Positions 1 through 64,000 of a DNA stretch of 64,000 bases are shown piece by piece. Numbering within the stretch: the first letter of the stretch is position 1; each line of letters opens with the position of its first letter. Under the pieces are notes generated by a model. That model saw nothing but the letters and a program-made list of their open reading frames with translations. It was not told the origin of the DNA and ran no database searches. Source of the DNA: Massilia sp. 9I (GTDB lineage: Bacteria; Pseudomonadota; Gammaproteobacteria; Burkholderiales; Burkholderiaceae_D); NCBI RefSeq assembly GCF_902506415.1, contig NZ_LR733275.1, forward strand, positions 3,439,617 to 3,503,616, written 5' to 3'. Made by a program: the position numbers and the translations under genes.

Positions 1-1
1 C

Positions 2-784
2 GAGGTGACCCTGTTCAAGGAAGGCGACGAAGTCTTCTACGCCGGCTCGCTGCTGCGCCCGGGCTCGAACAGCCAGTTCCAGACGGTCGATGAGCGCATC
101 GTTGGCCGCAAGCCCGCGACGCTGGACTTCGCCCAGTCGGCCGCCCTGCCCCTGACTGCGATCACCGCTTGGGAACTGCTGTTCGACCGTCTCAAGGTGC
201 TTGAAGGCGGCGGCGCCGGCAAGTCGCTCCTGATCATCGGCGCGGCCGGCGGCGTCGGCTCGATCCTGGTGCAGCTGGCGCGCCAGCTGACCGCGCTCAC
301 CGTGATTGGCACCGCCTCGCGCGACGAGACCCGCAACTGGGTGCGCGAACTCGGCGCCCACCACGTCATCGACCACGGCCAGCCGCTGCGCGCTCAGCTG
401 GAGGCGCTCGGCATCCCGGCGGCCGACATCGTGATCAGCCTGACCCACACCGACCAGCACTACGACGCCATCGTCGACGTGCTGGCGCCGCAGGGCCAGT
501 TCGCCCTGATCGACGATCCGGCCCAGCTCGACGCGGTGCCGCTCAAGCGCAAATCGATCTCGCTGCACTGGGAACTGATGTTCACACGCTCGATGTTCGA
601 GACGCCGGACATGATCAAACAGCACGAACTCTTGAGCCGCGTGGCGGACATGGTCGACGCGGGCAGCCTGCGCACCACCCTGGGCCAGCACTTCGGCGTC
701 ATCAACGCCGAGAACCTGCGCCGCGCCCACACCCTGATCGAGAGCGGCCGCGCGGTCGGCAAGATCGTGCTCGAACATTTTTAA
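2..784 (+). CDS. zinc-type alcohol dehydrogenase / quinone oxidoreductase family protein (5' truncated)
   Basis: C-terminal ~260 residues of a medium-chain dehydrogenase/reductase; the N-terminus lies before the window and the frame is open back to base 2, so the GTG at base 5 is internal. The Rossmann motif GAAGGVG (about residues 79-85 of the visible part) and the following LGAHHVIDH are typical of the zinc-binding alcohol dehydrogenase family that reduces quinones or enals with NAD(P)H; the true substrate cannot be told. nfsB follows 23 bp downstream on the same strand, so the two redox genes may be co-transcribed. Family assignment is firm, function is only general. Confidence 0.85.
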   Translation, partial: EVTLFKEGDEVFYAGSLLRPGSNSQFQTVDERIVGRKPATLDFAQSAALPLTAITAWELLFDRLKVLEGGGAGKSLLIIGAAGGVGSILVQLARQLTALTVIGTASRDETRNWVRELGAHHVIDHGQPLRAQLEALGIPAADIVISLTHTDQHYDAIVDVLAPQGQFALIDDPAQLDAVPLKRKSISLHWELMFTRSMFETPDMIKQHELLSRVADMVDAGSLRTTLGQHFGVINAENLRRAHTLIESGRAVGKIVLEHF

Positions 785-807
785 GTCAAACGAAGAAAGC
801 ACCACAG

Positions 808-1461
808 ATGGATATTCTCGCAACAGCCCGCAAACGCCATACCGCCAAGGCCTACGACAGCGCCCGCCGCGTCCCCGAAGAACTGATGCAACAGGTGTGC
901 AGCCTGCTGCGCCACAGCCCTTCGTCGGTGAATTCGCAGCCCTGGCACTTCATCGTCGCCAGTACGCCGGAAGGCAAAGCGCGCGTCGCCAAGGCGGCGC
1001 AGGGCGGCTACGGCTACAACGCTTCGAAGATTCTCGATGCGTCGCACGTGATCGTGTTCTGCTCGCGCACCGACATGGATGACGCCCACCTTGAGCGCCT
1101 GCTGGCGCAGGAAGCGCGCGACGGCCGCTTCCGTGACGATGCCGCCCGTGCCGGCCAGGACGCGGGCCGCCGCGGCTATGTGCGCACGCACCGCTACACC
1201 ACGCGCGACATGCCGCAGTGGCTGGAAAAGCAGGTCTACCTGGCGCTCGGCACCGCCCTGCTGGGTGCGGCCTCGCTCGGGATCGACGCGACGCCGATGG
1301 AAGGCTTTGATCAGAAGATCCTGGACGAGGAATTCGGCTTGCACGAACAGGGCCTGGCCAGCGTGGTGCTGGCGAGCTTCGGCTATCACTCGGAAGCGGA
1401 CTTCAACGCCGGCCTGCCGAAATCGCGCCTGGCGGAAGAGCTGACCTTTACTTTCGTTTGA
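808..1461 (+). CDS. nfsB: oxygen-insensitive NAD(P)H nitroreductase, NfsB type
   Basis: 217 residues, the normal length of NfsB/dihydropteridine reductase flavoproteins. The N-terminal RHTAKAYD and the SSVNSQPWHFIV segment (about residues 39-50) match the FMN-binding signature of the family, and the C-terminal GYHSEADFN...PKSRL is also typical. It is expected to be a cytosolic homodimeric FMN enzyme reducing nitroaromatics, quinones or pterins by two-electron steps. It overlaps the 3' end of the convergent secreted protein gene by 14 bp, so there is no room for a terminator between them. Confidence 0.9.
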   Translation: MDILATARKRHTAKAYDSARRVPEELMQQVCSLLRHSPSSVNSQPWHFIVASTPEGKARVAKAAQGGYGYNASKILDASHVIVFCSRTDMDDAHLERLLAQEARDGRFRDDAARAGQDAGRRGYVRTHRYTTRDMPQWLEKQVYLALGTALLGAASLGIDATPMEGFDQKILDEEFGLHEQGLASVVLASFGYHSEADFNAGLPKSRLAEELTFTFV

Positions 1462-2110
1462 TCTCGTCGTCCGCTATCGGCTGTGGATAGTGCGGATCGC
1501 CGTTGCAGTGCTGCAGCTCCTTGACTATCCGCAGGTAGCCCTCCAGTGAGGGCAGTCCCAGTTGGGCGCGCCGCTCCTCGACCTTCTGGCGGTCGTCGAG
1601 CGGCTTGAATGCGAGATCGCAAGCCTTGCCCGACGGTGAAAACAGCTGCGTACCGTAGCGCTGCGGGCGCTGTTCCGCCGCCGCCACGCGGTCGTACAGG
1701 TAGGCGAAGGACTTGTTGATGCCCTCGCCGCTGGCCGCTGCCGCCTCTTCGATCAGCACCAGTACCTGCTTCTGGAAGGCGAGGTCGCGGTCGGCATGCT
1801 GTGCCAGCAGCCACGCATCCTCCGGCGCCTGCTCGCCATGCGCGGCCTTGGTCGGCCAGCCGCAGCGCGCGATCAAGGCCTTCAGGCGCTCCGTGTTGGT
1901 GCGGTCGACCAGCATGATCTGCTCGGCCAGCTTCACTTGAGCCGGGTTTCCCTGGTCGAGGAAGTCGACGCGCATGCGCAGCGCCTGGTCGGCGCTGACC
2001 ATGGTCGCCAGCTCTGCGCCGTAGTCACTGCAGGCCTGCTGGGCCGATGCGAACGAAGGCAGGGAACAGCATGCCGCCAGCAGCGCGGCGGATAAACAGG
2101 GTCGGGCCAT
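1448..2110 (-). CDS. secreted protein of unknown function (DUF6624-like)
   Basis: 220 residues with a clear Sec signal peptide (residues 1-23, cleavage about ASA|QQ) followed by a soluble alpha-helical domain. The segment QIMLVDRTNTERLKALIARCGWP and the later QHADRDLAFQKQVL resemble the DUF6624 family, for which I know no function. The ATG at 2110 is preceded by an AGGAGAG ribosome-binding site. Three cysteines outside the signal region (CSDY, ARCGW, KACD) could form periplasmic disulfides. Its 3' end overlaps nfsB by 14 bp in convergent orientation. Confidence 0.7.
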   Translation of the reverse strand: MARPCLSAALLAACCSLPSFASAQQACSDYGAELATMVSADQALRMRVDFLDQGNPAQVKLAEQIMLVDRTNTERLKALIARCGWPTKAAHGEQAPEDAWLLAQHADRDLAFQKQVLVLIEEAAAASGEGINKSFAYLYDRVAAAEQRPQRYGTQLFSPSGKACDLAFKPLDDRQKVEERRAQLGLPSLEGYLRIVKELQHCNGDPHYPQPIADDEIKRK

Positions 2111-2166
2111 CTTCTCTCCTGGACGTCGTCAGCCCAGTGTAGCGAGGCCGCCAGTCCCGGTCCATG

Positions 2167-2643
2167 CTAGGCGCATGGAAGCGTCTTTTCCATGAACACC
2201 GATTCCAATTGGATGCCGCTGCGGTGCGGGTAAGTCTCGCGCCGCACTTCGACGTAGCCGGCGCTCTCGTAGAAGGGCACGGCATTGAGCGAGGCGGACA
2301 GGAACAGGCGCTGGAAGCCGTGTTCGAGCGCCAGCGCGTCGAGCGAGGCCAGCAAGCGACGCGCGATGCCGCGCCCCTGCTGGGCCGGATCGACGAAGGC
2401 CGCATCGAGTTCGCCCGTTTCCAGGTTCAGAACCGCAAAGCCGAGCGCCTGCCCGGCTTCTTCCATTAGCAGCCCGCCACCGGCCTCCAACAGCGCTGCC
2501 ATCTTCTCGGGCGGCGCGGCGGCGCACCACATGTCGATGATGTCCTGGGCATAGTGGGAGGCGCAGCTGGCGCGAACCGCGCGGGTGCGCAGTGCCCACA
2601 GTTCGGGGATGTCGGCCACAAGGGCCTTGCGTTCGATAGTCAT
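2167..2643 (-). CDS. GNAT family N-acetyltransferase
   Basis: 158 residues with the GNAT fold: the acetyl-CoA loop is QQGRGIARRLLASLDALA (about residues 88-105), preceded by the beta strand GFAVLNLETGELDAAFVDP, and the C-terminal FYESAGYVEVRRET is the usual last strand region. The acceptor substrate cannot be inferred. It stands alone between the DUF6624-like gene (56 bp away) and a divergent phosphatase gene. Confidence 0.85.
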   Translation of the reverse strand: MTIERKALVADIPELWALRTRAVRASCASHYAQDIIDMWCAAAPPEKMAALLEAGGGLLMEEAGQALGFAVLNLETGELDAAFVDPAQQGRGIARRLLASLDALALEHGFQRLFLSASLNAVPFYESAGYVEVRRETYPHRSGIQLESVFMEKTLPCA

Positions 2644-2728
2644 GCCCCAAGCTTAGCGCCCAGCCGTGCGCTCGTCCATGCCCCTCTGGCGGGATAATCA
2701 CCGCAGCCGACTCCTGGGAGACGCGAGC

Positions 2729-3295
2729 ATGCTTCGACGACGCTTTCTGGCAGTGACCGCCGCATGGGCGAGCGCTCCCCTGTTCGCAGCTGACGCCGAC
2801 TTGTGGCAGCGCCTGCAGTCGGGCGGCTATGTGTTGCTGATCCGGCATGCCGCTACCGATCCCGGCATCGGCGATCCGCCCGGCTTTCGCCTGGCGGTGT
2901 GCAGCACCCAGCGCAACCTGTCGGAGCAGGGCCGGGTTGATGCCCGCGCGCTCGGCGCCGCTTTCCGCGAGCGCGGCATCCCGCTCGGCGCGGTGCTGTC
3001 GAGCCGCTGGTGCCGCTGCCTCGACACCGCCCGCCTCGCCTTCGGCCGGGTGGAAGAAGCGCCGATGCTCGATTCCATGTTCAACGACGGCGACGCCGCC
3101 AAGCGCGCCAAGCTGCGCGAGGTGCTCGAGCGCGTCAATGCTTTTGGCGCCCAGCGGAGCAAGACCAACCTGGTGCTGGTAACGCATGACGTCAACATCC
3201 GTGCGCTGGTAAGCGAGCTGGTGGCGCCGGGCGAGATCGTCGTCACGCGCCCCGGGCCGAACCGGCTGGACGTCGTCGGACGGCTGCGTGCCTAA
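2729..3295 (+). CDS. exported histidine phosphatase family protein
   Basis: 188 residues starting at the ATG at 2729 after a CTGGGAG ribosome-binding site; longer starts would add non-homologous residues before the signal peptide. An export signal with an RRRF segment (possibly Tat) ends about LFA|AD at residue 20. The phosphatase core starts at LIRHA (R39, H40) and the second catalytic histidine lies in LVTHDVNI. The branch is the small periplasmic phosphoglycerate-mutase-like type rather than a glycolytic mutase; the substrate is unknown. Confidence 0.85.
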   Translation: MLRRRFLAVTAAWASAPLFAADADLWQRLQSGGYVLLIRHAATDPGIGDPPGFRLAVCSTQRNLSEQGRVDARALGAAFRERGIPLGAVLSSRWCRCLDTARLAFGRVEEAPMLDSMFNDGDAAKRAKLREVLERVNAFGAQRSKTNLVLVTHDVNIRALVSELVAPGEIVVTRPGPNRLDVVGRLRA

Positions 3296-3341
3296 AAAAC
3301 AGGCGTAGAATGATGTGCCTTTTCCTCAACAGGAGGTGTCC

Positions 3342-3680
3342 ATGAAACGCTGGTTTCTGATGGCCGCTCTGGTGGCCACGACTGCTTCGGCCCACCACGG
3401 CTGGAGCGAATACAACGCCGACAAGCCGCTCACCCTGTCCGGCACCATCGAGGAGTCCGGCTACATGCAGCCGCACGGTTTCATCCGCCTCAAGACCGCG
3501 GACAAGACCTGGATGGTGGTGCTGGCGCCGCCGGGACGCATGGAAAACCGCGGCCTGCCAAAGGAAAACCTGGTGGTCGGTGGCCAGGCCACGGTCTACG
3601 GTTATCCCCACCGCGGCAACGCCACCGAACTGCGCGCCGAACGGATCACCATCAAGGACAAGACCACGGAGCTGCGTTGA
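3342..3680 (+). CDS. DUF6152-like exported small protein
   Basis: 112 residues with a short signal peptide ending at ASA|HHGWS. The mature protein begins HHGWSEYNADKPLTLSGTI, which resembles the DUF6152 family whose function I do not know; the His-His-x-Trp start suggests a possible metal site (inference). The start at 3342 follows a strong AGGAGGTG ribosome-binding site. Its TGA overlaps the ATG of the following membrane protein gene (TGATG), so the two are translationally coupled and probably work together. Confidence 0.75.
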   Translation: MKRWFLMAALVATTASAHHGWSEYNADKPLTLSGTIEESGYMQPHGFIRLKTADKTWMVVLAPPGRMENRGLPKENLVVGGQATVYGYPHRGNATELRAERITIKDKTTELR

Positions 3681-4156
3681 TGCTACCCGACGCGGCGAAG
3701 CTGGCCGCGTCCTTGCCGCTCGCGCAGGCCATGCGCGAGCACGCCTGGCTGTACCCGGCCGTCGAAACGCTCCATATCGTCGGTTTTGCCGTGTTGGTGG
3801 GCGCGGTGGCGATGTTCGACCTGCGCGTGCTCGGATTCGGCCGCCAGCTGCCGGTCAAGGCGCTGGCGCGCCACCTCCTGCCCTGGTCGGCCGGCAGCAT
3901 CCTGCTGGTGCTGCCCACCGGGCTGCTGCTGTTCGTGGTCGATCCGGCCGCCCTGCTGGCCAACCGCGTATTCCTGCTCAAGCTCGCGCTGATCCTGCTG
4001 GCCGGCCTGAACGCGCTCGCCTTCCACGCGGGCCCCTACCGCCAGGCCGACGCCTGGGCGCAGCGCGCGCCGATCCGGGCCAGCCTGCACGCCCTTCTCT
4101 CGCTCGGTTTATGGATTGCCGTAATCGCCTGTGGACGCCTGCTGGCATACTTCTAG
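3680..4156 (+). CDS. small integral membrane protein (DUF6644-like), partner of the DUF6152-like protein
   Basis: 158 residues with about four membrane segments (around HIVGFAVLVGAVAMFDL, SAGSILLVLPTGLLLFVV, LLKLALILLAGLNALAF and LHALLSLGLWIAVIAC). The ATG at 3680 overlaps the preceding stop codon as TGATG. It resembles uncharacterised DUF6644-type inner-membrane proteins. The coupling suggests a two-component envelope unit of a periplasmic protein plus a membrane partner; that is inference. Confidence 0.7.
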   Translation: MLPDAAKLAASLPLAQAMREHAWLYPAVETLHIVGFAVLVGAVAMFDLRVLGFGRQLPVKALARHLLPWSAGSILLVLPTGLLLFVVDPAALLANRVFLLKLALILLAGLNALAFHAGPYRQADAWAQRAPIRASLHALLSLGLWIAVIACGRLLAYF

Positions 4157-4180
4157 CGCTTGCACTATCCTTGACGGATC

Positions 4181-4864
4181 ATGTGCGTCAACTACCATTC
4201 CCCCACCCGCGAGCAGTTCGGCACCCTGGGCGCCTTCAGCGAGCTGCCGGCCGACTGGCGCTGGCCCGACGAAGTCTGGAAGGACTACAGCGCACCGATC
4301 GTCCGCCGCGGCGGCGACGGCAGCCCGTCCGTCTGCCTGGCCAGCTACGGCATGGTGCCGCGCCGGCAGATTCCGCCGGGCGTGAAGCCTTTCGACACCA
4401 TGAATGCGCGCGCCGAATCGCTGGGCGAGCGGCGTTCCTTCGCTCCGGCCTGGCGCCGCCTGCAGCTGTGCGCAGTGCCGATGACCTGGTTCTACGAGCC
4501 CTGCTACGAAAGCGGCCGCGCCGTGCGGCACGCGATCGGCATGCACGACGACCAGCCCTTTTTCGTTGCCGGCCTGTGGCGCGAATGGACCGAGGCCGAT
4601 GGCCGGGTCGAGTCCTCGTTCACCCAGATCACCATCAACGCCGACGAACACCCGCTGATGTCGCGCATGCACAAGCCGGACGACGAAAAGCGTTCGCTGG
4701 TCGTGATAGCGCCGGAAGAACTCGACGACTGGCTGGCCTGTCGCGACGTCGAGACGGCGCGCAGCTTCCTGCGCCACTACCCGGCGCAGGGGATGAGGGC
4801 CTGGGCGGCGCCGCAAACGGTCAAGAAAGCCCCGGAGCCGTCGCCGAACCTGTCCCTGTTCTGA
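4181..4864 (+). CDS. SOS response-associated peptidase (SRAP/HMCES family)
   Basis: 227 residues. Cys2 after the initiator Met (MCVNYHS) is the conserved catalytic cysteine that forms a thiazolidine crosslink to abasic sites in single-stranded DNA in YedK/HMCES. The conserved MNARAE segment, the glutamate in WFYEPCY and the histidine of ADEHPLMSRMH are all present, so it should be active. The family protects abasic sites at replication forks. It stands alone, 24 bp after the DUF6644-like gene and 21 bp before the cyclotransferase gene. Confidence 0.92.
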   Translation: MCVNYHSPTREQFGTLGAFSELPADWRWPDEVWKDYSAPIVRRGGDGSPSVCLASYGMVPRRQIPPGVKPFDTMNARAESLGERRSFAPAWRRLQLCAVPMTWFYEPCYESGRAVRHAIGMHDDQPFFVAGLWREWTEADGRVESSFTQITINADEHPLMSRMHKPDDEKRSLVVIAPEELDDWLACRDVETARSFLRHYPAQGMRAWAAPQTVKKAPEPSPNLSLF

Positions 4865-4885
4865 ACGTGCTAGAGTTCCAGCATC

Positions 4886-5659
4886 ATGCTGAAACCACTC
4901 GCCACCTTCGCCCTTGCCGCCTGCGTCCTTAGCGCGTGCGGCGCACAGGCCGCCGTCCCGATCTACGGCTTCGTTGTCAAGAACGCCTATCCGCACGACC
5001 CGAAAGCCTTCACCCAGGGCCTGTTCTTCCGCGACGGCCACCTGTACGAGACGACGGGCCGCAACGGCACGTCCTGGCTGCGCCGGGTAGACCTGGCCAG
5101 CGGCAAAGTGCTGCAGCAGGCCGACATGCCCTCGGACGTGTTTGGCGAAGGCTCGACCCCGGTCGGCAACGACGTCTATGCCCTTACCTGGACCTCGCAG
5201 GTCGGCTACGTGTTCGACCGCAAGAGCTTCAAGTTGAAAAACACCTTCAAATACGTCGGCGAGGGCTGGGGCCTGGCCAGCGATGCCAAGCAGGTCTACA
5301 TGAGCGACGGCAGCTCCTTCATCCGCATCCTCGAACCGAAGACCATGAAGGAAGTGCGGCGCATCCAGGTGACGCACAATGGCAAGCCGATCGCGCAGCT
5401 GAACGAACTCGAAATGGTGGAGGGCGAGCTGTTCTCCAACATCTGGGGCACCGACCTGATCGTGCGCATCGACCCTGCCGATGGCAACGTGACGGGCGTG
5501 ATCAACCTCGAAGGCCTGCTGCCGCCCGCACAGCGCGGCACCGCCGATCCCGACGCCGTCCTGAACGGCATCGCCTGGGACAGCAAGGGTAAACGCCTGT
5601 TCGTCACCGGCAAGCTGTGGCCCAAGCTGTACGAGATCGAACTGGTGCCGAAGCGCTAG
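4886..5659 (+). CDS. glutaminyl-peptide cyclotransferase (bacterial beta-propeller type)
   Basis: 257 residues with an export signal and a lipobox-like LSAC (Cys18), so it is periplasmic and possibly a lipoprotein. The mature domain has the glutamine cyclotransferase signatures YPHDPKAFTQGL, LYETTGRNG, SDGSSFIRILEP, LNELEMVEGELFSNIWGTD and DAVLNGIAWD of the five-bladed propeller enzymes that convert N-terminal Gln to pyroglutamate. It ends 9 bp before the convergent alcohol dehydrogenase gene. Confidence 0.92.
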   Translation: MLKPLATFALAACVLSACGAQAAVPIYGFVVKNAYPHDPKAFTQGLFFRDGHLYETTGRNGTSWLRRVDLASGKVLQQADMPSDVFGEGSTPVGNDVYALTWTSQVGYVFDRKSFKLKNTFKYVGEGWGLASDAKQVYMSDGSSFIRILEPKTMKEVRRIQVTHNGKPIAQLNELEMVEGELFSNIWGTDLIVRIDPADGNVTGVINLEGLLPPAQRGTADPDAVLNGIAWDSKGKRLFVTGKLWPKLYEIELVPKR

Positions 5660-5668
5660 CCGAGATGC

Positions 5669-6697
5669 TCAGTGATCCTGGCTGGTGACGTCAATGACCA
5701 CCTTCCCGAAGTGCGAGCCTGACTCCATGTAGCGGTAGGCGTCCTGGGCCTGCGCGAACGGGAACACGCGGTCGATCACCGGTTTGAGGCCGGTAGTGTC
5801 GGCAAAGCGCATCACGTCTTCCAGCATGCCGCGGCTGCCCACGAAAATGCCGACCAGGCGCTTGGCGGTAGCGAGCAGCGTGGCCGGATTGACTTCGCCG
5901 CCGAAGCCGCTCACCCCACCGATGATCGCCACCGTGCCGCCCATCGCCGCCGCCGATATCGAGCGGTTGACCGTGCCCTTGCCGCCGACTTCCAGCACCA
6001 CGTTCGCGCCGCGGCCCTGGGTCATGGCCAGCACCTCTTCGTGCCATTCGGGGATGGCCTGGTAGTTGATGGTGTGGTGGGCGCCCAGCTCGCGCGCACG
6101 CTGCAGCTTCTCGTCGCTCGACGAGGTGATGATGGTGCGCAGGCCGGCCGCCTTGGCCAGCTGCATGCCCAGCACCGACACGCCGCCGGTCCCGAGCAGC
6201 AGCACGGTGTCGCCCGGTTTCACCTGGTTGCTGGACACGAAGATTGCATTCCAGGCGGTGACGCCGGCGCAAGGCATGGTCGAGGCCTCGACGAAGCTCA
6301 GCGAGGCCGGAATCTTCGCTAGCGCATCCTCGTGCAGCACCACTTCCTCGGCCAGCATGCCGTCAATGTCGCCGCCCAGCGCGTGACGGATCTTCTCGGG
6401 CGAAGTCATGCCGTCCACCCAGTGCGGGAAGAAGGAACCGGCGACGCGGTCGCCGACCTGCACGCGGGTGACGCCCGGCCCCACTTCCAATACTTCGCCG
6501 GCGCCGTCCGAGCAGGGGATGATGGGATCGTCCACGGTGACGAGGTAGTTGCCGCTGGCGACCATCAGGTCGCGGTAGTTCAGCGACACCGTGTGCACGC
6601 GGATGCGCACTTCGCCATGGCCGAGATTGCGGTCCGGGTAGTCGATGCACTGCAGCCCGTCGATGTTCGCGCCGGGGAGAATCTGGTAAGCCTTCAT
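5669..6697 (-). CDS. NAD(P)-dependent alcohol dehydrogenase (MDR superfamily)
   Basis: 342 residues. The N-terminal GroES-like fold includes VSLNYRDLMVASGNY and DGAGEVLEVGPGV; the cofactor domain carries LLLGTGGVSVLGMQLAKAAG (about residues 170-189). It lacks the catalytic Cys/His zinc set and so is a quinone reductase-like MDR member. The ATG at 6697 follows a good AAGGAG site. It is the last gene of a three-gene run with an SDR-DoxX protein and a DUF2269 membrane protein. The same frame stays open upstream for 1.6 kb, but that part is a shadow. Confidence 0.88.
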   Translation of the reverse strand: MKAYQILPGANIDGLQCIDYPDRNLGHGEVRIRVHTVSLNYRDLMVASGNYLVTVDDPIIPCSDGAGEVLEVGPGVTRVQVGDRVAGSFFPHWVDGMTSPEKIRHALGGDIDGMLAEEVVLHEDALAKIPASLSFVEASTMPCAGVTAWNAIFVSSNQVKPGDTVLLLGTGGVSVLGMQLAKAAGLRTIITSSSDEKLQRARELGAHHTINYQAIPEWHEEVLAMTQGRGANVVLEVGGKGTVNRSISAAAMGGTVAIIGGVSGFGGEVNPATLLATAKRLVGIFVGSRGMLEDVMRFADTTGLKPVIDRVFPFAQAQDAYRYMESGSHFGKVVIDVTSQDH

Positions 6698-6729
6698 GGG
6701 TGCTCCTTGTTCGAATGAAGAGGTCCGGG

Positions 6730-7194
6730 TCACATCGGCTTGGCGACCATCAGCCAGAAGATCACCACGAAGGCGATGAAGGCCGGCACGCCGAGCGTGA
6801 CCCAGATGCGAAAGTAGCGCCAGTACTGCGGCGTGAGTTCGGTGCTGGTGCGCGCAGCCTCCCGGGCGATGTCGCGCATGCGCATTTGCAGCCACACCAC
6901 CGGCAGCCAGCAAGCGCCGGCCAGCACGTACAGGGCGAGCGACCACATGATCCACTTGCTGTGCAGCGGATAGCCGGCCAGGTGGATCATGTAGAAGCCG
7001 GTGGCTGGCTGCAGGACGGCGGTGGTGGCGGTGAACACCCAGTCGGCGATCACCACGTACTTGGCCACCACGGCGATCGCGCGCACGTCGCGGCTGACGT
7101 TCGCGAACAGCATGTACCAGGCCGAACCGATGCCGGTGCCGAACAGGAAGGTCGAGGACAGGATGTGGAGCCACTTGATGACGACGTATTCCAT
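6730..7194 (-). CDS. DUF2269 family integral membrane protein
   Basis: 154 residues with four predicted membrane helices; the N-terminal MEYVVIKWLHILSSTFLFGTG is the hallmark of DUF2269, an uncharacterised inner-membrane family with histidines in helix 1 and elsewhere. The ATG immediately follows the TAG of the upstream SDR-DoxX gene with no spacer, so the two are translationally coupled. Confidence 0.85.
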   Translation of the reverse strand: MEYVVIKWLHILSSTFLFGTGIGSAWYMLFANVSRDVRAIAVVAKYVVIADWVFTATTAVLQPATGFYMIHLAGYPLHSKWIMWSLALYVLAGACWLPVVWLQMRMRDIAREAARTSTELTPQYWRYFRIWVTLGVPAFIAFVVIFWLMVAKPM

Positions 7195-8490
7195 CTATTC
7201 TTCCTCCAGTTCGTAGAGCAGCCAGATGGCCGCCAGCATGGGCAGGTTCTTGGTCAGCGGCCCGTAGGGGTGGAGCAGGAATTCCGGCAGCTGGATGGCG
7301 ATGACGACGGTGTAGAAGCCGATCAGCCCGAGCTGCATCAGCCACAGCCAGCGGCGGCGCCGAAGGAACAGGATGCCCAGACCCAGCGCCAGGTCGAAGC
7401 TGGCGGCGCCGTACAGCATCAACGGCTGCAGCGCGGGCGGAATGCCGGTTCGCGCGAGCAGCTCGTAGCTGGCCTCGACCGGGTACAGGCCGTAGGAGAC
7501 GATCGCGGTAATGATCCACACCGCCGCGATCGACAGGCGCAGCACCGGCAGCAGCCAGCCCAGCTTGGCCCGCGCACGCTCGGCGCCGGGATCGCGGATG
7601 AAGTCCTGTACCGGCCGCGGCGCATGGCCGAGCAGCTGGGTGGTCATGCTGGAGTCGCCCGCATTGCCGCGGTCGAGCATGCGCAGCGCCTCCTCGTCGA
7701 GCAGGCCGCCCGGCAGCACGCGCCCGAATTTGGCCATCAGGCGCGCCAGCGCGCCCGGCAGCGGCAGGACTAGCTGGTGTCCCATGCCCATGGCGGAGCG
7801 CAGCGCCTGCAGGTAGTCGATGAAGGGCATCGCCTGGGGCCCGACCAGCGGCACGCGCAGGGCGGTGCTGCCCGGCGTGAGCGGCAGCCGGTGCTTGAGC
7901 AGCCCGAGCATGGCCCCCACCAGGTCGTCGATATGGATCGGCTGCACCAGCTGAGGTGCGCTGCCGAAGCGCAGCGTCAGCGGCATGCTGGCCAGGGTGC
8001 GGAACACGCGGCTGCTTTCGCCTTCGCTGCCGTACACCAGCGAAGGCTGCACGATGTAGGCGCGCAGCGGCAGCGAGGCCAGGTAATCGTCGGCCGCCTT
8101 CTTGGACAGGTGGTAGGCACTGGCGGCTTCGCGGTCCGCGCCGAGCGCCGACAGCTGGATCACCAGCTGCACCTCGTGCGATTCGGCGCAGGCGGCAAAC
8201 AGCGCGCGCGGCGCCTCGACGTGCAGGCGCGCGAAAGTCTGGCTGCCGGATTCGCGGAAGATGCCGACCGTGTTGATGACCACGTCGATGCCGCCAACCT
8301 CGGTCATGCGCGCCAGCCACACCGATTTATCGGTATCGTTGGCGAAGTCCGCATGGAGGTACGTAAGGCGCGGGTCTGTGCTGGTCCTGGGCCGGCGCAC
8401 GGCGCACACCACGTGGTGGCCGTCGGCCAGCAATGCCTGCAGCAGGTGTTGTCCGATGAAACCGCTGGCGCCCGTCAGCAAGATCCGCAT
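7195..8490 (-). CDS. SDR-type NAD(P)-binding protein fused to a C-terminal DoxX-like membrane domain
   Basis: 431 residues from the ATG at 8490. The N-terminal half is an extended/atypical SDR: GASGFIGQHLLQAL (about residues 7-20) binds NAD(P), and YHLSKKAADDYL holds the YxxxK pair. The last ~130 residues are a four-helix DoxX_3-like membrane domain starting about LRLSIAAVWIITAIVSYGLYP. It abuts the DUF2269 gene (TAG then ATG) and lies 48 bp from the divergent membrane protein gene. The family is a membrane-anchored oxidoreductase of unknown substrate; electron transfer with the DUF2269 partner is plausible inference. Confidence 0.85.
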   Translation of the reverse strand: MRILLTGASGFIGQHLLQALLADGHHVVCAVRRPRTSTDPRLTYLHADFANDTDKSVWLARMTEVGGIDVVINTVGIFRESGSQTFARLHVEAPRALFAACAESHEVQLVIQLSALGADREAASAYHLSKKAADDYLASLPLRAYIVQPSLVYGSEGESSRVFRTLASMPLTLRFGSAPQLVQPIHIDDLVGAMLGLLKHRLPLTPGSTALRVPLVGPQAMPFIDYLQALRSAMGMGHQLVLPLPGALARLMAKFGRVLPGGLLDEEALRMLDRGNAGDSSMTTQLLGHAPRPVQDFIRDPGAERARAKLGWLLPVLRLSIAAVWIITAIVSYGLYPVEASYELLARTGIPPALQPLMLYGAASFDLALGLGILFLRRRRWLWLMQLGLIGFYTVVIAIQLPEFLLHPYGPLTKNLPMLAAIWLLYELEEE

Positions 8491-8537
8491 CCATGCTTCC
8501 TTTCTCACATTCTGCTCAACCAGACCAAGAGGACCTC

Positions 8538-9005
8538 ATGCAAAACTGGAACGCGGCACTACAGCGCGGCCTCATCGGCGGCGCCACATCCAGCATCCTG
8601 TCGACGGTGGCGCTGGCGGCGCTCGGCAAGAAGGAAGTGGGCAGCGCCTATGCGCCTACCAATGCGGTCAGCCACTGGATCTACGGCGACAAGGCGGCGC
8701 GTCACAGCGGCCCGTCCATGCGCTACACCATCCCGGGCTACCTGATCCACCATGCCAGCGCCACCTTCTGGTCGATCCTGTTCGAGCGCTTCGCCGGCAA
8801 GTACCTCGACCGCAAGACGCCGGTCGGCATGCTGACCGCCTCGGCGGCTACCGCGGCCTTCGCCTGCTTCGCCGACTACCAGCTCACGCCCAAGCGCCTG
8901 CAGCCAGGTTACGAGAAACACCTGTCCAAGCCGTCGCTGGCGATCGTGTACGCCGGCTTCGCGCTTGGATTGGCGGCCGGCGCCGCGCTAATGCGTCGCA
9001 AGTAG
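8538..9005 (+). CDS. hypothetical membrane-associated protein
   Basis: 155 residues from the ATG at 8538 (AGAGGA site upstream). There are glycine/alanine-rich hydrophobic stretches at about 10-30, 65-80, 95-112 and at the C-terminus (VYAGFALGLAAGAALMRRK), so it is probably an inner-membrane protein with three to four helices. I do not recognise the family. It is divergent from the SDR-DoxX gene and convergent with the DUF808 gene. Confidence 0.65.
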   Translation: MQNWNAALQRGLIGGATSSILSTVALAALGKKEVGSAYAPTNAVSHWIYGDKAARHSGPSMRYTIPGYLIHHASATFWSILFERFAGKYLDRKTPVGMLTASAATAAFACFADYQLTPKRLQPGYEKHLSKPSLAIVYAGFALGLAAGAALMRRK

Positions 9006-9078
9006 TCTAGAACAGGCGGGGAAAACGTGCCGCCCTATGTCTACGCAGTAATAGCGCAGGGCGGCGAGGAAATGAGGC

Positions 9079-10017
9079 TCAGTGCGCGGCCTTTTTGCCG
9101 CGGATACGTTGAACTACGGTCACGACCGCCAGCACGAGGGCGCCCACGACCACGCCGGCCAGCGCATCCACCACGGTCGGAGTGATCGCCGCCAGCACGC
9201 CGCCGACGCCCGGCACACCGGCCGTCATCTGCGCCGCTCCCTGCGCGAAGTGGTGCAGCGGCTCCCAGGCGTGGGCGATGATGCCGCCGCCGACCATGAA
9301 CATGGCGGCGGTGCCGACCACCGACAGGAATTTCATCAGCTTCGGCGCTGCGGCCAGCAGCAGCTTGCCGGTGCCGCGCGCCAGGCTGCCGGCCTTCTGG
9401 CTGAGGGCCAGGCCGGCGTCATCCATCTTGACGATGCCGGCCACCAGCCCGTAGACGCCGACCGTCATCACCAGCGCGATTGCCACCAGCACCAGCACCT
9501 GCTGGCTGAACGGTGCGTTTTCCACAGTGCCGAGGGCGATCACGATGATCTCTGCCGAAAGGATGAAGTCGGTGCGCACGGCGCCCTTGATCTTCTCTTT
9601 CTCCATCGCGCACATGTCCACGGCCGGGTTGGCCAGTGCGGCGCTGAGTTCGGCATGGTGCTGGGCGTCTTCTTCCTTACTGTGCAGGAATTTGTGCGCC
9701 AGCTTCTCGAAGCCCTCGTAGCACAGGAAGGCGCCGCCGATGACCAGCAGCGGGGTGATCAGCCAGGGCACGAAGGCCGAGATGGCCAGCGCGGCCGGCA
9801 CCAGGATCGCCTTGTTCTTGAGCGAGCCCTTGCACACTGCCCACACCACCGGCAGTTCGCGATCGGCATTCACCCCGGTCACCTGCTGGGCGTTGAGCGC
9901 CAGGTCGTCCCCCAGCACGCCGGCGGTTTTCTTCGCCGCCACCTTGCTCATCGCCGCCACGTCGTCGAGGATCGTCGCGATATCGTCCAGTAATGCCAGC
10001 AAACTGCCTGCAGCCAT
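9079..10017 (-). CDS. DUF808 family inner-membrane protein (YedI-like)
   Basis: 312 residues. The N-terminus SLLALLDDIATILDDVAAMSKVAAKKTAGVLGDDLALNAQQVTG and the later FVPWLITPLLVIGGAFLCYEGFEKLAHK are the conserved core of DUF808/YedI. Several membrane helices occupy the middle and the C-terminus. No function is established for the family. The gene is monocistronic, with the BrnA-like gene divergent upstream. Confidence 0.9.
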   Translation of the reverse strand: MAAGSLLALLDDIATILDDVAAMSKVAAKKTAGVLGDDLALNAQQVTGVNADRELPVVWAVCKGSLKNKAILVPAALAISAFVPWLITPLLVIGGAFLCYEGFEKLAHKFLHSKEEDAQHHAELSAALANPAVDMCAMEKEKIKGAVRTDFILSAEIIVIALGTVENAPFSQQVLVLVAIALVMTVGVYGLVAGIVKMDDAGLALSQKAGSLARGTGKLLLAAAPKLMKFLSVVGTAAMFMVGGGIIAHAWEPLHHFAQGAAQMTAGVPGVGGVLAAITPTVVDALAGVVVGALVLAVVTVVQRIRGKKAAH

Positions 10018-10119
10018 TGGTCATACTCCAATCATGTCAAGTTGGCCACATCTTACCCGAGCCCCGAAACCCAGTCACACGGTTCAGCGCGGCTTTTTGC
10101 ATTCCAGTCGCGTAAATCT

Positions 10120-10195
10120 GCATCTCGTCGCTTTTGCCGGGCATCTCGTCCCTCGCGTACGTATAGTGCATGACGTTGGCTGCGGTACTGCAGCC
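10120..10195 (+). promoter_or_regulatory. direct repeat and inverted repeat upstream of the BrnA-like gene (candidate operator)
   Basis: GCATCTCGTC occurs at 10120-10129 and again at 10141-10150, spaced 21 bp (two helical turns), followed by TATAGT (10162-10167) as a possible -10 element and by an inverted repeat GGCTGC/GCAGCC at 10178-10195. No convincing -35 is seen. Ribbon-helix-helix antitoxins usually repress their own promoters through such repeats; the assignment is inference. Confidence 0.35.
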
Positions 10196-10216
10196 TCGCC
10201 ACCGAAGGAGATGCCC

Positions 10217-10435
10217 ATGAATACCGAATCGACCCTGCCAGCAGCACACCTTGCACCGGCCCGCCGTGCGCGTCCGCCGAAACGCAAGACCCGTATCACG
10301 ATCTACCTCGACGACGAAGTCCTGAGCGAATTCCGCAATCTGTCGGAGCGCTGCGGCACCGGTTACCAGACCCTGATCAACGCCGCGCTGCGCCATCGAC
10401 TGGCTGCGCCGAGCGTCGAAAACAGCCTGGCCTGA
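10217..10435 (+). CDS. BrnA-type ribbon-helix-helix antitoxin-like protein, without a toxin partner
   Basis: 72 residues starting at 10217, six bases after GAAGGAG; the ATG at 10211 is too close to that site. A basic N-terminal stretch ARRARPPKRKTR precedes RITIYLDDEVLSEF and GYQTLINAALRHRL, the beta strand and helices of BrnA-type RHH proteins. In known pairs brnT lies directly upstream of brnA; here neither flank encodes a BrnT-like RNase, so this is an orphan antitoxin or a free-standing RHH repressor. The HU gene follows 87 bp later. Confidence 0.75.
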   Translation: MNTESTLPAAHLAPARRARPPKRKTRITIYLDDEVLSEFRNLSERCGTGYQTLINAALRHRLAAPSVENSLA

Positions 10436-10522
10436 GGGTCCGCTTCGGTTCGCCTCCGGGGCGAGATTACATACAGCAATATTTATGCTAATCTTCCCGC
10501 TCTTTTAACCCCGGAGGGACTT

Positions 10523-10807
10523 ATGAAAAAAGGCGAACTGATCGCGGAATTCGCGAAGCGTACCGAGCTGTCGGGCGCGGCTGCCAACACCGCCGTCAAT
10601 ACGATCATCGAGATCATCACCGAGCGCCTGAAAAAGGGCGACACGGTCGGCATCACCGGCTTCGGCACCTTCTCGGTCACCAAGCGCGCTGCGCGTAAGG
10701 GCCGCAACCCGGCAACTGGCGATGTCATCAAGATCGCTGCATCGAAGACCCCGCGCTTCGCTGCCGGTGCGACGCTGAAAGCAGCCGTCAACCCGAAAAA
10801 GAAGTAA
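10523..10807 (+). CDS. HU family DNA-binding protein
   Basis: 94 residues, the usual HU size. MKKGELIAEFAKRTELS starts the dimerisation helices, FGTFSVTKRAARKGRNPATGDVIKI is the DNA-binding arm with the conserved RNP tip, and KTPRFAAGATLKAAVN is the C-terminal helix. The start has a strong GGAGG site. It is a nucleoid-bending architectural protein. The AT-rich leader (10465-10500) probably contains its promoter. Confidence 0.95.
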   Translation: MKKGELIAEFAKRTELSGAAANTAVNTIIEIITERLKKGDTVGITGFGTFSVTKRAARKGRNPATGDVIKIAASKTPRFAAGATLKAAVNPKKK

Positions 10808-10910
10808 TCAGGCAGTACCCGGCCCCGCGCCGCGCTCCGGTTCATCCGGACGCGCGCGCTGGCCCATTTTGCATTACCCTCCTTCCCCTCTTCCTGATTC
10901 CCGCGCCAGC

Positions 10911-11549
10911 ATGCTCTTCACTACCTGGATCGCCTTCGTCATTGCCGGTTCGCTGATCGCCATTTCGCCCGGTTCCGGCGCGGTCCTGTCGATGTCGCAC
11001 GGCCTCGCCTACGGCCTGAAGAAAGCCAGCGCCACCGTGCTCGGCCTGCAGTTCGGCCTGATCCTGGTCCTGGTGATCGCCGGCGCCGGCGTCGGTTCGC
11101 TGCTGCTGGCGTCTTCGCTGGCCTTCACCATCGTGAAGATCATCGGTGCGCTGTACCTGATCTACCTTGGCATCGCCCAGTGGCGCGCCAAGCCGCAAGC
11201 GGAATCCGTGAGCACCGCCGGCATGGCGGCGCATCCGAGCTTCGGCAAGCGCGTGATGACCGGCTTCCTGACCAATGCCACCAACCCCAAGGGCATCATC
11301 TTCATGGTCGCGGTGCTGCCGCAGTTCATCAACCAGAAAGCGCCGCTGCTGCCGCAGCTGGCCATCCTGGGCGTGACCATGGTGACCATCGACTCGCTCG
11401 TCATGCACGGCTACGCCGCCCTGGCGTCCTCGATGCAGCGCTTCTTCCGCGACGTGCGCGCCGTGAAGATCCAGAACCGCCTGTTCGGCGCCGTGCTGAT
11501 GCTGATGGGCTCGCTGTTGTTCCTGGTTCAACCCGGCCACCGCGCCTGA
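10911..11549 (+). CDS. LysE/RhtB family amino-acid exporter
   Basis: 212 residues with about six membrane helices. The start at 10911 gives the canonical MLFTTWIAFVIAGSLIAISPG N-terminus with the conserved SPG, and FLTNATNPKGIIFMVAVLPQFI is the second LysE signature. It is expected to export an amino acid or derivative (homoserine lactone, threonine and lysine are known substrates in the family); the specific one cannot be read from sequence. The neighbours give no further clue. Confidence 0.9.
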   Translation: MLFTTWIAFVIAGSLIAISPGSGAVLSMSHGLAYGLKKASATVLGLQFGLILVLVIAGAGVGSLLLASSLAFTIVKIIGALYLIYLGIAQWRAKPQAESVSTAGMAAHPSFGKRVMTGFLTNATNPKGIIFMVAVLPQFINQKAPLLPQLAILGVTMVTIDSLVMHGYAALASSMQRFFRDVRAVKIQNRLFGAVLMLMGSLLFLVQPGHRA

Positions 11550-11562
11550 GCCCATGTATCTT

Positions 11563-11586
11563 GCTGTGTCCGTTAACACAGCTTTG
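11563..11586 (+). terminator. possible Rho-independent terminator after the LysE-family gene
   Basis: Stem GCTGTGT (11563-11569) pairs with ACACAGC (11576-11582) around a 6-nt loop, followed by TTTG only. The stem is convincing but the T-tract is short, so termination may be partial. Confidence 0.4.
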
Positions 11587-11672
11587 CAACTTTCTGTAAT
11601 TTGCGTATTCCTTGCAGGCACTCGTGCGTTGTAATGACGTTGCCGTCCTTCGTCCCTACTAGCGGAGTCTCC

Positions 11673-13559
11673 ATGAACAAGCGTTTCGCCCAGACCGCCG
11701 TGATGCTCGCATTCACGGCCTTATCCACTGCCGCCCTGGCGCAGGACAGCCTCGACACCGAGCCGCCGGGCCGGGTCGGGCGCGTCTCGCTTATCCAGGG
11801 CAAGGTCAGCATCGTGGGCGACGTCGGCGACACCGCCAGCGACGCCCTGGTCAACTGGCCGGTCACCACGCGCAACCTGATCACCACCGCGCCGAACGGC
11901 CGCACCGAAGTGCGCATCGGCTCGACCGCGATCCGCGTCGACGGCGACAGCTCGCTGGAAGTGACCGAACTGGACGACGACAGCGTGCGCCTGCGCCTGC
12001 ACTACGGCAGCGCCAGCATCCGCATCCTGAGCGAAGACGTGGTGCCGGAATTCGAACTCACTACCCCGCAGGGCCGGGTGCGCATGCTGCGCCCGGGGCG
12101 CCTGCGCGTGGACGCCGAGCGCGTGCGCGACACCAGCGTGGTCAGCGTGTTCGACGGCGAAGCCCAGGTCGACGGCGGCGGCGCCAGCCTGACCATCCGC
12201 GCCGGCCGCAGCGCCGAGCTGCGCGACGACGACGTGCGCACCCTGCAGGCGCGCCGCGACGGTTTCGACGACTGGTCGCTGGAACGCGACCGCCTGATCG
12301 ACGGCTCGCGCTCGGCGCGCTACGTCACCACCGACATGACCGGCTATGAAGAGCTGGACCGCTATGGCGCCTGGCAGGAAGACCTCGAATACGGCCCGCT
12401 GTGGATCCCGAGCGTGTCCACCAGCTGGGTGCCCTACCGCGACGGCCGCTGGACCTGGATCGCCCCCTGGGGCTGGACCTGGGTCGACAACGCGCCCTGG
12501 GGCTACGCGCCCTTCCACTACGGCCGCTGGGTCCAGGTGCGCAATCGCTGGGCCTGGGCGCCGGGCCGCATCGACCGCCGCCCGGTCTGGTCGCCGGCGC
12601 TGGTGGGCTGGGTCGGCGGCAGCGGCTGGAGCGTGAACTTCAGCCAGCACGGTTCGCGTCCGGCCACCGGCTGGTATCCGCTCGGGCCGCGCGATCACTA
12701 CGTGCCGCATTACCGCTTGTCGGACGATCGTTTGCGCCGCCTGAACAGCTGGACCTGGCGTGACCGCAAGGACGACAACCGCCGCGATCGCGACCGGGAC
12801 GGCAGGCCAGACTACCGCCGCGACGGCCTGACCGTGGTCCCGCACGCGAACTTCGGCCAGCGTGGTCCGGTTGTGGTGCCGAACGCGCCACGCGCCACCC
12901 CGCCGCAGGGCCTGCCGACCACGCCGGGCGCCGCACCGCCGCCGCCGCAGGGCTGGCGGGATCGCAGCGCGCGTCGCGATACCGACCGCGACGGGATCCC
13001 GGATCGCATCGACAGGGACCGCGATGGCGATGGCATTCCAAATCGCGTCGACCGTGACAGTCGCTTCGAGCGTAATGATCGCTTCGACCGCGGCCAGCGT
13101 TCGCCGATGCTGACGACCAATCCGGCGCCGCGTCCGCAGCCGGCGGCACCGCTCGCCACCCCGGGTCAGGTACCGTTCCAGCCCGGCGCCATCACGACCT
13201 CGCCGCCGCCGGCGCCGGCCGTGGTGCAGCAGCCGGCGCGTCCGCAGCCCTGGGCGCGTGCCGGACGCGATGAAGAGCCCGTCGACCGCGCCGACCGCTG
13301 GGATCGCGGCAACCGCGGCGAGCGCAGCGAGCGCTTCGAGGGCCGCCGCGAGCGTCCGCAAGCGATGCCGCAGCCGGTCGCCCAGGCGCCCGCCCCGGCA
13401 GCGCCGCCGCCGCAGTCGTTCACCCCGCCGCCGCGCCCCATGGCTGCGCCTGCGCCGATGGCAGCGCCCGCGCCTTCAGGCCCGCCGCCGGGCCGTGGCC
13501 GGGAACACCGCTCGGACAACGCCGACGGCGGCAGCCGTCCGCACGAGATGGTGCGCTGA
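11673..13559 (+). CDS. FecR-domain / DUF6600 exported protein with acidic-basic repeats and Pro-rich tail
   Basis: 628 residues from the ATG at 11673. A Sec signal peptide ends about ALA|QD (residue 24). Residues ~30-190 are FecR-like (GRVGRVSLIQGKVSI, TSVVSVFDGEAQVDGGGASLTIRAGRSAEL). Residues ~220-360 are Trp/Gly-rich DUF6600 (YGAWQEDLEYGPLWIP, WTWIAPWGWTWVDNAPWGYAPFHYGRW). Then come DxDxDG-type stretches (RDRDGRPD, DTDRDGIPDRIDRDRDGDG) resembling thrombospondin type 3 calcium repeats, and a Pro/Ala/Arg-rich low-complexity tail. It is a large periplasmic or outer-envelope protein of unknown role; there is no FecI or TonB receptor beside it. A good terminator follows. Confidence 0.8.
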   Translation: MNKRFAQTAVMLAFTALSTAALAQDSLDTEPPGRVGRVSLIQGKVSIVGDVGDTASDALVNWPVTTRNLITTAPNGRTEVRIGSTAIRVDGDSSLEVTELDDDSVRLRLHYGSASIRILSEDVVPEFELTTPQGRVRMLRPGRLRVDAERVRDTSVVSVFDGEAQVDGGGASLTIRAGRSAELRDDDVRTLQARRDGFDDWSLERDRLIDGSRSARYVTTDMTGYEELDRYGAWQEDLEYGPLWIPSVSTSWVPYRDGRWTWIAPWGWTWVDNAPWGYAPFHYGRWVQVRNRWAWAPGRIDRRPVWSPALVGWVGGSGWSVNFSQHGSRPATGWYPLGPRDHYVPHYRLSDDRLRRLNSWTWRDRKDDNRRDRDRDGRPDYRRDGLTVVPHANFGQRGPVVVPNAPRATPPQGLPTTPGAAPPPPQGWRDRSARRDTDRDGIPDRIDRDRDGDGIPNRVDRDSRFERNDRFDRGQRSPMLTTNPAPRPQPAAPLATPGQVPFQPGAITTSPPPAPAVVQQPARPQPWARAGRDEEPVDRADRWDRGNRGERSERFEGRRERPQAMPQPVAQAPAPAAPPPQSFTPPPRPMAAPAPMAAPAPSGPPPGRGREHRSDNADGGSRPHEMVR

Positions 13560-13563
13560 CACG

Positions 13564-13590
13564 AAGAGCCGGATACGTCCGGCTCTTTTT
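13564..13590 (+). terminator. Rho-independent terminator of the FecR/DUF6600 gene
   Basis: A 10-bp stem (arms AAGAGCCGGA / TCCGGCTCTT) with tetraloop TACG, running directly into a T-tract five bases after the stop codon. Confidence 0.9.
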
Positions 13591-13696
13591 CATCGTGGCC
13601 CATTCCGTCTGAACCGCCGTTTGCGTCGCCTGTCGCCCCAAACTGCCGTTCGTCACATTCCGCTCGCGGCGTGGACGGCGTCCCGATAAAGTGACA

Positions 13697-13800
13697 TCAC
13701 TCGCTCGAAGGCAGCTGCGCTGCTCCGAGCGGCCCGAATGTCCCGCTATTTCCAAGAAAAGAAATAGTTCAGGCCGGCCACAGTGCCGGCCTTTTTTTTT
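13697..13800 (+). ncRNA. candidate small RNA with three stem-loops and a strong terminator
   Basis: This ~100-nt non-coding stretch lies after the FecR/DUF6600 terminator and before ybeD. Hairpin 1: CGCTCG (13702-13707) with CGAGCG (13726-13731), containing GCAGC/GCTGC inside. Hairpin 2: CTATTTC (13746-13752) with GAAATAG (13761-13767). Hairpin 3: GGCCGGC (13772-13778) with GCCGGCC (13785-13791), followed by nine T. There is no gene between the two terminators, so the second one has no other transcript to end. GATAAA at 13685-13690 could be a -10; no -35 is obvious, so the 5' end is a guess. No match to a named RNA family is claimed. Confidence 0.45.
13771..13800 (+). terminator. Rho-independent terminator with nine-T tract
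   Basis: Stem AGGCCGGC/GCCGGCCT around loop CACAGT, then TTTTTTTT to base 13800. It lies 180 bp beyond the terminator that already ends the FecR/DUF6600 transcript, so it most likely closes the candidate small RNA. Confidence 0.85.
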
Positions 13801-13858
13801 CGTCAGTGCAGCACCATATGAGATTGGCTACAATGCCGCTTTGCACAGGACGAAAATC

Positions 13859-14125
13859 ATGGACCCCAAAGAATCCCTCATCGAATACCCGAGCGACTTC
13901 CCGATCAAGGTGATGGGCGCCACGCACGTCGACTTCGCGCCGACGATCGTCGAGATCATCACGCAGCTGGATCCGACTTTCCATGCCGACAAGATGCAAA
14001 GCCGACCATCCGCCAAGGGCAATTACACCGGCCTGACCGTGACCATCCGCGCCACCAGCCGCGAGATGCTGGACGACGTCTACCGCGCCCTGTCCTCGCA
14101 CCCCATGGTGAAAATGGTCCTGTAA
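13859..14125 (+). CDS. ybeD: YbeD family protein (DUF493)
   Basis: 88 residues from the ATG at 13859; upstream in-frame codons read through the terminator and are not coding. SLIEYPSDFPIKVMG, FAPTIVEIITQLDP and YTGLTVTIRATSREMLDDVYRALSSHPMVKMVL cover the whole ACT-like fold of the family. The gene order ybeD-lipB-lipA is the classical one, and the family may play a regulatory part linked to lipoylation, though the role is not proven. lipB starts 84 bp downstream behind its own TATAAT. Confidence 0.92.
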   Translation: MDPKESLIEYPSDFPIKVMGATHVDFAPTIVEIITQLDPTFHADKMQSRPSAKGNYTGLTVTIRATSREMLDDVYRALSSHPMVKMVL

Positions 14126-14171
14126 GGCCAGGGGAATGGGCAGCCGGCGGGCACAAGGCCTCGCGCTGGCT

Positions 14172-14177
14172 TATAAT
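14172..14177 (+). promoter_or_regulatory. candidate -10 box of lipB
   Basis: A perfect TATAAT lies 32 bp before the lipB ATG, in the ybeD-lipB gap; no good -35 is visible 16-19 bp upstream. It suggests lipBA can be transcribed separately from ybeD. Confidence 0.4.
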
Positions 14178-14209
14178 CACAGGGCTGTCCATATTCCCGC
14201 CCTATATCC

Positions 14210-14896
14210 ATGACCCGTCCCGCCCCGCCGCTGATCCGCGAGCTCGGCCGCGCCGATTACGAACCGACGTTCGCCGCGATGCGCGCCTTCACCGACGCGC
14301 GTACGCCCGAAACGCAGGACGAGCTGTGGATCGTCGAGCATCCTCCCGTCTATACCCTTGGCCTGGGCGCCGACCGCGCCCACGTGCTTGCCCCGCATGA
14401 CATTCCCGTGATCCAGACCGACCGCGGCGGCGAGGTGACCTACCACGGTCCCGGCCAGGTCGTGATCTATCTGTTAATGGACCTGCGCCGTAACAAGCCG
14501 GGCGGCAAGCTGTACGCCCGTCAGTTTGTGGCGAAAATCGAACAGGCGGTCATCGAGGTGCTGGCGGCGTATAATCTTGCGGGTGAACGAGTTGCCGGGG
14601 CTCCCGGCATCTACATGGCGGACGGACCGCGCAAGGGCGCGAAGATCGCCGCCCTCGGCCTCAAGGTGCGCGGCAACGGCTGCACCTACCATGGCGTTTC
14701 GCTGAACGTGGCGATGGACCTGGCCCCGTTCACGTGGATCAACCCGTGCGGATACTCGGGCCTGGCCACGGTCGACATGCGCACGATGGGTGTGGAAGCC
14801 CCGCTGGCGGATGTCCAGCAGGCGCTGGCGCAAGGTCTGGTGCGCCAACTGGCGACGATCGAAGCGGTCGTGCCGGAAACCGAACAAACTCTCTGA
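14210..14896 (+). CDS. lipB: lipoyl(octanoyl) transferase LipB
   Basis: 228 residues. LipB transfers octanoyl from acyl carrier protein to lipoyl domains of 2-oxoacid dehydrogenases and Gcv[17 protein letters not shown] and [22 protein letters not shown] contain the conserved lysine and catalytic cysteine of the family; PCGYSGL is the C-terminal signature. The TGA is directly followed by in-frame start codons of lipA, giving a lipBA operon. Confidence 0.96.
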
Positions 14897-14923
14897 ATGG
14901 AAGCCCGCCAGGGCTACAGCCAA

Positions 14924-15913
14924 ATGACCCTAGATACCAACACCGGTACTGCCCCTGCCACTTACGACGCCACCGAAAAGCAGAAGGGCGCCAGCAAGAC
15001 TTCGCGCATCCCGATCAAGATCGTCCCGATCGCCGACGCCGAGCGCCTGAAAAAGCCGGACTGGATTCGCGTAAAGGCCGCCACGGCGTCGTCGCGCTTC
15101 TACGAGATCAAGGACATCCTGCGCGCGAACAACCTGGTCACCGTGTGTGAAGAAGCGAGCTGCCCGAACATCGGCGAATGCTTCGGCAAGGGAACCGCGA
15201 CCTTCATGATCATGGGCGACAAGTGCACCCGCCGCTGCCCGTTCTGCGACGTCGGCCACGGCCGTCCGGATCCGCTCGACGTCAACGAGCCGGGCAACCT
15301 GGCCAAGACCATCGCCGACCTGCGCCTGTCCTACGTCGTGATCACCTCGGTGGACCGCGACGACCTGCGTGACGGAGGCGCCGGCCACTTCGTCGAGTGC
15401 ATCACCAAGACCCGCGCGCTGTCGCCGAACACCAAGATCGAAGTGCTGGTGCCGGACTTCCGCGGCCGCCTGGAAAAGGCCCTGAACATCTTCGCCGACG
15501 GCCTGCCGGACGTGATGAACCACAACCTGGAAACCGTGCCGCGCCTGTACAAGGAAGCGCGCCCGGGCGCCGACTACAAGCACTCTCTGGTGCTGCTGCG
15601 CGACTTCAAGAAGATGTACCCGAACGCGGTCACCAAGTCCGGCCTGATGGTGGGCCTGGGCGAGACCGACGAAGAGATCCTGGAAGTGATGCGCGACATG
15701 CGCGAGCACGACATCGACATGCTGACCATCGGCCAGTACCTGGCGCCGTCGAACTCGCACCTGCCGGTGCGCCGCTACGTGCACCCGGACACGTTCAAGA
15801 TGTTCGAACAGAAGGCCTACGAGATGGGCTTCGTGCACGCCGCCGTTGGCGCGATGGTGCGTTCTTCGTATCACGCGGACCAGCAGGCGCACGAGGCGGG
15901 CGTGGCAGCGTAA
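14924..15913 (+). CDS. lipA: lipoyl synthase LipA (radical SAM)
   Basis: 329 residues from the ATG at 14924 (MTLDTNTG), which has an AGGG about ten bases upstream; the ATG at 14897, directly after the lipB stop, would add nine residues and has no ribosome-binding site. The auxiliary cluster cysteines are in [12 protein letters not shown], and the radical-SAM cluster is [35 protein letters not shown] and [14 protein letters not shown] complete the signature. It inserts two sulfurs into protein-bound octanoyl groups. A strong bidirectional terminator follows. Confidence 0.96.
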
Positions 15914-15930
15914 TCAGCCCCGCTACAGCA

Positions 15931-15969
15931 AAACCGGCCGGCCCCGCGACATGCGGCGCCGGCCGGTTT
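15931..15969. terminator. bidirectional terminator between lipA and ftrA
   Basis: A 12-bp perfect stem (arms AAACCGGCCGGC / GCCGGCCGGTTT) with a 15-nt loop. It runs into GTCTTT on the plus strand and TTTTGC on the minus strand, placed exactly between two convergent stop codons. Confidence 0.8.
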
Positions 15970-15974
15970 GTCTT

Positions 15975-16934
15975 TCAGCGTCCGTTTGTGGCGGCCTGGC
16001 GCCGATAGCGCGCCGGCGAGGGGAGACCCTGCAGGCGGAAATGGCGCCGCAGCGATTCCGCCGAACCGAGCCCTGACAGGTCGGCGATGGCGTCGATGGC
16101 CAGAGCAGGCCGCGTTTCCAGGATCTGCGCCGCCAGCTGGACGCGTTCCTTCACCAGCCAGGCCAGGGGGCTCAGGCCGGTGCGGTCCTTGAAGTGGCGC
16201 TGGAAGCTGCGCGTGCCCATGCGCGCCTGCGCCGCCATCGAGTCCACCGTGTGCGGCGCGCGCAGGTTCTCGCGTACCCAGTCCATCAGCTGCGCGATGC
16301 CGTTCGCACCAGGCGCGGGCAGGGGCCGCGCCACCAGCTGCGCCTGGTCGCCGTCGCGGTGGGCGGGAATTACCAGGCGCTGGGCCACGCGGCTGGCCAC
16401 CTCCAGGCCGAAGTCGTGGCGCACCAGGTGCAGCAGCATGTCCAGGCCGGCCGCCGAGCCGGCCGAGGTGACGATGCCCTCATCCTCCGCGTACAGCACG
16501 CCCTGTTGCACGTCGATCTCCGGGAAGTCCTGCGCCAGGCGCGCGAGGTAGCGCCAGTGCGTTGTCGCTTTCTTACCGTCCAGCAGACCAGCGTGCGCCA
16601 GCACGAAGGCGCCGGAACAGATGGTGCACAGGCGCGCACCGCGTGCGTAGGCGCGCTGCAAGGATGCCAGCAGGGCGGGAGAGGGTGCATCGCCGGCATC
16701 GCGCCAGCCGGGAATGACGATGGTGTCCGCCGCATCCAACGCCTCCAGTCCGTGCGGCGCATGGACGCTCAGCCCACCCGCGGCGCGCAGCGGCCCACGT
16801 TCTTCCGCGCACACCGCATAGCTGTACCAGGGCACGCCGAGCTCGGGGCGCTCGAGGGCGAACAGTTCGACCGCGCAGCCGAATTCGAAGGTGCACAGGC
16901 CGTCGTAGGCGAGGATGGCGACATGGTGGGGCAT
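15975..16934 (-). CDS. ftrA: GlxA-family AraC-type transcriptional regulator FtrA
   Basis: 319 residues. Residues ~1-190 are a DJ-1/PfpI (class I amidotransferase-like) domain with TICSGAFVLAHAGLLDGKKATTHW and DEGIVTSAGSAAGLDMLLHLVR. Residues ~215-315 are an AraC helix-turn-helix pair (TRSFQRHFKDRTGLSPLAWL, AIADLSGLGSAESLRRHFR). The divergent rhodanese gene, 90 bp away, is a plausible target because ftrA-type regulators often sit beside rhodaneses. Confidence 0.9.
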   Translation of the reverse strand: MPHHVAILAYDGLCTFEFGCAVELFALERPELGVPWYSYAVCAEERGPLRAAGGLSVHAPHGLEALDAADTIVIPGWRDAGDAPSPALLASLQRAYARGARLCTICSGAFVLAHAGLLDGKKATTHWRYLARLAQDFPEIDVQQGVLYAEDEGIVTSAGSAAGLDMLLHLVRHDFGLEVASRVAQRLVIPAHRDGDQAQLVARPLPAPGANGIAQLMDWVRENLRAPHTVDSMAAQARMGTRSFQRHFKDRTGLSPLAWLVKERVQLAAQILETRPALAIDAIADLSGLGSAESLRRHFRLQGLPSPARYRRQAATNGR

Positions 16935-17024
16935 GGCGCGATGTTACCAGTTTCTGTCGGGCCGCCTACTCGTCGGCCCTGCCTGCCGCTGCCACACTGG
17001 AGACTCTTCAACAGGGAGGATCAC

Positions 17025-17414
17025 ATGACTTCAGCAGTATCGGCAGTACCGGCGGCGCCCAGCGACCAGGCGCTGGCCCATTTCAGTGCGGCGTTCAGCT
17101 ACGAGACCGATTGCGCCGACGTGCACCATGCGTTCGCGAGCGGCGAGCAGGATTTCGTCCTGCTCGACGTGCGCAGTCCCGAGCTGTATGCGAAGGGCTA
17201 CGTGCCCGGCGCGCTCAACCTGCCGCAGGGGAAGATCGTCGAGGCCAAGCTGCGCGAGTATCCGATGGAGACGCTGTTCGTGGTCTACTGCGCCGGCCCG
17301 CACTGCAACGGCGCGCACCGCGGCGCCGAGCGCCTGGCCAGGCTGGGACGCCCGGTCAAGCTGATGATCGGCGGCGTCACCGGCTGGCTGGACGAAGGGT
17401 TTGCGCTGGCCTAG
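17025..17414 (+). CDS. rhodanese-like domain protein
   Basis: 129 residues from the ATG at 17025 after GGGAGGA. It is a single rhodanese domain: DFVLLDVRSPELYAKGYVPGALNLP, then the active-site loop VVYCAGPHCNGAHRGA with Cys89, and a closing GGVTGWLDEGF. It would carry a persulfide on Cys89 and act as a sulfurtransferase. It is divergent from ftrA, probably its regulator. Its TAG shares the CTAG at 17411-17414 with the stop of the convergent mshL. Confidence 0.9.
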   Translation: MTSAVSAVPAAPSDQALAHFSAAFSYETDCADVHHAFASGEQDFVLLDVRSPELYAKGYVPGALNLPQGKIVEAKLREYPMETLFVVYCAGPHCNGAHRGAERLARLGRPVKLMIGGVTGWLDEGFALA

Positions 17415-18757
17415 CGGCGTTCGAGCGCGGCCGCCGGTTTCGCCAGCGCCTGCTGGATCTCCTGCCGGTTCTGCTCCACCCGTTCGATCTCCTGCACGTC
17501 CGGCCCGGCTGCATGGGTCGGTACGATGCGCGGCGTGATCACGACGATGGTCTCGGTCAGGTTGCCGGTCTGCTCGTCGTTCGAAAACAGATGGCCCAGC
17601 ACCGGCACGTCGCCCAGCAGGGGCACGCCGGTGCGGCGCTGGCCGGCGCTGGCCTTGATCAGGCCTCCGATCAGGATCGACTGGCCATCCTCGGCCACCA
17701 GCTGGGTGCTCACTTCGGTGGTCTTCTTCGACGGGATCCCGCCCAGTACCGTGCCGGAGCTGACTTCCGGCTTCACCCGCATCACGATCTTGCCGTCGGC
17801 GTCGACCGCCGAGGTCACGCGCAAGATCACGCCGGTGTCGAGAAATTCGATGCTCTCGCTGGTGACGTTATTGATGGTGGTCGTCAGGCGGTAACCTAGC
17901 TTGTCGCCGATGTTGGTGCTGGCTTCCTGGTTTTCCAGCGTCAGCAGCTTGGGCGTGGCCAGGGTGCGCACCTTGCCCTTGTTGCTCAGGGCGTTCAGGT
18001 AGAGGTCGACGTTGTCGTTGACGAAGTTGAACACGAAGCCGGCGCCACGCTGGGCCAGGCCGCTGGTGCCGAAGCGGTTGACGCCGTTGGCGCTGAAGAT
18101 CTTCTGCCAGTCGACCCCGAAGTGCTGGTTGTCGTCGAGCGTGATCTCGAGGATCTTCGCTTCGATCATGATCTGGCGCGGCTGGCGGTCGATCTCGCGC
18201 ATCAGGGATTCGATGCGGGCGATGCCGGCGGCGCTGTCCTCGACGATGATCTGGCGCCGCAGCGGCAGCGCGGTCACCTTGCCGCCCATGCCGACGTGCT
18301 TGGCCAGGATCTCCGCGATCACCTGCGGTTCCGAGTACTGCACCTTGAGCGCCTTGACTTCGAGCCGGCGGTCGCCCGGCGCTGCCATCGTGCCCTGCGC
18401 TCCCTGCGCCGCCTGGGCGGGATTGACGATCATGTAGCCGCGCTCGCGTTCCAGCACCTGGTAGCCGCCGGCCTCGGCGATCGCCTGGATCGCCTGGCGT
18501 GCGCTGACGTCGTACAGGCTGATCGCCACGTTCCCGGTCACGCCCTTGCCGAGCGTGATATTGATGCGCTCGCGGCGCGAGATCATCTCGAACAGTTCGG
18601 CGATCGGGGCATCGCGGAACACCAGCGAAGTGAGGTTGGTTCCGGCGGTGGCCGGTGCGCCCGCGCCCGCTCCGCCTGCGCCGTCCGCGGCTGACAGCGG
18701 CCCGACGGCGGCGGCCAGCATCGCGGCCAGGATTATGTGTGTCGTCTGCTTCATCAT
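17411..18757 (-). CDS. mshL: MSHA-type pilus secretin MshL
   Basis: 448 residues, shorter than most PilQ/MshL. A Sec signal ends about LSA|AD. Residues ~40-105 are a STN/N0-like domain (LVFRDAPIAELFEMISRRERINITLG), then an N1-type domain (LEVKALKVQYSEPQVIAEILAKHVG), and the secretin barrel covers the C-terminal half (QIMIEAKILEITLDDNQHFG, LATPKLLTLENQEASTNIG, VPLLGDVPVLGHLFSNDEQ). It forms the outer-membrane pilus gate. The first of two ATGs overlaps the stop of the PilP-like gene as ATGA. It is the last gene of the operon. Confidence 0.93.
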   Translation of the reverse strand: MMKQTTHIILAAMLAAAVGPLSAADGAGGAGAGAPATAGTNLTSLVFRDAPIAELFEMISRRERINITLGKGVTGNVAISLYDVSARQAIQAIAEAGGYQVLERERGYMIVNPAQAAQGAQGTMAAPGDRRLEVKALKVQYSEPQVIAEILAKHVGMGGKVTALPLRRQIIVEDSAAGIARIESLMREIDRQPRQIMIEAKILEITLDDNQHFGVDWQKIFSANGVNRFGTSGLAQRGAGFVFNFVNDNVDLYLNALSNKGKVRTLATPKLLTLENQEASTNIGDKLGYRLTTTINNVTSESIEFLDTGVILRVTSAVDADGKIVMRVKPEVSSGTVLGGIPSKKTTEVSTQLVAEDGQSILIGGLIKASAGQRRTGVPLLGDVPVLGHLFSNDEQTGNLTETIVVITPRIVPTHAAGPDVQEIERVEQNRQEIQQALAKPAAALERR

Positions 18758-19113
18758 TCGCTGCTTTCCATGTCGCTTGCCCGGTCCGGTGTCCTGTCGA
18801 TTGTCAGCACATTCTTTGTCTTGCCGCGCATGAGCGTGACGCTGCGCTCGTCGATCCTGGCGACCCGGTATGGACCGACCTGGTCGCCCACGCCCACGAT
18901 ATGCCCGCCGATGTTGGCCATCGACTGCACGGAATCGACCATGATTGCGCGCAGCACCGGCAGCGTGCCGGCGGCGGCATCCAGGGCCTCGCTCGAAGGC
19001 GAAGGGGCGGCCTGCATGGGTGGGCGTGCGAAGGGGTCGCGCAGCGGCGCAGCCTGGCAGGCCATGGCGGCCCCAAGCAGCGCCAGCGCGAGAAGGCAAT
19101 GCTGTCGTTTCAT
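18754..19113 (-). CDS. PilP/MshK-like periplasmic pilus assembly protein
   Basis: 119 residues. The signal peptide has a lipobox-like AMAC (Cys19) or an alternative cleavage after QAA. The start LRDPFARPP and the core LPVLRAIMVDSVQSMANIGGHIVGVGDQVGPYRVARIDERSVTLMRGKT form the small beta domain of GspC/PilP/MshK proteins that links inner-membrane PilNO-like proteins to the secretin. ATGA overlaps on both sides place it between the PilO-like gene and mshL. Confidence 0.82.
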   Translation of the reverse strand: MKRQHCLLALALLGAAMACQAAPLRDPFARPPMQAAPSPSSEALDAAAGTLPVLRAIMVDSVQSMANIGGHIVGVGDQVGPYRVARIDERSVTLMRGKTKNVLTIDRTPDRASDMESSE

Positions 19114-19685
19114 GGGGTAGGCTCCAGCGGCCGGTAGGCGGCGATGCGCAGGCGGATGTGGATCGCGCCGGAGGCTTCTTCCGGGCGCATCTCGAAACGG
19201 TCGATCGCCAGGTTGGGGCGCGAGTGTTCGATCGCCTCCATCCAGGCCAGCAGGTCGGCATAGCTGCCGCTGGCTTCGGCGTCGATGCCGTACTGCGTGA
19301 AAACCAGGGTCTTCTGCTCGGCGGCGGGTGTGCTGCCGCGCAGCGCGACGCGGTGCTGGCGCGCCAGCCGGTTGACGTCGCCGATCAGCTGCACCACCAG
19401 CGGTGCGATCGGTCCCGCGACGCCCAGCTGCGCACCGCCCAGCTTGCGCGCCAGCGCTTCGCTGTCGACGCCAAGCTGGGCAAGCTGCGCCTGCAGCAGG
19501 CGCGGATCGCTGCCGGCCTGCGCCAGGCGCGCATGCTCGGCGCGCACGGTGCGCAGCTGCGCCAGCGGGGCGCGCAGCGCGTAGAACCACAGCGCCGCGC
19601 ACAGGATCATCAGGAGTCCGCCGCCTGCCAGGTGCAGCTGGCGCAGCGGCAGCGCTGCCGCCCTGGCCGTCCAGCGCGGGCTCAT
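19110..19685 (-). CDS. PilO/GspM-like (MshJ) inner-membrane pilus assembly protein
   Basis: 191 residues: one N-terminal membrane helix (LHLAGGGLLMILCAALWFYAL), a coiled-coil region rich in LAQL and ALARKL, then a ferredoxin-like domain (VFTQYGIDAEASGSYADLLAWMEAIEHSRPNLAIDRFEMRPEE) as in PilO/MshJ. It would pair with the PilN-like protein in the periplasm. It starts within the end of the PilN-like gene (ATGA) and its stop overlaps the PilP-like start. Confidence 0.82.
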   Translation of the reverse strand: MSPRWTARAAALPLRQLHLAGGGLLMILCAALWFYALRAPLAQLRTVRAEHARLAQAGSDPRLLQAQLAQLGVDSEALARKLGGAQLGVAGPIAPLVVQLIGDVNRLARQHRVALRGSTPAAEQKTLVFTQYGIDAEASGSYADLLAWMEAIEHSRPNLAIDRFEMRPEEASGAIHIRLRIAAYRPLEPTP

Positions 19686-20332
19686 GGCGCACTCCCGGCA
19701 GGACGCAAGGCGCCGGCAACGCTGAAGGCTAGCGACGTGCCGGCATCGGTCTTGCTGGCTGCGCTGTTCAGGAAGCGTACGTCGGCCAGCGCGGGGTCGC
19801 GCGATAAGGCGTTGAGGAAGAGCGACATCGCTTCGTTGTCCTGTGCCTGGCCGGCGATCTCGAGCTGGGTCGCCAGGTGCCAGTGTTCGACGGCGCCGCC
19901 AGCGGCGCCCTGCACCTGCAGGGTGCCCGGGGGCAGCGGCTGGGGCAGGGGATCGCGCAGCAGTTCCTGGGTGCGCGAAAACTGCAGCCCTTCGAACCAG
20001 ACGCCCTCGTTGACGGCGCCGTCGATCGATCCGGCCAGGCGCGCCACCGCGCCGCTGCCGCGCAGCGCCTCCAGGGCGCCGCTGGCCTGCTGCAAGGCTT
20101 GCTTGCGTGTCCCTGCCGCCGCCAGCTGGCCGCGCATCGCTTCGGCCTGCGCGGTGGCGGCGCGCAGCTGGTCCAGCTGCGGCGTCTCGACCGCCAGGCG
20201 CCAGCGCAGCCAGGCGGCGCTCGCGCCACCCACCGCCAGCACCAGCGTCAGCGCGCATCCATAGGCGAACAGCGTGCGGCGTGTGCGCAAGCCTTCGCGG
20301 TAACTGCGCGGGATCATGTCCACGTCAGCCAT
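19682..20332 (-). CDS. PilN-like pilus assembly protein
   Basis: 216 residues from the ATG at 20332. The short cytoplasmic N-terminus VDMIPRSYREGLRTRR contains the IP(x)R-type PilN motif that inserts into PilM, followed by a membrane helix (LFAYGCALTLVLAVGGASAAWL) and a periplasmic coiled coil plus fimbrial-assembly domain (VWFEGLQFSRTQELL, LEIAGQAQDNEAMSLFLNALSRDP). It overlaps the PilM-like gene by 8 bp. Confidence 0.82.
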   Translation of the reverse strand: MADVDMIPRSYREGLRTRRTLFAYGCALTLVLAVGGASAAWLRWRLAVETPQLDQLRAATAQAEAMRGQLAAAGTRKQALQQASGALEALRGSGAVARLAGSIDGAVNEGVWFEGLQFSRTQELLRDPLPQPLPPGTLQVQGAAGGAVEHWHLATQLEIAGQAQDNEAMSLFLNALSRDPALADVRFLNSAASKTDAGTSLAFSVAGALRPAGSAP

Positions 20333-21446
20333 GCTCCACTCCTCGTAATGCGAGTCCCGCAGCCAGCGCGATCCCGTGCATCTGTTCGGACGGGCGCTCC
20401 TTGGCGCCGGCAAAGGCCGCGAACGGATCGAGCACCTCAACCGGCAGCTGCACCAGCTGGGCAATGCGCTGCGGGATGTTGGCGTAGCGCGCCACGCTGC
20501 CGTTCAGGTAGACCCGGCTTACCGTGCTGCCGCGCGTGCGCGAGGCCACGTACACCTGGGTCCGCACCAGCTCTTCGGCCAGCGCCGCGAATTCCGGATG
20601 CAGGATCTCGCGGATGGTGCGGCCCATGTCCGGCGCGCCGGCCTGCAGTTCGTGGCCGGCGGCGGTGCTGCCCGTGCCGTGCTGGCGCAGCAGCGCGAGC
20701 GCGGTGCCGGCGTCCAGGCCGAGGGTCTTGGCGACCTTGTCCACCAGCGTCGCTTCGCCCAGTTCGATTTCTCGGTCAAGCATCAGGCGCCGGCCCCAGA
20801 TCACGGTCAGGTAGCTGCGCGTGCTGCCGAAATTGATCAACAGGACGGACTGGCCGAAATCCTCCTTGTGCATGGCCGCCATCAGGCGGGCGATGGCGGC
20901 CGGGCCGATGTCGAGCGCCACCGGATCCAGGCCGGCGCCGCGCAGCGCCTCCAGGTAGGACACGACGGAGGCAGAGGGTGCGACCGCGGCCAGCACCTGC
21001 TTCTCGGTTCCCGTGTCCGCGCCGCGCACCTGGTAGTAATCGACCACCGATTCCGATGCGCTGGCCCCGAGCTGTTCGCGCACCGCGCGCGCCACCGCCT
21101 GCTGTTCGTTCTGGCCGGCCGGTACGTTGACGGTGAGCGGCAGGATGCGCACGTCGGTGGGCGCCAGCGCGCCAACCATGCGCCGTCCGGAGAAGGGGGC
21201 GGCCGCCAGTGCGCCGCGCACGAAGGCGCGCAGCGCGCGCGGATCGGCCAGCAGGCGCGCGCGTTCGACCGGGTAGAGCAGCGACACGGCCGCGCGCACC
21301 CTGGCGCCGCCGGGGACGGATTCGACCTGCATCATGTTCAGGCTCTCGCCGGCGAAATCGACGCCGATCGGCAGGGCCGGTGCACTGCGCGCCGCCAGGC
21401 GTGCGAATACGCCACGGACTGCGCTCATGTCGATGCGTGCGTTCAT
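20325..21446 (-). CDS. PilM/MshI-like actin-fold pilus assembly protein
   Basis: 373 residues from the ATG at 21446. It has the actin-like ATPase fold of PilM: PIGVDFAGESLNMMQVE (strand and phosphate-1 region), SVLLINFGSTRSYLTVIWG (phosphate-2 region) and SRVYLNGSVARYANIPQRIAQLVQLPVEVLDPF (adenosine region). PilM docks the PilN tail and the extension ATPase. Its first codon overlaps the GGDEF gene stop as ATGA, which ties assembly and signalling genes in one message. Confidence 0.85.
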   Translation of the reverse strand: MNARIDMSAVRGVFARLAARSAPALPIGVDFAGESLNMMQVESVPGGARVRAAVSLLYPVERARLLADPRALRAFVRGALAAAPFSGRRMVGALAPTDVRILPLTVNVPAGQNEQQAVARAVREQLGASASESVVDYYQVRGADTGTEKQVLAAVAPSASVVSYLEALRGAGLDPVALDIGPAAIARLMAAMHKEDFGQSVLLINFGSTRSYLTVIWGRRLMLDREIELGEATLVDKVAKTLGLDAGTALALLRQHGTGSTAAGHELQAGAPDMGRTIREILHPEFAALAEELVRTQVYVASRTRGSTVSRVYLNGSVARYANIPQRIAQLVQLPVEVLDPFAAFAGAKERPSEQMHGIALAAGLALRGVEHG

Positions 21447-22597
21447 GCTGCCACCTCCGGCGCCGCGCCGATACGCATGCCGTTGCCGCCGGCGCGCTTG
21501 GTCTCGTACAGCAGCTCGTCGGCCAGGGGGTAGGCGGCATCGAAAGCGGGGCAGGCGCGCTCGGGCAGGCGCACCAGGCCGAGGCTGACGGTGACCTTGG
21601 CCCCAATCGGCAGCGGCACCCGCATGCGGTCCTGCACCGAGGCCAGCATGCGTGCGGCCCGTTCCGGCACGCCGTCGCCGCACATCAGCAGTGCGAATTC
21701 GTCGCCGCCCAGGCGCGCCAGGTGCTCGTCGGCGGACAGTTGGCCAAAGGCCGCGTGTACCGCGCGCAGCACCTCGTCGCCGGTGGCGTGGCCGAAGCTG
21801 TCGTTGATCGACTTGAAGCGGTCGATGTCGAACAGGCCGAACCAGCTGGGCAGGCCGGCGGCCTGGTGCCGCGCCACCACGCCGGCGAAGGCGGCTTCGA
21901 GGTGGCGCCGGTTCCAGGAGCCGGTCAGGTGATCGCGGTTCGCCAGTTCGGTCAGCTCGCGCTGCGCCCGTTCCAGCTCGAAGCGCAGCGCCAGGTCGTG
22001 CTTGCGCAGGCCGAGGGCGCGGCCGACCAGCGCCAGCGAGATCATGGCCGCGATCAGCATCAGGCATTGCAGCACCCACAGGTCGAGTGCGGCGAAACGG
22101 TAGCTGCTGAGCCATGTGGATGCCGTGAACATCAGGTAGATCGCCCCCAGGGTCATGGCGGCCTCGCGCACGCCCCAGGGCACCACCGGCACCAGCATGA
22201 TCAGCACTGCCACGCTCAGCAGCAGGATGGTGTGCAACTGGCCGACGCGCTGGGCCAGCAGCACCAGCGCCGAACCGCATACGATCAGGAGCAGCATCGC
22301 CAGCAGGTACAGGGCGCGCAGCTGTTCCACCCGCGCGCTGGAGACATAGATGTGCAGCGCGAGCGCGCTCAACACCGAGTAGGTGTAGGTGTAGCCGGTG
22401 CCGAGATTGAACACCGCAGACACGGTCGCCGCCAGCAGCAGGAACAGCAGCGCCACGAGGCTCAGCAGGGCGACGCCGCGTCGCGTTTCGCCGGCGATGA
22501 CGGGCGCGGCATAAGCGGACAGCTCGGGCGCGCCGAAGCTGGTGCAGGACCACACGGTGGATAGTTCGCCAACAATCGTTTCGGTATGCTTTCTCAT
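21443..22597 (-). CDS. membrane GGDEF diguanylate cyclase embedded in the pilus operon
   Basis: 384 residues from the ATG at 22597; a longer start at 22648 would overlap the minor pilin gene. About five to six membrane helices span residues 40-190, followed by a short linker helix and a complete GGDEF domain (DHLTGSWNRRHLE, FDIDRFKSINDSFGHATGDEVL, RLGGDEFALL with GGDEF at 297-301). Catalytic residues are intact; the RxxD product-inhibition site is absent (SADE at the equivalent place). It is expected to make c-di-GMP at the inner membrane. It sits between the DNRLRE pilin and the PilM-like gene. Confidence 0.9.
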   Translation of the reverse strand: MRKHTETIVGELSTVWSCTSFGAPELSAYAAPVIAGETRRGVALLSLVALLFLLLAATVSAVFNLGTGYTYTYSVLSALALHIYVSSARVEQLRALYLLAMLLLIVCGSALVLLAQRVGQLHTILLLSVAVLIMLVPVVPWGVREAAMTLGAIYLMFTASTWLSSYRFAALDLWVLQCLMLIAAMISLALVGRALGLRKHDLALRFELERAQRELTELANRDHLTGSWNRRHLEAAFAGVVARHQAAGLPSWFGLFDIDRFKSINDSFGHATGDEVLRAVHAAFGQLSADEHLARLGGDEFALLMCGDGVPERAARMLASVQDRMRVPLPIGAKVTVSLGLVRLPERACPAFDAAYPLADELLYETKRAGGNGMRIGAAPEVAA

Positions 22598-22619
22598 CGC
22601 TTTCGATTTGTTGAAAAGC

Positions 22620-23522
22620 TCATTTGCAGCGCAGGTGGTAGGACACATCCATGCGCGGGCCGTTGTTAATCGCGTTGATGCTGTTGAAGCGTGATTCGTT
22701 CAGGCCGCGGGGCTTGAACAGCACCCCGAAATTCGCCAGCTCGCCGCTGCGCCAGCGCCGCACCAGCGGGCCGATGTCCCAGCGGTAAAACCGGTTGGTG
22801 CCCGCGATCGCCGTGGTGAATTCCGGCCGTGATTCGTAGCTGCCGCCCGGGCTGGTAGTCCATGGCGAATTCCAGGTAGCGCTGCCGTCCGCCCAGCCGC
22901 GCGTGACCGCATGGACCGCCAGTTCACGCACCGTTTGCACAGAGTTAGAGCTGTTCAGGTAGAGCCATAGCGTGGCCTTGGTCACCCGCGAGTCGTTTGG
23001 CAAGCTCGACAGGGATACGCTCAGCAGTGGATGAGCCTTGCCGTCGGTCGCTTCCAGAAAATGGTCGCCGCCTCCATTGGAACTGGCCGGAGCGTCGCTG
23101 TTGATCCAGGTATCTCTGAACTCGCTGTCTGGCAGCACCGTGTCGTACTGGCGCGTGCGGTCGTAGAACACCATCTTGTCGCGTGTGATGCTGCTGACCG
23201 TGCCGCGTGCGGAGGTAGCCGTCACCGTGGCCTTGAATTCATCCTTCTTAACCGTGATGTCGTCGACGCTAGCCGTACCTGCCACCCCGGGCAGTCGCAC
23301 ATTGCTGAAACGCCGCTCGCTGTCGCAGTTGATTTTCTCGTTCTGCCACTTGGCCAGGCGCAGTCCAGCTTCCGCCAGGTAGCGCGTCGCCTCGATGTCG
23401 TACTGGGCATCGACGGCGGAGGCGTCGTCGGCGCCGCCGCGCGTCATGGCATAGGCCAGCGCGCCCATGACCGACAGCGCCAGTGCGACTGGCAACAGCA
23501 GCAGACCGTGCTGGCGCTTCAT
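22620..23522 (-). CDS. minor pilin-like protein with C-terminal DNRLRE domain
   Basis: 300 residues. The N-terminus MKRQHGLLLLPVALALSVMGALAYAM is PilX/MshP-like: a glycine before a hydrophobic helix, without Glu at +5. Residues ~35-130 resemble a PilX-type body (YLAEAGLRLAKWQ). Residues ~145-298 are a DNRLRE domain: ATLWLYL, VTRGWADGSATWNSP, YRWDIGPLVRRWRSGELANFGVLFKPR, then PRMDVSYHL. Such domains occur in surface adhesins, and some bind polysaccharide. I infer a tip or minor pilin carrying an adhesive domain. ATGA overlaps the preceding PilW-like gene. Confidence 0.82.
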   Translation of the reverse strand: MKRQHGLLLLPVALALSVMGALAYAMTRGGADDASAVDAQYDIEATRYLAEAGLRLAKWQNEKINCDSERRFSNVRLPGVAGTASVDDITVKKDEFKATVTATSARGTVSSITRDKMVFYDRTRQYDTVLPDSEFRDTWINSDAPASSNGGGDHFLEATDGKAHPLLSVSLSSLPNDSRVTKATLWLYLNSSNSVQTVRELAVHAVTRGWADGSATWNSPWTTSPGGSYESRPEFTTAIAGTNRFYRWDIGPLVRRWRSGELANFGVLFKPRGLNESRFNSINAINNGPRMDVSYHLRCK

Positions 23523-23998
23523 TTGCTTGGCCCGCCCATGCGTATGGCGATGCTGCCCTGTGCCGCTTCGGCATCCTGTTCCAGCCGCAGCGTGGCCTCG
23601 ATGATGGTCGCGTCGAGGCCGACCGTGCGGGCGCTGACGCCGAAGCTGGCGACCGATTCGGCCACCACGTTGTCGACGCCGTCGCGCACCTCGATCAGCT
23701 GCTTGTTCGCATTGACACGGAAGCGCGACTTGTCGAACCAGGGGCCCGAGTCTGCCTGCACCGTATTCTGAGGCGCCAGTACCTTGCGAGGCGTGTCCCT
23801 GGCAGCGCTGGAGATGCGCTCCAGCGCAAAACGCAGATCCTGGCGGAGTGTTGCGCGGCTGTTGTTCTGTACCCCGGCCCGCAAGCTGGTATCGAGCATG
23901 CCGGCCAGCGGTCCGATCACTAGCGCGGCGATCACGAGTGCCATCAGGAGCTCGATCAGGGTGACACCGTCCTGGCGGGGGAGTCGTCGCAGCGTCAT
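23519..23998 (-). CDS. PilW/MshO-like minor prepilin
   Basis: 159 residues. Type III signal RLPRQDG|VTLIELLMALVIAALVIGPL with Glu at +5, followed by a small globular domain (LRQDLRFALERISSAARDTP, VDNVVAESVASFGVSARTV) typical of PilW/GspJ-like minor pilins. Its start overlaps the stop of the PilV-like gene (ATGA) and its stop overlaps the start of the DNRLRE pilin. Confidence 0.85.
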   Translation of the reverse strand: MTLRRLPRQDGVTLIELLMALVIAALVIGPLAGMLDTSLRAGVQNNSRATLRQDLRFALERISSAARDTPRKVLAPQNTVQADSGPWFDKSRFRVNANKQLIEVRDGVDNVVAESVASFGVSARTVGLDATIIEATLRLEQDAEAAQGSIAIRMGGPSK

Positions 23999-24426
23999 CG
24001 GTCCACCAGGGTCGTCAGGGGATACGCGCCGTCGGTGCCGGACACGGTCACGATCAGCAACGTATCCTCGGCCGGATCGCCGGCTGCCAGCACCTGGCCG
24101 GTGGCGCCGCCGTAGTAGTGCACGTATTTGGAAATATAGACGTTACGTGGACCGCATTCACCGCCAGGCGCCGGATCGGCCGCCAGCGAATAGCTGGACG
24201 GCGTGGTGGGTCCCTGGATTGCCTTCCACAGGTTGTCGTAGGATTCAGCTGCCACCGTTTCCATCGTGTTCTTCACGCAGCGTAGTTCGCGCGCCTGCAC
24301 GGCGCCAGCTTCGGTGGCGCGCAGCCCGCTGCGGATCGCGTCGGCGGCAGGCACCGCGCAGATTGCGAGCAGCACCAGCGCCACCATCACCTCAATATAG
24401 GAAAGGCCGGCTGCTGGCGCACGCAT
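23995..24426 (-). CDS. PilV/MshD-like minor prepilin
   Basis: 143 residues. The short leader MRAPAAG is followed by LSYIEVMVALVLLAICAVPAADAI, a class III signal with Glu at +5; the body has two cysteines (LRCVKN and GGECGP) that could form the usual minor-pilin disulfide. It is one base after the GspH-like gene and overlaps the PilW-like gene. Confidence 0.82.
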   Translation of the reverse strand: MRAPAAGLSYIEVMVALVLLAICAVPAADAIRSGLRATEAGAVQARELRCVKNTMETVAAESYDNLWKAIQGPTTPSSYSLAADPAPGGECGPRNVYISKYVHYYGGATGQVLAAGDPAEDTLLIVTVSGTDGAYPLTTLVDR

Positions 24427-24427
24427 A

Positions 24428-24973
24428 TCAGAACACCCGTCCGGTGACGCGCGCGACCGCCACGCTGCGCTGGACCTTCCCTTGGGCCAGCACTACCTTG
24501 CCGTCCACTTCGAGCAGGTCGCCTGCGGGAACGCCGGCATTGAAACTCGCAGGGGCGCCATCAGGGCGGAAGGAAATGGTGTTGGTCACGGGACGCGTCT
24601 TGTATTTGAAGTCGGCGCTTGCCAGCTGGCCGACAGGCCGCAGGCTGATCTCGTACTCAGCTTTGCTCGTCGGATGGAACACCTTGTTGACCGTATCCTG
24701 CTCACCGGCGGCGTTCAGGCGGTATACCAGCAGCGATTGTGCAGCCACGTTGAAGCGGACCACATGCCAGGTGCCGGTGCGGACCGCTTCGCGCTGGGCG
24801 AAGCGGATCGCCCGGGTCACTTCCCCAGCGGCGCTGTCGACCGCGAAGGAACTGGCCGGTGAAGCGCTGGATACCGCGATCGATGCAGCCAGCGCCAGTA
24901 CGGCTACCGTTACCAGCATTTCCGCCAGCGTGAAACCTGCAGGGCGGTACAGGCATGCCCGCGGCGTGGCCAT
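24428..24973 (-). CDS. GspH/FimT-like (MshC) prepilin
   Basis: 181 residues. Signal RPAG|FTLAEMLVTVAVLALAASIAV with Glu at +5, then the GspH/FimT features: EVTRAIRFAQREAVRTGTWHVVRFN and a C-terminal beta domain with ISFRPDGAPA. It probably belongs to the pilus-initiating tip complex. It starts 10 bp after the major pilin stop. Confidence 0.85.
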   Translation of the reverse strand: MATPRACLYRPAGFTLAEMLVTVAVLALAASIAVSSASPASSFAVDSAAGEVTRAIRFAQREAVRTGTWHVVRFNVAAQSLLVYRLNAAGEQDTVNKVFHPTSKAEYEISLRPVGQLASADFKYKTRPVTNTISFRPDGAPASFNAGVPAGDLLEVDGKVVLAQGKVQRSVAVARVTGRVF

Positions 24974-24983
24974 GGGCTGGTGC

Positions 24984-25574
24984 TTAGTGGGTGTTGAACG
25001 CCCGCTGGTTACGATCCAGTTCGACGCTGTTCATCTCGAAGCGTCCGTTCGTGTTGCTGTAGCGCCAGCCAGGGGCGTCCGTGGCTGCAGTCAGCGTACC
25101 GAGCGGCGTATTAACGACAAGAACGTCATCGCCAGCGTCTACTGCGGCGCCCACAGCCGGTGGGGTGATGGCGTCGCGCGGAATCGCACGCAGGTAGGGG
25201 CCGAAATTGAAACCGGGCGCCTGTACGCTGCAGGTTTGCCCTGCGCGATTCGAGTGCATCGTCAACTGTTCGCGGAAGGCGTCTTCGGAATTGATGGCAC
25301 CCGTGCCGGCAGTACCACCCACGCAGAGGGCGCCGGCACCCGAAGAGGCAACCACGCTGGGATAGGTATTGTCGTGCTGCACCCGATACAGCTCGATCGC
25401 CGAACGGACGGTATTCAGGTTGGCGTCCAGTGCAGCATCGGCGGCTTCGTCCGTACTGTTACCGAACTGCGGGATCGCAATTGCCGCCATGATGGCAATG
25501 ATGATCACCACAATCAACAGCTCGATCAGGGTAAAACCTTTGGCAGCGAATTGGCGGAAAGTCGTCGTTTTCAT
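24984..25574 (-). CDS. major-type prepilin (MshA/GspG-like)
   Basis: 196 residues from the ATG at 25574; a GTG nine bases upstream is possible. The canonical type IV signal AAKG|FTLIELLIVVIIIAIMAAIAIPQ has Glu at +5, followed by the long N-terminal helix (LDANLNTVRSAIELYRVQHDNTYP) and a C-terminal domain with two cysteines (LCVGG, QTCSV). It is the best candidate for the main pilus subunit because it has the most complete signal and stands first among the pilin genes behind a 114-bp AT-rich leader. No prepilin peptidase gene is in the window. Confidence 0.88.
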   Translation of the reverse strand: MKTTTFRQFAAKGFTLIELLIVVIIIAIMAAIAIPQFGNSTDEAADAALDANLNTVRSAIELYRVQHDNTYPSVVASSGAGALCVGGTAGTGAINSEDAFREQLTMHSNRAGQTCSVQAPGFNFGPYLRAIPRDAITPPAVGAAVDAGDDVLVVNTPLGTLTAATDAPGWRYSNTNGRFEMNSVELDRNQRAFNTH

Positions 25575-25688
25575 GATGATCACAAATTAGAAAGAAAGGC
25601 AATTGCCCTTTAGAAAGTCACTTGAGGTTAGCATGAACCTTCAGCAATGTATATTTCTGAAAGCCATCCTGTTATGAGTGTGGCGTAA

Positions 25689-26816
25689 TTACCGCGTGCT
25701 CATCTTGAATATTGGCAAGATAATTGAACTGACGATAGTGCCGACTAATACACCCATAACCAACAACATTACTGGTTCGGCAAGTTTGGCCAAACGGTTC
25801 AGCTGACGCGTCAGATCGCGCTCGTAAAAATCCGCTACCCGCCCCATTACGCGCCCCAATGAACCGGTCTGTTCGCCCGTGGCGACCATCTGCTTCACAT
25901 TCACGGGAACCAGCGGGCTGTCGGCGAAGCCGGCCGCGATGCCGCGGCCCTCGGTGACCTGGATTTCGAGGACGCCGATAAAACGCTGGAACTCCAGATT
26001 CGGCACCACGTTGCGGCAGGCTGCCAGCGTGGCCATGATGGTGACGCCGCGCTCGAGCGACGCGCCCATCACCCGCATCAGGCGCTCGAGGTAGATCTTG
26101 ATGAAGATGTCCTTCACGAAGGGAATCCGCAGCTTCAGACGGTCCAGCGCGGCTTGCCCGGCCGGCTGCATCGCGGCCGCCACACCCAGCACCAGCAGCA
26201 CGATCGCGCCTGCCAGCAGCTTGCCGCCATGCGCCAGCAGCACTTCGCTGACGACCATTAGGACCTTCGTCGTCGCAGGCAGCTTGTGATAGATCCCCGA
26301 AAACATCGGCGCGAACTTCGGGAATACGTACATCAGAATGAAAATCACGACCACGACCGAGAACACCAGCAGGAAGGCGGGGTAGGACAGGGCCGAGACG
26401 ATGGTGGTGCGCAGCCGTTCCTGTTTCTCGTCCATCTCCACCAGCTGCGCCAGCACCTCGGGCAGGAAGCCGCCGGCCTCGCTGGCGCCGACCAGGTTCA
26501 CGTAGGTCAGGGGGAATAGCTGCGGATGCCGCGCCAGCGCCTCGGAAAAGCGCTGGCCGCCGACGATGGCCTCGGCCATGTCGCCGATGATGGCGGCCAC
26601 CGCCGGCCGGGCGGCCTGCTCCTGCAGGGAGCGCAGCGCCGCGTGGAGCGGCACCCCGGTTTCCAGCAGCAGCGCCAGGCGCTCGGTGAACAGCATGCGG
26701 TCGGCGCTGCCGACCCTGGCCTGGCCGAAGGCCGGCGCCTTGCGCACGCGCCGCGCGATTCCCGCCGCAGGCGCGGTTTTGGCCACCGGTTCCAGCTCGT
26801 CCCAGTCAAGCGCCAT
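25689..26816 (-). CDS. PilC/GspF-type inner-membrane platform protein (MshG-like)
   Basis: 375 residues with the duplicated T2SSF domain: copy 1 (FTERLALLLETGVPLHAALRSLQEQ ... VGASEAGGFLPEVLAQL) and copy 2 (YLERLMRVMGASLERGVTIMATL ... MVATGEQTGSLGRVMGRVADFYERDL), separated by membrane helices, with a last helix before KMSTR. It couples the extension ATPase to pilin insertion. It starts 11 bp after the ATPase gene. Confidence 0.92.
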   Translation of the reverse strand: MALDWDELEPVAKTAPAAGIARRVRKAPAFGQARVGSADRMLFTERLALLLETGVPLHAALRSLQEQAARPAVAAIIGDMAEAIVGGQRFSEALARHPQLFPLTYVNLVGASEAGGFLPEVLAQLVEMDEKQERLRTTIVSALSYPAFLLVFSVVVVIFILMYVFPKFAPMFSGIYHKLPATTKVLMVVSEVLLAHGGKLLAGAIVLLVLGVAAAMQPAGQAALDRLKLRIPFVKDIFIKIYLERLMRVMGASLERGVTIMATLAACRNVVPNLEFQRFIGVLEIQVTEGRGIAAGFADSPLVPVNVKQMVATGEQTGSLGRVMGRVADFYERDLTRQLNRLAKLAEPVMLLVMGVLVGTIVSSIILPIFKMSTR

Positions 26817-26827
26817 GCTTTATCCCA

Positions 26828-28861
26828 TTACAGCGAGTGCACCACCCGCGCGATTTCCTCGGGCGTGGTGTGGCCAGCAAAAGCGCGCTGCATGCCGTCG
26901 GCGTAGAGGTCGTGGTGTCCCTGCGCGGCGACGTGGCGCGCCATCTCGTCCTTGCTGGTGTTGGAGACGATCATGCGCTGCAGGTCGGCCCCCACTTCCA
27001 GCAGCTCATAGATGCCGAGCCGTCCCTTGTAGCCGGAGTCGTAGCAGGACGGGCAGCCGCGTCCGCGCATCAGTTTCAGGTTGCCTTCGCCTTTCCAGCC
27101 ATAGGCGGTGGCGGTGGCCGGCGGCACCAGGGAGCCGGTCTTGCAGGAAGGGCAGACGCGGCGCACCAGGCGCTGCGCCATCACGCCGATCAGCGCCGAG
27201 GACAGCAGGTAGGGCTCGACGCCCATCTCGACCAGGCGCGCCACCGCGCCCAGGGTGTCGTTGGTGTGCAGGGTGGTGAGAACCAGGTGGCCGGTCAGCG
27301 CCGCCTGCACTGCGATTTCCGCCGTCTGGCGGTCGCGGATCTCGCCGACCATGATGATGTCCGGGTCCTGGCGCAGCACGTGCTTCAGGATCTTCGGGAA
27401 GGTGAGGCCGATCGCATCGTTGACCTGGTTCTGGTTGATGATGTCGAGCTGGTATTCGACCGGGTCCTCGATCGTGACGATGTTCTTTTCGATGCTCTTG
27501 AGGTAGCTGATCGCCGCGTACAGGCTGGTGGTCTTGCCGCTGCCGGTGGGCCCGGTGACCAGGATCAGACCGTGGCTGCGTCCGAGCAGGCGCTTGAAGG
27601 CGCCTGCGGCATTGTCGTTCATGCCCAGCTTGTCAACGTCGAGGATCGACTGGTTCTTGTCGAGCACCCGCAGCACCACCTTTTCGCCGTAGATGCCGGG
27701 CAGAGAGGAAAAGCGCAGGTCGACCGTGCGGCCCTGGGTCACGACCTGGATGCGGCCGTCCTGCGGCAGGCGCCGTTCGGCGATGTCGAGGTTGGCCATC
27801 ACCTTCAGGCGCGACACGATGGCCGGATGCAGTTCGAGGCGCGGCGACATCACTTCGTACAGCACGCCATCGATGCGCAGGCGCACGCGCGCCTTGTTGC
27901 GCGAGATTTCGATGTGGATGTCGCTGGCGTGGTCGTGGATGGCGCGCTGGATCACCGCGTTGACCAGGTTGATCACCGGGCTGGCGCCGGCCATCTCGTC
28001 GATCGCCGTGTAGTCGTCCGGCATCTGGTTTTCCACCAGCTCCAGGTCGTCGGCGGTGCTGTGCACGAAGTCGGGCAGGGTGCCGCCGTAGGCGTCGTTG
28101 CGCACCCGTTCGATGTCGGCCGGCGCTGCCATCGCCACCCGCACGCGGCAGCCGGTGCGGGCGCGGATCTCGTCGATGCTGTGCACCGCCTGCGGATCGG
28201 CGGTGGCGATGGTGAGCGTATTCGACACCAGGAACAGCGGCAGCACGCCGAGGCGGCGCGCCACCTCGCGGTCCAGCACCGACACTGCCGCCGGGTCGTA
28301 CAGGCCGGCGCGCAGGCCCACGAAGGGCACGCCGAGCTGCTCGGCCAGGGCCTGGAACAGCGCGGCTTCGGGCAGCCACTTCTTCTCGACCATGATCAGA
28401 CCCATGCGCTTGCCGGTCTGCTCCTGCAGGCGCTTGGCTTCGTCCACCTGGGCTGCGCTCACGAGGCCCCGCTCGACCAGGATGTCGCCCAGCTTGGCCT
28501 GGCCCTGGCGCAGCCGGACCGGCGCCGGCGGCGCGTCGTACAGCGCCACCTGGTCGGTCAGGCCGGTGACGTCCAGCACGTCCTGCAGCAGCGGGCTGGG
28601 ATAGGCCAGCTTGAGCCAACCGCCCAGCGCGGCCAGGCGCTCGGCGCTGCTGGCAATGAGCTCCAATGCGCGGCCGGACAGCAGCGCCACCTTGCCCAGG
28701 TCGATGACGATCGTGACCTGGTGCTGCGCGATGCAGGCCGCCAGCGCCGCCTCGAGCGCCGCCACCGCCTCGAGCGACACCAGCGCCATGGTCGGCGCCA
28801 GGTAGGTCATCGAGCCGATGCGGCTGCGGGTAACGGCGTTGTCGGCGGCTTCGTCGCGCAT
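26828..28861 (-). CDS. PilB/MshE-type pilus extension ATPase with N-terminal STAS domain
   Basis: 677 residues. Residues ~18-108 look like a STAS domain (LVSLEAVAALEAALAACIAQHQVTIVIDLGKVALLSGRALELI ... LDVTGLTDQVALYDA), unusual for this family. Residues ~118-255 are an MshEN-type domain, with KLGDIL at 123-128 and a weaker second repeat (RMGLIM at 152-157). The ATPase has Walker A GPTGSGKT (437-444), the Asp box TIEDPVEY, Walker B DIIMVGEIRD and the zinc tetracysteine pairs CPSC (570-573, 603-606). MshEN domains bind c-di-GMP, which fits the cyclase and phosphodiesterase in the same operon; the weak repeats leave binding open. Confidence 0.9.
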   Translation of the reverse strand: MRDEAADNAVTRSRIGSMTYLAPTMALVSLEAVAALEAALAACIAQHQVTIVIDLGKVALLSGRALELIASSAERLAALGGWLKLAYPSPLLQDVLDVTGLTDQVALYDAPPAPVRLRQGQAKLGDILVERGLVSAAQVDEAKRLQEQTGKRMGLIMVEKKWLPEAALFQALAEQLGVPFVGLRAGLYDPAAVSVLDREVARRLGVLPLFLVSNTLTIATADPQAVHSIDEIRARTGCRVRVAMAAPADIERVRNDAYGGTLPDFVHSTADDLELVENQMPDDYTAIDEMAGASPVINLVNAVIQRAIHDHASDIHIEISRNKARVRLRIDGVLYEVMSPRLELHPAIVSRLKVMANLDIAERRLPQDGRIQVVTQGRTVDLRFSSLPGIYGEKVVLRVLDKNQSILDVDKLGMNDNAAGAFKRLLGRSHGLILVTGPTGSGKTTSLYAAISYLKSIEKNIVTIEDPVEYQLDIINQNQVNDAIGLTFPKILKHVLRQDPDIIMVGEIRDRQTAEIAVQAALTGHLVLTTLHTNDTLGAVARLVEMGVEPYLLSSALIGVMAQRLVRRVCPSCKTGSLVPPATATAYGWKGEGNLKLMRGRGCPSCYDSGYKGRLGIYELLEVGADLQRMIVSNTSKDEMARHVAAQGHHDLYADGMQRAFAGHTTPEEIARVVHSL

Positions 28862-28862
28862 C

Positions 28863-30365
28863 TCAGGCTACCGCTGCGGCGCGCTCGCGCTGGATGTTGA
28901 AGCGTGCGATCCATTCCGGTTCGAGCGCGCAGATCTGTTCCAGCACGCGCACCACCGACGGGTCGAGCTGGACGCCGGACACGCGCGCGATCTCGGTCAT
29001 CGCCACTTCGTGGCTGCGTCCGGCGCGATAGGCGCGCGAGCTGGTGATCGAGTCATAGGTGTCGGCCACCGCGATGATGCGCGCCAGCAGCGGGATGTCG
29101 GTACCCTGCAGCCCATGCGGGTAGCCGGTGCCGTCCCATTTTTCCTGGTGGTGGCGGGCGCCCGGCACCGCGCCCTTGAGGCGGTCGATGTGGCGCAGGA
29201 TCTCGTAGCTGCGCTCGGGGTGCACCATGATGAAAGTGTATTCGTCGGCCGTCAGGCGGCCCGGTTTGCACAGCACCGCATCGGGGATGCCGATCTTGCC
29301 GACGTCGTGCAGGAGCGAACCCCAGAACAGGTCGTCGGTGTCGCGGCTGGACAGCCCCATGGCGGCGCCGATCTGCATCGAGATGTAGTGCACGCGCTCG
29401 GAATGGCCGCGCGTGTAGGGGTCTTTCGCTTCCACCGCTTCGATCAGGGCATTCGCCATCTGCTCGTTGAAGCGGCTGGTCTCGGTCAGCATGCCGTACA
29501 TGCGCGACAGGCTGGAGAGCTGATTCGCCAGCAGTTCGCCGAGCTTGCGGTCGCTGTTCGAGAAATCGGGCTTGGCCAAGTGGTTGGCCAGCACCAGGAT
29601 CGCCACCACGTTGCGGTTGTGGATCACCGGACAGCACAGCAGTTTATAGGGCAGGTCGGTGAAGATGTAGGCGCGGCGCGGGTCGCCCGTTTCGTTGATC
29701 ACGATCGGCGCGCGCGAGGAATGCGCGAAGCGGTACAGGTCCCCGCGCATCTCGACCAGCACCAGATCCAGGTTGTGGATCGGCGCCGACAGATTGGTCG
29801 CGTGCACGCACAGGTTCTCGCCCGGCTTTACGAAGGCGGCGACGTCGCAGTCCATGTGCACGGCCCAGCTTTGCAGCAGGCGCTGGAACAGGTCGACGCC
29901 CGGTTCCAACTGCTGCACCTGCTTGTCGATGGCGTACACCAGGTGCAGCTCTTCGTAGCGTTCGGACAGCTCGAGCGCCATGGCGTCGAGTTCGACCTTG
30001 GACGCGATGTCGTCGGCGATGCCGGCAGCGATGTCCTCGAGCGTCTCGGCCAGCAGGTCCCAACCGCTGTCCGGTTCCGTGCTTGCGACCCGTATCGCCA
30101 GGAAGCCATGCGAGCGCACCGGCAGGTAGAGTAGGGTGGCGTCTGGCGCATCATGGCGCTGCATGCCGTCGCCGACGCAGGACCAGGCAAAGCCGCTTTC
30201 CGCCAGCGCCGCCAGCCAGGACGCGATACTTGACCCCGACACGCTGCTCCAGGCGACGGCGCCGCCGATCCCGACGACGGCCAGGTCGTAGTCGGCGCCG
30301 GTGACGCGGCGCAGCCAGCGCGCATAGCGGGTGTAATCGAGCTCGCTCAGGGTATCAGCTTGCAT
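28863..30365 (-). CDS. GAF-HD-GYP c-di-GMP phosphodiesterase in the pilus operon
   Basis: 500 residues from the ATG at 30365. After an N-terminal region of unknown fold (1-150), residues ~155-290 are a GAF domain (FQRLLQSWAVHMDCDVAAF ... YKLLCCPVIHNRNVVAILVLANH). Residues ~300-490 are HD-GYP with HSERV (321-325), LLHDVGKIGIPD (HD at 353-354), VHPERS and HHQEKWDGTGYPHG (405-418), all catalytic positions intact. It should hydrolyse c-di-GMP and sense a small molecule or redox state through GAF. It overlaps the REC gene by 11 bp and ends one base before the ATPase start. Confidence 0.9.
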   Translation of the reverse strand: MQADTLSELDYTRYARWLRRVTGADYDLAVVGIGGAVAWSSVSGSSIASWLAALAESGFAWSCVGDGMQRHDAPDATLLYLPVRSHGFLAIRVASTEPDSGWDLLAETLEDIAAGIADDIASKVELDAMALELSERYEELHLVYAIDKQVQQLEPGVDLFQRLLQSWAVHMDCDVAAFVKPGENLCVHATNLSAPIHNLDLVLVEMRGDLYRFAHSSRAPIVINETGDPRRAYIFTDLPYKLLCCPVIHNRNVVAILVLANHLAKPDFSNSDRKLGELLANQLSSLSRMYGMLTETSRFNEQMANALIEAVEAKDPYTRGHSERVHYISMQIGAAMGLSSRDTDDLFWGSLLHDVGKIGIPDAVLCKPGRLTADEYTFIMVHPERSYEILRHIDRLKGAVPGARHHQEKWDGTGYPHGLQGTDIPLLARIIAVADTYDSITSSRAYRAGRSHEVAMTEIARVSGVQLDPSVVRVLEQICALEPEWIARFNIQRERAAAVA

Positions 30366-30759
30366 GCTGGGTCTCCGGCCCGCTCCCGCGGGCATTGAAA
30401 TGGTCGGCCAGTCGCGCCACCAGCTGGCGCGGGCTCAGGGGCTTTTCCAGGAATTCGACGTTCGCCAGGGAGCGCACCCAGGTGCGCTCGTCGGCCGCGG
30501 TCATCGAGGTCATCACCAGGATCGGGAAGTGCTCGCCGGGCCAGCGCTCGCGCACCGCGCGGCACAGGTCGCGCCCGTTCATGCCCGCCATCTGGATGTC
30601 GCTGATCAGGGCGTCCGGGCGGCTGTCCGCCATCAGCGCCAGCGCTTCAAGGCCGTCGGCGGCGGAGAGGACGCGGTAGCCTTCGCGCTCCAGCATCAGG
30701 CGCAGCACGCGGATCACGTGCGCTTCGTCGTCGACGATCAGGATGCTGCGCTTGCTCAT
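30355..30759 (-). CDS. single-domain response regulator (REC)
   Basis: 134 residues, REC only: acidic pair in ILIVDDEAHVIRVL, phosphoacceptor Asp in ALISDIQMAGMNG, conserved Thr/Ser in ILVMTSM and Lys in FLEKPLSPRQL. With no output domain it must act by protein contact, with its operon partners (HD-GYP protein or STAS-ATPase) as obvious candidates. ATGA overlaps with the kinase gene upstream. Confidence 0.9.
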   Translation of the reverse strand: MSKRSILIVDDEAHVIRVLRLMLEREGYRVLSAADGLEALALMADSRPDALISDIQMAGMNGRDLCRAVRERWPGEHFPILVMTSMTAADERTWVRSLANVEFLEKPLSPRQLVARLADHFNARGSGPETQHAS

Positions 30760-32582
30760 AGGACGTTGGCGCTTTCGGCGAGCGAAGGCATCTTTTTGAG
30801 GTGGATGGAGAAGGTGCTGCCCTGGCCCGGCTGGCTTTCCAGGGTCAGGCGGCCGTGGTGCAGTTCGACGATCTGGTTGGCCAGGTACAGGCCCAGGCCA
30901 TGGCCGCCGCGCTGGCTAGGGCCGGTCTCGCGCACGCGGTAGAACTTCTCGGTCACGCGCGCCTGGTCTTCCAGCGCCATGCCGATGCCGGTGTCGCGCA
31001 CCGTGATCACCACGTCGCTGTCGCCCTCTTCGGCCGCCAGCACCACGCTGCCGCCGGCGTCGTTGTACTTGATCGCATTGCCGACCAGGTTGTTGAGCGC
31101 GATGCGGAACAGGTCCTTGTCGATCGAGACCGCCGGGATATCCTGCGGTACCTGCAGCTCGAGCTTGACCTTCTTCTGCTGGGCGCGCGGCTGCGCCTGC
31201 AGCCAGGTGTCGTGCAGCAGCTCGTGCAGCTTGACGCGGTGGCGCTCGGGGCGCACATTGCCCATCTCGAGCTTGCTCACGTTGAGCAGGTTGTTCACGA
31301 GCGAAGTCATGCGTTCGATCTGGTCCTGCACCACATTGACCGCCTCGATGCGCTGGTCCGGTCCGGTCGCCGGGTCGGCCAGCAGCTCGCCGTACATCGA
31401 CAGCACGTTGAGCGGCGACTTCAGTTCGTGCGAGACGTGGGCGACGAAGTCGTTGCCGGCGGCGCGCGCCAGGTGTTCGGCGGTGACGTCGCGCAGCACT
31501 ACCAGCGAGCCGAAGGAGACGGCGCCGCCGGCAGCATGCAGCGGCGATACGCTGGCGTGCAGGCGCTTGTCCGGCACCCGCACCGGCGTGAATTCGAAAC
31601 TCAGGGGACGCCGCGTATCGGCGGCGCCGCTGCGCAGGCGCTGCAGCACGGCGCGCAATTCGGCGTCCTCGCACCAGGTGTCGACCGGCTGGGTCAGCAC
31701 CGCGGTCACCGGCACGCCCAGCAGCGGCTCGAGCTTGGCAGTGGCGAAGGTGATGTCGCCGCCCGGATCGAGCGCCAGCAGGCCGTCCGGCTGGCAGTGC
31801 AGCATGGCCTGCATCTTGTTGGTCGTGTATTCGAGCAGGCGGCCGCTGGCCAGGTTGGCCACGCTGGATTCCTCCAGTTCGCGGATGCGGCGTCCGGCCT
31901 GGTCCAGATAGCTGTTCAGTTCCAGCGCGAGCCCTTTCACGTCCTGTTCGCGGGTGGCCGGGAGCGCAGCGGCGCCCTGGCTGCCGCCAAGGCTGTGCAG
32001 CTGTTCGCCGAGTTTCGCCAGTGGCGCCATCTCGCGCTTGATGACCAGGTAGATCAGAGGCACCAGCAGGAACACGGCCAGCGCCACCAGGCCGTAGAAG
32101 GGCAGGTCTTTCAGGCCGTCGGCGATGCGCGGCTCATAGTAGCCGATGCGGATCTGCAGGCGTGCGCCGTCGGGATCGGCCACGGGGCCATGGAATTCAC
32201 GCACGGAAGCGGGCATGTCTTGGGTGGGCGCGAGCACGCGTTCGGAGAAGCCGGACAGGGCCATCGGGACGGCGGGCGGCACCAGCACGCCCGGTCCGGC
32301 CACTTCGGCCAGGTTGCGCCCGCCGGCGTCGGTGACGGCGGCATAGGCGAAGTCGCGCCGGCCGCCGTTGGCCAGGACCGAATCGAGTACGCCGTACTGC
32401 CCCGCGCGCGGCACCAGCACCGTGGCCGGCAGCGCCGACAATGAGCGGATGGTGGCCAGGCCCTGCACGCGCAGCTGCGCGGCTGCATCTGCCTGCTGGC
32501 GCTGCAGCAGCATGGCCACGATCAGGGCGATCACTGCCAGCGAGGAGACGACAAGGATGATGCCGATCCGGTTGTTTTTCAT
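30756..32582 (-). CDS. membrane sensor histidine kinase with PAS domain, first gene of the pilus operon
   Basis: 608 residues. TM1 at ~6-27 and TM2 at ~161-181 enclose a ~130-residue periplasmic sensor. A HAMP-like linker follows, then PAS (~255-370, HCQPDGLLALDPGG ... LVVLRDVTAEH). The HisKA box is FVAHVSHELKSPLN with His385; the N box is NNLVGNAIKYND, with G boxes DTGIGM and GGHGLGLYLA. It overlaps the REC gene by ATGA, so the two form a cognate pair. A good promoter lies 50-80 bp upstream. Confidence 0.92.
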   Translation of the reverse strand: MKNNRIGIILVVSSLAVIALIVAMLLQRQQADAAAQLRVQGLATIRSLSALPATVLVPRAGQYGVLDSVLANGGRRDFAYAAVTDAGGRNLAEVAGPGVLVPPAVPMALSGFSERVLAPTQDMPASVREFHGPVADPDGARLQIRIGYYEPRIADGLKDLPFYGLVALAVFLLVPLIYLVIKREMAPLAKLGEQLHSLGGSQGAAALPATREQDVKGLALELNSYLDQAGRRIRELEESSVANLASGRLLEYTTNKMQAMLHCQPDGLLALDPGGDITFATAKLEPLLGVPVTAVLTQPVDTWCEDAELRAVLQRLRSGAADTRRPLSFEFTPVRVPDKRLHASVSPLHAAGGAVSFGSLVVLRDVTAEHLARAAGNDFVAHVSHELKSPLNVLSMYGELLADPATGPDQRIEAVNVVQDQIERMTSLVNNLLNVSKLEMGNVRPERHRVKLHELLHDTWLQAQPRAQQKKVKLELQVPQDIPAVSIDKDLFRIALNNLVGNAIKYNDAGGSVVLAAEEGDSDVVITVRDTGIGMALEDQARVTEKFYRVRETGPSQRGGHGLGLYLANQIVELHHGRLTLESQPGQGSTFSIHLKKMPSLAESANVL

Positions 32583-32630
32583 CGTTGTAATCCGGTTAGC
32601 CCACGACAGCGGCTCGCTTGTGAGCTACAG

Positions 32631-32659
32631 ACTATAGTTTAAGGATTTCTTGGAAGCAA
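32631..32659 (-). promoter_or_regulatory. candidate sigma70 promoter of the pilus/signalling operon
   Basis: On the minus strand TTGCTT (32659-32654) and TATAGT (32636-32631) are separated by 17 bp, putting the start site about 42 bases before the kinase ATG. It is the best promoter-like match in front of the sixteen-gene run. Confidence 0.5.
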
Positions 32660-32787
32660 GTAACATTCGCAAGCCTCCAACGAGTGTTGGTTTTTATCCA
32701 TGAGCGGGCGTCGTTGGCGGGCGCGCGTCCGGGCGCCGGCGCGCTATATTGGCAACCTGTGACAAAAACTGGACAAACCGACAAGCA

Positions 32788-34785
32788 ATGAGCCAAGCCC
32801 GCCACGATCCACCCGACGATGACAATGACACCGGCGACGATGCCTTCCTCGAGCGCGAGCTCGATTTCCCGGAACGCGGCATCGAACTGGTCAAGATGGA
32901 AGGCCGCGTCTTCCTGCGTTTCTCGGGCGAGGTGCGCTACGAGGGCCTGCGCGTGCCCTACCGCCTGGTGCCTTCGCGCGGCGTGCTGGCCAAGCCGAGC
33001 AAGTGGCGCAAGATGGACATGCTGGCGCGGCGCGACCTGCTGGCCGAGCGCGCGACCCCGGACGCCATCGAGCAGCTGCAGACCGAGGCCGAGGACTTCG
33101 TGCGCGACATCGCGGAACAGGCCGACGATTTCGGCTGGGATCCGATGCTGTTCCTGCACGTGCTCGACGAGCTGGAAACCTCGGAGCCGGCCGACTACGT
33201 GTTCCAGCGTATCTCGCAGCGCCTGACCCACGCGGTCGAGCGCGAACAGGAAGAGCGCCACGCCGCGCGCACCAAGGAAAGCATCAACCTGGCCGAGTAC
33301 CCGGAATCATTCGAGGTGGCCAGCCGTATGCAGCGCAAGTTCATCGCCCTGCTCGGGCCCACCAACTCGGGCAAGACCCACCGCGCGATGGAAGCCCTGG
33401 CCAAGGCCGCGAGCGGGGTCTATCTGGCGCCGCTGCGCCTGCTGGCGCTGGAAAACTACGAGCGCCTGCAGGAGGCGCGCCCGCACGGTAAAGAGATCAA
33501 GGTCAGCCTGATCACCGGCGAGGAGCGCCGCGTGGCCGAAGGCGCGACCCATGTCGCCAGCACGGTCGAGATGCTGGATACGAAGACGCCGGTCGAGGTG
33601 GCGGTGATCGACGAGATCCAGATGCTGGCCGACCGCGACCGTGGCGCCGCCTGGACCGCGGCCGTGTGCGGCGCGCCCGCGTCCACCGTGTTCCTGGTCG
33701 GGGCGCCCGAAGCGCGCCGCGCGATCGAGGCGCTGGCCGAACGGCTCGAGGTGCCGCTGGAAGTCCATGTCCTGAAACGCATGGCGCCGCTGGCGATGGA
33801 GCCCTCGGCGGTGCGCAAACTCGGCAACCTGCGGCGCGGCGACGCCGTCATCGCCTTCTCGCGCCGCGAGGTCTTGATGTGGCGCGACATGATCACCGAG
33901 AAGGGCCTGTCGGTGGCCACCGTGTACGGCAACCTGTCGCCGGAAGTGCGGCGCGCCCAGGCCGAGCGCTTCCGCGAGGGGCAGGCCGACATCGTGGTCG
34001 GCACCGACGCGCTGGCGATGGGCCTGAACATGCCGATCGCGCGCATCGTGATGACGACCACGGTCAAGTACAACGGCGTCGAGGAAGAAGAGATCTCGGC
34101 CGCGCTGGCCAAGCAGATCGCCGGCCGCGCCGGGCGCTACGGCGTGCACGAAGAGGGTTTTGTCGCCGGCTACGATGAGGACACGCACCAGGTGATGCGT
34201 TCCCTGATGAAGGAGAAGATTCCGCCGGTACCAGCGACCGGCTTCGCGGTGGCGCCTTCGCTGGAGCAGCTGCACCGCATCTCCTCGGTAACGGGCGAGA
34301 CCTCGCTGGTCAAGCTCCTGCGCCGTTTTGTCCACAACATCGACGTCCCGGACGGCTTCTTCTACCCGCGCATCACGGAAGAGCAGAACGAGCGCGCCGA
34401 ATGGCTGGACACGCTGCCGCTGTCGGTGGCGGAAAAGTTCATGCTGTCGCTGGTGCCGATTTCGGCCAGGGTGCCCGTGCTGCAAAGCGCCTGGGAGCAT
34501 TGGGCTCTGTCCCTGGCCAAGAAAAAGATCTGCAAGCTGACGCCGCCTACCCAGGAGATGTATTACATGAACCTGCAGGAGGTCGAAGACACCTGCCGCA
34601 TGTACTCGGCCTACGCCTGGCTGGGCTACCGCGAGCCGGAACACTTCCCCAGCATCGAGCTGGCGCAGCAGCTGGCGCGCGAAGCTTCGGAAAGGGTGGA
34701 CGCAATGCTTCAGCAGCAGAATTCGGCGGCACGGCAGCGCGGCGGCAGCGGCGGACGCAGTAGCGGCGGCAAGCGGCGGCGCTGA
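32788..34785 (+). CDS. SUV3-like DExH/D RNA helicase
   Basis: 665 residues from the ATG at 32788. A ~180-residue N-terminal region precedes the helicase core. Motif I is GPTNSGKTH (190-198), the characteristic SUV3 form; motif Ia region is YLAPLRLLALENYERL, motif II is DEIQM (275-279), and later TDALAMGLNMP and QIAGRAGRYG are motifs V and VI. The C-terminal region carries SUV3-type helices and an Arg/Gly/Ser-rich tail (GGSGGRSSGGKRRR) likely to bind RNA. SUV3 is the helicase of the mitochondrial RNA degradosome; bacterial relatives are little studied. It is divergent from the pilus operon. Confidence 0.85.
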   Translation: MSQARHDPPDDDNDTGDDAFLERELDFPERGIELVKMEGRVFLRFSGEVRYEGLRVPYRLVPSRGVLAKPSKWRKMDMLARRDLLAERATPDAIEQLQTEAEDFVRDIAEQADDFGWDPMLFLHVLDELETSEPADYVFQRISQRLTHAVEREQEERHAARTKESINLAEYPESFEVASRMQRKFIALLGPTNSGKTHRAMEALAKAASGVYLAPLRLLALENYERLQEARPHGKEIKVSLITGEERRVAEGATHVASTVEMLDTKTPVEVAVIDEIQMLADRDRGAAWTAAVCGAPASTVFLVGAPEARRAIEALAERLEVPLEVHVLKRMAPLAMEPSAVRKLGNLRRGDAVIAFSRREVLMWRDMITEKGLSVATVYGNLSPEVRRAQAERFREGQADIVVGTDALAMGLNMPIARIVMTTTVKYNGVEEEEISAALAKQIAGRAGRYGVHEEGFVAGYDEDTHQVMRSLMKEKIPPVPATGFAVAPSLEQLHRISSVTGETSLVKLLRRFVHNIDVPDGFFYPRITEEQNERAEWLDTLPLSVAEKFMLSLVPISARVPVLQSAWEHWALSLAKKKICKLTPPTQEMYYMNLQEVEDTCRMYSAYAWLGYREPEHFPSIELAQQLAREASERVDAMLQQQNSAARQRGGSGGRSSGGKRRR

Positions 34786-34852
34786 GGAGGCGCTCAGCAC
34801 GATCCGGGTACACGGTGTACGATCCCGCTTTTATCAGTAAAGCGACATCACC

Positions 34853-35275
34853 GTGAACCCGAAATACACCCCAGAATCCTTCAACGCATTCGGCAAATCC
34901 TTCTTGCCTGGCCACCTCGGCATCGAGATCACTGAGGTTTCCGAAGGGCGCGTCTGCGCCGAACTCCCGATCACGCCCCAGCTGCTGGCGCCGAACGGCT
35001 ACCTGCATGCCGGCAGCGTGGTCACGCTGGCCGACACCGCGGCCGGCTACGCCTGCGTCGCCCACCTGCCGGAAGGCGCGCAGAACTTCACCACGATCGA
35101 ACTGAAATCGAACCACCTCGGCACCGCGCGCCAGGGCACGATCACCGTCGTGGCGACCGCCGCGCACCTCGGGCGCACGACGCAGGTATGGGATGCGACG
35201 GTGACGGACAAGGACAATGGCAAGACCATCGCCCTGTTCCGCTGCACGCAAATGATTTTGTACCCGAAAGCTTAA
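34853..35275 (+). CDS. PaaI-type hotdog-fold thioesterase
   Basis: 140 residues with a GTG start at 34853. The hotdog core reads LAPNGYLHAGSVVTLADTAAGYAC (the HAGSVVTLADT motif is the PaaI active-site region), then ELKSNHLGTARQGTITVVATAAHLGRTTQVWDATV. It should hydrolyse acyl- or aryl-CoA; the substrate is unknown. It shares the TTAA at 35272-35275 with the stop of the convergent TlpA-type gene. Confidence 0.9.
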   Translation: MNPKYTPESFNAFGKSFLPGHLGIEITEVSEGRVCAELPITPQLLAPNGYLHAGSVVTLADTAAGYACVAHLPEGAQNFTTIELKSNHLGTARQGTITVVATAAHLGRTTQVWDATVTDKDNGKTIALFRCTQMILYPKA

Positions 35276-35784
35276 GAAGTCAGCTCTTTCTCGAGCAGCT
35301 TGTGCAGTTCGGGGAAGGGTGGCTCGCCCAGGTAGCGCTTGATGATCTTGCCGTTCTTGTCGATGACAAAGGTGGTCGGCGTCATTTTGACGTCGCCGAA
35401 CTGCTTGGCGATGTCACCGGCCGAGTCGAGCGCCACCTTGAACGGCAGCTTGTGGGCCTCGGTGAAGTTCAGCACGTAGTTGGGCGGGTCGTACTGCATC
35501 GCCACCGCGATGAACTCCAGTCCCTGGCCCTTGTACTTGTTGTAGGTCTCGACCATCTGCGGCATCTCCTTGACGCAAGTGCGACAGTCGGTCGCCCAGA
35601 AATTCACCATCACCACCTTGCCGCGCAGGGACTCGGTAGAGATCTTGTCGCCGCTGATACTGATGAAGGTGACGTTCGGGGCGCCGCTGTTGAACGAGGC
35701 GTAGCCGATGCCGGCCAGCGCCAGCACCACCGCGCAGGCGGCGAAGGGCTTGATCCAGGGACGGGAAGGTGTGGAAGCGGTCAT
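35272..35784 (-). CDS. TlpA/ResA-family membrane-anchored thioredoxin
   Basis: 170 residues: an N-terminal membrane anchor (FAACAVVLALAGIGYASF), then an AhpC/TSA-type thioredoxin domain with VVMVNFWATDCRTCVKEMP (CRTC redox pair within CxxC spacing) and the cis-Pro region MTPTTFVIDKNGKII. It would reduce disulfides in the periplasm, for example apocytochrome c or cofactor chaperones; no partner is adjacent. Fifty bp separate it from the dolP terminator side. Confidence 0.9.
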   Translation of the reverse strand: MTASTPSRPWIKPFAACAVVLALAGIGYASFNSGAPNVTFISISGDKISTESLRGKVVMVNFWATDCRTCVKEMPQMVETYNKYKGQGLEFIAVAMQYDPPNYVLNFTEAHKLPFKVALDSAGDIAKQFGDVKMTPTTFVIDKNGKIIKRYLGEPPFPELHKLLEKELTS

Positions 35785-35794
35785 GGCGAAAGCT

Positions 35795-35828
35795 GAAAAG
35801 AAAACGGCAGGACCGCAGTCCTGCCGTT
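35795..35828 (-). terminator. Rho-independent terminator of the dolP operon
   Basis: An 11-bp stem (arms AACGGCAGGAC / GTCCTGCCGTT) with a tetraloop, reading into TTCTTTTC on the minus strand five bases beyond the dolP stop. Confidence 0.85.
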
Positions 35829-35833
35829 GAAGC

Positions 35834-36466
35834 TTAACTCTGGGCCGGGGCAGCCTGGTTGGCGCGCGGGTCTTCTTCGGCGATGTACTCGAAGATCTTC
35901 ACCACGCGGGTCACGCCCGACACGCCTTTCGCGACGTCGGCCGCGACATTGCCTTCGCGCGGAGTCACGAGACCCTGCAGGTAGACCACGCCACGCTCGG
36001 TGGTGACTTTCACCGAGGTGGCCGAGATGGTCTTCTTGTCGACCAGGCTGGCCTTGACCTTGGTGGTGATCAGGGCGTCGCTAGAACGCGAGGTGTAGCT
36101 CGACGGGCCGGCGATTTCCAGCTCGTTGATCACCGAGACCACGTTGTCGATCGCGCGCACTTCGCGCTCGGCCGCCTGCTTCATGGCTTCGTCGCGCACT
36201 TCGCCGGTCAGCAGCACCTTGCGGTTGTAGCTGGTGACGTTGATGTGGCCATTCTCGCCGGTGAGCTGCTGCATCTTGATCTCTGCCTTGACGTTGATCG
36301 ACTTGTCCTCGGTCTGCATGCCGAGGGTGCGGCGGTCGTTGGCCGACAGCGCTGCAGTGGCGACGCCACCCACTGCCATGGCCACGCAGCCCGACAGCGA
36401 AGCCGCCAATGCGGTGCCCAGTACGATTTTCGACAGCAGGCCGGCCAGCGGGCGCGTTTTCATCAT
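35834..36466 (-). CDS. dolP: DolP-like outer-membrane lipoprotein with two BON domains
   Basis: 210 residues from the first of two ATGs at 36466, behind AGGAGGAAGAGGA. The lipobox LSGC has Cys27. Two BON domains follow (about 65-135: [11 protein letters not shown] ... [29 protein letters not shown]; about 145-205: [57 protein letters not shown]). DolP (YraP) maintains outer-membrane integrity and is found after diaA in E. coli, as here. It overlaps diaA by ATGA. A C-terminal Ala/Pro tail is present. Confidence 0.9.
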
Positions 36467-37056
36467 TCCTCTTCTCCTCCGAACAGTGCGACGTCGATGC
36501 CGTCGCAGATGCAGTGAATCGCGCACAGGTGGACTTCCTGGATGCGCGCAGTGCGTGCGTGGGGCACGTTGATATGGATGTCGGCGTCGGTCAGCATCTT
36601 TGCCAGCGCGCCGCCGTCCTTGCCGGTGAAGGCGACGATGCGCATCTCGCGCTCCAGCGCCGCCTCGACCGCGGCCAGCACGTTGGCCGAATTACCGGAA
36701 GTCGAGATGGCCAGCAGGATGTCGCCGGCCTGGCCGAAGGCCTGGACCTGCTTCGAGAAGATCTCCCGGAAGCTGTAGTCGTTGCCGACCGCCGTCATGA
36801 TCGACGTGTCGGTGGTCAGCGCGATGGCCGGCAGCGGGAAGCGCTCGCGCTCGAAGCGACCGACGAGCTCGGCAGCAAAGTGCTGGCAGTCGGCGGCGGA
36901 ACCGCCGTTGCCGCAGGCCAGGATCTTGTTGCCGTTGGACAGGGCATGGAACATCAGTTCCACGGCCTGCGAAATGGGTTGGGCCAGGCTTGGCGCCGAC
37001 TTCATCTTGAGATCGGCGCTCTCCTGGAAGTGAGCGAGGATGCGTTGAGTATTCAT
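36463..37056 (-). CDS. diaA: SIS-domain protein of the DiaA/GmhA family
   Basis: 197 residues. SIS phosphosugar fold: [78 protein letters not shown] and [13 protein letters not shown]. DiaA promotes DnaA assembly at oriC, while GmhA makes heptose for LPS. The neighbours yraN and dolP favour DiaA, though residues alone do not separate the two. The perfect -10 at 37065-37070 puts the transcript start within a few bases of the ATG. Confidence 0.88.
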
Positions 37057-37064
37057 AGCCGGGG

Positions 37065-37070
37065 ATTATA
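37065..37070 (-). promoter_or_regulatory. TATAAT just upstream of diaA (possible leaderless start)
   Basis: On the minus strand a perfect TATAAT ends nine bases before the diaA ATG, so transcription should begin about one to two bases before the start codon. TTGCCC lies 20 bp upstream as a poor -35. No ribosome-binding site is seen in the short leader. Confidence 0.45.
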
Positions 37071-37138
37071 GTGTAGTAGCAACCATGGTCGGGCAACCAC
37101 CGTAAAAATTGCTTACACTTCAATGGTTATCGAAATGA

Positions 37139-37495
37139 TCAGTTAATCACATCCTGCAGCCATTCGAGCCGGTCGCCATCAATGGCAATGACGTCGAAGC
37201 GGCAGGGCGGCGTGACGGGAAAGCGCAACAGGTACACCTGCGCCGCACGCACCAGGCGGCGGATTTTTGCGGGAGTGATGCTGGCGGCCGCACCGCCGTG
37301 TTCGCTATTGGCACGCTGGCGCACCTCGACGAACACCAGGATATCGCCATCGCGCATGATCAGGTCGATTTCCCCACCCTTGCAGCGAAAATTCTCTTCG
37401 ACCGGCTTCAAGCCCTGGCGTTTCAGGTAGAGCAGCGCAACCCGCTCCCAGTCGCGGCCCTGGGCCTGCCTCAGTGACAGGCGCAGCGGCCACAT
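37139..37495 (-). CDS. yraN: YraN family (UPF0102) endonuclease-like protein
   Basis: 118 residues from the ATG at 37495, one base after the lpoA stop; longer in-frame starts would lie inside lpoA. GRDWERVALLYLKRQGLKPVEENFRCKGGEIDLIMRDGDILVFVEVRQR carries the PD-(D/E)XK-like core of the family (GEIDLI, FVEVR). The function in bacteria is unsettled, with a nuclease fold. It belongs to the conserved lpoA-yraN-diaA-dolP series. Confidence 0.92.
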   Translation of the reverse strand: MWPLRLSLRQAQGRDWERVALLYLKRQGLKPVEENFRCKGGEIDLIMRDGDILVFVEVRQRANSEHGGAAASITPAKIRRLVRAAQVYLLRFPVTPPCRFDVIAIDGDRLEWLQDVIN

Positions 37496-37496
37496 G

Positions 37497-38759
37497 TCAG
37501 CGCCCGAAGGCCACCGCTTCGAAAGCGCCGTCGCGGTAGACAGTGCCGGTCTCGACGCGGCGGAACGACGCGCCGGCGCCCGCATCCATGTTCACCGACA
37601 GGCGACCGGTCACGCCGTCGAGCTCGAACGCCGCGCCGGGACGCAGGGCCAGTTCGCGCGCGATGCGGAAGGCGTCGATGCCGAGCGCGTACAGGCGCTG
37701 CATGTCGAAGCCGTTGCTGGTGTCGCCCCAGCGCGGATAGCTCGCCACCAGCGGATGTTCCGGCTGCACCGACCAGGGCAGGTCGAGGATGCGCACCCCA
37801 GCCAGTTCCGGCGCCGAGCTGGCGGGATCGCGGCCCGGATTGATCGAAGCGGTGCCGTAGGTCGGCAGCGAGGTGCCGATGGCGCTGCGCACCTGGCGCA
37901 GCTGGACCGCGTCGAGGGCCGCGAACACCAGTTGCGGCGGATCGGCCTGCATGCGCGCGCGCAAGTCGGCGAGCGCGTTGGCGTCGACGTAGCCTTCGCT
38001 GCTGGGCAGTTCGACCACGGAATTGTTCATGCCCAGCTGGGCCCAGCGCGCCGTGAAGGCGCCCGACAGGCGCTGCTGCCATGCGGTCTTGCCGGTCAGT
38101 ACGAGGGCGCGGCCACCCGGCTGTTCCGCGGCGGCCCAGTCGGCGACCTGGCGCGCTTCGTCCTCGAGCGAGAGGCCGACCACCAGCATCTGGCGCGGCA
38201 GCGGTGCATTGGTCTGCGGATGGTTGAGGGCGATGGTCGGCCTGCTCACGGCGCCGCTGGCGGCCAGCGCGGCCACGGCCGGACGCGCGAGGGGACCGAC
38301 CACGATATCGTTCTCTTCGGCCGCGCGTGTGTAGGCGTCGAGCGTGGCCTGCGAGGAGTCGCCGGTGGGAATCACGTTGACGGTCACGCCTTTACGGTCG
38401 CGTTCGTAGCCGGCCAGGAAGCCGGCGCGCACCGCCTCGGCCGGTTGCGCCAAAGCCTCGGATTGCAGCGGCAGCAGCAGGGCGATGCGCGTGCCCGGCC
38501 TTCCAGGATCGCCGGCGAGCGGACGGCCCTCGGTGGGCGGCAGCACGTCGATCGGATTGGTCTGGACGGGAGCGGCCGGTGGCGGGGGCGTATAAGCGGG
38601 TTCGCCAGGCGGCGGGCTTGCTATCGGCGCGGCGGGCGCGCAAAATCCGCCCGGTACGCCGCAGCCAGTGTCGGGCGGCAAGGGTGTGCTACTACAAGCC
38701 GCAAGCAAGCCGATTGCGGCCGTCGCCAGCAGCGCCCTGATATTCTTTTTCTTCAGCAT
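37497..38759 (-). CDS. LpoA/LppC-type penicillin-binding protein activator lipoprotein, short form
   Basis: 420 residues from the ATG at 38759. The lipoprotein signal MLKKKNIRALLATAAIGLLAAC has Cys22. A Pro-rich linker (40-90) leads into a periplasmic-binding-protein-like domain (TRIALLLPLQSEALAQPAEAVRAGFLAGY ... IVVGPLARPAVAALAASGAVSRPTIALNHP ... GFDMQRLYALGIDAFRIARELAL). E. coli LpoA has about 250 extra N-terminal residues in TPR-like repeats that are missing here. LpoA activates PBP1a in peptidoglycan synthesis. Its ATG is only 10 bp from the divergent rsmI ATG. Confidence 0.88.
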   Translation of the reverse strand: MLKKKNIRALLATAAIGLLAACSSTPLPPDTGCGVPGGFCAPAAPIASPPPGEPAYTPPPPAAPVQTNPIDVLPPTEGRPLAGDPGRPGTRIALLLPLQSEALAQPAEAVRAGFLAGYERDRKGVTVNVIPTGDSSQATLDAYTRAAEENDIVVGPLARPAVAALAASGAVSRPTIALNHPQTNAPLPRQMLVVGLSLEDEARQVADWAAAEQPGGRALVLTGKTAWQQRLSGAFTARWAQLGMNNSVVELPSSEGYVDANALADLRARMQADPPQLVFAALDAVQLRQVRSAIGTSLPTYGTASINPGRDPASSAPELAGVRILDLPWSVQPEHPLVASYPRWGDTSNGFDMQRLYALGIDAFRIARELALRPGAAFELDGVTGRLSVNMDAGAGASFRRVETGTVYRDGAFEAVAFGR

Positions 38760-38769
38760 CGGAATCCTT

Positions 38770-39675
38770 ATGACAGAACAGCAGACCATCGACATCGCCC
38801 GGCTTCCCGTCATGGGCGAAGCGGCCCAGCAGTCCTATCCTACCGCAACGCTGTATGTCGTGGCTACACCGATCGGCAACGTCACCGACATCACGCTGCG
38901 CGCATTGCACCTGCTGGCGCTCGCCGATGTCGTGGCCTGCGAGGACACGCGCAAGACCGGCGCGCTGCTGCAGCGTTTTGGCTTGAGCAAGCAGACCATC
39001 GCGGCCCACATGCACAACGAGCGCGAGGTCGCGGACAAGATCGTCGAGCGTTTGAACAGCGGCCAGCGCGTGGCCCTGGTGTCGGATGCGGGCACGCCGG
39101 CCGTGTCCGACCCGGGCGCGCGCATTGTCGACGCGGTGCGCGCAGCGGGCCTGAACGTGGTGCCGCTGCCGGGACCGTCGGCCGCGATCACGGCCCTGTC
39201 GGCAAGCGGGCTGGTGAACGACCGCTTCCACTTCGTCGGTTTCCTGCCGGCCAAATCAAAGCAGCGCGAGAGCGCGCTGGCCGAGCTGGCGCGCGAGACC
39301 TCGACCCTCGTCATCTACGAGGCGCCGCACCGCATCGTCGAGTGTGTCGAAGGCCTGATGGCGGTGTTCGAGCCGACCCGCCAGGTCGTGTTTGCGCGCG
39401 AGCTGAGCAAGATGTTCGAAGAAATTCATCGCTGCCCGCTGAGCGAGGCACGGGCCTGGGTCACGGCTGACCAGCACCGCGAACGCGGCGAGTTCGTGGT
39501 CCTGGTGCAAGGCGCGGTGCTGGAGACGGATGCGCAGGATGCAGAAGCGGAGCGTATCCTGCAGATCCTGCTGACGGAGTGCTCGGTGAAACAGGCGGCC
39601 AACCTGGCCGCGCAGATCACGGGACGCAAGAAGAACGCTCTGTATGAGCGCGCTCTGCAGATCAAGGGCGAATAA
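38770..39675 (+). CDS. rsmI: 16S rRNA (cytidine(1402)-2'-O)-methyltransferase RsmI
   Basis: 301 residues from the ATG at 38770; in-frame codons upstream overlap lpoA antisense and are not used. TLYVVATPIGNVTDITLRALHLLALADVVACEDTRKTGALLQRF, VALVSDAGTPAVSDPG and VVPLPGPSAAITALSASG are the tetrapyrrole-methylase-fold signatures of RsmI, which methylates the 2'-OH of C1402 with SAM. The divergent rsmI/lpoA arrangement is the conserved one. It ends 3 bp before the convergent TonB-like gene. Confidence 0.95.
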   Translation: MTEQQTIDIARLPVMGEAAQQSYPTATLYVVATPIGNVTDITLRALHLLALADVVACEDTRKTGALLQRFGLSKQTIAAHMHNEREVADKIVERLNSGQRVALVSDAGTPAVSDPGARIVDAVRAAGLNVVPLPGPSAAITALSASGLVNDRFHFVGFLPAKSKQRESALAELARETSTLVIYEAPHRIVECVEGLMAVFEPTRQVVFARELSKMFEEIHRCPLSEARAWVTADQHRERGEFVVLVQGAVLETDAQDAEAERILQILLTECSVKQAANLAAQITGRKKNALYERALQIKGE

Positions 39676-39678
39676 GCG

Positions 39679-40293
39679 CTACCATTTGCAGCCGCTGTCC
39701 TTCTTGTCCATCATGAGGAAGAGCGGCGCCAGCAAGCCTCCCGGCACGCCATCCTTGCAGTTGCGGCGCTTGGCCTTGCTGATGGCTTTCGCGAACTTCG
39801 ATTCGGTTTCCAGCGGTGGCTCGGGGAATTGCGCGTTCGCGTTTCCTTCGCGGCCGAGCTTGGTCTGACTGGCCAATTGCCGCGCCGTTTGCCTGGCGGC
39901 GCCCATGTCGAACTGCGGCGCTTCGCTCGGCGCCGGCGCGTCGGCTTGCTGCACTGTAAAGGCATCGGGCGATCCTTCCTGTTCCGGTGAGGCGGGAACG
40001 GCGATGACCGGTTTCGGCGTGGACTTGCGGGTACTGCGCGGGGCGGCGGGCTCGGCACGCGGCTGGGGCGCGGACTCCGCCCGCGGCGCTGCCGGCGGTG
40101 GAGGCGGCGGCAGGATGCGTACCGCAATCGGGGCGGGCGACTCGGGCTCCGGCGGAGGCGACAGAGGCAAGGCGCCGCGGTAGGCGAGCATCAGCATCGC
40201 GTGCAGGGCCACAGACACGCCGACACCCACGAGGAAGCGCTTGTTGCCCCGTACCGCGCCAGGGTCGCCGCCGTATTCTGCTGCCAGATTCAC
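39679..40293 (-). CDS. single-span membrane protein with TonB-like N-terminus, function unknown
   Basis: 204 residues if the GTG at 40293 is used (GGGAAA upstream); no ATG lies between it and the tRNA-Pro antisense. The N-terminal helix RFLVGVGVSVALHAMLMLAYRGAL followed by a Pro-rich stretch (PPPEPESPAPIAVRILPPPPPP) resembles TonB/GspC anchors. The C-terminus (KFAKAISKAKRRNCKDGVPGG ... DSGCKW) is not a TonB domain; two cysteines there could pair. It is divergent from tRNA-Pro and convergent with rsmI. Confidence 0.65.
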   Translation of the reverse strand: MNLAAEYGGDPGAVRGNKRFLVGVGVSVALHAMLMLAYRGALPLSPPPEPESPAPIAVRILPPPPPPAAPRAESAPQPRAEPAAPRSTRKSTPKPVIAVPASPEQEGSPDAFTVQQADAPAPSEAPQFDMGAARQTARQLASQTKLGREGNANAQFPEPPLETESKFAKAISKAKRRNCKDGVPGGLLAPLFLMMDKKDSGCKW

Positions 40294-40355
40294 AATGTTT
40301 CCCGCTTGATCATTGGGAAAGAATGCCACAGGCTCGCTTATTTTCCCCTTAAGCC

Positions 40356-40385
40356 TTGACCAAGCCACCCCAGACACGCTATGAT
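40356..40385 (+). promoter_or_regulatory. promoter of tRNA-Pro
   Basis: TTGACC (40356-40361) and TATGAT (40380-40385) with an 18-bp spacer, placing the start at about 40392, three bases before the mature tRNA. Confidence 0.75.
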
Positions 40386-40394
40386 CGTTGTCTT

Positions 40395-40471
40395 CGGAGT
40401 GTAGCGCAGCCCGGTAGCGCACCTGGTTTGGGACCAGGGGGTCCAAGGTTCGAATCCTTGTACTCCGACCA
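40395..40471 (+). tRNA. tRNA-Pro (anticodon UGG)
   Basis: A 77-nt cloverleaf: acceptor stem CGGAGTG/TACTCCG, anticodon stem CCTGG/CCAGG around TTTGGGA with anticodon TGG at 40429-40431, T arm with GGTTCGAATCC, and an encoded CCA end (40469-40471). It decodes CCN proline codons. A promoter and a terminator flank it, so it is transcribed alone. Confidence 0.97.
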
Positions 40472-40480
40472 GTATCAAGA

Positions 40481-40514
40481 AAAAAGCCGACAGTGCAAAC
40501 TGTCGGCTTTTTTC
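40481..40514. terminator. bidirectional Rho-independent terminator (tRNA-Pro and liu/bio operon)
   Basis: A 14-bp stem (AAAAAGCCGACAGT pairing with ACTGTCGGCTTTTT) around GCAA, with A- and T-runs at the ends. It serves the tRNA on the plus strand and the mvaB end of the nine-gene operon on the minus strand. Confidence 0.9.
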
Positions 40515-40556
40515 GTTATGGGGTCGGCACGGCCGGCTGTGCCGGCCGTGAGTGGA

Positions 40557-41477
40557 TCAACCCGCGCGCTTGGCCAGCAGCGCATTCCCCGCCCGGCTCG
40601 CGCCTTTGCGGCCCAGCGCCTCCGAAATGAACTGTCCCGCATCCACCACCTGGTCGAGGTCGATGCCGGTCGCGATGCCCAGGCCGTTCATCAGGTAGAC
40701 CACGTCCTCGGTCGCGACGTTGCCGGTCGCGCCCTTCGCGTACGGGCAGCCGCCCAGGCCGGACACCGAGGAGTGGAAGATCGCCACGCCGACTTCCATC
40801 GCCGCATAGATGTTGGCCAGCGCCTGGCCGTAGGTGTCGTGGAAGTGGCCCGACAGCTGCTGCAGCGGGAATTCGCGGCTTGCCGCCAGCATCACGGCCT
40901 GGGTCTTGCGGGCGGTCGAGACGCCGATGGTGTCGGCGATGTCGATCTCGTCGCAACCGAGGTCGCGCATGCGGCGCACCACGTCCGCCACCGCATCGAG
41001 CGGCACCTCGCCCTGGTAGGGGCAGCCGAAAGCGGTGCTGATCGAGCCGCGCAGGCGCAGGCCATTGGCCTTGGCCGCTTTCGCCACCGGTTCGAAGCGC
41101 GCGATCGATTCCGCGATCGAGCAGTTGATGTTCTTCTGCGAGAAGGCTTCCGAAGCCGAGCCGAAGATCACCACTTCATCCGCCTTGGCAGCCAAGGCCG
41201 CTTCGAAGCCCTGCATGTTTGGGGTCAGCGCCGAGTAGATGGTGCCCGGCAGGCGTTCGATGCCGGCCATGACTTCCGCGCTCGTGGCCATCTGCGGCAC
41301 CCACTTGGGCGACACAAAGGACGCCGCCTCGACGTTGGCGAAGCCGGCGCGCGCCAGGCGGTTCACCAGCTCGATCTTGACCGCAGCGGACAGCGCTTCC
41401 TTCTCGTTCTGCAGGCCGTCGCGCGGCCCCACTTCGACAATCTTGACCTTCTTCGGCAGGCTGGCTTGCTCGTTCAT
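40557..41477 (-). CDS. mvaB: hydroxymethylglutaryl-CoA lyase
   Basis: 306 residues. KIVEVGPRDGLQNEKEAL holds the divalent-metal and catalytic Arg/Asp region, GHFHDTYGQALANIYAAMEVG the metal histidines, and SVSGLGGCPYAKGATGNVATEDVVYLMNGLG the family signature with the catalytic Cys. It cleaves HMG-CoA to acetoacetate and acetyl-CoA, the last step of leucine breakdown. It is the last gene of the operon, 4 bp after ghrA and just before the terminator. Confidence 0.95.
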   Translation of the reverse strand: MNEQASLPKKVKIVEVGPRDGLQNEKEALSAAVKIELVNRLARAGFANVEAASFVSPKWVPQMATSAEVMAGIERLPGTIYSALTPNMQGFEAALAAKADEVVIFGSASEAFSQKNINCSIAESIARFEPVAKAAKANGLRLRGSISTAFGCPYQGEVPLDAVADVVRRMRDLGCDEIDIADTIGVSTARKTQAVMLAASREFPLQQLSGHFHDTYGQALANIYAAMEVGVAIFHSSVSGLGGCPYAKGATGNVATEDVVYLMNGLGIATGIDLDQVVDAGQFISEALGRKGASRAGNALLAKRAG

Positions 41478-41481
41478 CTCT

Positions 41482-42411
41482 TTAATATCCCAGATCGCGG
41501 TCGACGATGTCGTCGACGGTATGGCCGCTCTCCAGCTTCGCGATCTTGTCGGCGATCTGGAGCACGGCGTCGTGGCGCACGGTGAGCGCCGAAATATGCG
41601 GAGTGATGCTGATGCGCGGCTCGTTCCAGAACGGGTGCGGCGCCGGCAGCGGTTCGTGGCGGAACACGTCGAGCGTGGCGCCGGCGATGTGGCCGGAGCG
41701 GATCAGGGTCATCAGGTCGGGCTCGGCCAGGATGGCGCCGCGCGAGACGTTGATCAGGTAGGCGCCCTGCTGCAGCTTGCCCAGGTTGTGACGGTCGAGC
41801 AGGTTGGCCGTCTCGGGCGTGAGCGGCAGCATGCAGACCAGCACCCGGGTGCCGCGCAGGAAGGGGTCCAGGCCGTCGGCGCCGTGGAAGCACTCCACGC
41901 CGGGGATATCCTTGGGCGTGCGGCTCCAGCCGCGCACCGGGAAGCCGAACAGGCGCATCGCCTCGACCACCGGCATGCCGAGTCTGCCCAGGCCCATGAT
42001 CCCGACCGCGAAGTCTTCCTTGGCGCTGAGCGGCAGCGGGTCCCAGACGCCGTGGCGCGCCTGCTGTTCGTAGTCGTCGAAGTGGCGGTAGTAGCGCAGC
42101 ACGGCGTGCGCGACGTATTCGGCCATCTGCACGCCCATGCCGGCGTCGCCCAGGCGCACGATCGGTACCGGCGGCAGGGCTTCGCCCAGCTTGAGCAGGG
42201 CGTCGACGCCGGCGCCCATCAGGAAGATCGCGCGCACGTGCGCGAGCTGGTCCAGCAGGTCGGGCGTGGGACTCCACAATACCGCGTAGTCGCAGGGCGG
42301 CAGGGCGACGCCTTCCTTCCATGCGACGGTCTCCACCTGCGGCATGACGGCGGCGAATTCACGCGCCCATGGCTCGATCACGCCGTCTCCGCGGTACAGG
42401 AGTATGCGCAT
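41482..42411 (-). CDS. ghrA: glyoxylate/hydroxypyruvate reductase A
   Basis: 309 residues of the D-2-hydroxyacid dehydrogenase family. The NAD(P) site is GIMGLGRLGMPVVEAMRLFGFPVRGWSRT; the catalytic Arg lies in INVSRGAILAEPDL, the Glu in FRHEPLP and the His in TPHISALT. N-terminal LWSPTPDLLDQLAHVRAIFLMGAGVD is typical of GhrA. Its place between liuD and mvaB is not required by the leucine pathway; it may serve a side reaction or general redox role. Confidence 0.88.
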   Translation of the reverse strand: MRILLYRGDGVIEPWAREFAAVMPQVETVAWKEGVALPPCDYAVLWSPTPDLLDQLAHVRAIFLMGAGVDALLKLGEALPPVPIVRLGDAGMGVQMAEYVAHAVLRYYRHFDDYEQQARHGVWDPLPLSAKEDFAVGIMGLGRLGMPVVEAMRLFGFPVRGWSRTPKDIPGVECFHGADGLDPFLRGTRVLVCMLPLTPETANLLDRHNLGKLQQGAYLINVSRGAILAEPDLMTLIRSGHIAGATLDVFRHEPLPAPHPFWNEPRISITPHISALTVRHDAVLQIADKIAKLESGHTVDDIVDRDLGY

Positions 42412-42440
42412 TTCTCCCCCTCGTTATTTTTGTATTGGTG

Positions 42441-44462
<2,022 letters not shown>

Positions 44463-44498
44463 GCGTTTGTCTTTCGCTTCTTCGGTTTAGGTTCATGG

Positions 44499-44520
44499 GC
44501 GGCCGTGTCTCCCCGGCCGC
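44499..44520 (-). promoter_or_regulatory. stem-loop in the bioB-liuD gap
   Basis: GCGGCCG/CGGCCGC, 7 bp with an 8-nt loop, in the longest gap (67 bp) of the operon. There is no T-tract downstream on the transcribed strand, so it is more likely a processing or stability element or a weak attenuator than a terminator. Confidence 0.3.
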
Positions 44521-44529
44521 TGTAGAAAA

Positions 44530-45561
44530 TCAGCAGCCGCAGGCAGCCTTCGGCGCCGAGTCCAGTGTCGCGGCGCGCGTCTTCAGGCCCAGCTTCTCGA
44601 GCAGCACGCGGTCGTCGTCCGCTTCCGGGTTGCCGGTGGTGAGCAGCTTGTCGCCGTAGAAGATTGAATTGGCGCCGGCCATGAAGCACATGCTCTGGAC
44701 CGCTTCGCCCAGTTCGCGGCGGCCTGCCGACAGGCGCACGCGCGCCTGCGGCATGGTGATGCGCGCCACGGCGATGGTGCGCACGAATTCGATCGGGTCG
44801 AGCTTCTCGATGCCGTGCAGCGGGGTGCCTTCGACCTGCACCAGGTGGTTGACCGGCACCGATTCCGGGTACGGGTTCAGGTTGGCCAGCTGGGCGATCA
44901 GGCCGGCGCGCTGTTCGCGCGTCTCCCCCATGCCGACGATGCCGCCGCAGCAGACCTTCAGGCCGGCGCTGCGCACGCGGCCCAGCGTGTCCAGGCGGTC
45001 CTGGTATTCGCGGGTCGAGATCACGTTGTTGTAGAAGTCCGGCGCGGTGTCGATGTTGTGGTTGTAGTAGTCCAGGCCCGCCTTTTTGAGCTGTTCGGCC
45101 TGGCCTTCTTCGAGCATGCCCAGGGTGGCGCAGGTTTCCATGCCGAGCGCCTTCACTTCGCGCACCATGGTTTCGACCTTCTCCATGTCGCGTTCCTTCG
45201 GGCTGCGCCATGCCGCGCCCATGCAGAAGCGGGTGGCGCCGTTGGCCTTGGCTTCGCGCGCCGCATCCAGCACGGTGTCGAGGTCGAGGATCTTCTTGGC
45301 TTCGACGCCGGTGTCGTAGCGCGCGGCCTGCGGGCAGTAGCCGCAATCCTCTTCGCAACCGCCGGTCTTGATCGACAGCAGGGTGGCCAGTTCGACGTCG
45401 CCGTCCGGGAAGTTGGCGCGGTGCGCCTGCTGCGCGCGGAACATCAGCTCATTGAAGGGCAGCTCGAACAGGGCCAGCACGTCGGCCAGCGGCCAGGTGA
45501 CGTTGTCCGGCTGCTTGATGGCGACGGGACGGTGCAGTGCAATGGTATTCGCTTGGGACAT
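44530..45561 (-). CDS. bioB: biotin synthase
   Basis: 343 residues. The radical-SAM cluster is [68 protein letters not shown] and [25 protein letters not shown] are BioB signatures. It inserts sulfur into dethiobiotin. It ends with CGC and lies 12 bp after bioD. Confidence 0.97.
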
Positions 45562-45573
45562 CTTGGTTTTTCC

Positions 45574-46407
45574 TTAGGTCTGGACGCGCGGAGAATGCCA
45601 GCCCGGCAGTCCCGCGAGGTCGATATATTCGGCGGCGGCTTGTGCCGTCGGGTTGTCGAGGCGGGGCACGTGGCCCAGCAGCGGCGCCGGAATGCGTTGT
45701 TCCAGCGCGTCGATGTTTTCAAGCATGAAGCGCATGTCCGGGTCGACCGTGTTGGCCACCCAGCCCGCCAGCACCAGGCCGCGCGCCACGATGGCTTCCA
45801 CGGTGAGCAGGGCGTGGCTGATGCAGCCCAGGCGCAGGCCCACCACCAGGATCACCGGCAGGTTGAGCTGCGCCGCCAGGTCGGCGCTGTCGAAGTCGTC
45901 GTTGAAGGGGACGCGGAAACCGCCCACGCCCTCGACCACCACGGCATCCGAGGCGGCGTGGATCTCGGTGTAGGCGGCCAGGATCGGCACCGGCTCGATG
46001 GTCACGCCTTCGAGCGCCGCGGCGATGTGCGGCGCGGCCGGCTCCTTGAGCAGGAAGGGCGTGGTGATGTTCATCGGCAGGTGCACGTTGCCAGCCGCGC
46101 GCAGCATGTCGGCGTCCTCGTTGTGCAGCTCACCGTCGATCAGCTCGGCGCCGGCCGCCACCGGCTTCATGCCGCAGGCGCGGCGGCCGTTTGTGGCCAG
46201 CTTGTGCAGGATCGCGCTCGATACCAGGGTCTTGCCGATCTCGGTATCGGTGCCGGTGACGAAGCAGCAGAAGCGCGACGGTACGCTTTCCACCGCGAGG
46301 GCTTCCGGCTTCGGCTCCTCGACCGCAGCGCCGGCCGTGGCGGGCGCCGGGGCGGTGACGATGGGCGTCAATGCCAGCGGCTGGTCCGGTTCGTTCAGGT
46401 TCCTCAT
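45574..46407 (-). CDS. bioD: dethiobiotin synthetase with N-terminal extension
   Basis: 277 residues, about 45 longer than typical BioD at the N-terminus (Ala/Pro/Glu-rich, no domain recognised). The core starts at [15 protein letters not shown] (P-loop) and has MKPVAAGAE and [15 protein letters not shown]. It closes the ureido ring of dethiobiotin using ATP and CO2. The start overlaps bioF by ATGA; a later start is possible but the overlap favours this one. Confidence 0.92.
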
Positions 46408-47591
46408 GCTGTGGCCCTTTCCAGTTCGTTCAGCGCGCGCGCCAGCTGCGCCACTTCCTCATGGGTATGCGCCGCCGACAGGGTGATGCGCAGGCGTGCA
46501 GTGCCCGCCGCCACGGTCGGGGGACGGATCGCCGGCACCCACAGGCCTTGCTCGTGCAGGGCGGCCGCCACGCGTAGCGCGTCGGCGTTGCTACCGATGA
46601 CGAGCGGCTGGATCGCGGTATTCGATGCCAGCAGCTGCCAGCGTTGCGGACGCAGCGCATCCTGCAGGTGCGCGACCAGCGCGGCCAGGTGGGCGCGGCG
46701 CTGTGCGCCTTCTTCGCCTCCGATGATATCAAGGCTGGCCTGCAGTGCATGCGCCAGCGCCGGCGGCGCGGCCGTGGTGTAGATGTAGGGGCGGGCGCGC
46801 TGCACCAGCAGCTCGATCACGCTGGCGTGCGCCGCGATGAAGGCGCCGCCTACGCCGGCCGCCTTGCCGAGGGTGCCGATGTAGACCAGGTTGGCCGAGG
46901 ACAGGCCGAAGTGCTCGAGCGCGCCGCGGCCCGTGTCGCCCAGCACGCCGAAGCCGTGGGCGTCGTCGACCACCAGCCAGGCGCCATGGCGCTCGCACAG
47001 GGCCAGCAATTGAGGAAGCGGCGTCAGGTTGCCGTCCATGCTGAAGACGCTGTCGGTGACGACGATCTTCGTGGCCGCAGTGCTGGCGACCAGTTGCTGC
47101 TCCAGCGCGGCGACGTCGCCATGCGGGTAGACGCTGACGCCGGCTTTGGCCAGGCGGGCGCCGTCGATCAGGGAGGCGTGATTCAGCGCTTCCGAGAAAA
47201 TCATGGCGTCGCTGTCCGCGCCCAGTGCAGTCAAGACGGCCAGGTTGGCCATGTAGCCGGTGCACAGGTAGAGGGCGCGTGCTCTATCGATGTAGGGCGA
47301 CAGCCACTCGGCGAAGCGTTCTTCCAGCAGCGCGTGCGCGCGGCTGTGGCCACTGACGAGGTGCGAGGCGCCGCTGCCGGCACCATAGCGTGCGGCGCCC
47401 TCCTGCAGGGCGTTGACGACTGCCGGGTGCGAGGCCAGGCCGAGGTAGTCGTTGCTGCAGAAAGCCAGCATCTCGCGGCCGTCCACGACCTGGCGCGGCG
47501 CGCAGGGGCTGTCGGCCACGCGCAGGCGGCGCGTGAGGCTTTGCGCGGCCAGCGTGTCGAGCTTGCGGTCGATGCCTTCGATCAGATTCAT
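46404..47591 (-). CDS. bioF: 8-amino-7-oxononanoate synthase
   Basis: 395 residues from the ATG at 47591, two bases after the bioA stop; a TTG six bases earlier is less likely. It is a PLP fold-type I enzyme: [52 protein letters not shown] and the PLP lysine in [15 protein letters not shown]. It condenses pimeloyl-ACP (or CoA) with alanine. No bioC or bioH lies in this window. Confidence 0.95.
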
Positions 47592-47593
47592 GT

Positions 47594-48934
47594 TCAACCC
47601 GCGATCACCGACTCAAAAACCTTCTGCGTGCGCGTCGCCAGGTGCTCGACGTGCTCGTCGTCCAGCACGTAGGGCGGCATCAGGTAGACCGTGCGGCCGA
47701 TCGGGCGCAGCAGCAGTTCGTTTTCCACGGCGCTGGTGAAGAAGCGCCGTGCGAAGGTCGAAGCGCGCTTGGGGTCCGGTTCAAGCGCATCGAACGCGAA
47801 GATCATGCCGCGCTGGCGGAAGTGGTGGGTGCGCTCGTGCTCGGCGAGCGGCGCCAGCGCGATGGTCAGCTTGGTGGCCAGCTCGCGGTTGCGCATCAAG
47901 ACCTCGTCTTCCTCGAAGATGTCGAGCGTGGCCAGGGCCGCGCGGCAGGCGAGCGGGTTGCCGGTGTAGGAGTGCGAGTGCAGGAAGCCGCGCGTGATGT
48001 CTTCGCTGTAGAAGGCCTGGTAGATGGCGTCGCTGGTGAGCACCAGCGAGAGCGGCAGGTAGCCGCCGCTGATGCCCTTGGACAGGCACAGGAAGTCGGG
48101 CCAGATGGCGGCCTGCTCGCAGGCGAAGAAGGTGCCGGTGCGCCCGCAGCCGACCGCGATTTCGTCGGCGATCAGGTGCACGTGGTGCTGGTCGCACAGT
48201 TCGCGCAGCAGTTCCAGGTAGAGCGGGTCGTACATCGCCATGCCGGTCGCGCACTGCACCAGCGGCTCGACGATGATGGCGGCGATCTTGTCGCCGCGTT
48301 CTTCGAACAGGGTGCGCACGGCGGCAATGGCGCGCCTGGCCACGTCCTGCGCCGATTCGCCCTCGCTTGCGTTGCGCGCATCCGGCGCCGGCACCACGTG
48401 CGAGGCGCGCAACAGCGGGCCATAGGCGTCCTTGAACAGCGGGACGTCCGTGACCGCGAGCGCGCCGATGGTCTCGCCGTGGTAGCTGCCCTGCAGGCAG
48501 ACGAATTCCTGCTTGCCCGGATAGCCGGCATTGCGCCAGGCGTGGAAGCTCATCTTCATCGCGATCTCGACCGCCGAGGCGCCGTCCGAGGCGTAGAAGG
48601 CGTGGCCGAGGTTGTGGCCGGTGAGGGCGGCCAGCCTTTCGGAGAGCTCGATCACCGGCTCATGGGTGAAGCCGGCCAGCATCGCGTGTTCCAGCTTGTC
48701 CAGCTGGTCCTTCAGCGCCGCGTTGATGCGCGGGTTGGCGTGGCCGAACAGGTTGACCCACCAGGAGCTGATGCCGTCCAGGTAGCGGCGGCCCTCGTGG
48801 TCATACAGCCATGGCCCCTTGCCATGCTTGACCGCGATCAGCGGCACCTCTTCGTGGTGCTGCATCTGGGTGCACGGGTGCCACACGCTGCGCAGGCTGC
48901 GTGCGATCCAGTCGGAAGAGGTCTGCTGCTTCAC
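47594..48934 (-). CDS. bioA: adenosylmethionine-8-amino-7-oxononanoate aminotransferase
   Basis: 446 residues. [13 protein letters not shown] and [20 protein letters not shown] are BioA-specific; [20 protein letters not shown] and [19 protein letters not shown] contain the PLP-binding Asp and Lys. It uses SAM as amino donor to make diaminopelargonate. It begins 21 bp after liuC without a promoter-sized gap. Confidence 0.96.
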
Positions 48935-48955
48935 AATCGATCCAATACTTGTTAC

Positions 48956-49741
48956 TTAATTCAGCCAGGTCGGCTTGCGCTTCTCGAGGAAGGAGGCCAC
49001 GCCTTCGCGGCCCTCCGTTGATGCGCGGATTTCCGCGATGCGGCTGGCGGTATCAAGCAGCAGCGCGTCGTCGACCGGCTGGCCCACGACCTCGCGCACC
49101 AGCGCCTTGGCTTGACGCACCGCGTTCGGGCTGTTGGTCACCAGGGACTTCACGATGCCGGCCACAGTGGCGTCCAGCGCCTCGGCAGGGACCACTTCGT
49201 GAGCAAAGCCAATGCGGCGGGCCTCGATCGCATCGAAGCGCTCGGCCGTCAGGAAGTAGCGGCGCGAGGCCTGCTCGCCCATCGCCTTGATGACATAGGG
49301 CGAGATGGTGGCCGGGATCAGACCCAGCTTCACTTCGGACAGGCAGAAATGCGCCACCTCGCTGGCCACCACGACGTCGCAGGCCGCCACCAGGCCCATG
49401 CCGCCGGCGTAGCAGTCGCCCTGCACCTTGGCCACGGTGGGCTTCGGGCACAGGTAGATGGTGCGCAGCATGTCCGCGAGGCGCGCGGCGTCCTCTTGGT
49501 TCTCGCTGTGCGAGTAGCCGGCCATCTTCTTCATCCAGTTCAGGTCCGCGCCGGCGCAGAAGGCCGGGCCGTTCGCGGCCAGCACGATGGCGCGCACGCC
49601 TTCGTGACGTCCCAGTTCGTCGAAGGCCAGCGCCAGCTCGGCGATGGTTTGTTCGTTGAAGGCATTGCGCAGCTCGGGGCGGTTCAGGGTGACGGCGGCC
49701 ACCTTGTCATCGATCGAGACGGTGAGCGTTTGATATTCCAT
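48956..49741 (-). CDS. liuC: enoyl-CoA hydratase/isomerase family, methylglutaconyl-CoA hydratase
   Basis: 261 residues from the ATG at 49741. Crotonase fold: LNRPELRNAFNEQTIAELALAF, AFCAGADLNWMKKM (oxyanion loop) and GDCYAGGMGLVAACDVVVAS, with the catalytic Glu in SEVKLGLIPATISPYVIKAMG. Placement between the MCC beta subunit and downstream mvaB identifies the step from 3-methylglutaconyl-CoA to HMG-CoA. Confidence 0.92.
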   Translation of the reverse strand: MEYQTLTVSIDDKVAAVTLNRPELRNAFNEQTIAELALAFDELGRHEGVRAIVLAANGPAFCAGADLNWMKKMAGYSHSENQEDAARLADMLRTIYLCPKPTVAKVQGDCYAGGMGLVAACDVVVASEVAHFCLSEVKLGLIPATISPYVIKAMGEQASRRYFLTAERFDAIEARRIGFAHEVVPAEALDATVAGIVKSLVTNSPNAVRQAKALVREVVGQPVDDALLLDTASRIAEIRASTEGREGVASFLEKRKPTWLN

Positions 49742-49751
49742 ATTCTCCCCC

Positions 49752-51359
49752 TTACATGCGGAACACGCCGAACTTCGTGTCTTCGATCGGCGCGTTGAGC
49801 GCGGCCGACAGGCCCAGGCCGAGCACGGTGCGGGTGTCGGCCGGGTCGATGACCCCGTCGTCCCACAGGCGCGCGGTGGCGTAGTAGGGGTGGCCCTGGT
49901 GCTCGTACTGCTCCTTGATCGGCTGCTTGAATGCGGCTTCTTCATCCGCGGACCACTGGCCGCCCTTGGCTTCGATGCCGTCGCGCTTGACCGTGGCCAG
50001 CACCGATGCCGCCTGGTCGCCGCCCATGACGGAGATGCGGGCGTTCGGCCACATCCACAGGAAGCGGGGAGAAAACGCGCGGCCGCACATGCCGTAGTTA
50101 CCGGCGCCAAAGGAACCGCCGATGATCACGGTGAACTTCGGCACCGAGGCGGTGGCCACGGCCGTGACCATCTTGGCGCCGTTGCGGGCGATGCCTTCGT
50201 TTTCGTACTTGCGGCCAACCATGAAGCCCGTAATATTTTGCAGGAACACCAGCGGGATCTTGCGCTGGCAGCACAGCTCGATGAAGTGGGCGCCTTTCAG
50301 CGCCGATTCCGAGAACAGGATGCCGTTGTTGGCGATGATGCCGACCTTCATGCCGTAGATGTGGGCGAAGCCGCACACCAGGGTGGTGCCGTAGCGCGCC
50401 TTGAACTCGTCGAATTCGCTGCCATCGACCACGCGCGCGATCACTTCACGCACGTCGAAGGGTTTGCGGGTATCGACCGGGATCACGCCGTACAGCTCTT
50501 CCGGCGCATATTTCGGCTCGACGCTTTCGCGCAAGGCTCCTTGCATGGGCTTGACGCGGTTCAGGTTCGACACGATGGTGCGCGCTAGCGACAGCGCGTG
50601 CAGATCGTTCTGGGCCAGGTGGTCGGCCACGCCCGACAGGCGGGTGTGGACGTCGCCGCCGCCCAGGTCTTCGGCGGTCACGACTTCGCCGGTCGCCGCT
50701 TTCACCAGGGGAGGCCCGCCCAGGAAGATGGTGCCCTGTTCCTTGACGATGATCGATTCGTCGCTCATCGCCGGCACATAGGCGCCGCCGGCGGTGCAGG
50801 AACCCATGACGACCGCGATCTGCGGGATGCCCTTGGCGGACAGGTTCGCCTGGTTATAGAAGATGCGGCCGAAGTGGTCGCGGTCCGGGAACACGTCGTC
50901 CTGGTTCGGCAGGTTGGCGCCGCCCGAGTCGACCAGGTAGATGCAGGGCAGGTGGTTCTGCTCGGCGATCTCCTGGGCGCGGAGGTGCTTTTTCACCGTC
51001 ATCGGATAGTAGGTACCGCCCTTGACGGTGGCGTCGTTACAGACGATCACGCATTCCTGACCGGCAACGCGGCCGATACCGGTGATGATGCCGGCCGCCG
51101 GCGCTGCGCCTTCGTACATCTCGTAAGCCGCCAGCTGGGAGAACTCGAGGAAGGGCGTGCCCGGGTCGAGCAGCATCTGCACCCGGTCACGGGGGAGCAG
51201 CTTGCCGCGTGCGACATGCTTGGCGCTGGCCGCTTCGCCGCCGCCCTGGGCCATCTGGGCCACCTTGGCGCGCAGGTCATCGACGATGGCCTGCATGGCC
51301 GCGGCATTCGCCTTGAAATCTTCGCCGCGCGGGTTCAGTTTGCTCTCGATCTGGGGCAT
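49752..51359 (-). CDS. liuB: methylcrotonyl-CoA carboxylase carboxyltransferase beta subunit
   Basis: 535 residues, the standard MCC beta length. [71 protein letters not shown] and [36 protein letters not shown] are MCC beta signatures. It transfers CO2 from biotin on LiuD to 3-methylcrotonyl-CoA. It is the first gene of the nine-gene run; isovaleryl-CoA dehydrogenase and a LiuR regulator are not in the window. Confidence 0.95.
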
Positions 51360-51388
51360 TGCCGTCCTCTATGTCTCTTGTTCGGTAT

Positions 51389-51838
51389 TTATTTTGGGAA
51401 ACTGCCGTCCACGTAATACCAGCGCGGCGTCCCGGTATCGGGATCGGGCTCGCGCAGGAAGCGGCTCACTTCGTGCAGCCGGTGCGCCCGTCCGCCCAGC
51501 TTGAAGCGGGCGACGAATTCGACGGTGTCGCTGTCTGGATCATCCGGCAAATCTACTTTACGTTGACGTAAACGTAAAGCAGATTTTACCTCAAGTCCGA
51601 GCCAGCGGATTGGCTCTTTCTCATCGATGATCGACTCAAGCGGGCGCGTGCTCGGATGCCAGGTCGCGAGCAGATAGGGCTCGTTCTTGAGCGTGTAGGC
51701 CGTGTAGCGCGAGCGCATCAGCGCCTCCGCCGTGGGTGGGATGGCGCTGCCTTCGATGAAAGGACCGCAGCAGGCGGCCAGGGACGGCCCGCCACAAGGG
51801 CAGGCGTCAAACGTGGTCGTTTTGGACATGGCCGTCAT
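51389..51838 (-). CDS. YchJ family protein with SEC-C-like zinc motif
   Basis: 149 residues. The N-terminal cysteine cluster CPCGGPSLAACCGPF and ALMRSRYTAYTLKNEPYLLATWHPSTRP define the family; function unknown. Between WLGLEV and TVEFVARFK there is an unusual run (KSALRLRQRKVDLPDDPDSD) encoded by AT-rich codons that contain the 38-bp palindrome at 51549-51586. liuB starts 29 bp downstream, so the gene may be part of the same transcript or host its promoter. Confidence 0.85.
   Translation of the reverse strand: MTAMSKTTTFDACPCGGPSLAACCGPFIEGSAIPPTAEALMRSRYTAYTLKNEPYLLATWHPSTRPLESIIDEKEPIRWLGLEVKSALRLRQRKVDLPDDPDSDTVEFVARFKLGGRAHRLHEVSRFLREPDPDTGTPRWYYVDGSFPK
51549..51586. promoter_or_regulatory. 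38-bp AT-rich near-perfect palindrome inside ychJ (candidate liu operator or inserted repeat)
   Basis: The arms are AAATCT-x-CTTTACGTT and AACGTAAAG-x-AGATTT around a 6-bp centre GACGTA; 34 of 38 positions are self-complementary, and the GC content is about 32 percent in a ~67 percent GC region. On the minus strand TTTACG and TAGATT stand 17 bp apart like -35 and -10 boxes, about 200 bp before liuB. ACGT-containing palindromes are what I recall for MerR-type LiuR sites, but this is unchecked. Confidence 0.5.
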
Positions 51839-51874
51839 TATCCGCCATTTTTCAGGCGGAGACGGCTGCGGCCA

Positions 51875-53113
51875 TTAGCCGCGCAGGGTCAGCCCGTCCA
51901 GCGAGAACGGCGGCGCCTCGCCCTTCATCGCGCCCGCCAGCAGGCTGGCGCTGCCGCAGGCGAAGGTGAAGCCGAGCGGGCCATGGCCCACGTTCAGCCA
52001 CAGGTTGCCGTAGGGGGTGGCGCCGATGATCGGGGCGCTGCTCGGGGTGGCGGGGCGCAGGCCGGCCCAGACCGAGATCTGCGAATAGTCGGCCGCGCGC
52101 GGCATGGTTTCCTTCACCTGGCGGGTCAGCCCGTCCACCCGCTTGGGCGTATGGCTCAGGTCTTCGCCCACCATGTCGACCATGGCGGCGACGCGCAGCT
52201 TGTTGCCGATGCGTGCGTACAGCACCTTGCGCTCGAAGTCGGTGACGCTGATTTCCGGCGCCACGTCGTCCTCGCGGATCGGCGCCGTCAGGCTGTAGCC
52301 CTTCAGCGGGTACAGGGGCAGGCTGATGCCGACCGTATCGGACAGCGTGCGGCTCTGAATGCCGGCGGCTAGCACGTAGCTGTCGGCGGCAAGGGTGCCG
52401 GTGTCGGTTTCGATGCCGGTAATGCGGCCATTGTCCGCCAGCAGGCGGCGCGCCTCGGCGTTGACGAAGCCCTGGAAGTTCTGGTGCGCGCGCAGGCGCG
52501 AGGCCAGCGCCAGGCAGAAGGCGTGGCAGTCGGCCACCGCTTCGCCGCTGTTATAGATGCCGCCCGCCAGCAGCGGCTCGGCCGCCGCCAGCGCGGGTTC
52601 GCGCGCCGCGCACTCGGTGGCCGACCAGATCTCGCCGGCGCCGGCCTTGCCCGCCGCTTTTTCGAACACGTCGCGCGAGCGGTAGACCACCAGCTTGCCG
52701 GCGTCGCGCCATTCGAATTCGTCGAGCGGCACTGTGACTTCGAGTTGCTTCATGCCCTGGCGCGACAGCTCGCCCAGTTCGAGCAGCTTGGCGGTGGTCT
52801 TGCGGTTGACGTCGGCGCGGCAGTGGGCGAGGAAGCTGGCCAGCCAGCGGTACTGGCGCAGGTCGGCTTCGGGGCGGAAGTGCAGCGGACCGGTATCCTG
52901 GAACATCCACTGCAAGGCCTTGAGCGGCACGCCTTCGTCGGCCAGCGGCGAGACGTAGCGGTAGCTGAGCTGCCCGCCGTTGCCGTAGCTGGAGCCGCTG
53001 CCGACTTCCGCGGCGCGTTCGAGGACGGTGACGCGGTAGCCGGCTTCCGCCAGCCACCAGGCCGAGGTCAGGCCGACCACGCCGCCACCGATGACAATTA
53101 CTTGCTGCTGCAT
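51875..53113 (-). CDS. dadA: D-amino acid dehydrogenase
   Basis: 412 residues. The FAD-binding N-terminus is VIVIGGGVVGLTSAWWLAEAGYRVTVLER; YGNGGQLSYRYVSPLAD and the C-terminal GLRPATPSSAPIIGATPYGNLWLNVGHGPLGFTFACGSA are DadA signatures. It oxidises D-alanine and other D-amino acids and passes electrons to the respiratory chain. It is monocistronic, but near the muropeptide cluster whose dipeptidase would release D-Ala. Confidence 0.92.
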   Translation of the reverse strand: MQQQVIVIGGGVVGLTSAWWLAEAGYRVTVLERAAEVGSGSSYGNGGQLSYRYVSPLADEGVPLKALQWMFQDTGPLHFRPEADLRQYRWLASFLAHCRADVNRKTTAKLLELGELSRQGMKQLEVTVPLDEFEWRDAGKLVVYRSRDVFEKAAGKAGAGEIWSATECAAREPALAAAEPLLAGGIYNSGEAVADCHAFCLALASRLRAHQNFQGFVNAEARRLLADNGRITGIETDTGTLAADSYVLAAGIQSRTLSDTVGISLPLYPLKGYSLTAPIREDDVAPEISVTDFERKVLYARIGNKLRVAAMVDMVGEDLSHTPKRVDGLTRQVKETMPRAADYSQISVWAGLRPATPSSAPIIGATPYGNLWLNVGHGPLGFTFACGSASLLAGAMKGEAPPFSLDGLTLRG

Positions 53114-53222
53114 CCTGCACTCTTTTTATTGAATTTGAGGGTCGAGCTTAGGGGCTCGGCCGGAACACGGCCAATGAAAGTCGCGTCGAGCGCCATAACC
53201 GCCGTATATGTAGAGCTTGGCA

Positions 53223-54572
53223 TCACGTTGCCGCCCGTTGGCCGAGGATGGCATGGCGATACAGGGCCGTGAGGATGCGCTCCTCGAACCGGGCCCGCGC
53301 CGAATAGCGTCCCTTCTGCCGGTCCGGGTCGCTGGAAGGGCCGCCCATCAGCATGATCATGCCGTCGCCGCGCGCCAGGTCCGCCGCAAACACGGAGCGC
53401 AGGCCGTAGGCGTCGCCCGAGTGGCCGACCGCGTCGAAGCCGCCGCCGTCGACCAGGCAGCTGCCGGGGCGGTCAGGGAAGTGCGCATTGCCCAGGCCCC
53501 AGGCGGGGAAGAAGCCGCCCAGCGAATCGCCGTTGCTGCCATTGGCATCGATGGTCCACTGGCGCGCGAACATGCGTGCCAGGGTGGCGTCCTGGAACAG
53601 GCGCCTGCCGTAGGTGCCGTCGCCATGCACGCCGCCGTTCATCAGCATCCGCATGATCACGCCCATGTCGCGCGCCGAGATGCGCAGCCCGCCGGTCGGG
53701 CTGAAGGGCGTGGCGTTGGTGCCGGGGACGTAGCTCGCGAGGCCAGGTGGCGGCGCCGGCGCCTTGGCCGAGTAATCGTCGACCTGGGCAATCCAGGGGC
53801 CGTTCGCGTCCCAGATCTCGGTGTCGGTGGTGCGCTTGCGGTACAGGGTCGCCAGCTTGTCCAGCGCCGCCGGCGGCAGCGCCGAGGCGTTGTAGCCGGC
53901 CTGGATGCCGAGCGGCTGCAGCAGCAGGCGCTGCATCAGAAGGTCGAAGCGCTCGCCCGTCACCCTTTCCATCAGGGTGCCGATCACGCCCCAGCCGAGG
54001 TTACAGTAGGTGAAGTAGGCGCCGGGACCGGCGCGCTTTGACCACATCTGCGGCCCCAGCACATCCTTCAGCGCGGTGGCGAAGGGCCAGGAGTAGCCGC
54101 CTTCGTCGCGCAGCGAGGAGGTATGGGTGAGCAGGGTGCGCAGCGTGATCGCCTGGTCCGGGAAATGTGGGTTGCGCAGGCTGAAGCCCAGGCAGCCGGA
54201 GACGTCGGCGTCGAGGTCCACCTTGCCGGCTTCCACGAGGCGCATCAGGCCCAGCGTGGTCATCATCTTGGAGATCGAGGCGATGCGGTACAGGGTCGCG
54301 GGGGTGGCCGGCTTGTCCGGCAGGCTGCCGTTGCCGATAAAGCGGCGCCCGAAGGCCTGTTCGTAGACCGGCTGGCCGGCGCGGATCGCCACCACCGACA
54401 GGCTGGCCAGCTGCAAGGCCGGATCGTTGGCCACCGCCGCCAGTTCGGCGTCGAGCGCCTGGCGCGCTTCAAGCGGGAGGGTGGCGCCTGCCGGTGCGGA
54501 CGGGGCCGCGAACAGCGGCTCGACCGCGCCCAGCAGGGCCATGCCCAGCAAGCTTCGCCTGCGCTCGTTCAT
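53223..54572 (-). CDS. exported serine hydrolase, class C beta-lactamase/DD-peptidase family
   Basis: 449 residues with a signal peptide ending about LFA|AP. Catalytic motifs are SISK (Ser99, Lys102) and YCN (189-191); HSGDAYG near the C-terminus stands in the place of KTG. This combination is common in EstB-like esterases, DD-carboxypeptidases and D-amino-acid amidases, so beta-lactam resistance should not be assumed. It is divergent from the GntR gene; its location fits peptidoglycan turnover. Confidence 0.85.
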   Translation of the reverse strand: MNERRRSLLGMALLGAVEPLFAAPSAPAGATLPLEARQALDAELAAVANDPALQLASLSVVAIRAGQPVYEQAFGRRFIGNGSLPDKPATPATLYRIASISKMMTTLGLMRLVEAGKVDLDADVSGCLGFSLRNPHFPDQAITLRTLLTHTSSLRDEGGYSWPFATALKDVLGPQMWSKRAGPGAYFTYCNLGWGVIGTLMERVTGERFDLLMQRLLLQPLGIQAGYNASALPPAALDKLATLYRKRTTDTEIWDANGPWIAQVDDYSAKAPAPPPGLASYVPGTNATPFSPTGGLRISARDMGVIMRMLMNGGVHGDGTYGRRLFQDATLARMFARQWTIDANGSNGDSLGGFFPAWGLGNAHFPDRPGSCLVDGGGFDAVGHSGDAYGLRSVFAADLARGDGMIMLMGGPSSDPDRQKGRYSARARFEERILTALYRHAILGQRAAT

Positions 54573-54671
54573 CCCGGTCTCCTTTTTCGCCCTTGTGGCT
54601 TGTTATTTGTGAACTACGTCGGACGAGCATACGGAGTGACAGGAAGGATTGCCAAATGAATAGCCGTGGCC

Positions 54672-54718
54672 TTGGCATAACCCTTTTATATTGGTATCAA
54701 GTGGTATGCTTATAAGCA
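54672..54718 (+). promoter_or_regulatory. promoter and candidate operators upstream of the GntR gene
   Basis: TTGGCA (54672-54677) and TATCAA (54695-54700) are 17 bp apart. The -10 is embedded in ATTGGTAT-CAAG-TGGTAT (54690-54707), followed by the perfect palindrome TGCTTATAAGCA (54707-54718). The TGGTAT element recurs before murQ. Confidence 0.4.
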
Positions 54719-54779
54719 ATAAGAATGCATATACAAAGCTTTTTCATGGACTGCACTGTGTCGGGGACGGGTGTTGCCA

Positions 54780-54794
54780 TTACACTTTGTGTAA
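54780..54794 (+). promoter_or_regulatory. perfect inverted repeat before the GntR gene
   Basis: TTACAC-TTT-GTGTAA, 15 bp, ending 16 bp before the GntR ATG. ATTACACT at its left edge also occurs in the murQ upstream site, which suggests a shared operator and autoregulation. Confidence 0.45.
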
Positions 54795-54810
54795 CACCTG
54801 AACCGAACCG

Positions 54811-55551
54811 ATGACGACAAACAGCCCTGCCTTCCAGGTCGACCTGAACGACAACTCGCCACTGTATATGCAGCTAGCGCGCAAGCTCGCACAAGACGTG
54901 CGCGACGGCCGCTACCAGGCCGACCAGGCCCTGCCTTCGGAACGCACCCTGTCCGAGCAGCTCGACGTCTCGCGCGTCACGGCGCGAAAGGCCATCGACC
55001 AGCTGGTGGAACAGGGACTGGTGGTGCGCCGGCGAGGATCGGGGAATTACATCGCGCCGCGCATCGAGCAGCCGCTGTCCGACCTGTCGAGCTTTTCCGA
55101 GCAGCTGCAGCAGCGCGGCTACACGCCCAGCAGCCACTGGCTGCGGCGCGAAGTGGTGCTGGCCGACGCCGACGAGCAGTTGTCGCTGGGCCTGTCGCCC
55201 AGCACGCGGGTGGCGCGCCTGGAGCGCCTGCGCCTGGCGGACGGGGTGGTGATGGCCTATGAAGTGAGCGTGATCCCGGCCACCATCCTGCCGCGCCCCG
55301 AGAACGTGGGCGGTTCGCTGTACGCGCACCTAGCCAAGACCGGGCACATGCCGGTGCGCGCCCTGCAGCACCTGCGCGCGATGAACGCGCCCAGGGAACT
55401 GGCCGAGCGCCTCGACGTGCCGGAAGGCCGCGCGGTGCTGTTCATCACCCGCGTGGGCTACCTGGAATCGGGCGAGCCGGTCGAGCTGACCCATTCCTAC
55501 TGCCTTAGCGACCACTACGATTTCGTGGCGGAGCTCCGCAGGCCAGCATAA
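54811..55551 (+). CDS. GntR/HutC-family transcriptional regulator (UTRA domain)
   Basis: 246 residues. The N-terminal winged helix reads PLYMQLARKLAQDVRDGRYQADQALPSERTLSEQLDVSRVTARKAIDQLVEQGLVVRRRGSGNYI; residues ~85-240 are a UTRA effector domain (LSSFSEQLQQRGYTPSSHWL, RLADGVVMAYEVSVIP, YLESGEPVELTHSYCLSDHYDFV). It resembles NagR/NagQ regulators that answer to amino-sugar phosphates. It probably controls the downstream murQ run, with MurNAc-6-P or GlcNAc-6-P as ligand (inference). Confidence 0.9.
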   Translation: MTTNSPAFQVDLNDNSPLYMQLARKLAQDVRDGRYQADQALPSERTLSEQLDVSRVTARKAIDQLVEQGLVVRRRGSGNYIAPRIEQPLSDLSSFSEQLQQRGYTPSSHWLRREVVLADADEQLSLGLSPSTRVARLERLRLADGVVMAYEVSVIPATILPRPENVGGSLYAHLAKTGHMPVRALQHLRAMNAPRELAERLDVPEGRAVLFITRVGYLESGEPVELTHSYCLSDHYDFVAELRRPA

Positions 55552-55598
55552 CTTTTCGGCATGATGACGGGTGCAGCTTTCATGGGCCACCCCGGGCA

Positions 55599-55620
55599 AT
55601 TGGTATTACACTGGTTTCAT
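55599..55620 (+). promoter_or_regulatory. candidate GntR-regulator site upstream of murQ
   Basis: ATTGGTATTACACTGGTTTC (from 55599) repeats both elements seen before the regulator gene, TGGTAT and ATTACACT, and lies about 30 bp before the murQ start. A promoter is not clear. Confidence 0.45.
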
Positions 55621-55649
55621 CGATCACTCCGCACCTAGAAGATACGGCA

Positions 55650-56528
55650 ATGCTGAAAACCGAAACCCCGGCCCAGGACCATGCAACTCTCGACCAGTAC
55701 CCGACTGCGGACCTGGTCAACGTCTTCGTCGACGACCAGGTCAAGGCCGTCGACGCGGTCCGCGCCGCCGGTCCCCGCATCGCCGCCGCCATCACCGCGG
55801 CGCTGCCGCGCATCGAGGCGGGCGGACGCCTGATCTATGTCGGCGCCGGCACCTCGGGCCGCCTCGGGGTGCTCGATAGCGTCGAGCTCAATCCCACCTT
55901 CTCCTGGCCGCATGGCCGCGCCGTGGCCCTGCTGGCGGGGGGCGAGAGCGCGATGTTCGTCGCCGTGGAAGGCGCCGAGGACGACGTCGAGCAGGGCGCG
56001 GCCGACCTGGCGAGCGTCAAGGTGGAGGCAAGCGACGTGGTGCTGCTGCTGGCCGCCTCGGGCCATACCCCCTATGTACTGGGCGCGCTGCGCGCTGCGC
56101 GTGCCGCGGGTGCGCTCACCATCGGCTTCTCGAATAACGCCGACGCGCCGGTGGCCACCGAAGCGGAAATCGGCATCGTGCTCGATACCGGACCGGAAGT
56201 AATCTCCGGCTCGACCCGCCTGAAAGCGGGCACCTCGCAGAAGATCGCGCTGAACACCTTCTCCAGCGGCCTGATGGTGCGTTTGAACAAGGTGTACGGC
56301 AACCTGATGGTAGACTTCCGCGCTACCAATGCCAAGCTGGTGCGACGCGCCATCCGCCTGACCGTATTCGCCACCGGCGCCGAAGAGGCGCAGGCGCAGG
56401 CGGTGCTGGAACAGTGCGGCTTCCACGTCAAGACGGCGATCGTGGCCTTGATCAAACAAACCAGTGTCGACCAGGCGCAGGCGCTCCTGGCGTCGGCGCG
56501 CGGCAGCGTGCGCGACGCGATTCGCTAA
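55650..56528 (+). CDS. murQ: N-acetylmuramic acid 6-phosphate etherase
   Basis: 292 residues. SIS-fold etherase: GGRLIYVGAGTSGRLGVLDSVELNPTFSWP, LLLAASGHTPYVLGALRAAR, STRLKAGTSQKIALNTFSSGLMVRLNKVYGNLMVDFRATNAKL. It splits MurNAc-6-P into GlcNAc-6-P and D-lactate in the cytoplasm. It is the first structural gene of the salvage run, 98 bp after the GntR gene. Confidence 0.96.
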   Translation: MLKTETPAQDHATLDQYPTADLVNVFVDDQVKAVDAVRAAGPRIAAAITAALPRIEAGGRLIYVGAGTSGRLGVLDSVELNPTFSWPHGRAVALLAGGESAMFVAVEGAEDDVEQGAADLASVKVEASDVVLLLAASGHTPYVLGALRAARAAGALTIGFSNNADAPVATEAEIGIVLDTGPEVISGSTRLKAGTSQKIALNTFSSGLMVRLNKVYGNLMVDFRATNAKLVRRAIRLTVFATGAEEAQAQAVLEQCGFHVKTAIVALIKQTSVDQAQALLASARGSVRDAIR

Positions 56529-56565
56529 CAGCGGAGGGCCCAGGCCCGCCGACCACGAAAGAACC

Positions 56566-57831
56566 ATGCAAACGACGCAAGCGAAATCCCCGTGGCTGTG
56601 GATCCCCTCCCTGTACTTCGCCCAGGCCATCCCCTACGTGGTGGTGATGAGCCTCTCGGTCATCATGTACAAGGACATGGGCGTGTCGAACTCCGACATC
56701 GCCTTCTATACTAGCCTGCTGTACCTGCCCTGGGTGATCAAGCCCCTGTGGTCGCCGATCGTCGACATGTTCGGCACCAAGCGCCGCTGGACCGTGCTGC
56801 TGCAGCTGGCGGTGGCCGCTTCGCTGGTCGCGGTGGGCATGTCGCTGCACCTGCCGAACTTCTTCATTGCCAGCCTCGCCGTGATGTGGGTGATGGCCTT
56901 CAGCTCCGCCACCCACGACATCTCGGCCGACGGCTTCTACATGCTCGGCCTGCGCCAGCAGCAGCAGGCGGCTTTCGTCGGCGTGCGCTCCACCTTCTAT
57001 CGCCTCGCCACGCTGGCGGGGCAGGGCCCGCTGGTGGTGCTGGCCGGGTATCTCGCGCACCAGCTGGGTGACGTCAACCAGGCCTGGTCGATCGTGTTCT
57101 TCGTGCTGGCCGCGCTGTTCTTCCTGGCTTTCCTGTGGCACGGGACCGTCCTGCCCAAGCCCGACAGCGACCACGCGGTCAAGGGCAGCAGCAATCCGCT
57201 GCGCGACTTCTTCGTCACCTTCGCCCTGTTCTTCAAGAAGCGCGACATCTGGCTGATCCTCGGCTTCATCCTGACCTTCCGCCTGGGCGAAGCCCAGCTC
57301 CTCAAGCTCGTGGCGCCCTTCCTGAAAGACCCGCTGGCGGCGGGCGGCCTGGGCCTCACCACCGAGCAGTACGGCATCGCCTACGGCACCATCGGCATCG
57401 CCTTCCTGACCCTGGGCGGCCTGGCCGGCGGCTACCTGATCTCGCGCTTGGGCCTGAAGCGCTGCCTGTGGCTGATGGTGTTCGCGGTCCACCTGCCGGA
57501 CCTGGTCTTCGTCTACCTGTCGCAGGTGCAGCCGACCAGCTTCGCGGTGGTGTGCGCCTCGCTCGCGGTCGAGCAGTTCGGCTACGGCTTCGGCTTCACG
57601 GCGATGATGCTGTACATGATCATGGTCTGCGAGGGCGAGCACAAGACCGCCCACTACGCGATCTGCACCGGCCTGATGGCCCTCGGCATGATGGTGCCGG
57701 GCATGTGGAGCGGCGACCTGCAGGAATACCTCGGCTACAAGCACTTCTTCATCTGGGCGTGCATGTCGACGATCCCCGCCTTCATCATGGCGGCCCTGGT
57801 GAAGATCGACCCGGAATTCGGGAAAAAATAA
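56566..57831 (+). CDS. AmpG-like MFS permease for muropeptides or amino sugars
   Basis: 421 residues with about twelve membrane helices from the ATG at 56566. The N-terminus WLWIPSLYFAQAIPYVVVMSLSVIMYKDMGVSNSDIAFYTSLLYLPWVIKPLWSPIVDMFGTKRRW and SATHDISADGFYMLGL follow AmpG, which imports GlcNAc-anhydroMurNAc peptides. It is shorter than E. coli AmpG (about 490 residues), which has extra C-terminal helices. Context between murQ and a sugar kinase supports import of MurNAc- or GlcNAc-containing fragments. Confidence 0.85.
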   Translation: MQTTQAKSPWLWIPSLYFAQAIPYVVVMSLSVIMYKDMGVSNSDIAFYTSLLYLPWVIKPLWSPIVDMFGTKRRWTVLLQLAVAASLVAVGMSLHLPNFFIASLAVMWVMAFSSATHDISADGFYMLGLRQQQQAAFVGVRSTFYRLATLAGQGPLVVLAGYLAHQLGDVNQAWSIVFFVLAALFFLAFLWHGTVLPKPDSDHAVKGSSNPLRDFFVTFALFFKKRDIWLILGFILTFRLGEAQLLKLVAPFLKDPLAAGGLGLTTEQYGIAYGTIGIAFLTLGGLAGGYLISRLGLKRCLWLMVFAVHLPDLVFVYLSQVQPTSFAVVCASLAVEQFGYGFGFTAMMLYMIMVCEGEHKTAHYAICTGLMALGMMVPGMWSGDLQEYLGYKHFFIWACMSTIPAFIMAALVKIDPEFGKK

Positions 57832-57873
57832 ACGCCGCCCCACGGCGGCAACAATGAAGGAGACAACGCAGCA

Positions 57874-59016
57874 ATGCGCGATGCACCGGTGCGCCTGACC
57901 TCGCTCGACGCCTTCCGCGGCTTTACCATCGCCGCGATGGTCCTCGTGAACAACCCGGGCGACTGGGGCAATCTGCATGCCCAGCTGGCCCACGCGAAGT
58001 GGAACGGCTGGACCTTCACCGATTGCATCTTCCCCTTCTTCCTGTTCATCGGCGGCGTCGCCATGACCCTGTCGCTGGGCCGCCTGGCAGCCAGCGGCGC
58101 CGACAGGCCGCGCCTGCTGCTCAAGCTGGCGAAACGCGCCGCATTGATTTTCCTGATCGGCTTCCTGCTGAACCTGATCCCGCGCTTCGACTTCGAGCAT
58201 GTGCGCATTCCGGGTGTCCTGCAGCGCATCGCCCTGTGCACCTTGCTGGCCGCGCCAGTGGTGGTCTATTTGCGCTGGCGCACGCAGCTGGTCGTGATCG
58301 CGCTGCTGCTGGCGCTGTATTCGGTGCTGATGCTGTGGGTGCCGGTGCCGGGCATCGGCGCGGGCGTCCTCGAGCCGGGGAAGGACTTCGGCGCGTACGT
58401 CGACCGCATGCTGCTCGATGGCCACCTGTGGGTGCAATCGAAGACCTGGGACCCGGAGGGCCTGGTCAGCACCATCCCGGCCCTGTGCAGCCAGCTGTTC
58501 GGCGTGCTCGCGGGCCGCGTACTGGCATCCAACCTGCCGCGCATCGAGCAGACCGCGCGGATGCTGTTCGCCGGCCTGGTGTTCCTGGCCCTGGGTTCGA
58601 GCCTGGACGCCGTGCTCATGCCGATCAATAAGAGCCTGTGGACGGTGTCCTATTGCCTGTGGATGAGCGGCTGGGCGCTGCTCGCCTTCGGCGCCTTCTA
58701 CTGGCTGCTCGACGCCAACCCGCATGCGATCGTGCGCGAACGCGCCGCCGTGTGGGCCAAGCCCTTCCTCATCTACGGCATGAACGCCCTGTTCATCTTC
58801 GCCTTCTCGGGCTTCGTCGCCAAGATGCTCGGCTTTATCAAGCTGGACCAGCCGGACGGCAGCCAGATTGCGCTCGGGCGCCTGCTGTATGCGCCGATCA
58901 AGGCGCTGCCGCTGGGTCCTGCGAATACCTCGCTGTTATACGCCATCCTCATCAACGCCTGCATGTTCGCGATCGCGTACGGCATGTGGCGCAAGCGGTG
59001 GTTCGTCAAAGTCTAG
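57874..59016 (+). CDS. nagX: NagX/HGSNAT-like membrane acyltransferase
   Basis: 380 residues with about ten membrane helices. The N-terminal LTSLDAFRGFTIAAMVLVNNPGDWGNLHAQLAHAKWNGWTFTDCIFPFFLFIGGVAM is the heparan-alpha-glucosaminide N-acetyltransferase-type core, with the conserved LDxFRG and DxIFPFFLFI motifs. Bacterial NagX occurs in GlcNAc utilisation clusters, possibly modifying or transporting amino sugars across the inner membrane; the activity is unproven. It is 42 bp after the permease gene. Confidence 0.88.
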   Translation: MRDAPVRLTSLDAFRGFTIAAMVLVNNPGDWGNLHAQLAHAKWNGWTFTDCIFPFFLFIGGVAMTLSLGRLAASGADRPRLLLKLAKRAALIFLIGFLLNLIPRFDFEHVRIPGVLQRIALCTLLAAPVVVYLRWRTQLVVIALLLALYSVLMLWVPVPGIGAGVLEPGKDFGAYVDRMLLDGHLWVQSKTWDPEGLVSTIPALCSQLFGVLAGRVLASNLPRIEQTARMLFAGLVFLALGSSLDAVLMPINKSLWTVSYCLWMSGWALLAFGAFYWLLDANPHAIVRERAAVWAKPFLIYGMNALFIFAFSGFVAKMLGFIKLDQPDGSQIALGRLLYAPIKALPLGPANTSLLYAILINACMFAIAYGMWRKRWFVKV

Positions 59017-59036
59017 AACAACAATCAAGGAATGGA

Positions 59037-60632
59037 ATGAAACCCAACCTGAAAAAACGCGCATTCACGCTCGGCACCATGACCGGCGCGCTGGCGCTGA
59101 CCGGCTTCTTGAGCTCCTGCAGCACGCAGCCGACCACGCCCGGCAGCGCGGCCGACAACCCGCCGCCGGCGCCGCGCGAATTCCGCGCCGCCTGGGTCTC
59201 GACCGTCGCCAACATCGACTGGCCCACCAAGCCGGGCCTCCCCGCCGCGCAGCAGCAGGCGGAAGCGGTCGCCATCCTCGACCGCGCGGTGAGCCTCAAC
59301 CTGAACGCCATCGTGCTGCAGGTGCGCCCGGCGGCCGACGCGATCTATCCGTCGCAGATCGAGCCCTGGACCGAATACCTGACCGGCGCCCAAGGCAAGC
59401 CGCCCTCGCCGATGTATGACCCGTTGGCGTTCTGGGTCAAGGAAGCGCACGCGCGCGGCCTCGAGCTGCACGCCTGGTTCAATCCCTACCGCGCGCGCCA
59501 CGACAATGCCAAGTCGCCGGCGGCGCCGAACCACATTACCAACACCATCCCGTCCGCAGTGAAACGCTACGGGAAGTTCATGTGGATGGACCCGGCCGAG
59601 GAAGCGGCCTCGAAGCAGACCATGGACGTGATCCTCGACGTGGTGCGCCGCTACGACATCGACGGCGTGCACATCGACGACTACTTCTATCCCTACCCGA
59701 TCGCCGCGCCGGAAGTCGCCGGCAATGCGCAGGCCCTGGACGGCAACGGCAAGCCGGTCGCCAAGGAGCTCGACTTCCCCGACGGCCCGGCCTGGGAGCG
59801 CTATCTGGCGGGCGGCGGCAAGCTCGATCGCGCCTCCTGGCGCCGCGACAACGTCAACCGCCTGATCGAAGCCATGTACAAGGGCGTGCACCGCGAGAAG
59901 AGCTGGGTGCGGGTCGGCATCAGCCCCTTCGGCATGGGCCGTCCGGACCGCCGTCCGCCCGGCATCACGGGCTTTTCGCAGTACGACAAGCTGTACGCCG
60001 ACGCCGAGCTGTGGCTGGAAAAGGGCTGGGTCGACTACTTCGTGCCGCAGCTGTACTGGCCGATCGCCCAGACCGCCCAGTCCTACCCGGTGCTGCTCGA
60101 TTACTGGATTTCGCAGAACCCGCAGGGCCGCCACATGTGGCCGGGCCTGTTCACCAGCCGCATCGGCGCGGCGCCGCCGACCCTGAACTACGAGCCGAAG
60201 GAGATCGTGGACCAGATCGCGCTGACGCGCGCGCGTCCGCTCTCGACCGGCCACGTCCACTTCAGCATGGCCGCGCTGACCCAGAACCGCAAGGGCATCA
60301 GCGACCAGCTGCGCGCCACCACCTACCAGGGCCAGGTGCTGGTGCCGGCTACCCCGTGGCTGGCCAGCGCCGGTCCGGGCACGCCGCTGGTCACCGCCAA
60401 GCGCGGCAAGGACGGCGTCGACCTGAAGCTCAAGGCGGGCAAGGCGACCACCCTGTATGCGATCTGGGCGCGCCACGGCGGCGAGTGGCGCTTCTCGGTG
60501 GCGCCGGCGGCGCGCGTGGACTGGACCGTGCCGGACGACGCGCAGCTCGGCGCCGCCGACCTGGTGGTGGTGAGCGCGGTCGACCGCCTCGGCAAGGAAG
60601 GCGCACGCGTGTACGCATGGCGCAAGCCCTGA
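59037..60632 (+). CDS. GHL10/DUF187-type glycoside hydrolase-like lipoprotein
   Basis: 531 residues from the ATG at 59037 (AAGGA upstream). The lipoprotein signal ends LSSC with Cys28. The (beta/alpha)8 domain reads REFRAAWVSTVANIDWPTKPG, LNAIVLQVRPAADAIYPS, GLELHAWFNPYRARHD, YDIDGVHIDDYFYPYP (catalytic acids) and WVDYFVPQLYWP; a small beta domain ends the protein. E. coli DigH (YddW) of this family cleaves peptide-free (denuded) glycans, which fits the salvage role here. Confidence 0.9.
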   Translation: MKPNLKKRAFTLGTMTGALALTGFLSSCSTQPTTPGSAADNPPPAPREFRAAWVSTVANIDWPTKPGLPAAQQQAEAVAILDRAVSLNLNAIVLQVRPAADAIYPSQIEPWTEYLTGAQGKPPSPMYDPLAFWVKEAHARGLELHAWFNPYRARHDNAKSPAAPNHITNTIPSAVKRYGKFMWMDPAEEAASKQTMDVILDVVRRYDIDGVHIDDYFYPYPIAAPEVAGNAQALDGNGKPVAKELDFPDGPAWERYLAGGGKLDRASWRRDNVNRLIEAMYKGVHREKSWVRVGISPFGMGRPDRRPPGITGFSQYDKLYADAELWLEKGWVDYFVPQLYWPIAQTAQSYPVLLDYWISQNPQGRHMWPGLFTSRIGAAPPTLNYEPKEIVDQIALTRARPLSTGHVHFSMAALTQNRKGISDQLRATTYQGQVLVPATPWLASAGPGTPLVTAKRGKDGVDLKLKAGKATTLYAIWARHGGEWRFSVAPAARVDWTVPDDAQLGAADLVVVSAVDRLGKEGARVYAWRKP

Positions 60633-60673
60633 TATTCTCACCTTGACGCCGGTTTCATCCGCTTATTCATACC

Positions 60674-61609
60674 ATGCCTAATCCCGAACTGCAGCAGAAC
60701 GAAGACCTCGGCCTCGGTATCGATGCCGGCGGCACCCAGACCCGCTGGGCCCTCGCGGCCCCGGGTGGACGCATCGTTGCCGAAGGCACGGTGGGCGGCC
60801 TGTCGGCCCTGCAGATGGGCAGCGCCGAAGGCCGCGAGTCGGTGCAGGCCACCTTCGGGGCCATCGCCCGCGCCGTGCTGGCCCACGGCCGCCCGGTGGC
60901 GGTGCGCGCCGGCGTCACCGGTTTCGGCGGCGACGGCGGCCCGCTGCAGCAGTGCCTGGGCGAGCTGCTGGGCCTCGCGCCGCAGGCGATCGTGCTGAGC
61001 AACGACATCGAGATCGCCTACCTGGCCAGCTTCCGGCCGGGCGAGGGCTACCTGGTGTATTCCGGCACCGGCTCGATCGGCGCCTTCATCGACGAACACC
61101 ATGGCTTTCACCGCGCCGGCGGACGGGGCGTGGTGCTGGACGACGGCGGCGGCGGTTTCTGGATTGCGCGCGAAGCGCTGCGCCACATCTGGCGCCGCGA
61201 GGACGAGTGTCCCGGCGCCTGGGAATCCTCGCCGATGGCGCACGCCGTGTTCCAGCACGTGGGCGGCTCGGACTGGTCGTTCTCGCGTCAGTTCATCTAC
61301 GGCCGCGAACGCGGCGAGGTGGGCAAGCTGGCGATCGCGGTGGCCGCCACCGCCGAGCGCGATCCGGCCGCCGCCGCCATCCTGCGCGAAGCGGGCCGCG
61401 AACTGGCGCGCCTGGCGCAGGCCCTGGTCAGCCGTTTCGGTCCGCGCCCGGTGGCGCTGGCCGGCCGCGCCGCCGAGCTGCACCCGGCGATCGTCGAAAC
61501 CATGCGCGCGGCGCTGCCGCCGCAAACCATCTTGAGCCAGACCGGGGTGCGCGCGCATTACGCCGCCGCGCGCCTGGCGGCCGAACCGGCGCCGCGCGCC
61601 GGCCAATAA
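60674..61609 (+). CDS. BadF/BcrA-fold amino-sugar kinase (GlcNAc/MurNAc kinase-like)
   Basis: 311 residues. ASKHA fold: LGIDAGGTQTRWALA (phosphate 1), VLSNDIEIAYLASF, GEGYLVYSGTGSIGAFI (phosphate 2), GGRGVVLDDGGGGFWIAREALRHIW and RPVALAGRAAELHP. It resembles GlcNAc kinases and clostridial MurK, which phosphorylates both MurNAc and GlcNAc and so supplies the MurQ substrate. That match to murQ is the main reason for the specificity suggested. A TTGACG ... TTCATA pair 17 bp apart ends at its start codon. Confidence 0.88.
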   Translation: MPNPELQQNEDLGLGIDAGGTQTRWALAAPGGRIVAEGTVGGLSALQMGSAEGRESVQATFGAIARAVLAHGRPVAVRAGVTGFGGDGGPLQQCLGELLGLAPQAIVLSNDIEIAYLASFRPGEGYLVYSGTGSIGAFIDEHHGFHRAGGRGVVLDDGGGGFWIAREALRHIWRREDECPGAWESSPMAHAVFQHVGGSDWSFSRQFIYGRERGEVGKLAIAVAATAERDPAAAAILREAGRELARLAQALVSRFGPRPVALAGRAAELHPAIVETMRAALPPQTILSQTGVRAHYAAARLAAEPAPRAGQ

Positions 61610-61630
61610 CACCCACAGGATTCCGTGACC

Positions 61631-62623
61631 ATGAAACACCTGATTGTCCCCGTCATTCTCGCGCTGCTGGCTGGCTGCGCCACCGAACCGATCGGCCCCA
61701 AGATCGACACCACCTACAACGCCAAGGGCCAGGCCAGCCGCGCGCGCTTCCTGGTGCTGCACTACACGGTGTCCGACAACCCGACCTCGATCAAGATCCT
61801 GACCGAGCAGCAGGTGAGCGCTCACTATCTCGTTACCAACGATGCGCAGCCGATCATCTACCGCCTGGTGGACGAGAACCGGGCCGCCTACCATGCTGGC
61901 GTGTCGAGCTGGAAGGCCTATACCCAGCTGAACAACAGTTCGATCGGTATCGAAATCGTCAACCCGGGCTTCACCGTCAATCCGGACGGCAGCCGCCTGT
62001 TCTACCCCTTCCCGCAGGCCCAGATGGACGCCCTGCTGCCGCTGGTGAAAGACATCGTCCAGCGCCACGGCATCGCGCCCGAGAACGTCCTCGGCCACAG
62101 CGACATCGCGCCCCAGCGCAAGCAGGATCCGGGTCCGCTGTTCCCATGGGCGCGCCTGGCCCAGGAAGGCCTGGTGTTGTGGCCGGACGCGAACCGCGTC
62201 GCCCGCATCCGCCCGATCTTCGACGCGACCCTGCCGGACGTGGCCTGGTTCCAGCGCAAGCTGGCCACCCACGGCTACGGCATCGGGCAGACCGGGGTGC
62301 TGGACCAGCAGACCCGCACCGTGCTGCAGGCCTTCCAGATGAAATACCGACCGGCCGACTTCGCCGGCAACCCGGACGCCGAAACCGCGACCCTGCTCGA
62401 GGTGCTGACCACGCCGGCCAACGCGCCGCTGCCGGTGGTCGCGCCGCCGGTGATCACCATGCCGGTGCCGCCGCTGCCGCCGGCAAGCCCGCCGGTGCCG
62501 GTGGTCCCGGAAACGGCGCCTGCTCCGGCCGCACCGGTGCCGGCGCCGACGCCGGCCGTCCCGGCGCCAGTGCCGACGCCTTCGACGCCGCCCGTCAACC
62601 CAGCTGTTGTGAACACGCCGTGA
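61631..62623 (+). CDS. AmiD-like N-acetylmuramoyl-L-alanine amidase lipoprotein with peptidoglycan-binding domain
   Basis: 330 residues from the ATG at 61631 (a GTG six bases earlier is possible). Lipobox LLAGC, Cys16. The amidase_2 domain has zinc ligands in FLVLHYTVSDN, the central YHAGVSSWK and GHSDIAPQRKQDPGPLFPW; a PG_binding_1 domain (VAWFQRKLATHGYGIGQTGVLDQQTRTVLQAFQMKYRP) follows, then an 80-residue Pro/Ala/Val tail. AmiD removes peptides from MurNAc and anhydroMurNAc at the outer membrane, so sugar and peptide can be salvaged separately. Confidence 0.92.
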   Translation: MKHLIVPVILALLAGCATEPIGPKIDTTYNAKGQASRARFLVLHYTVSDNPTSIKILTEQQVSAHYLVTNDAQPIIYRLVDENRAAYHAGVSSWKAYTQLNNSSIGIEIVNPGFTVNPDGSRLFYPFPQAQMDALLPLVKDIVQRHGIAPENVLGHSDIAPQRKQDPGPLFPWARLAQEGLVLWPDANRVARIRPIFDATLPDVAWFQRKLATHGYGIGQTGVLDQQTRTVLQAFQMKYRPADFAGNPDAETATLLEVLTTPANAPLPVVAPPVITMPVPPLPPASPPVPVVPETAPAPAAPVPAPTPAVPAPVPTPSTPPVNPAVVNTP

Positions 62624-62706
62624 TGGTCGCCGCAGCCGGGTTTTCCCTGTATCCTTCGCAAAATCCGCGCCACGCGCGCGGACTCTCTACTCAAGGATAA
62701 AGAGCG

Positions 62707-63612
62707 ATGCGCCTGCGCCATATCGAAGTTTTCCACGCCATCATGCAGGTCGGTACCATCAGCGGTGCCGCCCAGGTCCTCCACATCTCGCAGCCGGCGG
62801 TGACCAAAGTGCTCCAGCATGCCGAGCTGCAGCTGGGCATGCCCCTGTTCGAGCGCGTGCGCGGCAAGCTGTATCCGAAGCCGGAAGCGCACCGCTTGTT
62901 CGCCGAGACCGAGAAGCTGAACCGCGACCTGCAGGGCATCCGCCGCCTGGCCGCCAGCCTCAAGAGCCGCGCGGTGGAGACCGTGCGACTGGTGTCGACG
63001 CCGACCATCGCGATCAGCGTGCTGCCGCAGGCGATGACGGTATGGCGCCGCGACTTCCCGCAGGCGCGCTGCGAGCTGGCGACCCAGCACACCAGCGAGA
63101 TCGTGAACGCGTTGCGCCTGGGCGAAGCCGACCTGGCGCTGTCGCTGCAGGACCCGCGCCATCCCGGCATCGTGGCCGAGCCGATCGCCCACGGTGCGCT
63201 CACCGTGATGGCGCCGCGCGGCACCTGGAGCGAGGAAGAGCTCAGCAAGCCGTTCACGGCCGATGGCCTCACGGGGGAGCTGATCGGCCTGAACGACGGC
63301 GACCCGCTGGGCGAGATCGTGGTCGCGGCCTGCGAGGCGCAGGGCGTGCAGCCGGTTTATCACACGGTGGTGCAGACCTACCAGATCGCCCGCTCGCTGG
63401 TGGAAGCCGGCGCCGGCGTGGCCGTGCTCGACCCGTTCACCGCCGCCTCGGCCGACCCGGCCAAGGTGCAGTGCCGCCAGTGGTCGCCGGCGATGCCGGT
63501 CCACCTGTACCTGCTGAGCGCCAGCCATTCCCCCCTGTCGCACGGGGCGCGCGAGCTGGCCAACTGTATCGGCGCGACCGCGCGCGCCTGTCTCGACAAA
63601 GCTTCTTCATGA
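62707..63612 (+). CDS. LysR family transcriptional regulator
   Basis: 301 residues. The HTH reads MRLRHIEVFHAIMQVGTISGAAQVLHISQPAVTKVLQHAELQLGMPLFERVRGKLYPKPEAHRLF; the substrate domain begins about residue 92. It is translationally coupled to the downstream D-Ala-D-Ala dipeptidase gene (ATGA), so it probably regulates that gene. A sense for a D-amino acid or dipeptide is inference. Confidence 0.9.
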   Translation: MRLRHIEVFHAIMQVGTISGAAQVLHISQPAVTKVLQHAELQLGMPLFERVRGKLYPKPEAHRLFAETEKLNRDLQGIRRLAASLKSRAVETVRLVSTPTIAISVLPQAMTVWRRDFPQARCELATQHTSEIVNALRLGEADLALSLQDPRHPGIVAEPIAHGALTVMAPRGTWSEEELSKPFTADGLTGELIGLNDGDPLGEIVVAACEAQGVQPVYHTVVQTYQIARSLVEAGAGVAVLDPFTAASADPAKVQCRQWSPAMPVHLYLLSASHSPLSHGARELANCIGATARACLDKASS

Positions 63613-64000
63613 CCCAGACCGTCGCCAGCGAGGACATCGCCGGCAGCCCTGAATTCCGCCATCTCACCAGCATCGACGGGATCGCGATCGACCTGCGCTA
63701 CGCCACGCCCAACAATTTCGTCGGCCGCGACCTGTACTCGCCCTTCGACTGCGCCTGGCTGCACGTTGATGCCGCCGTCGCCCTCGAAACATTCGTCGCC
63801 TGGCTGAAGGAGCGCCGCCCCGGCCATACCGCCCTGGTGCTGGACGCCCTGCGCCCGCAGCGCGTGCAGCAGCAGCTGTGGGATGCCCTGGCCGGCACCG
63901 GCCTGCAGATGTACCTGGCCGATCCGGCGCGCGGCTCGATCCACTCCTATGGCATGGCGCTCGACATCACCCTGCTCGACGAACAGGGCCGCGAGCTCGA
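63609..64000 (+). CDS. VanX/DdpX-like D-alanyl-D-alanine dipeptidase (3' truncated by the window end)
   Basis: The first ~130 residues of an M15-type dipeptidase; the reading frame runs off the window. DLRYATPNNFVGRDLY, LVLDALRPQRVQQQLWDAL (Arg of the active site) and GSIHSYGMALDITLLD (zinc ligands His and Asp in SxHxxGxAxD) are the VanX signature. In this non-glycopeptide context it would release D-alanine from D-Ala-D-Ala for catabolism, possibly via DadA. The ATG overlaps the LysR stop. Confidence 0.88.
   Translation, partial: MTQTVASEDIAGSPEFRHLTSIDGIAIDLRYATPNNFVGRDLYSPFDCAWLHVDAAVALETFVAWLKERRPGHTALVLDALRPQRVQQQLWDALAGTGLQMYLADPARGSIHSYGMALDITLLDEQGREL

What the first reader, a model, noticed from the sequence alone, without database searches (positions are those of the whole stretch)
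17411..32582. A 15 kb pilus operon with a built-in two-component pair and a full c-di-GMP cycle
Sixteen co-directional genes, most joined by ATGA overlaps or gaps under about 25 bp, encode a histidine kinase, REC, GAF-HD-GYP phosphodiesterase, STAS/MshEN-PilB ATPase, PilC/MshG, five pilin-like proteins, a GGDEF cyclase, PilM-N-O-P-like proteins and the MshL secretin. MshE-type ATPases are known to respond to c-di-GMP. Having the synthesising and degrading enzymes plus a phosphorelay in the same message suggests a self-contained, locally controlled pilus. I do not know a described system with this exact set; that novelty is inference.
Basis: partly seen in the sequence, partly recalled or inferred. 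Interest (0 to 1): 0.75.

Follow-up and report, generated by a model that had tools for sequence, protein, structure and literature searches.

The report
Bacterial pilus operon carrying its own switch
A bacterium related to the genus Massilia carries one 15-kb gene block for a surface filament together with its own sensor, relay and messenger-degrading enzyme; much the same block, in the same order, turns up in distant bacteria, so it looks like an old, unnamed kind of self-regulated pilus rather than the familiar MSHA pilus.

Summary
In detail: sixteen co-directional genes run from window 32582 down to 17411, with 14 of 15 junctions at 22 bp or less. It is not the MSHA locus: the secretin fails the MshL cut-off, no mshM is present, and the same genome has a separate MshL. 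Of 62 same-genus (Massilia) genomes, 25 hold the motor gene. The motors form one clade. It is in 13 of 25 Massilia-type loci and in none of the five complete loci outside. Core are histidine kinase, stand-alone REC, a GAF-linked phosphodiesterase (HD-GYP; GAF-GGDEF-EAL in one lineage), STAS and an MshEN-type motor. Best explanation: a type IV filament whose extension motor is switched by its own phosphorelay, phosphodiesterase and STAS module, with a carbohydrate-binding tip pilin. Direction of control and c-di-GMP binding are inferred. I rate it a new variant of a known kind.

The parts
30756..32582 (-). histidine kinase: N-terminal membrane-anchored sensor region (topology by eye), PAS, HisKA, HATPase_c (608 aa)
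   Evidence: Pfam; H-box HELKSPLN in window and 23 of 24 other loci, HELASPLQ in L141; aligns over residues 4-598 with the G872 and G874 kinases; reading frame split in L138
30355..30759 (-). stand-alone REC receiver (134 aa), no output domain
   Evidence: Pfam; phospho-acceptor Asp kept in 24 of 24 aligned and in 6 of 6 relatives outside the genus that were read
28863..30365 (-). GAF-HD-GYP phosphodiesterase (500 aa from the inner ATG; 510 aa from an upstream ATG)
   Evidence: Pfam; HD-x-GK and DGxGYP in 24 of 24 aligned and 6 of 6 outside; second His of HHE is Gln here
26828..28861 (-). extension-motor ATPase: STAS - MshEN - T2SSE (677 aa)
   Evidence: Pfam; NCBIfam c-di-GMP motif NF053729 52 bits, cut-off 38; clade
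25689..26816 (-). inner-membrane platform protein, GspF/PilC type
   Evidence: Pfam T2SSF 152 bits
25575..25688 (-). 114-bp spacer before the pilin gene; possible pilin promoter
   Evidence: 114-147 bp in 24 of 24 other loci; TGTTAC[TC]CT in 16 of 24, a looser form in 21 of 24; no sigma-70 consensus on the minus strand
24984..25574 (-). major pilin-like protein, GspG/ComGC-like N-terminus (196 aa)
   Evidence: N_methyl (scanned from an upstream start); GspG 48.5 bits below cut-off 88.85; model pLDDT 81, no PDB match at E<=0.001
24428..24973 (-). minor pilin, GspH-like
   Evidence: Pfam GspH 22.6 bits, cut-off 21
23995..24426 (-). minor pilin, GspI/PilV-like
   Evidence: no Pfam match; NCBIfam PilV 18.4 bits, below cut-off
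23519..23998 (-). minor pilin, GspJ-like by position
   Evidence: N_methyl; weak HpsC pseudopilin match
22620..23522 (-). large minor pilin-like protein with CBM96/DNRLRE head, candidate tip adhesin (300 aa)
   Evidence: CBM96 39.8 bits, DNRLRE 77.6 bits, no N_methyl match; model pLDDT 85 with long N-helix plus beta-sandwich, head nearest to a chondroitin-sulfate-binding CBM
21443..22597 (-). GGDEF protein (diguanylate cyclase) with hydrophobic N-terminal half, accessory
   Evidence: Pfam 91.9 bits; GGDEF motif intact and no RxxD at the I-site position in 13 of 13; present in 13 of 25 loci
20325..21446 (-). PilM-like
   Evidence: PilM_2 58.9 bits; TIGR01175 88.4 bits, below cut-off 133
19682..20332 (-). 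PilN-like, by position
   Evidence: translation; no pilus-family match; found in 24 of 24 other loci
19110..19685 (-). PilO/GspM-like
   Evidence: T2SSM_b 25.5 bits; GspM 26.2 bits, below cut-off; counterparts in L218 and L219 match Pfam PilO
18754..19113 (-). PilP/GspC-like small protein, by position
   Evidence: NCBIfam GspC 17.3 bits, below cut-off; found in 24 of 24 other loci
17411..18757 (-). outer-membrane secretin (448 aa)
   Evidence: Pfam Secretin 139 bits; PilQ and GspD 198 bits, MshL 147 bits, all below curated cut-offs

Best explanation
This is a dedicated type IV filament operon with a built-in switch on its extension motor. Inferred working: the membrane histidine kinase senses a signal at the envelope and passes phosphate to the stand-alone REC protein. 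REC~P acts by contact on the GAF-linked phosphodiesterase and/or the STAS domain of the motor. The phosphodiesterase removes c-di-GMP beside the motor's MshEN domain, which lowers extension; in lineages that have it, the GGDEF protein tops the messenger up. The motor and GspF-type platform then polymerise the GspG-like major pilin, capped by minor pilins H, I, J and a large pilin with a sugar-binding head, through PilM-N-O-P and the secretin, giving an adhesive filament for polysaccharide surfaces. Shown here: gene content, order and overlaps, conserved phosphorelay and most catalytic residues, common descent of the motors, the accessory nature of the cyclase, and an EAL-type replacement of the HD-GYP domain in the same slot in one lineage. 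Inferred: REC target, direction of control, c-di-GMP binding by this MshEN, role of STAS, tip position and ligand.
For: The order HK-REC-PDE-STAS-motor-GspF-pilins-PilMNOP-secretin recurs in the other Massilia-type loci (REC and HD-GYP in 23 of 24) and complete in L219, L243/L255, L252, L253 and L254; in a Schekmanbacteria MAG (L070) it is cut by the contig end. The motors form one clade (9 Massilia-type rows plus 7 others, SH-aLRT 99), apart from six other motors of the same genome. HD-GYP and motor are the most conserved proteins (median identity to window 74.9% and 79.1%, against 62.7% for HK and 32-49% for the pilins). In L218 the third slot holds GAF-GGDEF-EAL with a degenerate GGDEF (AGNEF) and an EAL that keeps EILIR and DDFGAG: a different phosphodiesterase fold behind a related GAF region. 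The motor passes the NCBIfam c-di-GMP motif model. In V. [quoted passage not shown] Seven other loci in the order have REC fused to an MshEN-ATPase beside kinases and an HD-GYP gene (domains confirmed in L155), hinting that phosphorelays reach such motors.
Against: The first MshEN half-site is changed in Massilia (K-L-G-V-A/K/F-Q instead of R-L-G-L-L-Q), and the Gly of motif II is Lys or Arg in the Massilia rows read, so affinity may be low. The second His of HHE is Gln in the window and G872-G874, so HD-GYP activity is unproven; its best PDB hit is a 3'3'-cGAMP phosphodiesterase. G035 keeps the pilus genes without REC and HD-GYP, and the kinase frame is split in G059 (L138). GGDEF, where present, is also well kept (median 70.9%). 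The usual STAS phospho-Ser is not conserved in the alignment. In L243 the tip protein has no Pfam CBM96 match. The Schekmanbacteria MAG gave no secretin match at 1e-70. No prepilin peptidase or retraction ATPase lies in the window operon. Nothing was tested in cells.
Confidence: 0.55

Rival explanations
1. The machine is a secretion pseudopilus (type II secretion-like) rather than a surface pilus: the short filament pushes substrates, and the CBM96 pilin selects them.
For: Motor, platform, major pilin, PilO and PilP score nearest to GspE, GspF, GspG, GspM and GspC among NCBIfam models; four minor pilins in H-I-J-(K) order; no PilT-like gene in the operon except in L070.
Against: None of those scores passes its cut-off; PilM and PilO Pfam matches in this family are pilus-type; no GspL or GspN match among the 16 genes; the genome has another T2SS-like motor with a secretin and pilins beside it (L142).
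Confidence: 0.25
2. Control runs through protein contacts rather than local c-di-GMP: HD-GYP, GGDEF or STAS act as scaffolds that recruit or release the motor, as reported for RpfG in Xanthomonas.
For: RpfG controls pilus motility through HD-GYP, GGDEF and PilZ contacts with PilT/PilU, independent of cyclase activity (PMC3749722, passages); STAS is an interaction domain (recalled) and is fused to the motor; MshEN site partly degenerate; HHE to HQE.
Against: Catalytic HD and GYP residues conserved in 24 of 24 plus 6 of 6; an EAL domain replaces HD-GYP in L218, which suggests selection for hydrolysis, not for one surface.
Confidence: 0.3
3. The signalling genes are passengers: they are co-transcribed but adjust the cell-wide c-di-GMP pool and do not act on this pilus.
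For: GGDEF comes and goes; G035 lacks REC and HD-GYP yet keeps the pilus genes.
Against: HK-REC-PDE-STAS-motor linkage is kept across lineages with 47% identity between window and L070 motors; HK-REC overlap of 4 bp in 23 of 23; none of the 46 non-family motor loci annotated shows STAS or HD-GYP within its flank of at most 1.5 kb.
Confidence: 0.15
4. It is an ordinary MSHA pilus locus with extra genes.
For: MshEN domain on the motor; order E-G-A-(C,D,O) pilins resembles msh gene order (recalled).
Against: Secretin 147 bits against MshL cut-off 250; no mshM; the genome has a separate MshL at 254 bits about 12 kb from another motor; the window motor lies in a different clade from that one.
Confidence: 0.02

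Closest known systems
MSHA pilus (Vibrio cholerae msh locus)
   Same: Single locus with MshEN-type extension ATPase, platform protein, pilin set, PilM/O/P-like genes and secretin (gene list recalled); motor control by c-di-GMP is known there (PMC7096442, abstract and passages)
   Different: No mshM, secretin not MshL; carries its own HK, REC, phosphodiesterase and STAS; separate clade; an MshL exists elsewhere in the same genome
Type IVa pilus (PilB-PilC-PilM-N-O-P-Q)
   Same: PilM-N-O-P-secretin alignment block and pilins
   Different: GspG-like major pilin; no PilT, PilD or PilY1 recognised in the operon; no NCBIfam PilB or PilQ cut-off passed
Type II secretion system
   Same: GspE, GspF, GspG, GspH, GspM are among the nearest NCBIfam models
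   Different: below every cut-off; PilM instead of GspL; signalling genes built in
RpfC-RpfG control of Xanthomonas pili
   Same: Histidine kinase, receiver and HD-GYP controlling pili
   Different: RpfG is an HD-GYP response regulator and acts on PilT/PilU through GGDEF and PilZ proteins (PMC3749722, passages); here REC is separate, the HD-GYP is GAF-linked, and both sit in the pilus operon beside the extension motor
'Generic' type IV filament systems of Denise et al. 2019
   Same: ATPase, platform, major pilin and secretin present without matching a named type; 884 such systems were counted there (PMC6668835, passages)
   Different: whether this exact operon is among those 884 was not checked

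Membership tests
Type IV filament superfamily | Extension ATPase, inner-membrane platform and type IV pilin in one locus | tested here: met
   T2SSE 461 bits, T2SSF 152 bits, N_methyl pilins
Type IV filament superfamily | Assembles a filament | not testable with these tools
   needs microscopy
MSHA pilus | MshL-type secretin over curated cut-off | tested here: not met
   147.2 bits, cut-off 250.2
MSHA pilus | mshM ATPase (mandatory in Denise 2019 model, PMC6668835 passages) | tested here: not met
   no such match among the 16 genes
MSHA pilus | MshE-type motor with c-di-GMP motif | tested here: inconclusive
   NF053729 52 bits over cut-off 38, but half-site 1 altered and a different clade from the motor near the genome's MshL
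Type IVa pilus | PilB equivalog and PilQ subfamily over cut-off | tested here: not met
   PilB 565 of 675.65; PilQ 198 of 284.35
Type II secretion system | GspE, GspF, GspD, GspG over cut-off | tested here: not met
   576 of 630; 269 of 424; 198 of 351; 48.5 of 88.85
HD-GYP phosphodiesterases | HD pair and DGxGYP motif | tested here: met
   24 of 24 aligned and 6 of 6 outside the genus
HD-GYP phosphodiesterases | HH of the HHExxDGxGYP motif (metal ligands, recalled) | tested here: not met
   second His is Gln in window and G872-G874, His in G199, G202, G849; whether working HD-GYP proteins vary here was not checked
Active diguanylate cyclases | GGDEF active-site motif | tested here: met
   GGDEF in 13 of 13 orthologues; RxxD inhibitory site absent in 13 of 13
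SpoIIAA-like phosphorylatable STAS | Conserved phospho-acceptor Ser | tested here: inconclusive
   alignment puts Gly/Arg opposite the Ser pair of 1h4x, at a weak E of 0.13

The most novel reading that the evidence does not exclude
A separate, unnamed class of type IV filament, defined by an inherited motor-switch module (histidine kinase, REC, GAF-phosphodiesterase, STAS) built into the pilus operon. REC~P, STAS and the phosphodiesterase form a complex on the motor that sets c-di-GMP at the machine itself, independent of the cell pool, and lineages plug in different phosphodiesterases (HD-GYP or EAL) and different tip heads (CBM96, NHL propeller).
Probability: 0.4. Interest if true: 0.75.

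Novelty: new variant of a known kind. Interest (0 to 1): 0.6.

Why it matters
Whether c-di-GMP signalling is local to one machine or set by the cell-wide pool is a long-standing question. Here a single operon holds sensor, relay, eraser, receptor-motor and, in about half the Massilia-type loci, writer. Natural variants exist: closely related loci with and without the cyclase, one without REC and HD-GYP, and one lineage with GGDEF-EAL in place of HD-GYP. That makes local signalling directly testable. It would also give a name to one group of filament systems that existing classifications would probably leave as 'generic' (inference).

Tried and rejected
Rejected: standard MSHA locus. Rejected: complete c-di-GMP cycle as a conserved property. 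Rejected: the Planctomycetes GspF hits (32-37% identity) as kin of the operon; apart from L070, no locus among L050-L118 gave an HK, REC or HD-GYP match, and the five sampled motors fall outside the clade. Many of those loci are short contigs. Rejected: phosphorylated STAS as the shown mechanism; the Ser is not aligned. G317, G822, G801, G375 and G240, found by secretin and fetched (with G856 and G849, 7 of the 14 genomes hit), do not show HD-GYP or STAS in the fetched stretch. G856 has the PilM-to-secretin half plus REC and HK, but its contig starts before the motor, so it was not counted. The major-pilin model gave no useful PDB match. The promoter scan found no sigma-70 site on the operon strand. 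Viral, plasmid, phage and E. coli collections were not searched.

Genome samples overlap and must not be summed. Only the 30 loci returned and the 20 returned were checked for neighbours, with flanks of at most 1.5 kb. PilN was not detected by HMM in L243 and L253, nor PpJ in 4 and PilO in 3 of 24 Massilia-type loci; the gaps there are of gene size. The labels T2SS-like and MSHA for other loci of the own genome rest on arrangement and on the MshL score only. Trees were built by the 'quick' method. Changes on a tree do not tell gain from loss.


Full report
1. What is there. The window lies in a 5.53-Mb genome. Its nearest relatives by platform protein are records titled Massilia (10 of the 11 loci at 62% identity or more; the other is a MAG titled Janthinobacterium), so I treat it as Massilia. 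On the minus strand, sixteen genes run from 32582 to 17411: histidine kinase, REC, GAF-HD-GYP, STAS-MshEN-T2SSE motor, GspF-type platform, major pilin, GspH-, GspI- and GspJ-like pilins, a pilin-like protein with a CBM96/DNRLRE head, GGDEF, PilM, PilN, PilO, PilP and secretin. Seven of 15 junctions are 4-bp overlaps, and 14 of 15 are 22 bp or less. The exception is a 114-bp spacer before the major pilin; it is 114-147 bp in 24 of 24 other loci, with TGTTAC[TC]CT in 16 of 24. A divergent SUV3-like helicase and a convergent rhodanese gene bound the operon.

2. It is not MSHA. No component reaches an NCBIfam equivalog cut-off for MSHA, T4aP or T2SS in the matches shown. The secretin scores 147 bits against MshL (cut-off 250), less than against PilQ or GspD (198 each). 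There is no mshM, which is mandatory in the MSH model of Denise et al. (PMC6668835, passages read). The same genome has a secretin just over the MshL cut-off (254.3 against 250.2) at C7:5329690, about 12 kb from another motor at 5342252. In the motor tree that motor (L144) groups with motors of other lineages and not with the window's.

3. Distribution. In one search, 25 of 62 same-genus genomes (own included) hold the STAS motor at 76% identity or more. None of the 137 genomes from other genera does: their best E-value is 1.4e-131 against 2.3e-286 or lower in the 25, and listed matches there are 52% identity or less and begin at residue 79 or later (the list of places was cut). A secretin profile (A2) hit 2 of 398 genomes drawn from the phylum at 1e-70 (own and G529), 14 of 290 relatives of G202 at 1e-70 (only G202, G856 and G849 above 300 bits), 4 of 193 relatives of G849 at 1e-85, itself included, and 1 of 241 relatives of G856, itself. 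The G529 motor had a match at 1e-150 in 1 of 48 genomes of its class, itself. These samples overlap. So the system is rare and patchy in what was searched.

4. The same operon elsewhere. L219 (G202), L243 with L255 (G849), L252 (G872), L253 (G873; kinase cut by the contig end) and L254 (G874) carry HK-REC-HD-GYP-STAS-motor-platform-pilins-PilM...secretin in the window's order without a GGDEF gene. PilN is detected in three of these five; in L219 PilO comes from Pfam and PilP from position. L070, a Candidatus Schekmanbacteria MAG, has HK-REC-HD-GYP-STAS-motor-(PilT-like ATPase)-platform-pilins up to its contig end; that genome (G199) gave no secretin match at 1e-70, so its second half may be missing or lost. 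L218 (G529, another class of the phylum) has PilM-to-secretin on one strand and HK-REC-(GAF-GGDEF-EAL)-STAS-motor-platform divergent from it, up to the contig end. STAS is a separate gene in six genomes (G199, G202, G849, G872-G874) and fused to the motor in Massilia and G529, which are sisters in the tree. All sixteen family motors form one clade (SH-aLRT 99, quick method) in a set of 55. As a control, of the 50 loci L168-L217 annotated, the 4 with STAS or HD-GYP are the window's own, G199, G202 and G529; the 46 others have neither within flanks of at most 1.5 kb.

5. Which signalling parts are core. HD-GYP and REC are present in 24 of 25 Massilia-type loci, counting the window. The exception, G035, joins HK directly to the motor, and no orthologous HD-GYP was found elsewhere in that genome (best 40% over the C-terminal domain). 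The kinase is split over two frames in L138, a lesion or a sequence error. GGDEF is present in 13 of 25, with at least five changes on the tree. Near neighbours differ: L120 has it and L122 has a 218-bp spacer with a remnant, a clear loss; L124 has it and L126 an 88-bp spacer; L123 has it and L130 a 28-bp spacer. It is absent from the five complete loci outside; L070 and L218 are incomplete. So the phosphodiesterase and phosphorelay are core and the cyclase is an add-on, well kept where present (GGDEF motif in 13 of 13, no RxxD in 13 of 13; median identity 70.9%).

6. Are the parts intact? HD-x-GK and DGxGYP are kept in 24 of 24 aligned Massilia-type proteins and 6 of 6 outside. The second His of HHE, a metal ligand as I recall, is Gln in the window's family and in G872-G874. 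The REC Asp is kept in 24 of 24 and in 6 of 6 read outside. In L218 the GGDEF reads AGNEF while EAL keeps EILIR and DDFGAG, so this slot again holds a likely phosphodiesterase on a related GAF region (74 bits to the HD-GYP profile over residues 86-322). The MshEN domain keeps the Gly at position 3 and the closing Gln of both motifs in 17 of 17 family motors listed, but the first motif's Arg is Lys (15) or Met (2), and in Massilia and G529 its two later Leu are changed. Wang et al. (PMC5013675, abstract and passages) define the motif, and the NCBIfam model for it is passed by the window motor. Binding is therefore plausible, not shown.

7. The filament. The 300-aa pilin-like protein is modelled (pLDDT 85) as a long N-terminal helix, a small beta domain and a beta-sandwich head. 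Its best structural match is a chondroitin-sulfate-binding CBM (8wab, E 1.8e-8); pro-TGF-beta2 chains (E 6.4e-5) and an alginate-binding CBM (7vbo, E 1.6e-4) follow. In G849, G872, G873 and G874 the same position holds proteins that match the Massilia profile at 69-95 bits, though the one scanned (L243) has no Pfam CBM96 match. In L219 it holds a 462-aa protein with an NHL propeller and only a marginal PilX_N match. I infer a tip adhesin with exchangeable heads. Pilins diverge most (median 32-49% identity), motor and HD-GYP least.

8. Mechanism. By analogy with V. cholerae MSHA, where c-di-GMP on MshE promotes extension (PMC7096442, abstract and passages), the simplest reading is that the phosphodiesterase turns the motor down at the site and HK-REC gates it. 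RpfG in Xanthomonas shows that an HD-GYP can also act on pili by contact, independent of cyclase activity (PMC3749722, passages), so a contact model is a serious rival. REC fused to an MshEN-ATPase beside kinases and an HD-GYP gene in seven other loci of the order (L154-L159, L164, 7 of the 14 fetched; domains confirmed by Pfam in L155 only) suggests that phosphorelays do reach such motors. Of these seven, L154 and L157 were in the tree and lie outside the clade.

9. Novelty. Eight literature searches, read as listings and abstract starts, showed no description of this operon or of a STAS-MshEN-ATPase; the library lacks most subscription papers and preprints. I rate it a new variant of a known kind: an unclassified type IV filament operon with an inherited motor-switch module.

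Noticed in passing
L154-L159, L164 (for example L155 807-10716): A second kind of motor cluster in other families of the same order: HK, REC-HD-GYP, REC, HK, then a REC-MshEN-T2SSE ATPase (7 of 14 loci fetched). Pilus genes were detected nearby in one of the seven (L159, other strand). Domains confirmed by Pfam in L155 only.
   Followed up: partly
window 32749-34785 (+): SUV3-like RNA helicase (DEXQ-box, SUV3_C) divergent from the operon; this flank is shared with 11 of 24 Massilia-type loci, so the operon seems to sit at more than one chromosomal place in the genus.
   Followed up: partly
window 25575-25688 and equivalents: GspF-pilin spacer of 114-147 bp in 24 of 24 other loci with TGTTAC[TC]CT in 16 of 24, perhaps an extended -10 for the pilin gene.
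   Followed up: partly
L223 / L141 (G035): Operon with REC and HD-GYP missing, HK abutting the motor, H-box changed to HELASPLQ, GGDEF kept: a natural loss of part of the switch.
   Followed up: partly
L138 14469-16282 (G059): Kinase reading frame split in two: a lesion or a sequence error.
   Followed up: no
L070 7415-8482: PilT-like ATPase (T2SSE C-terminal part) inside the Schekmanbacteria version of the operon, between motor and platform gene.
   Followed up: no
L219 1365-2747: Sigma-54 response regulator (REC, AAA, Fis-type HTH) directly after the secretin gene.
   Followed up: no
G000:C7 545000-564900 (L146): Another filament operon in the own genome: 667-aa motor, platform, pilins and secretin; not classified.
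   Followed up: no
L242 (G856): PilM-to-secretin half of a related operon followed by REC and HK genes; contig starts before the motor.
   Followed up: partly
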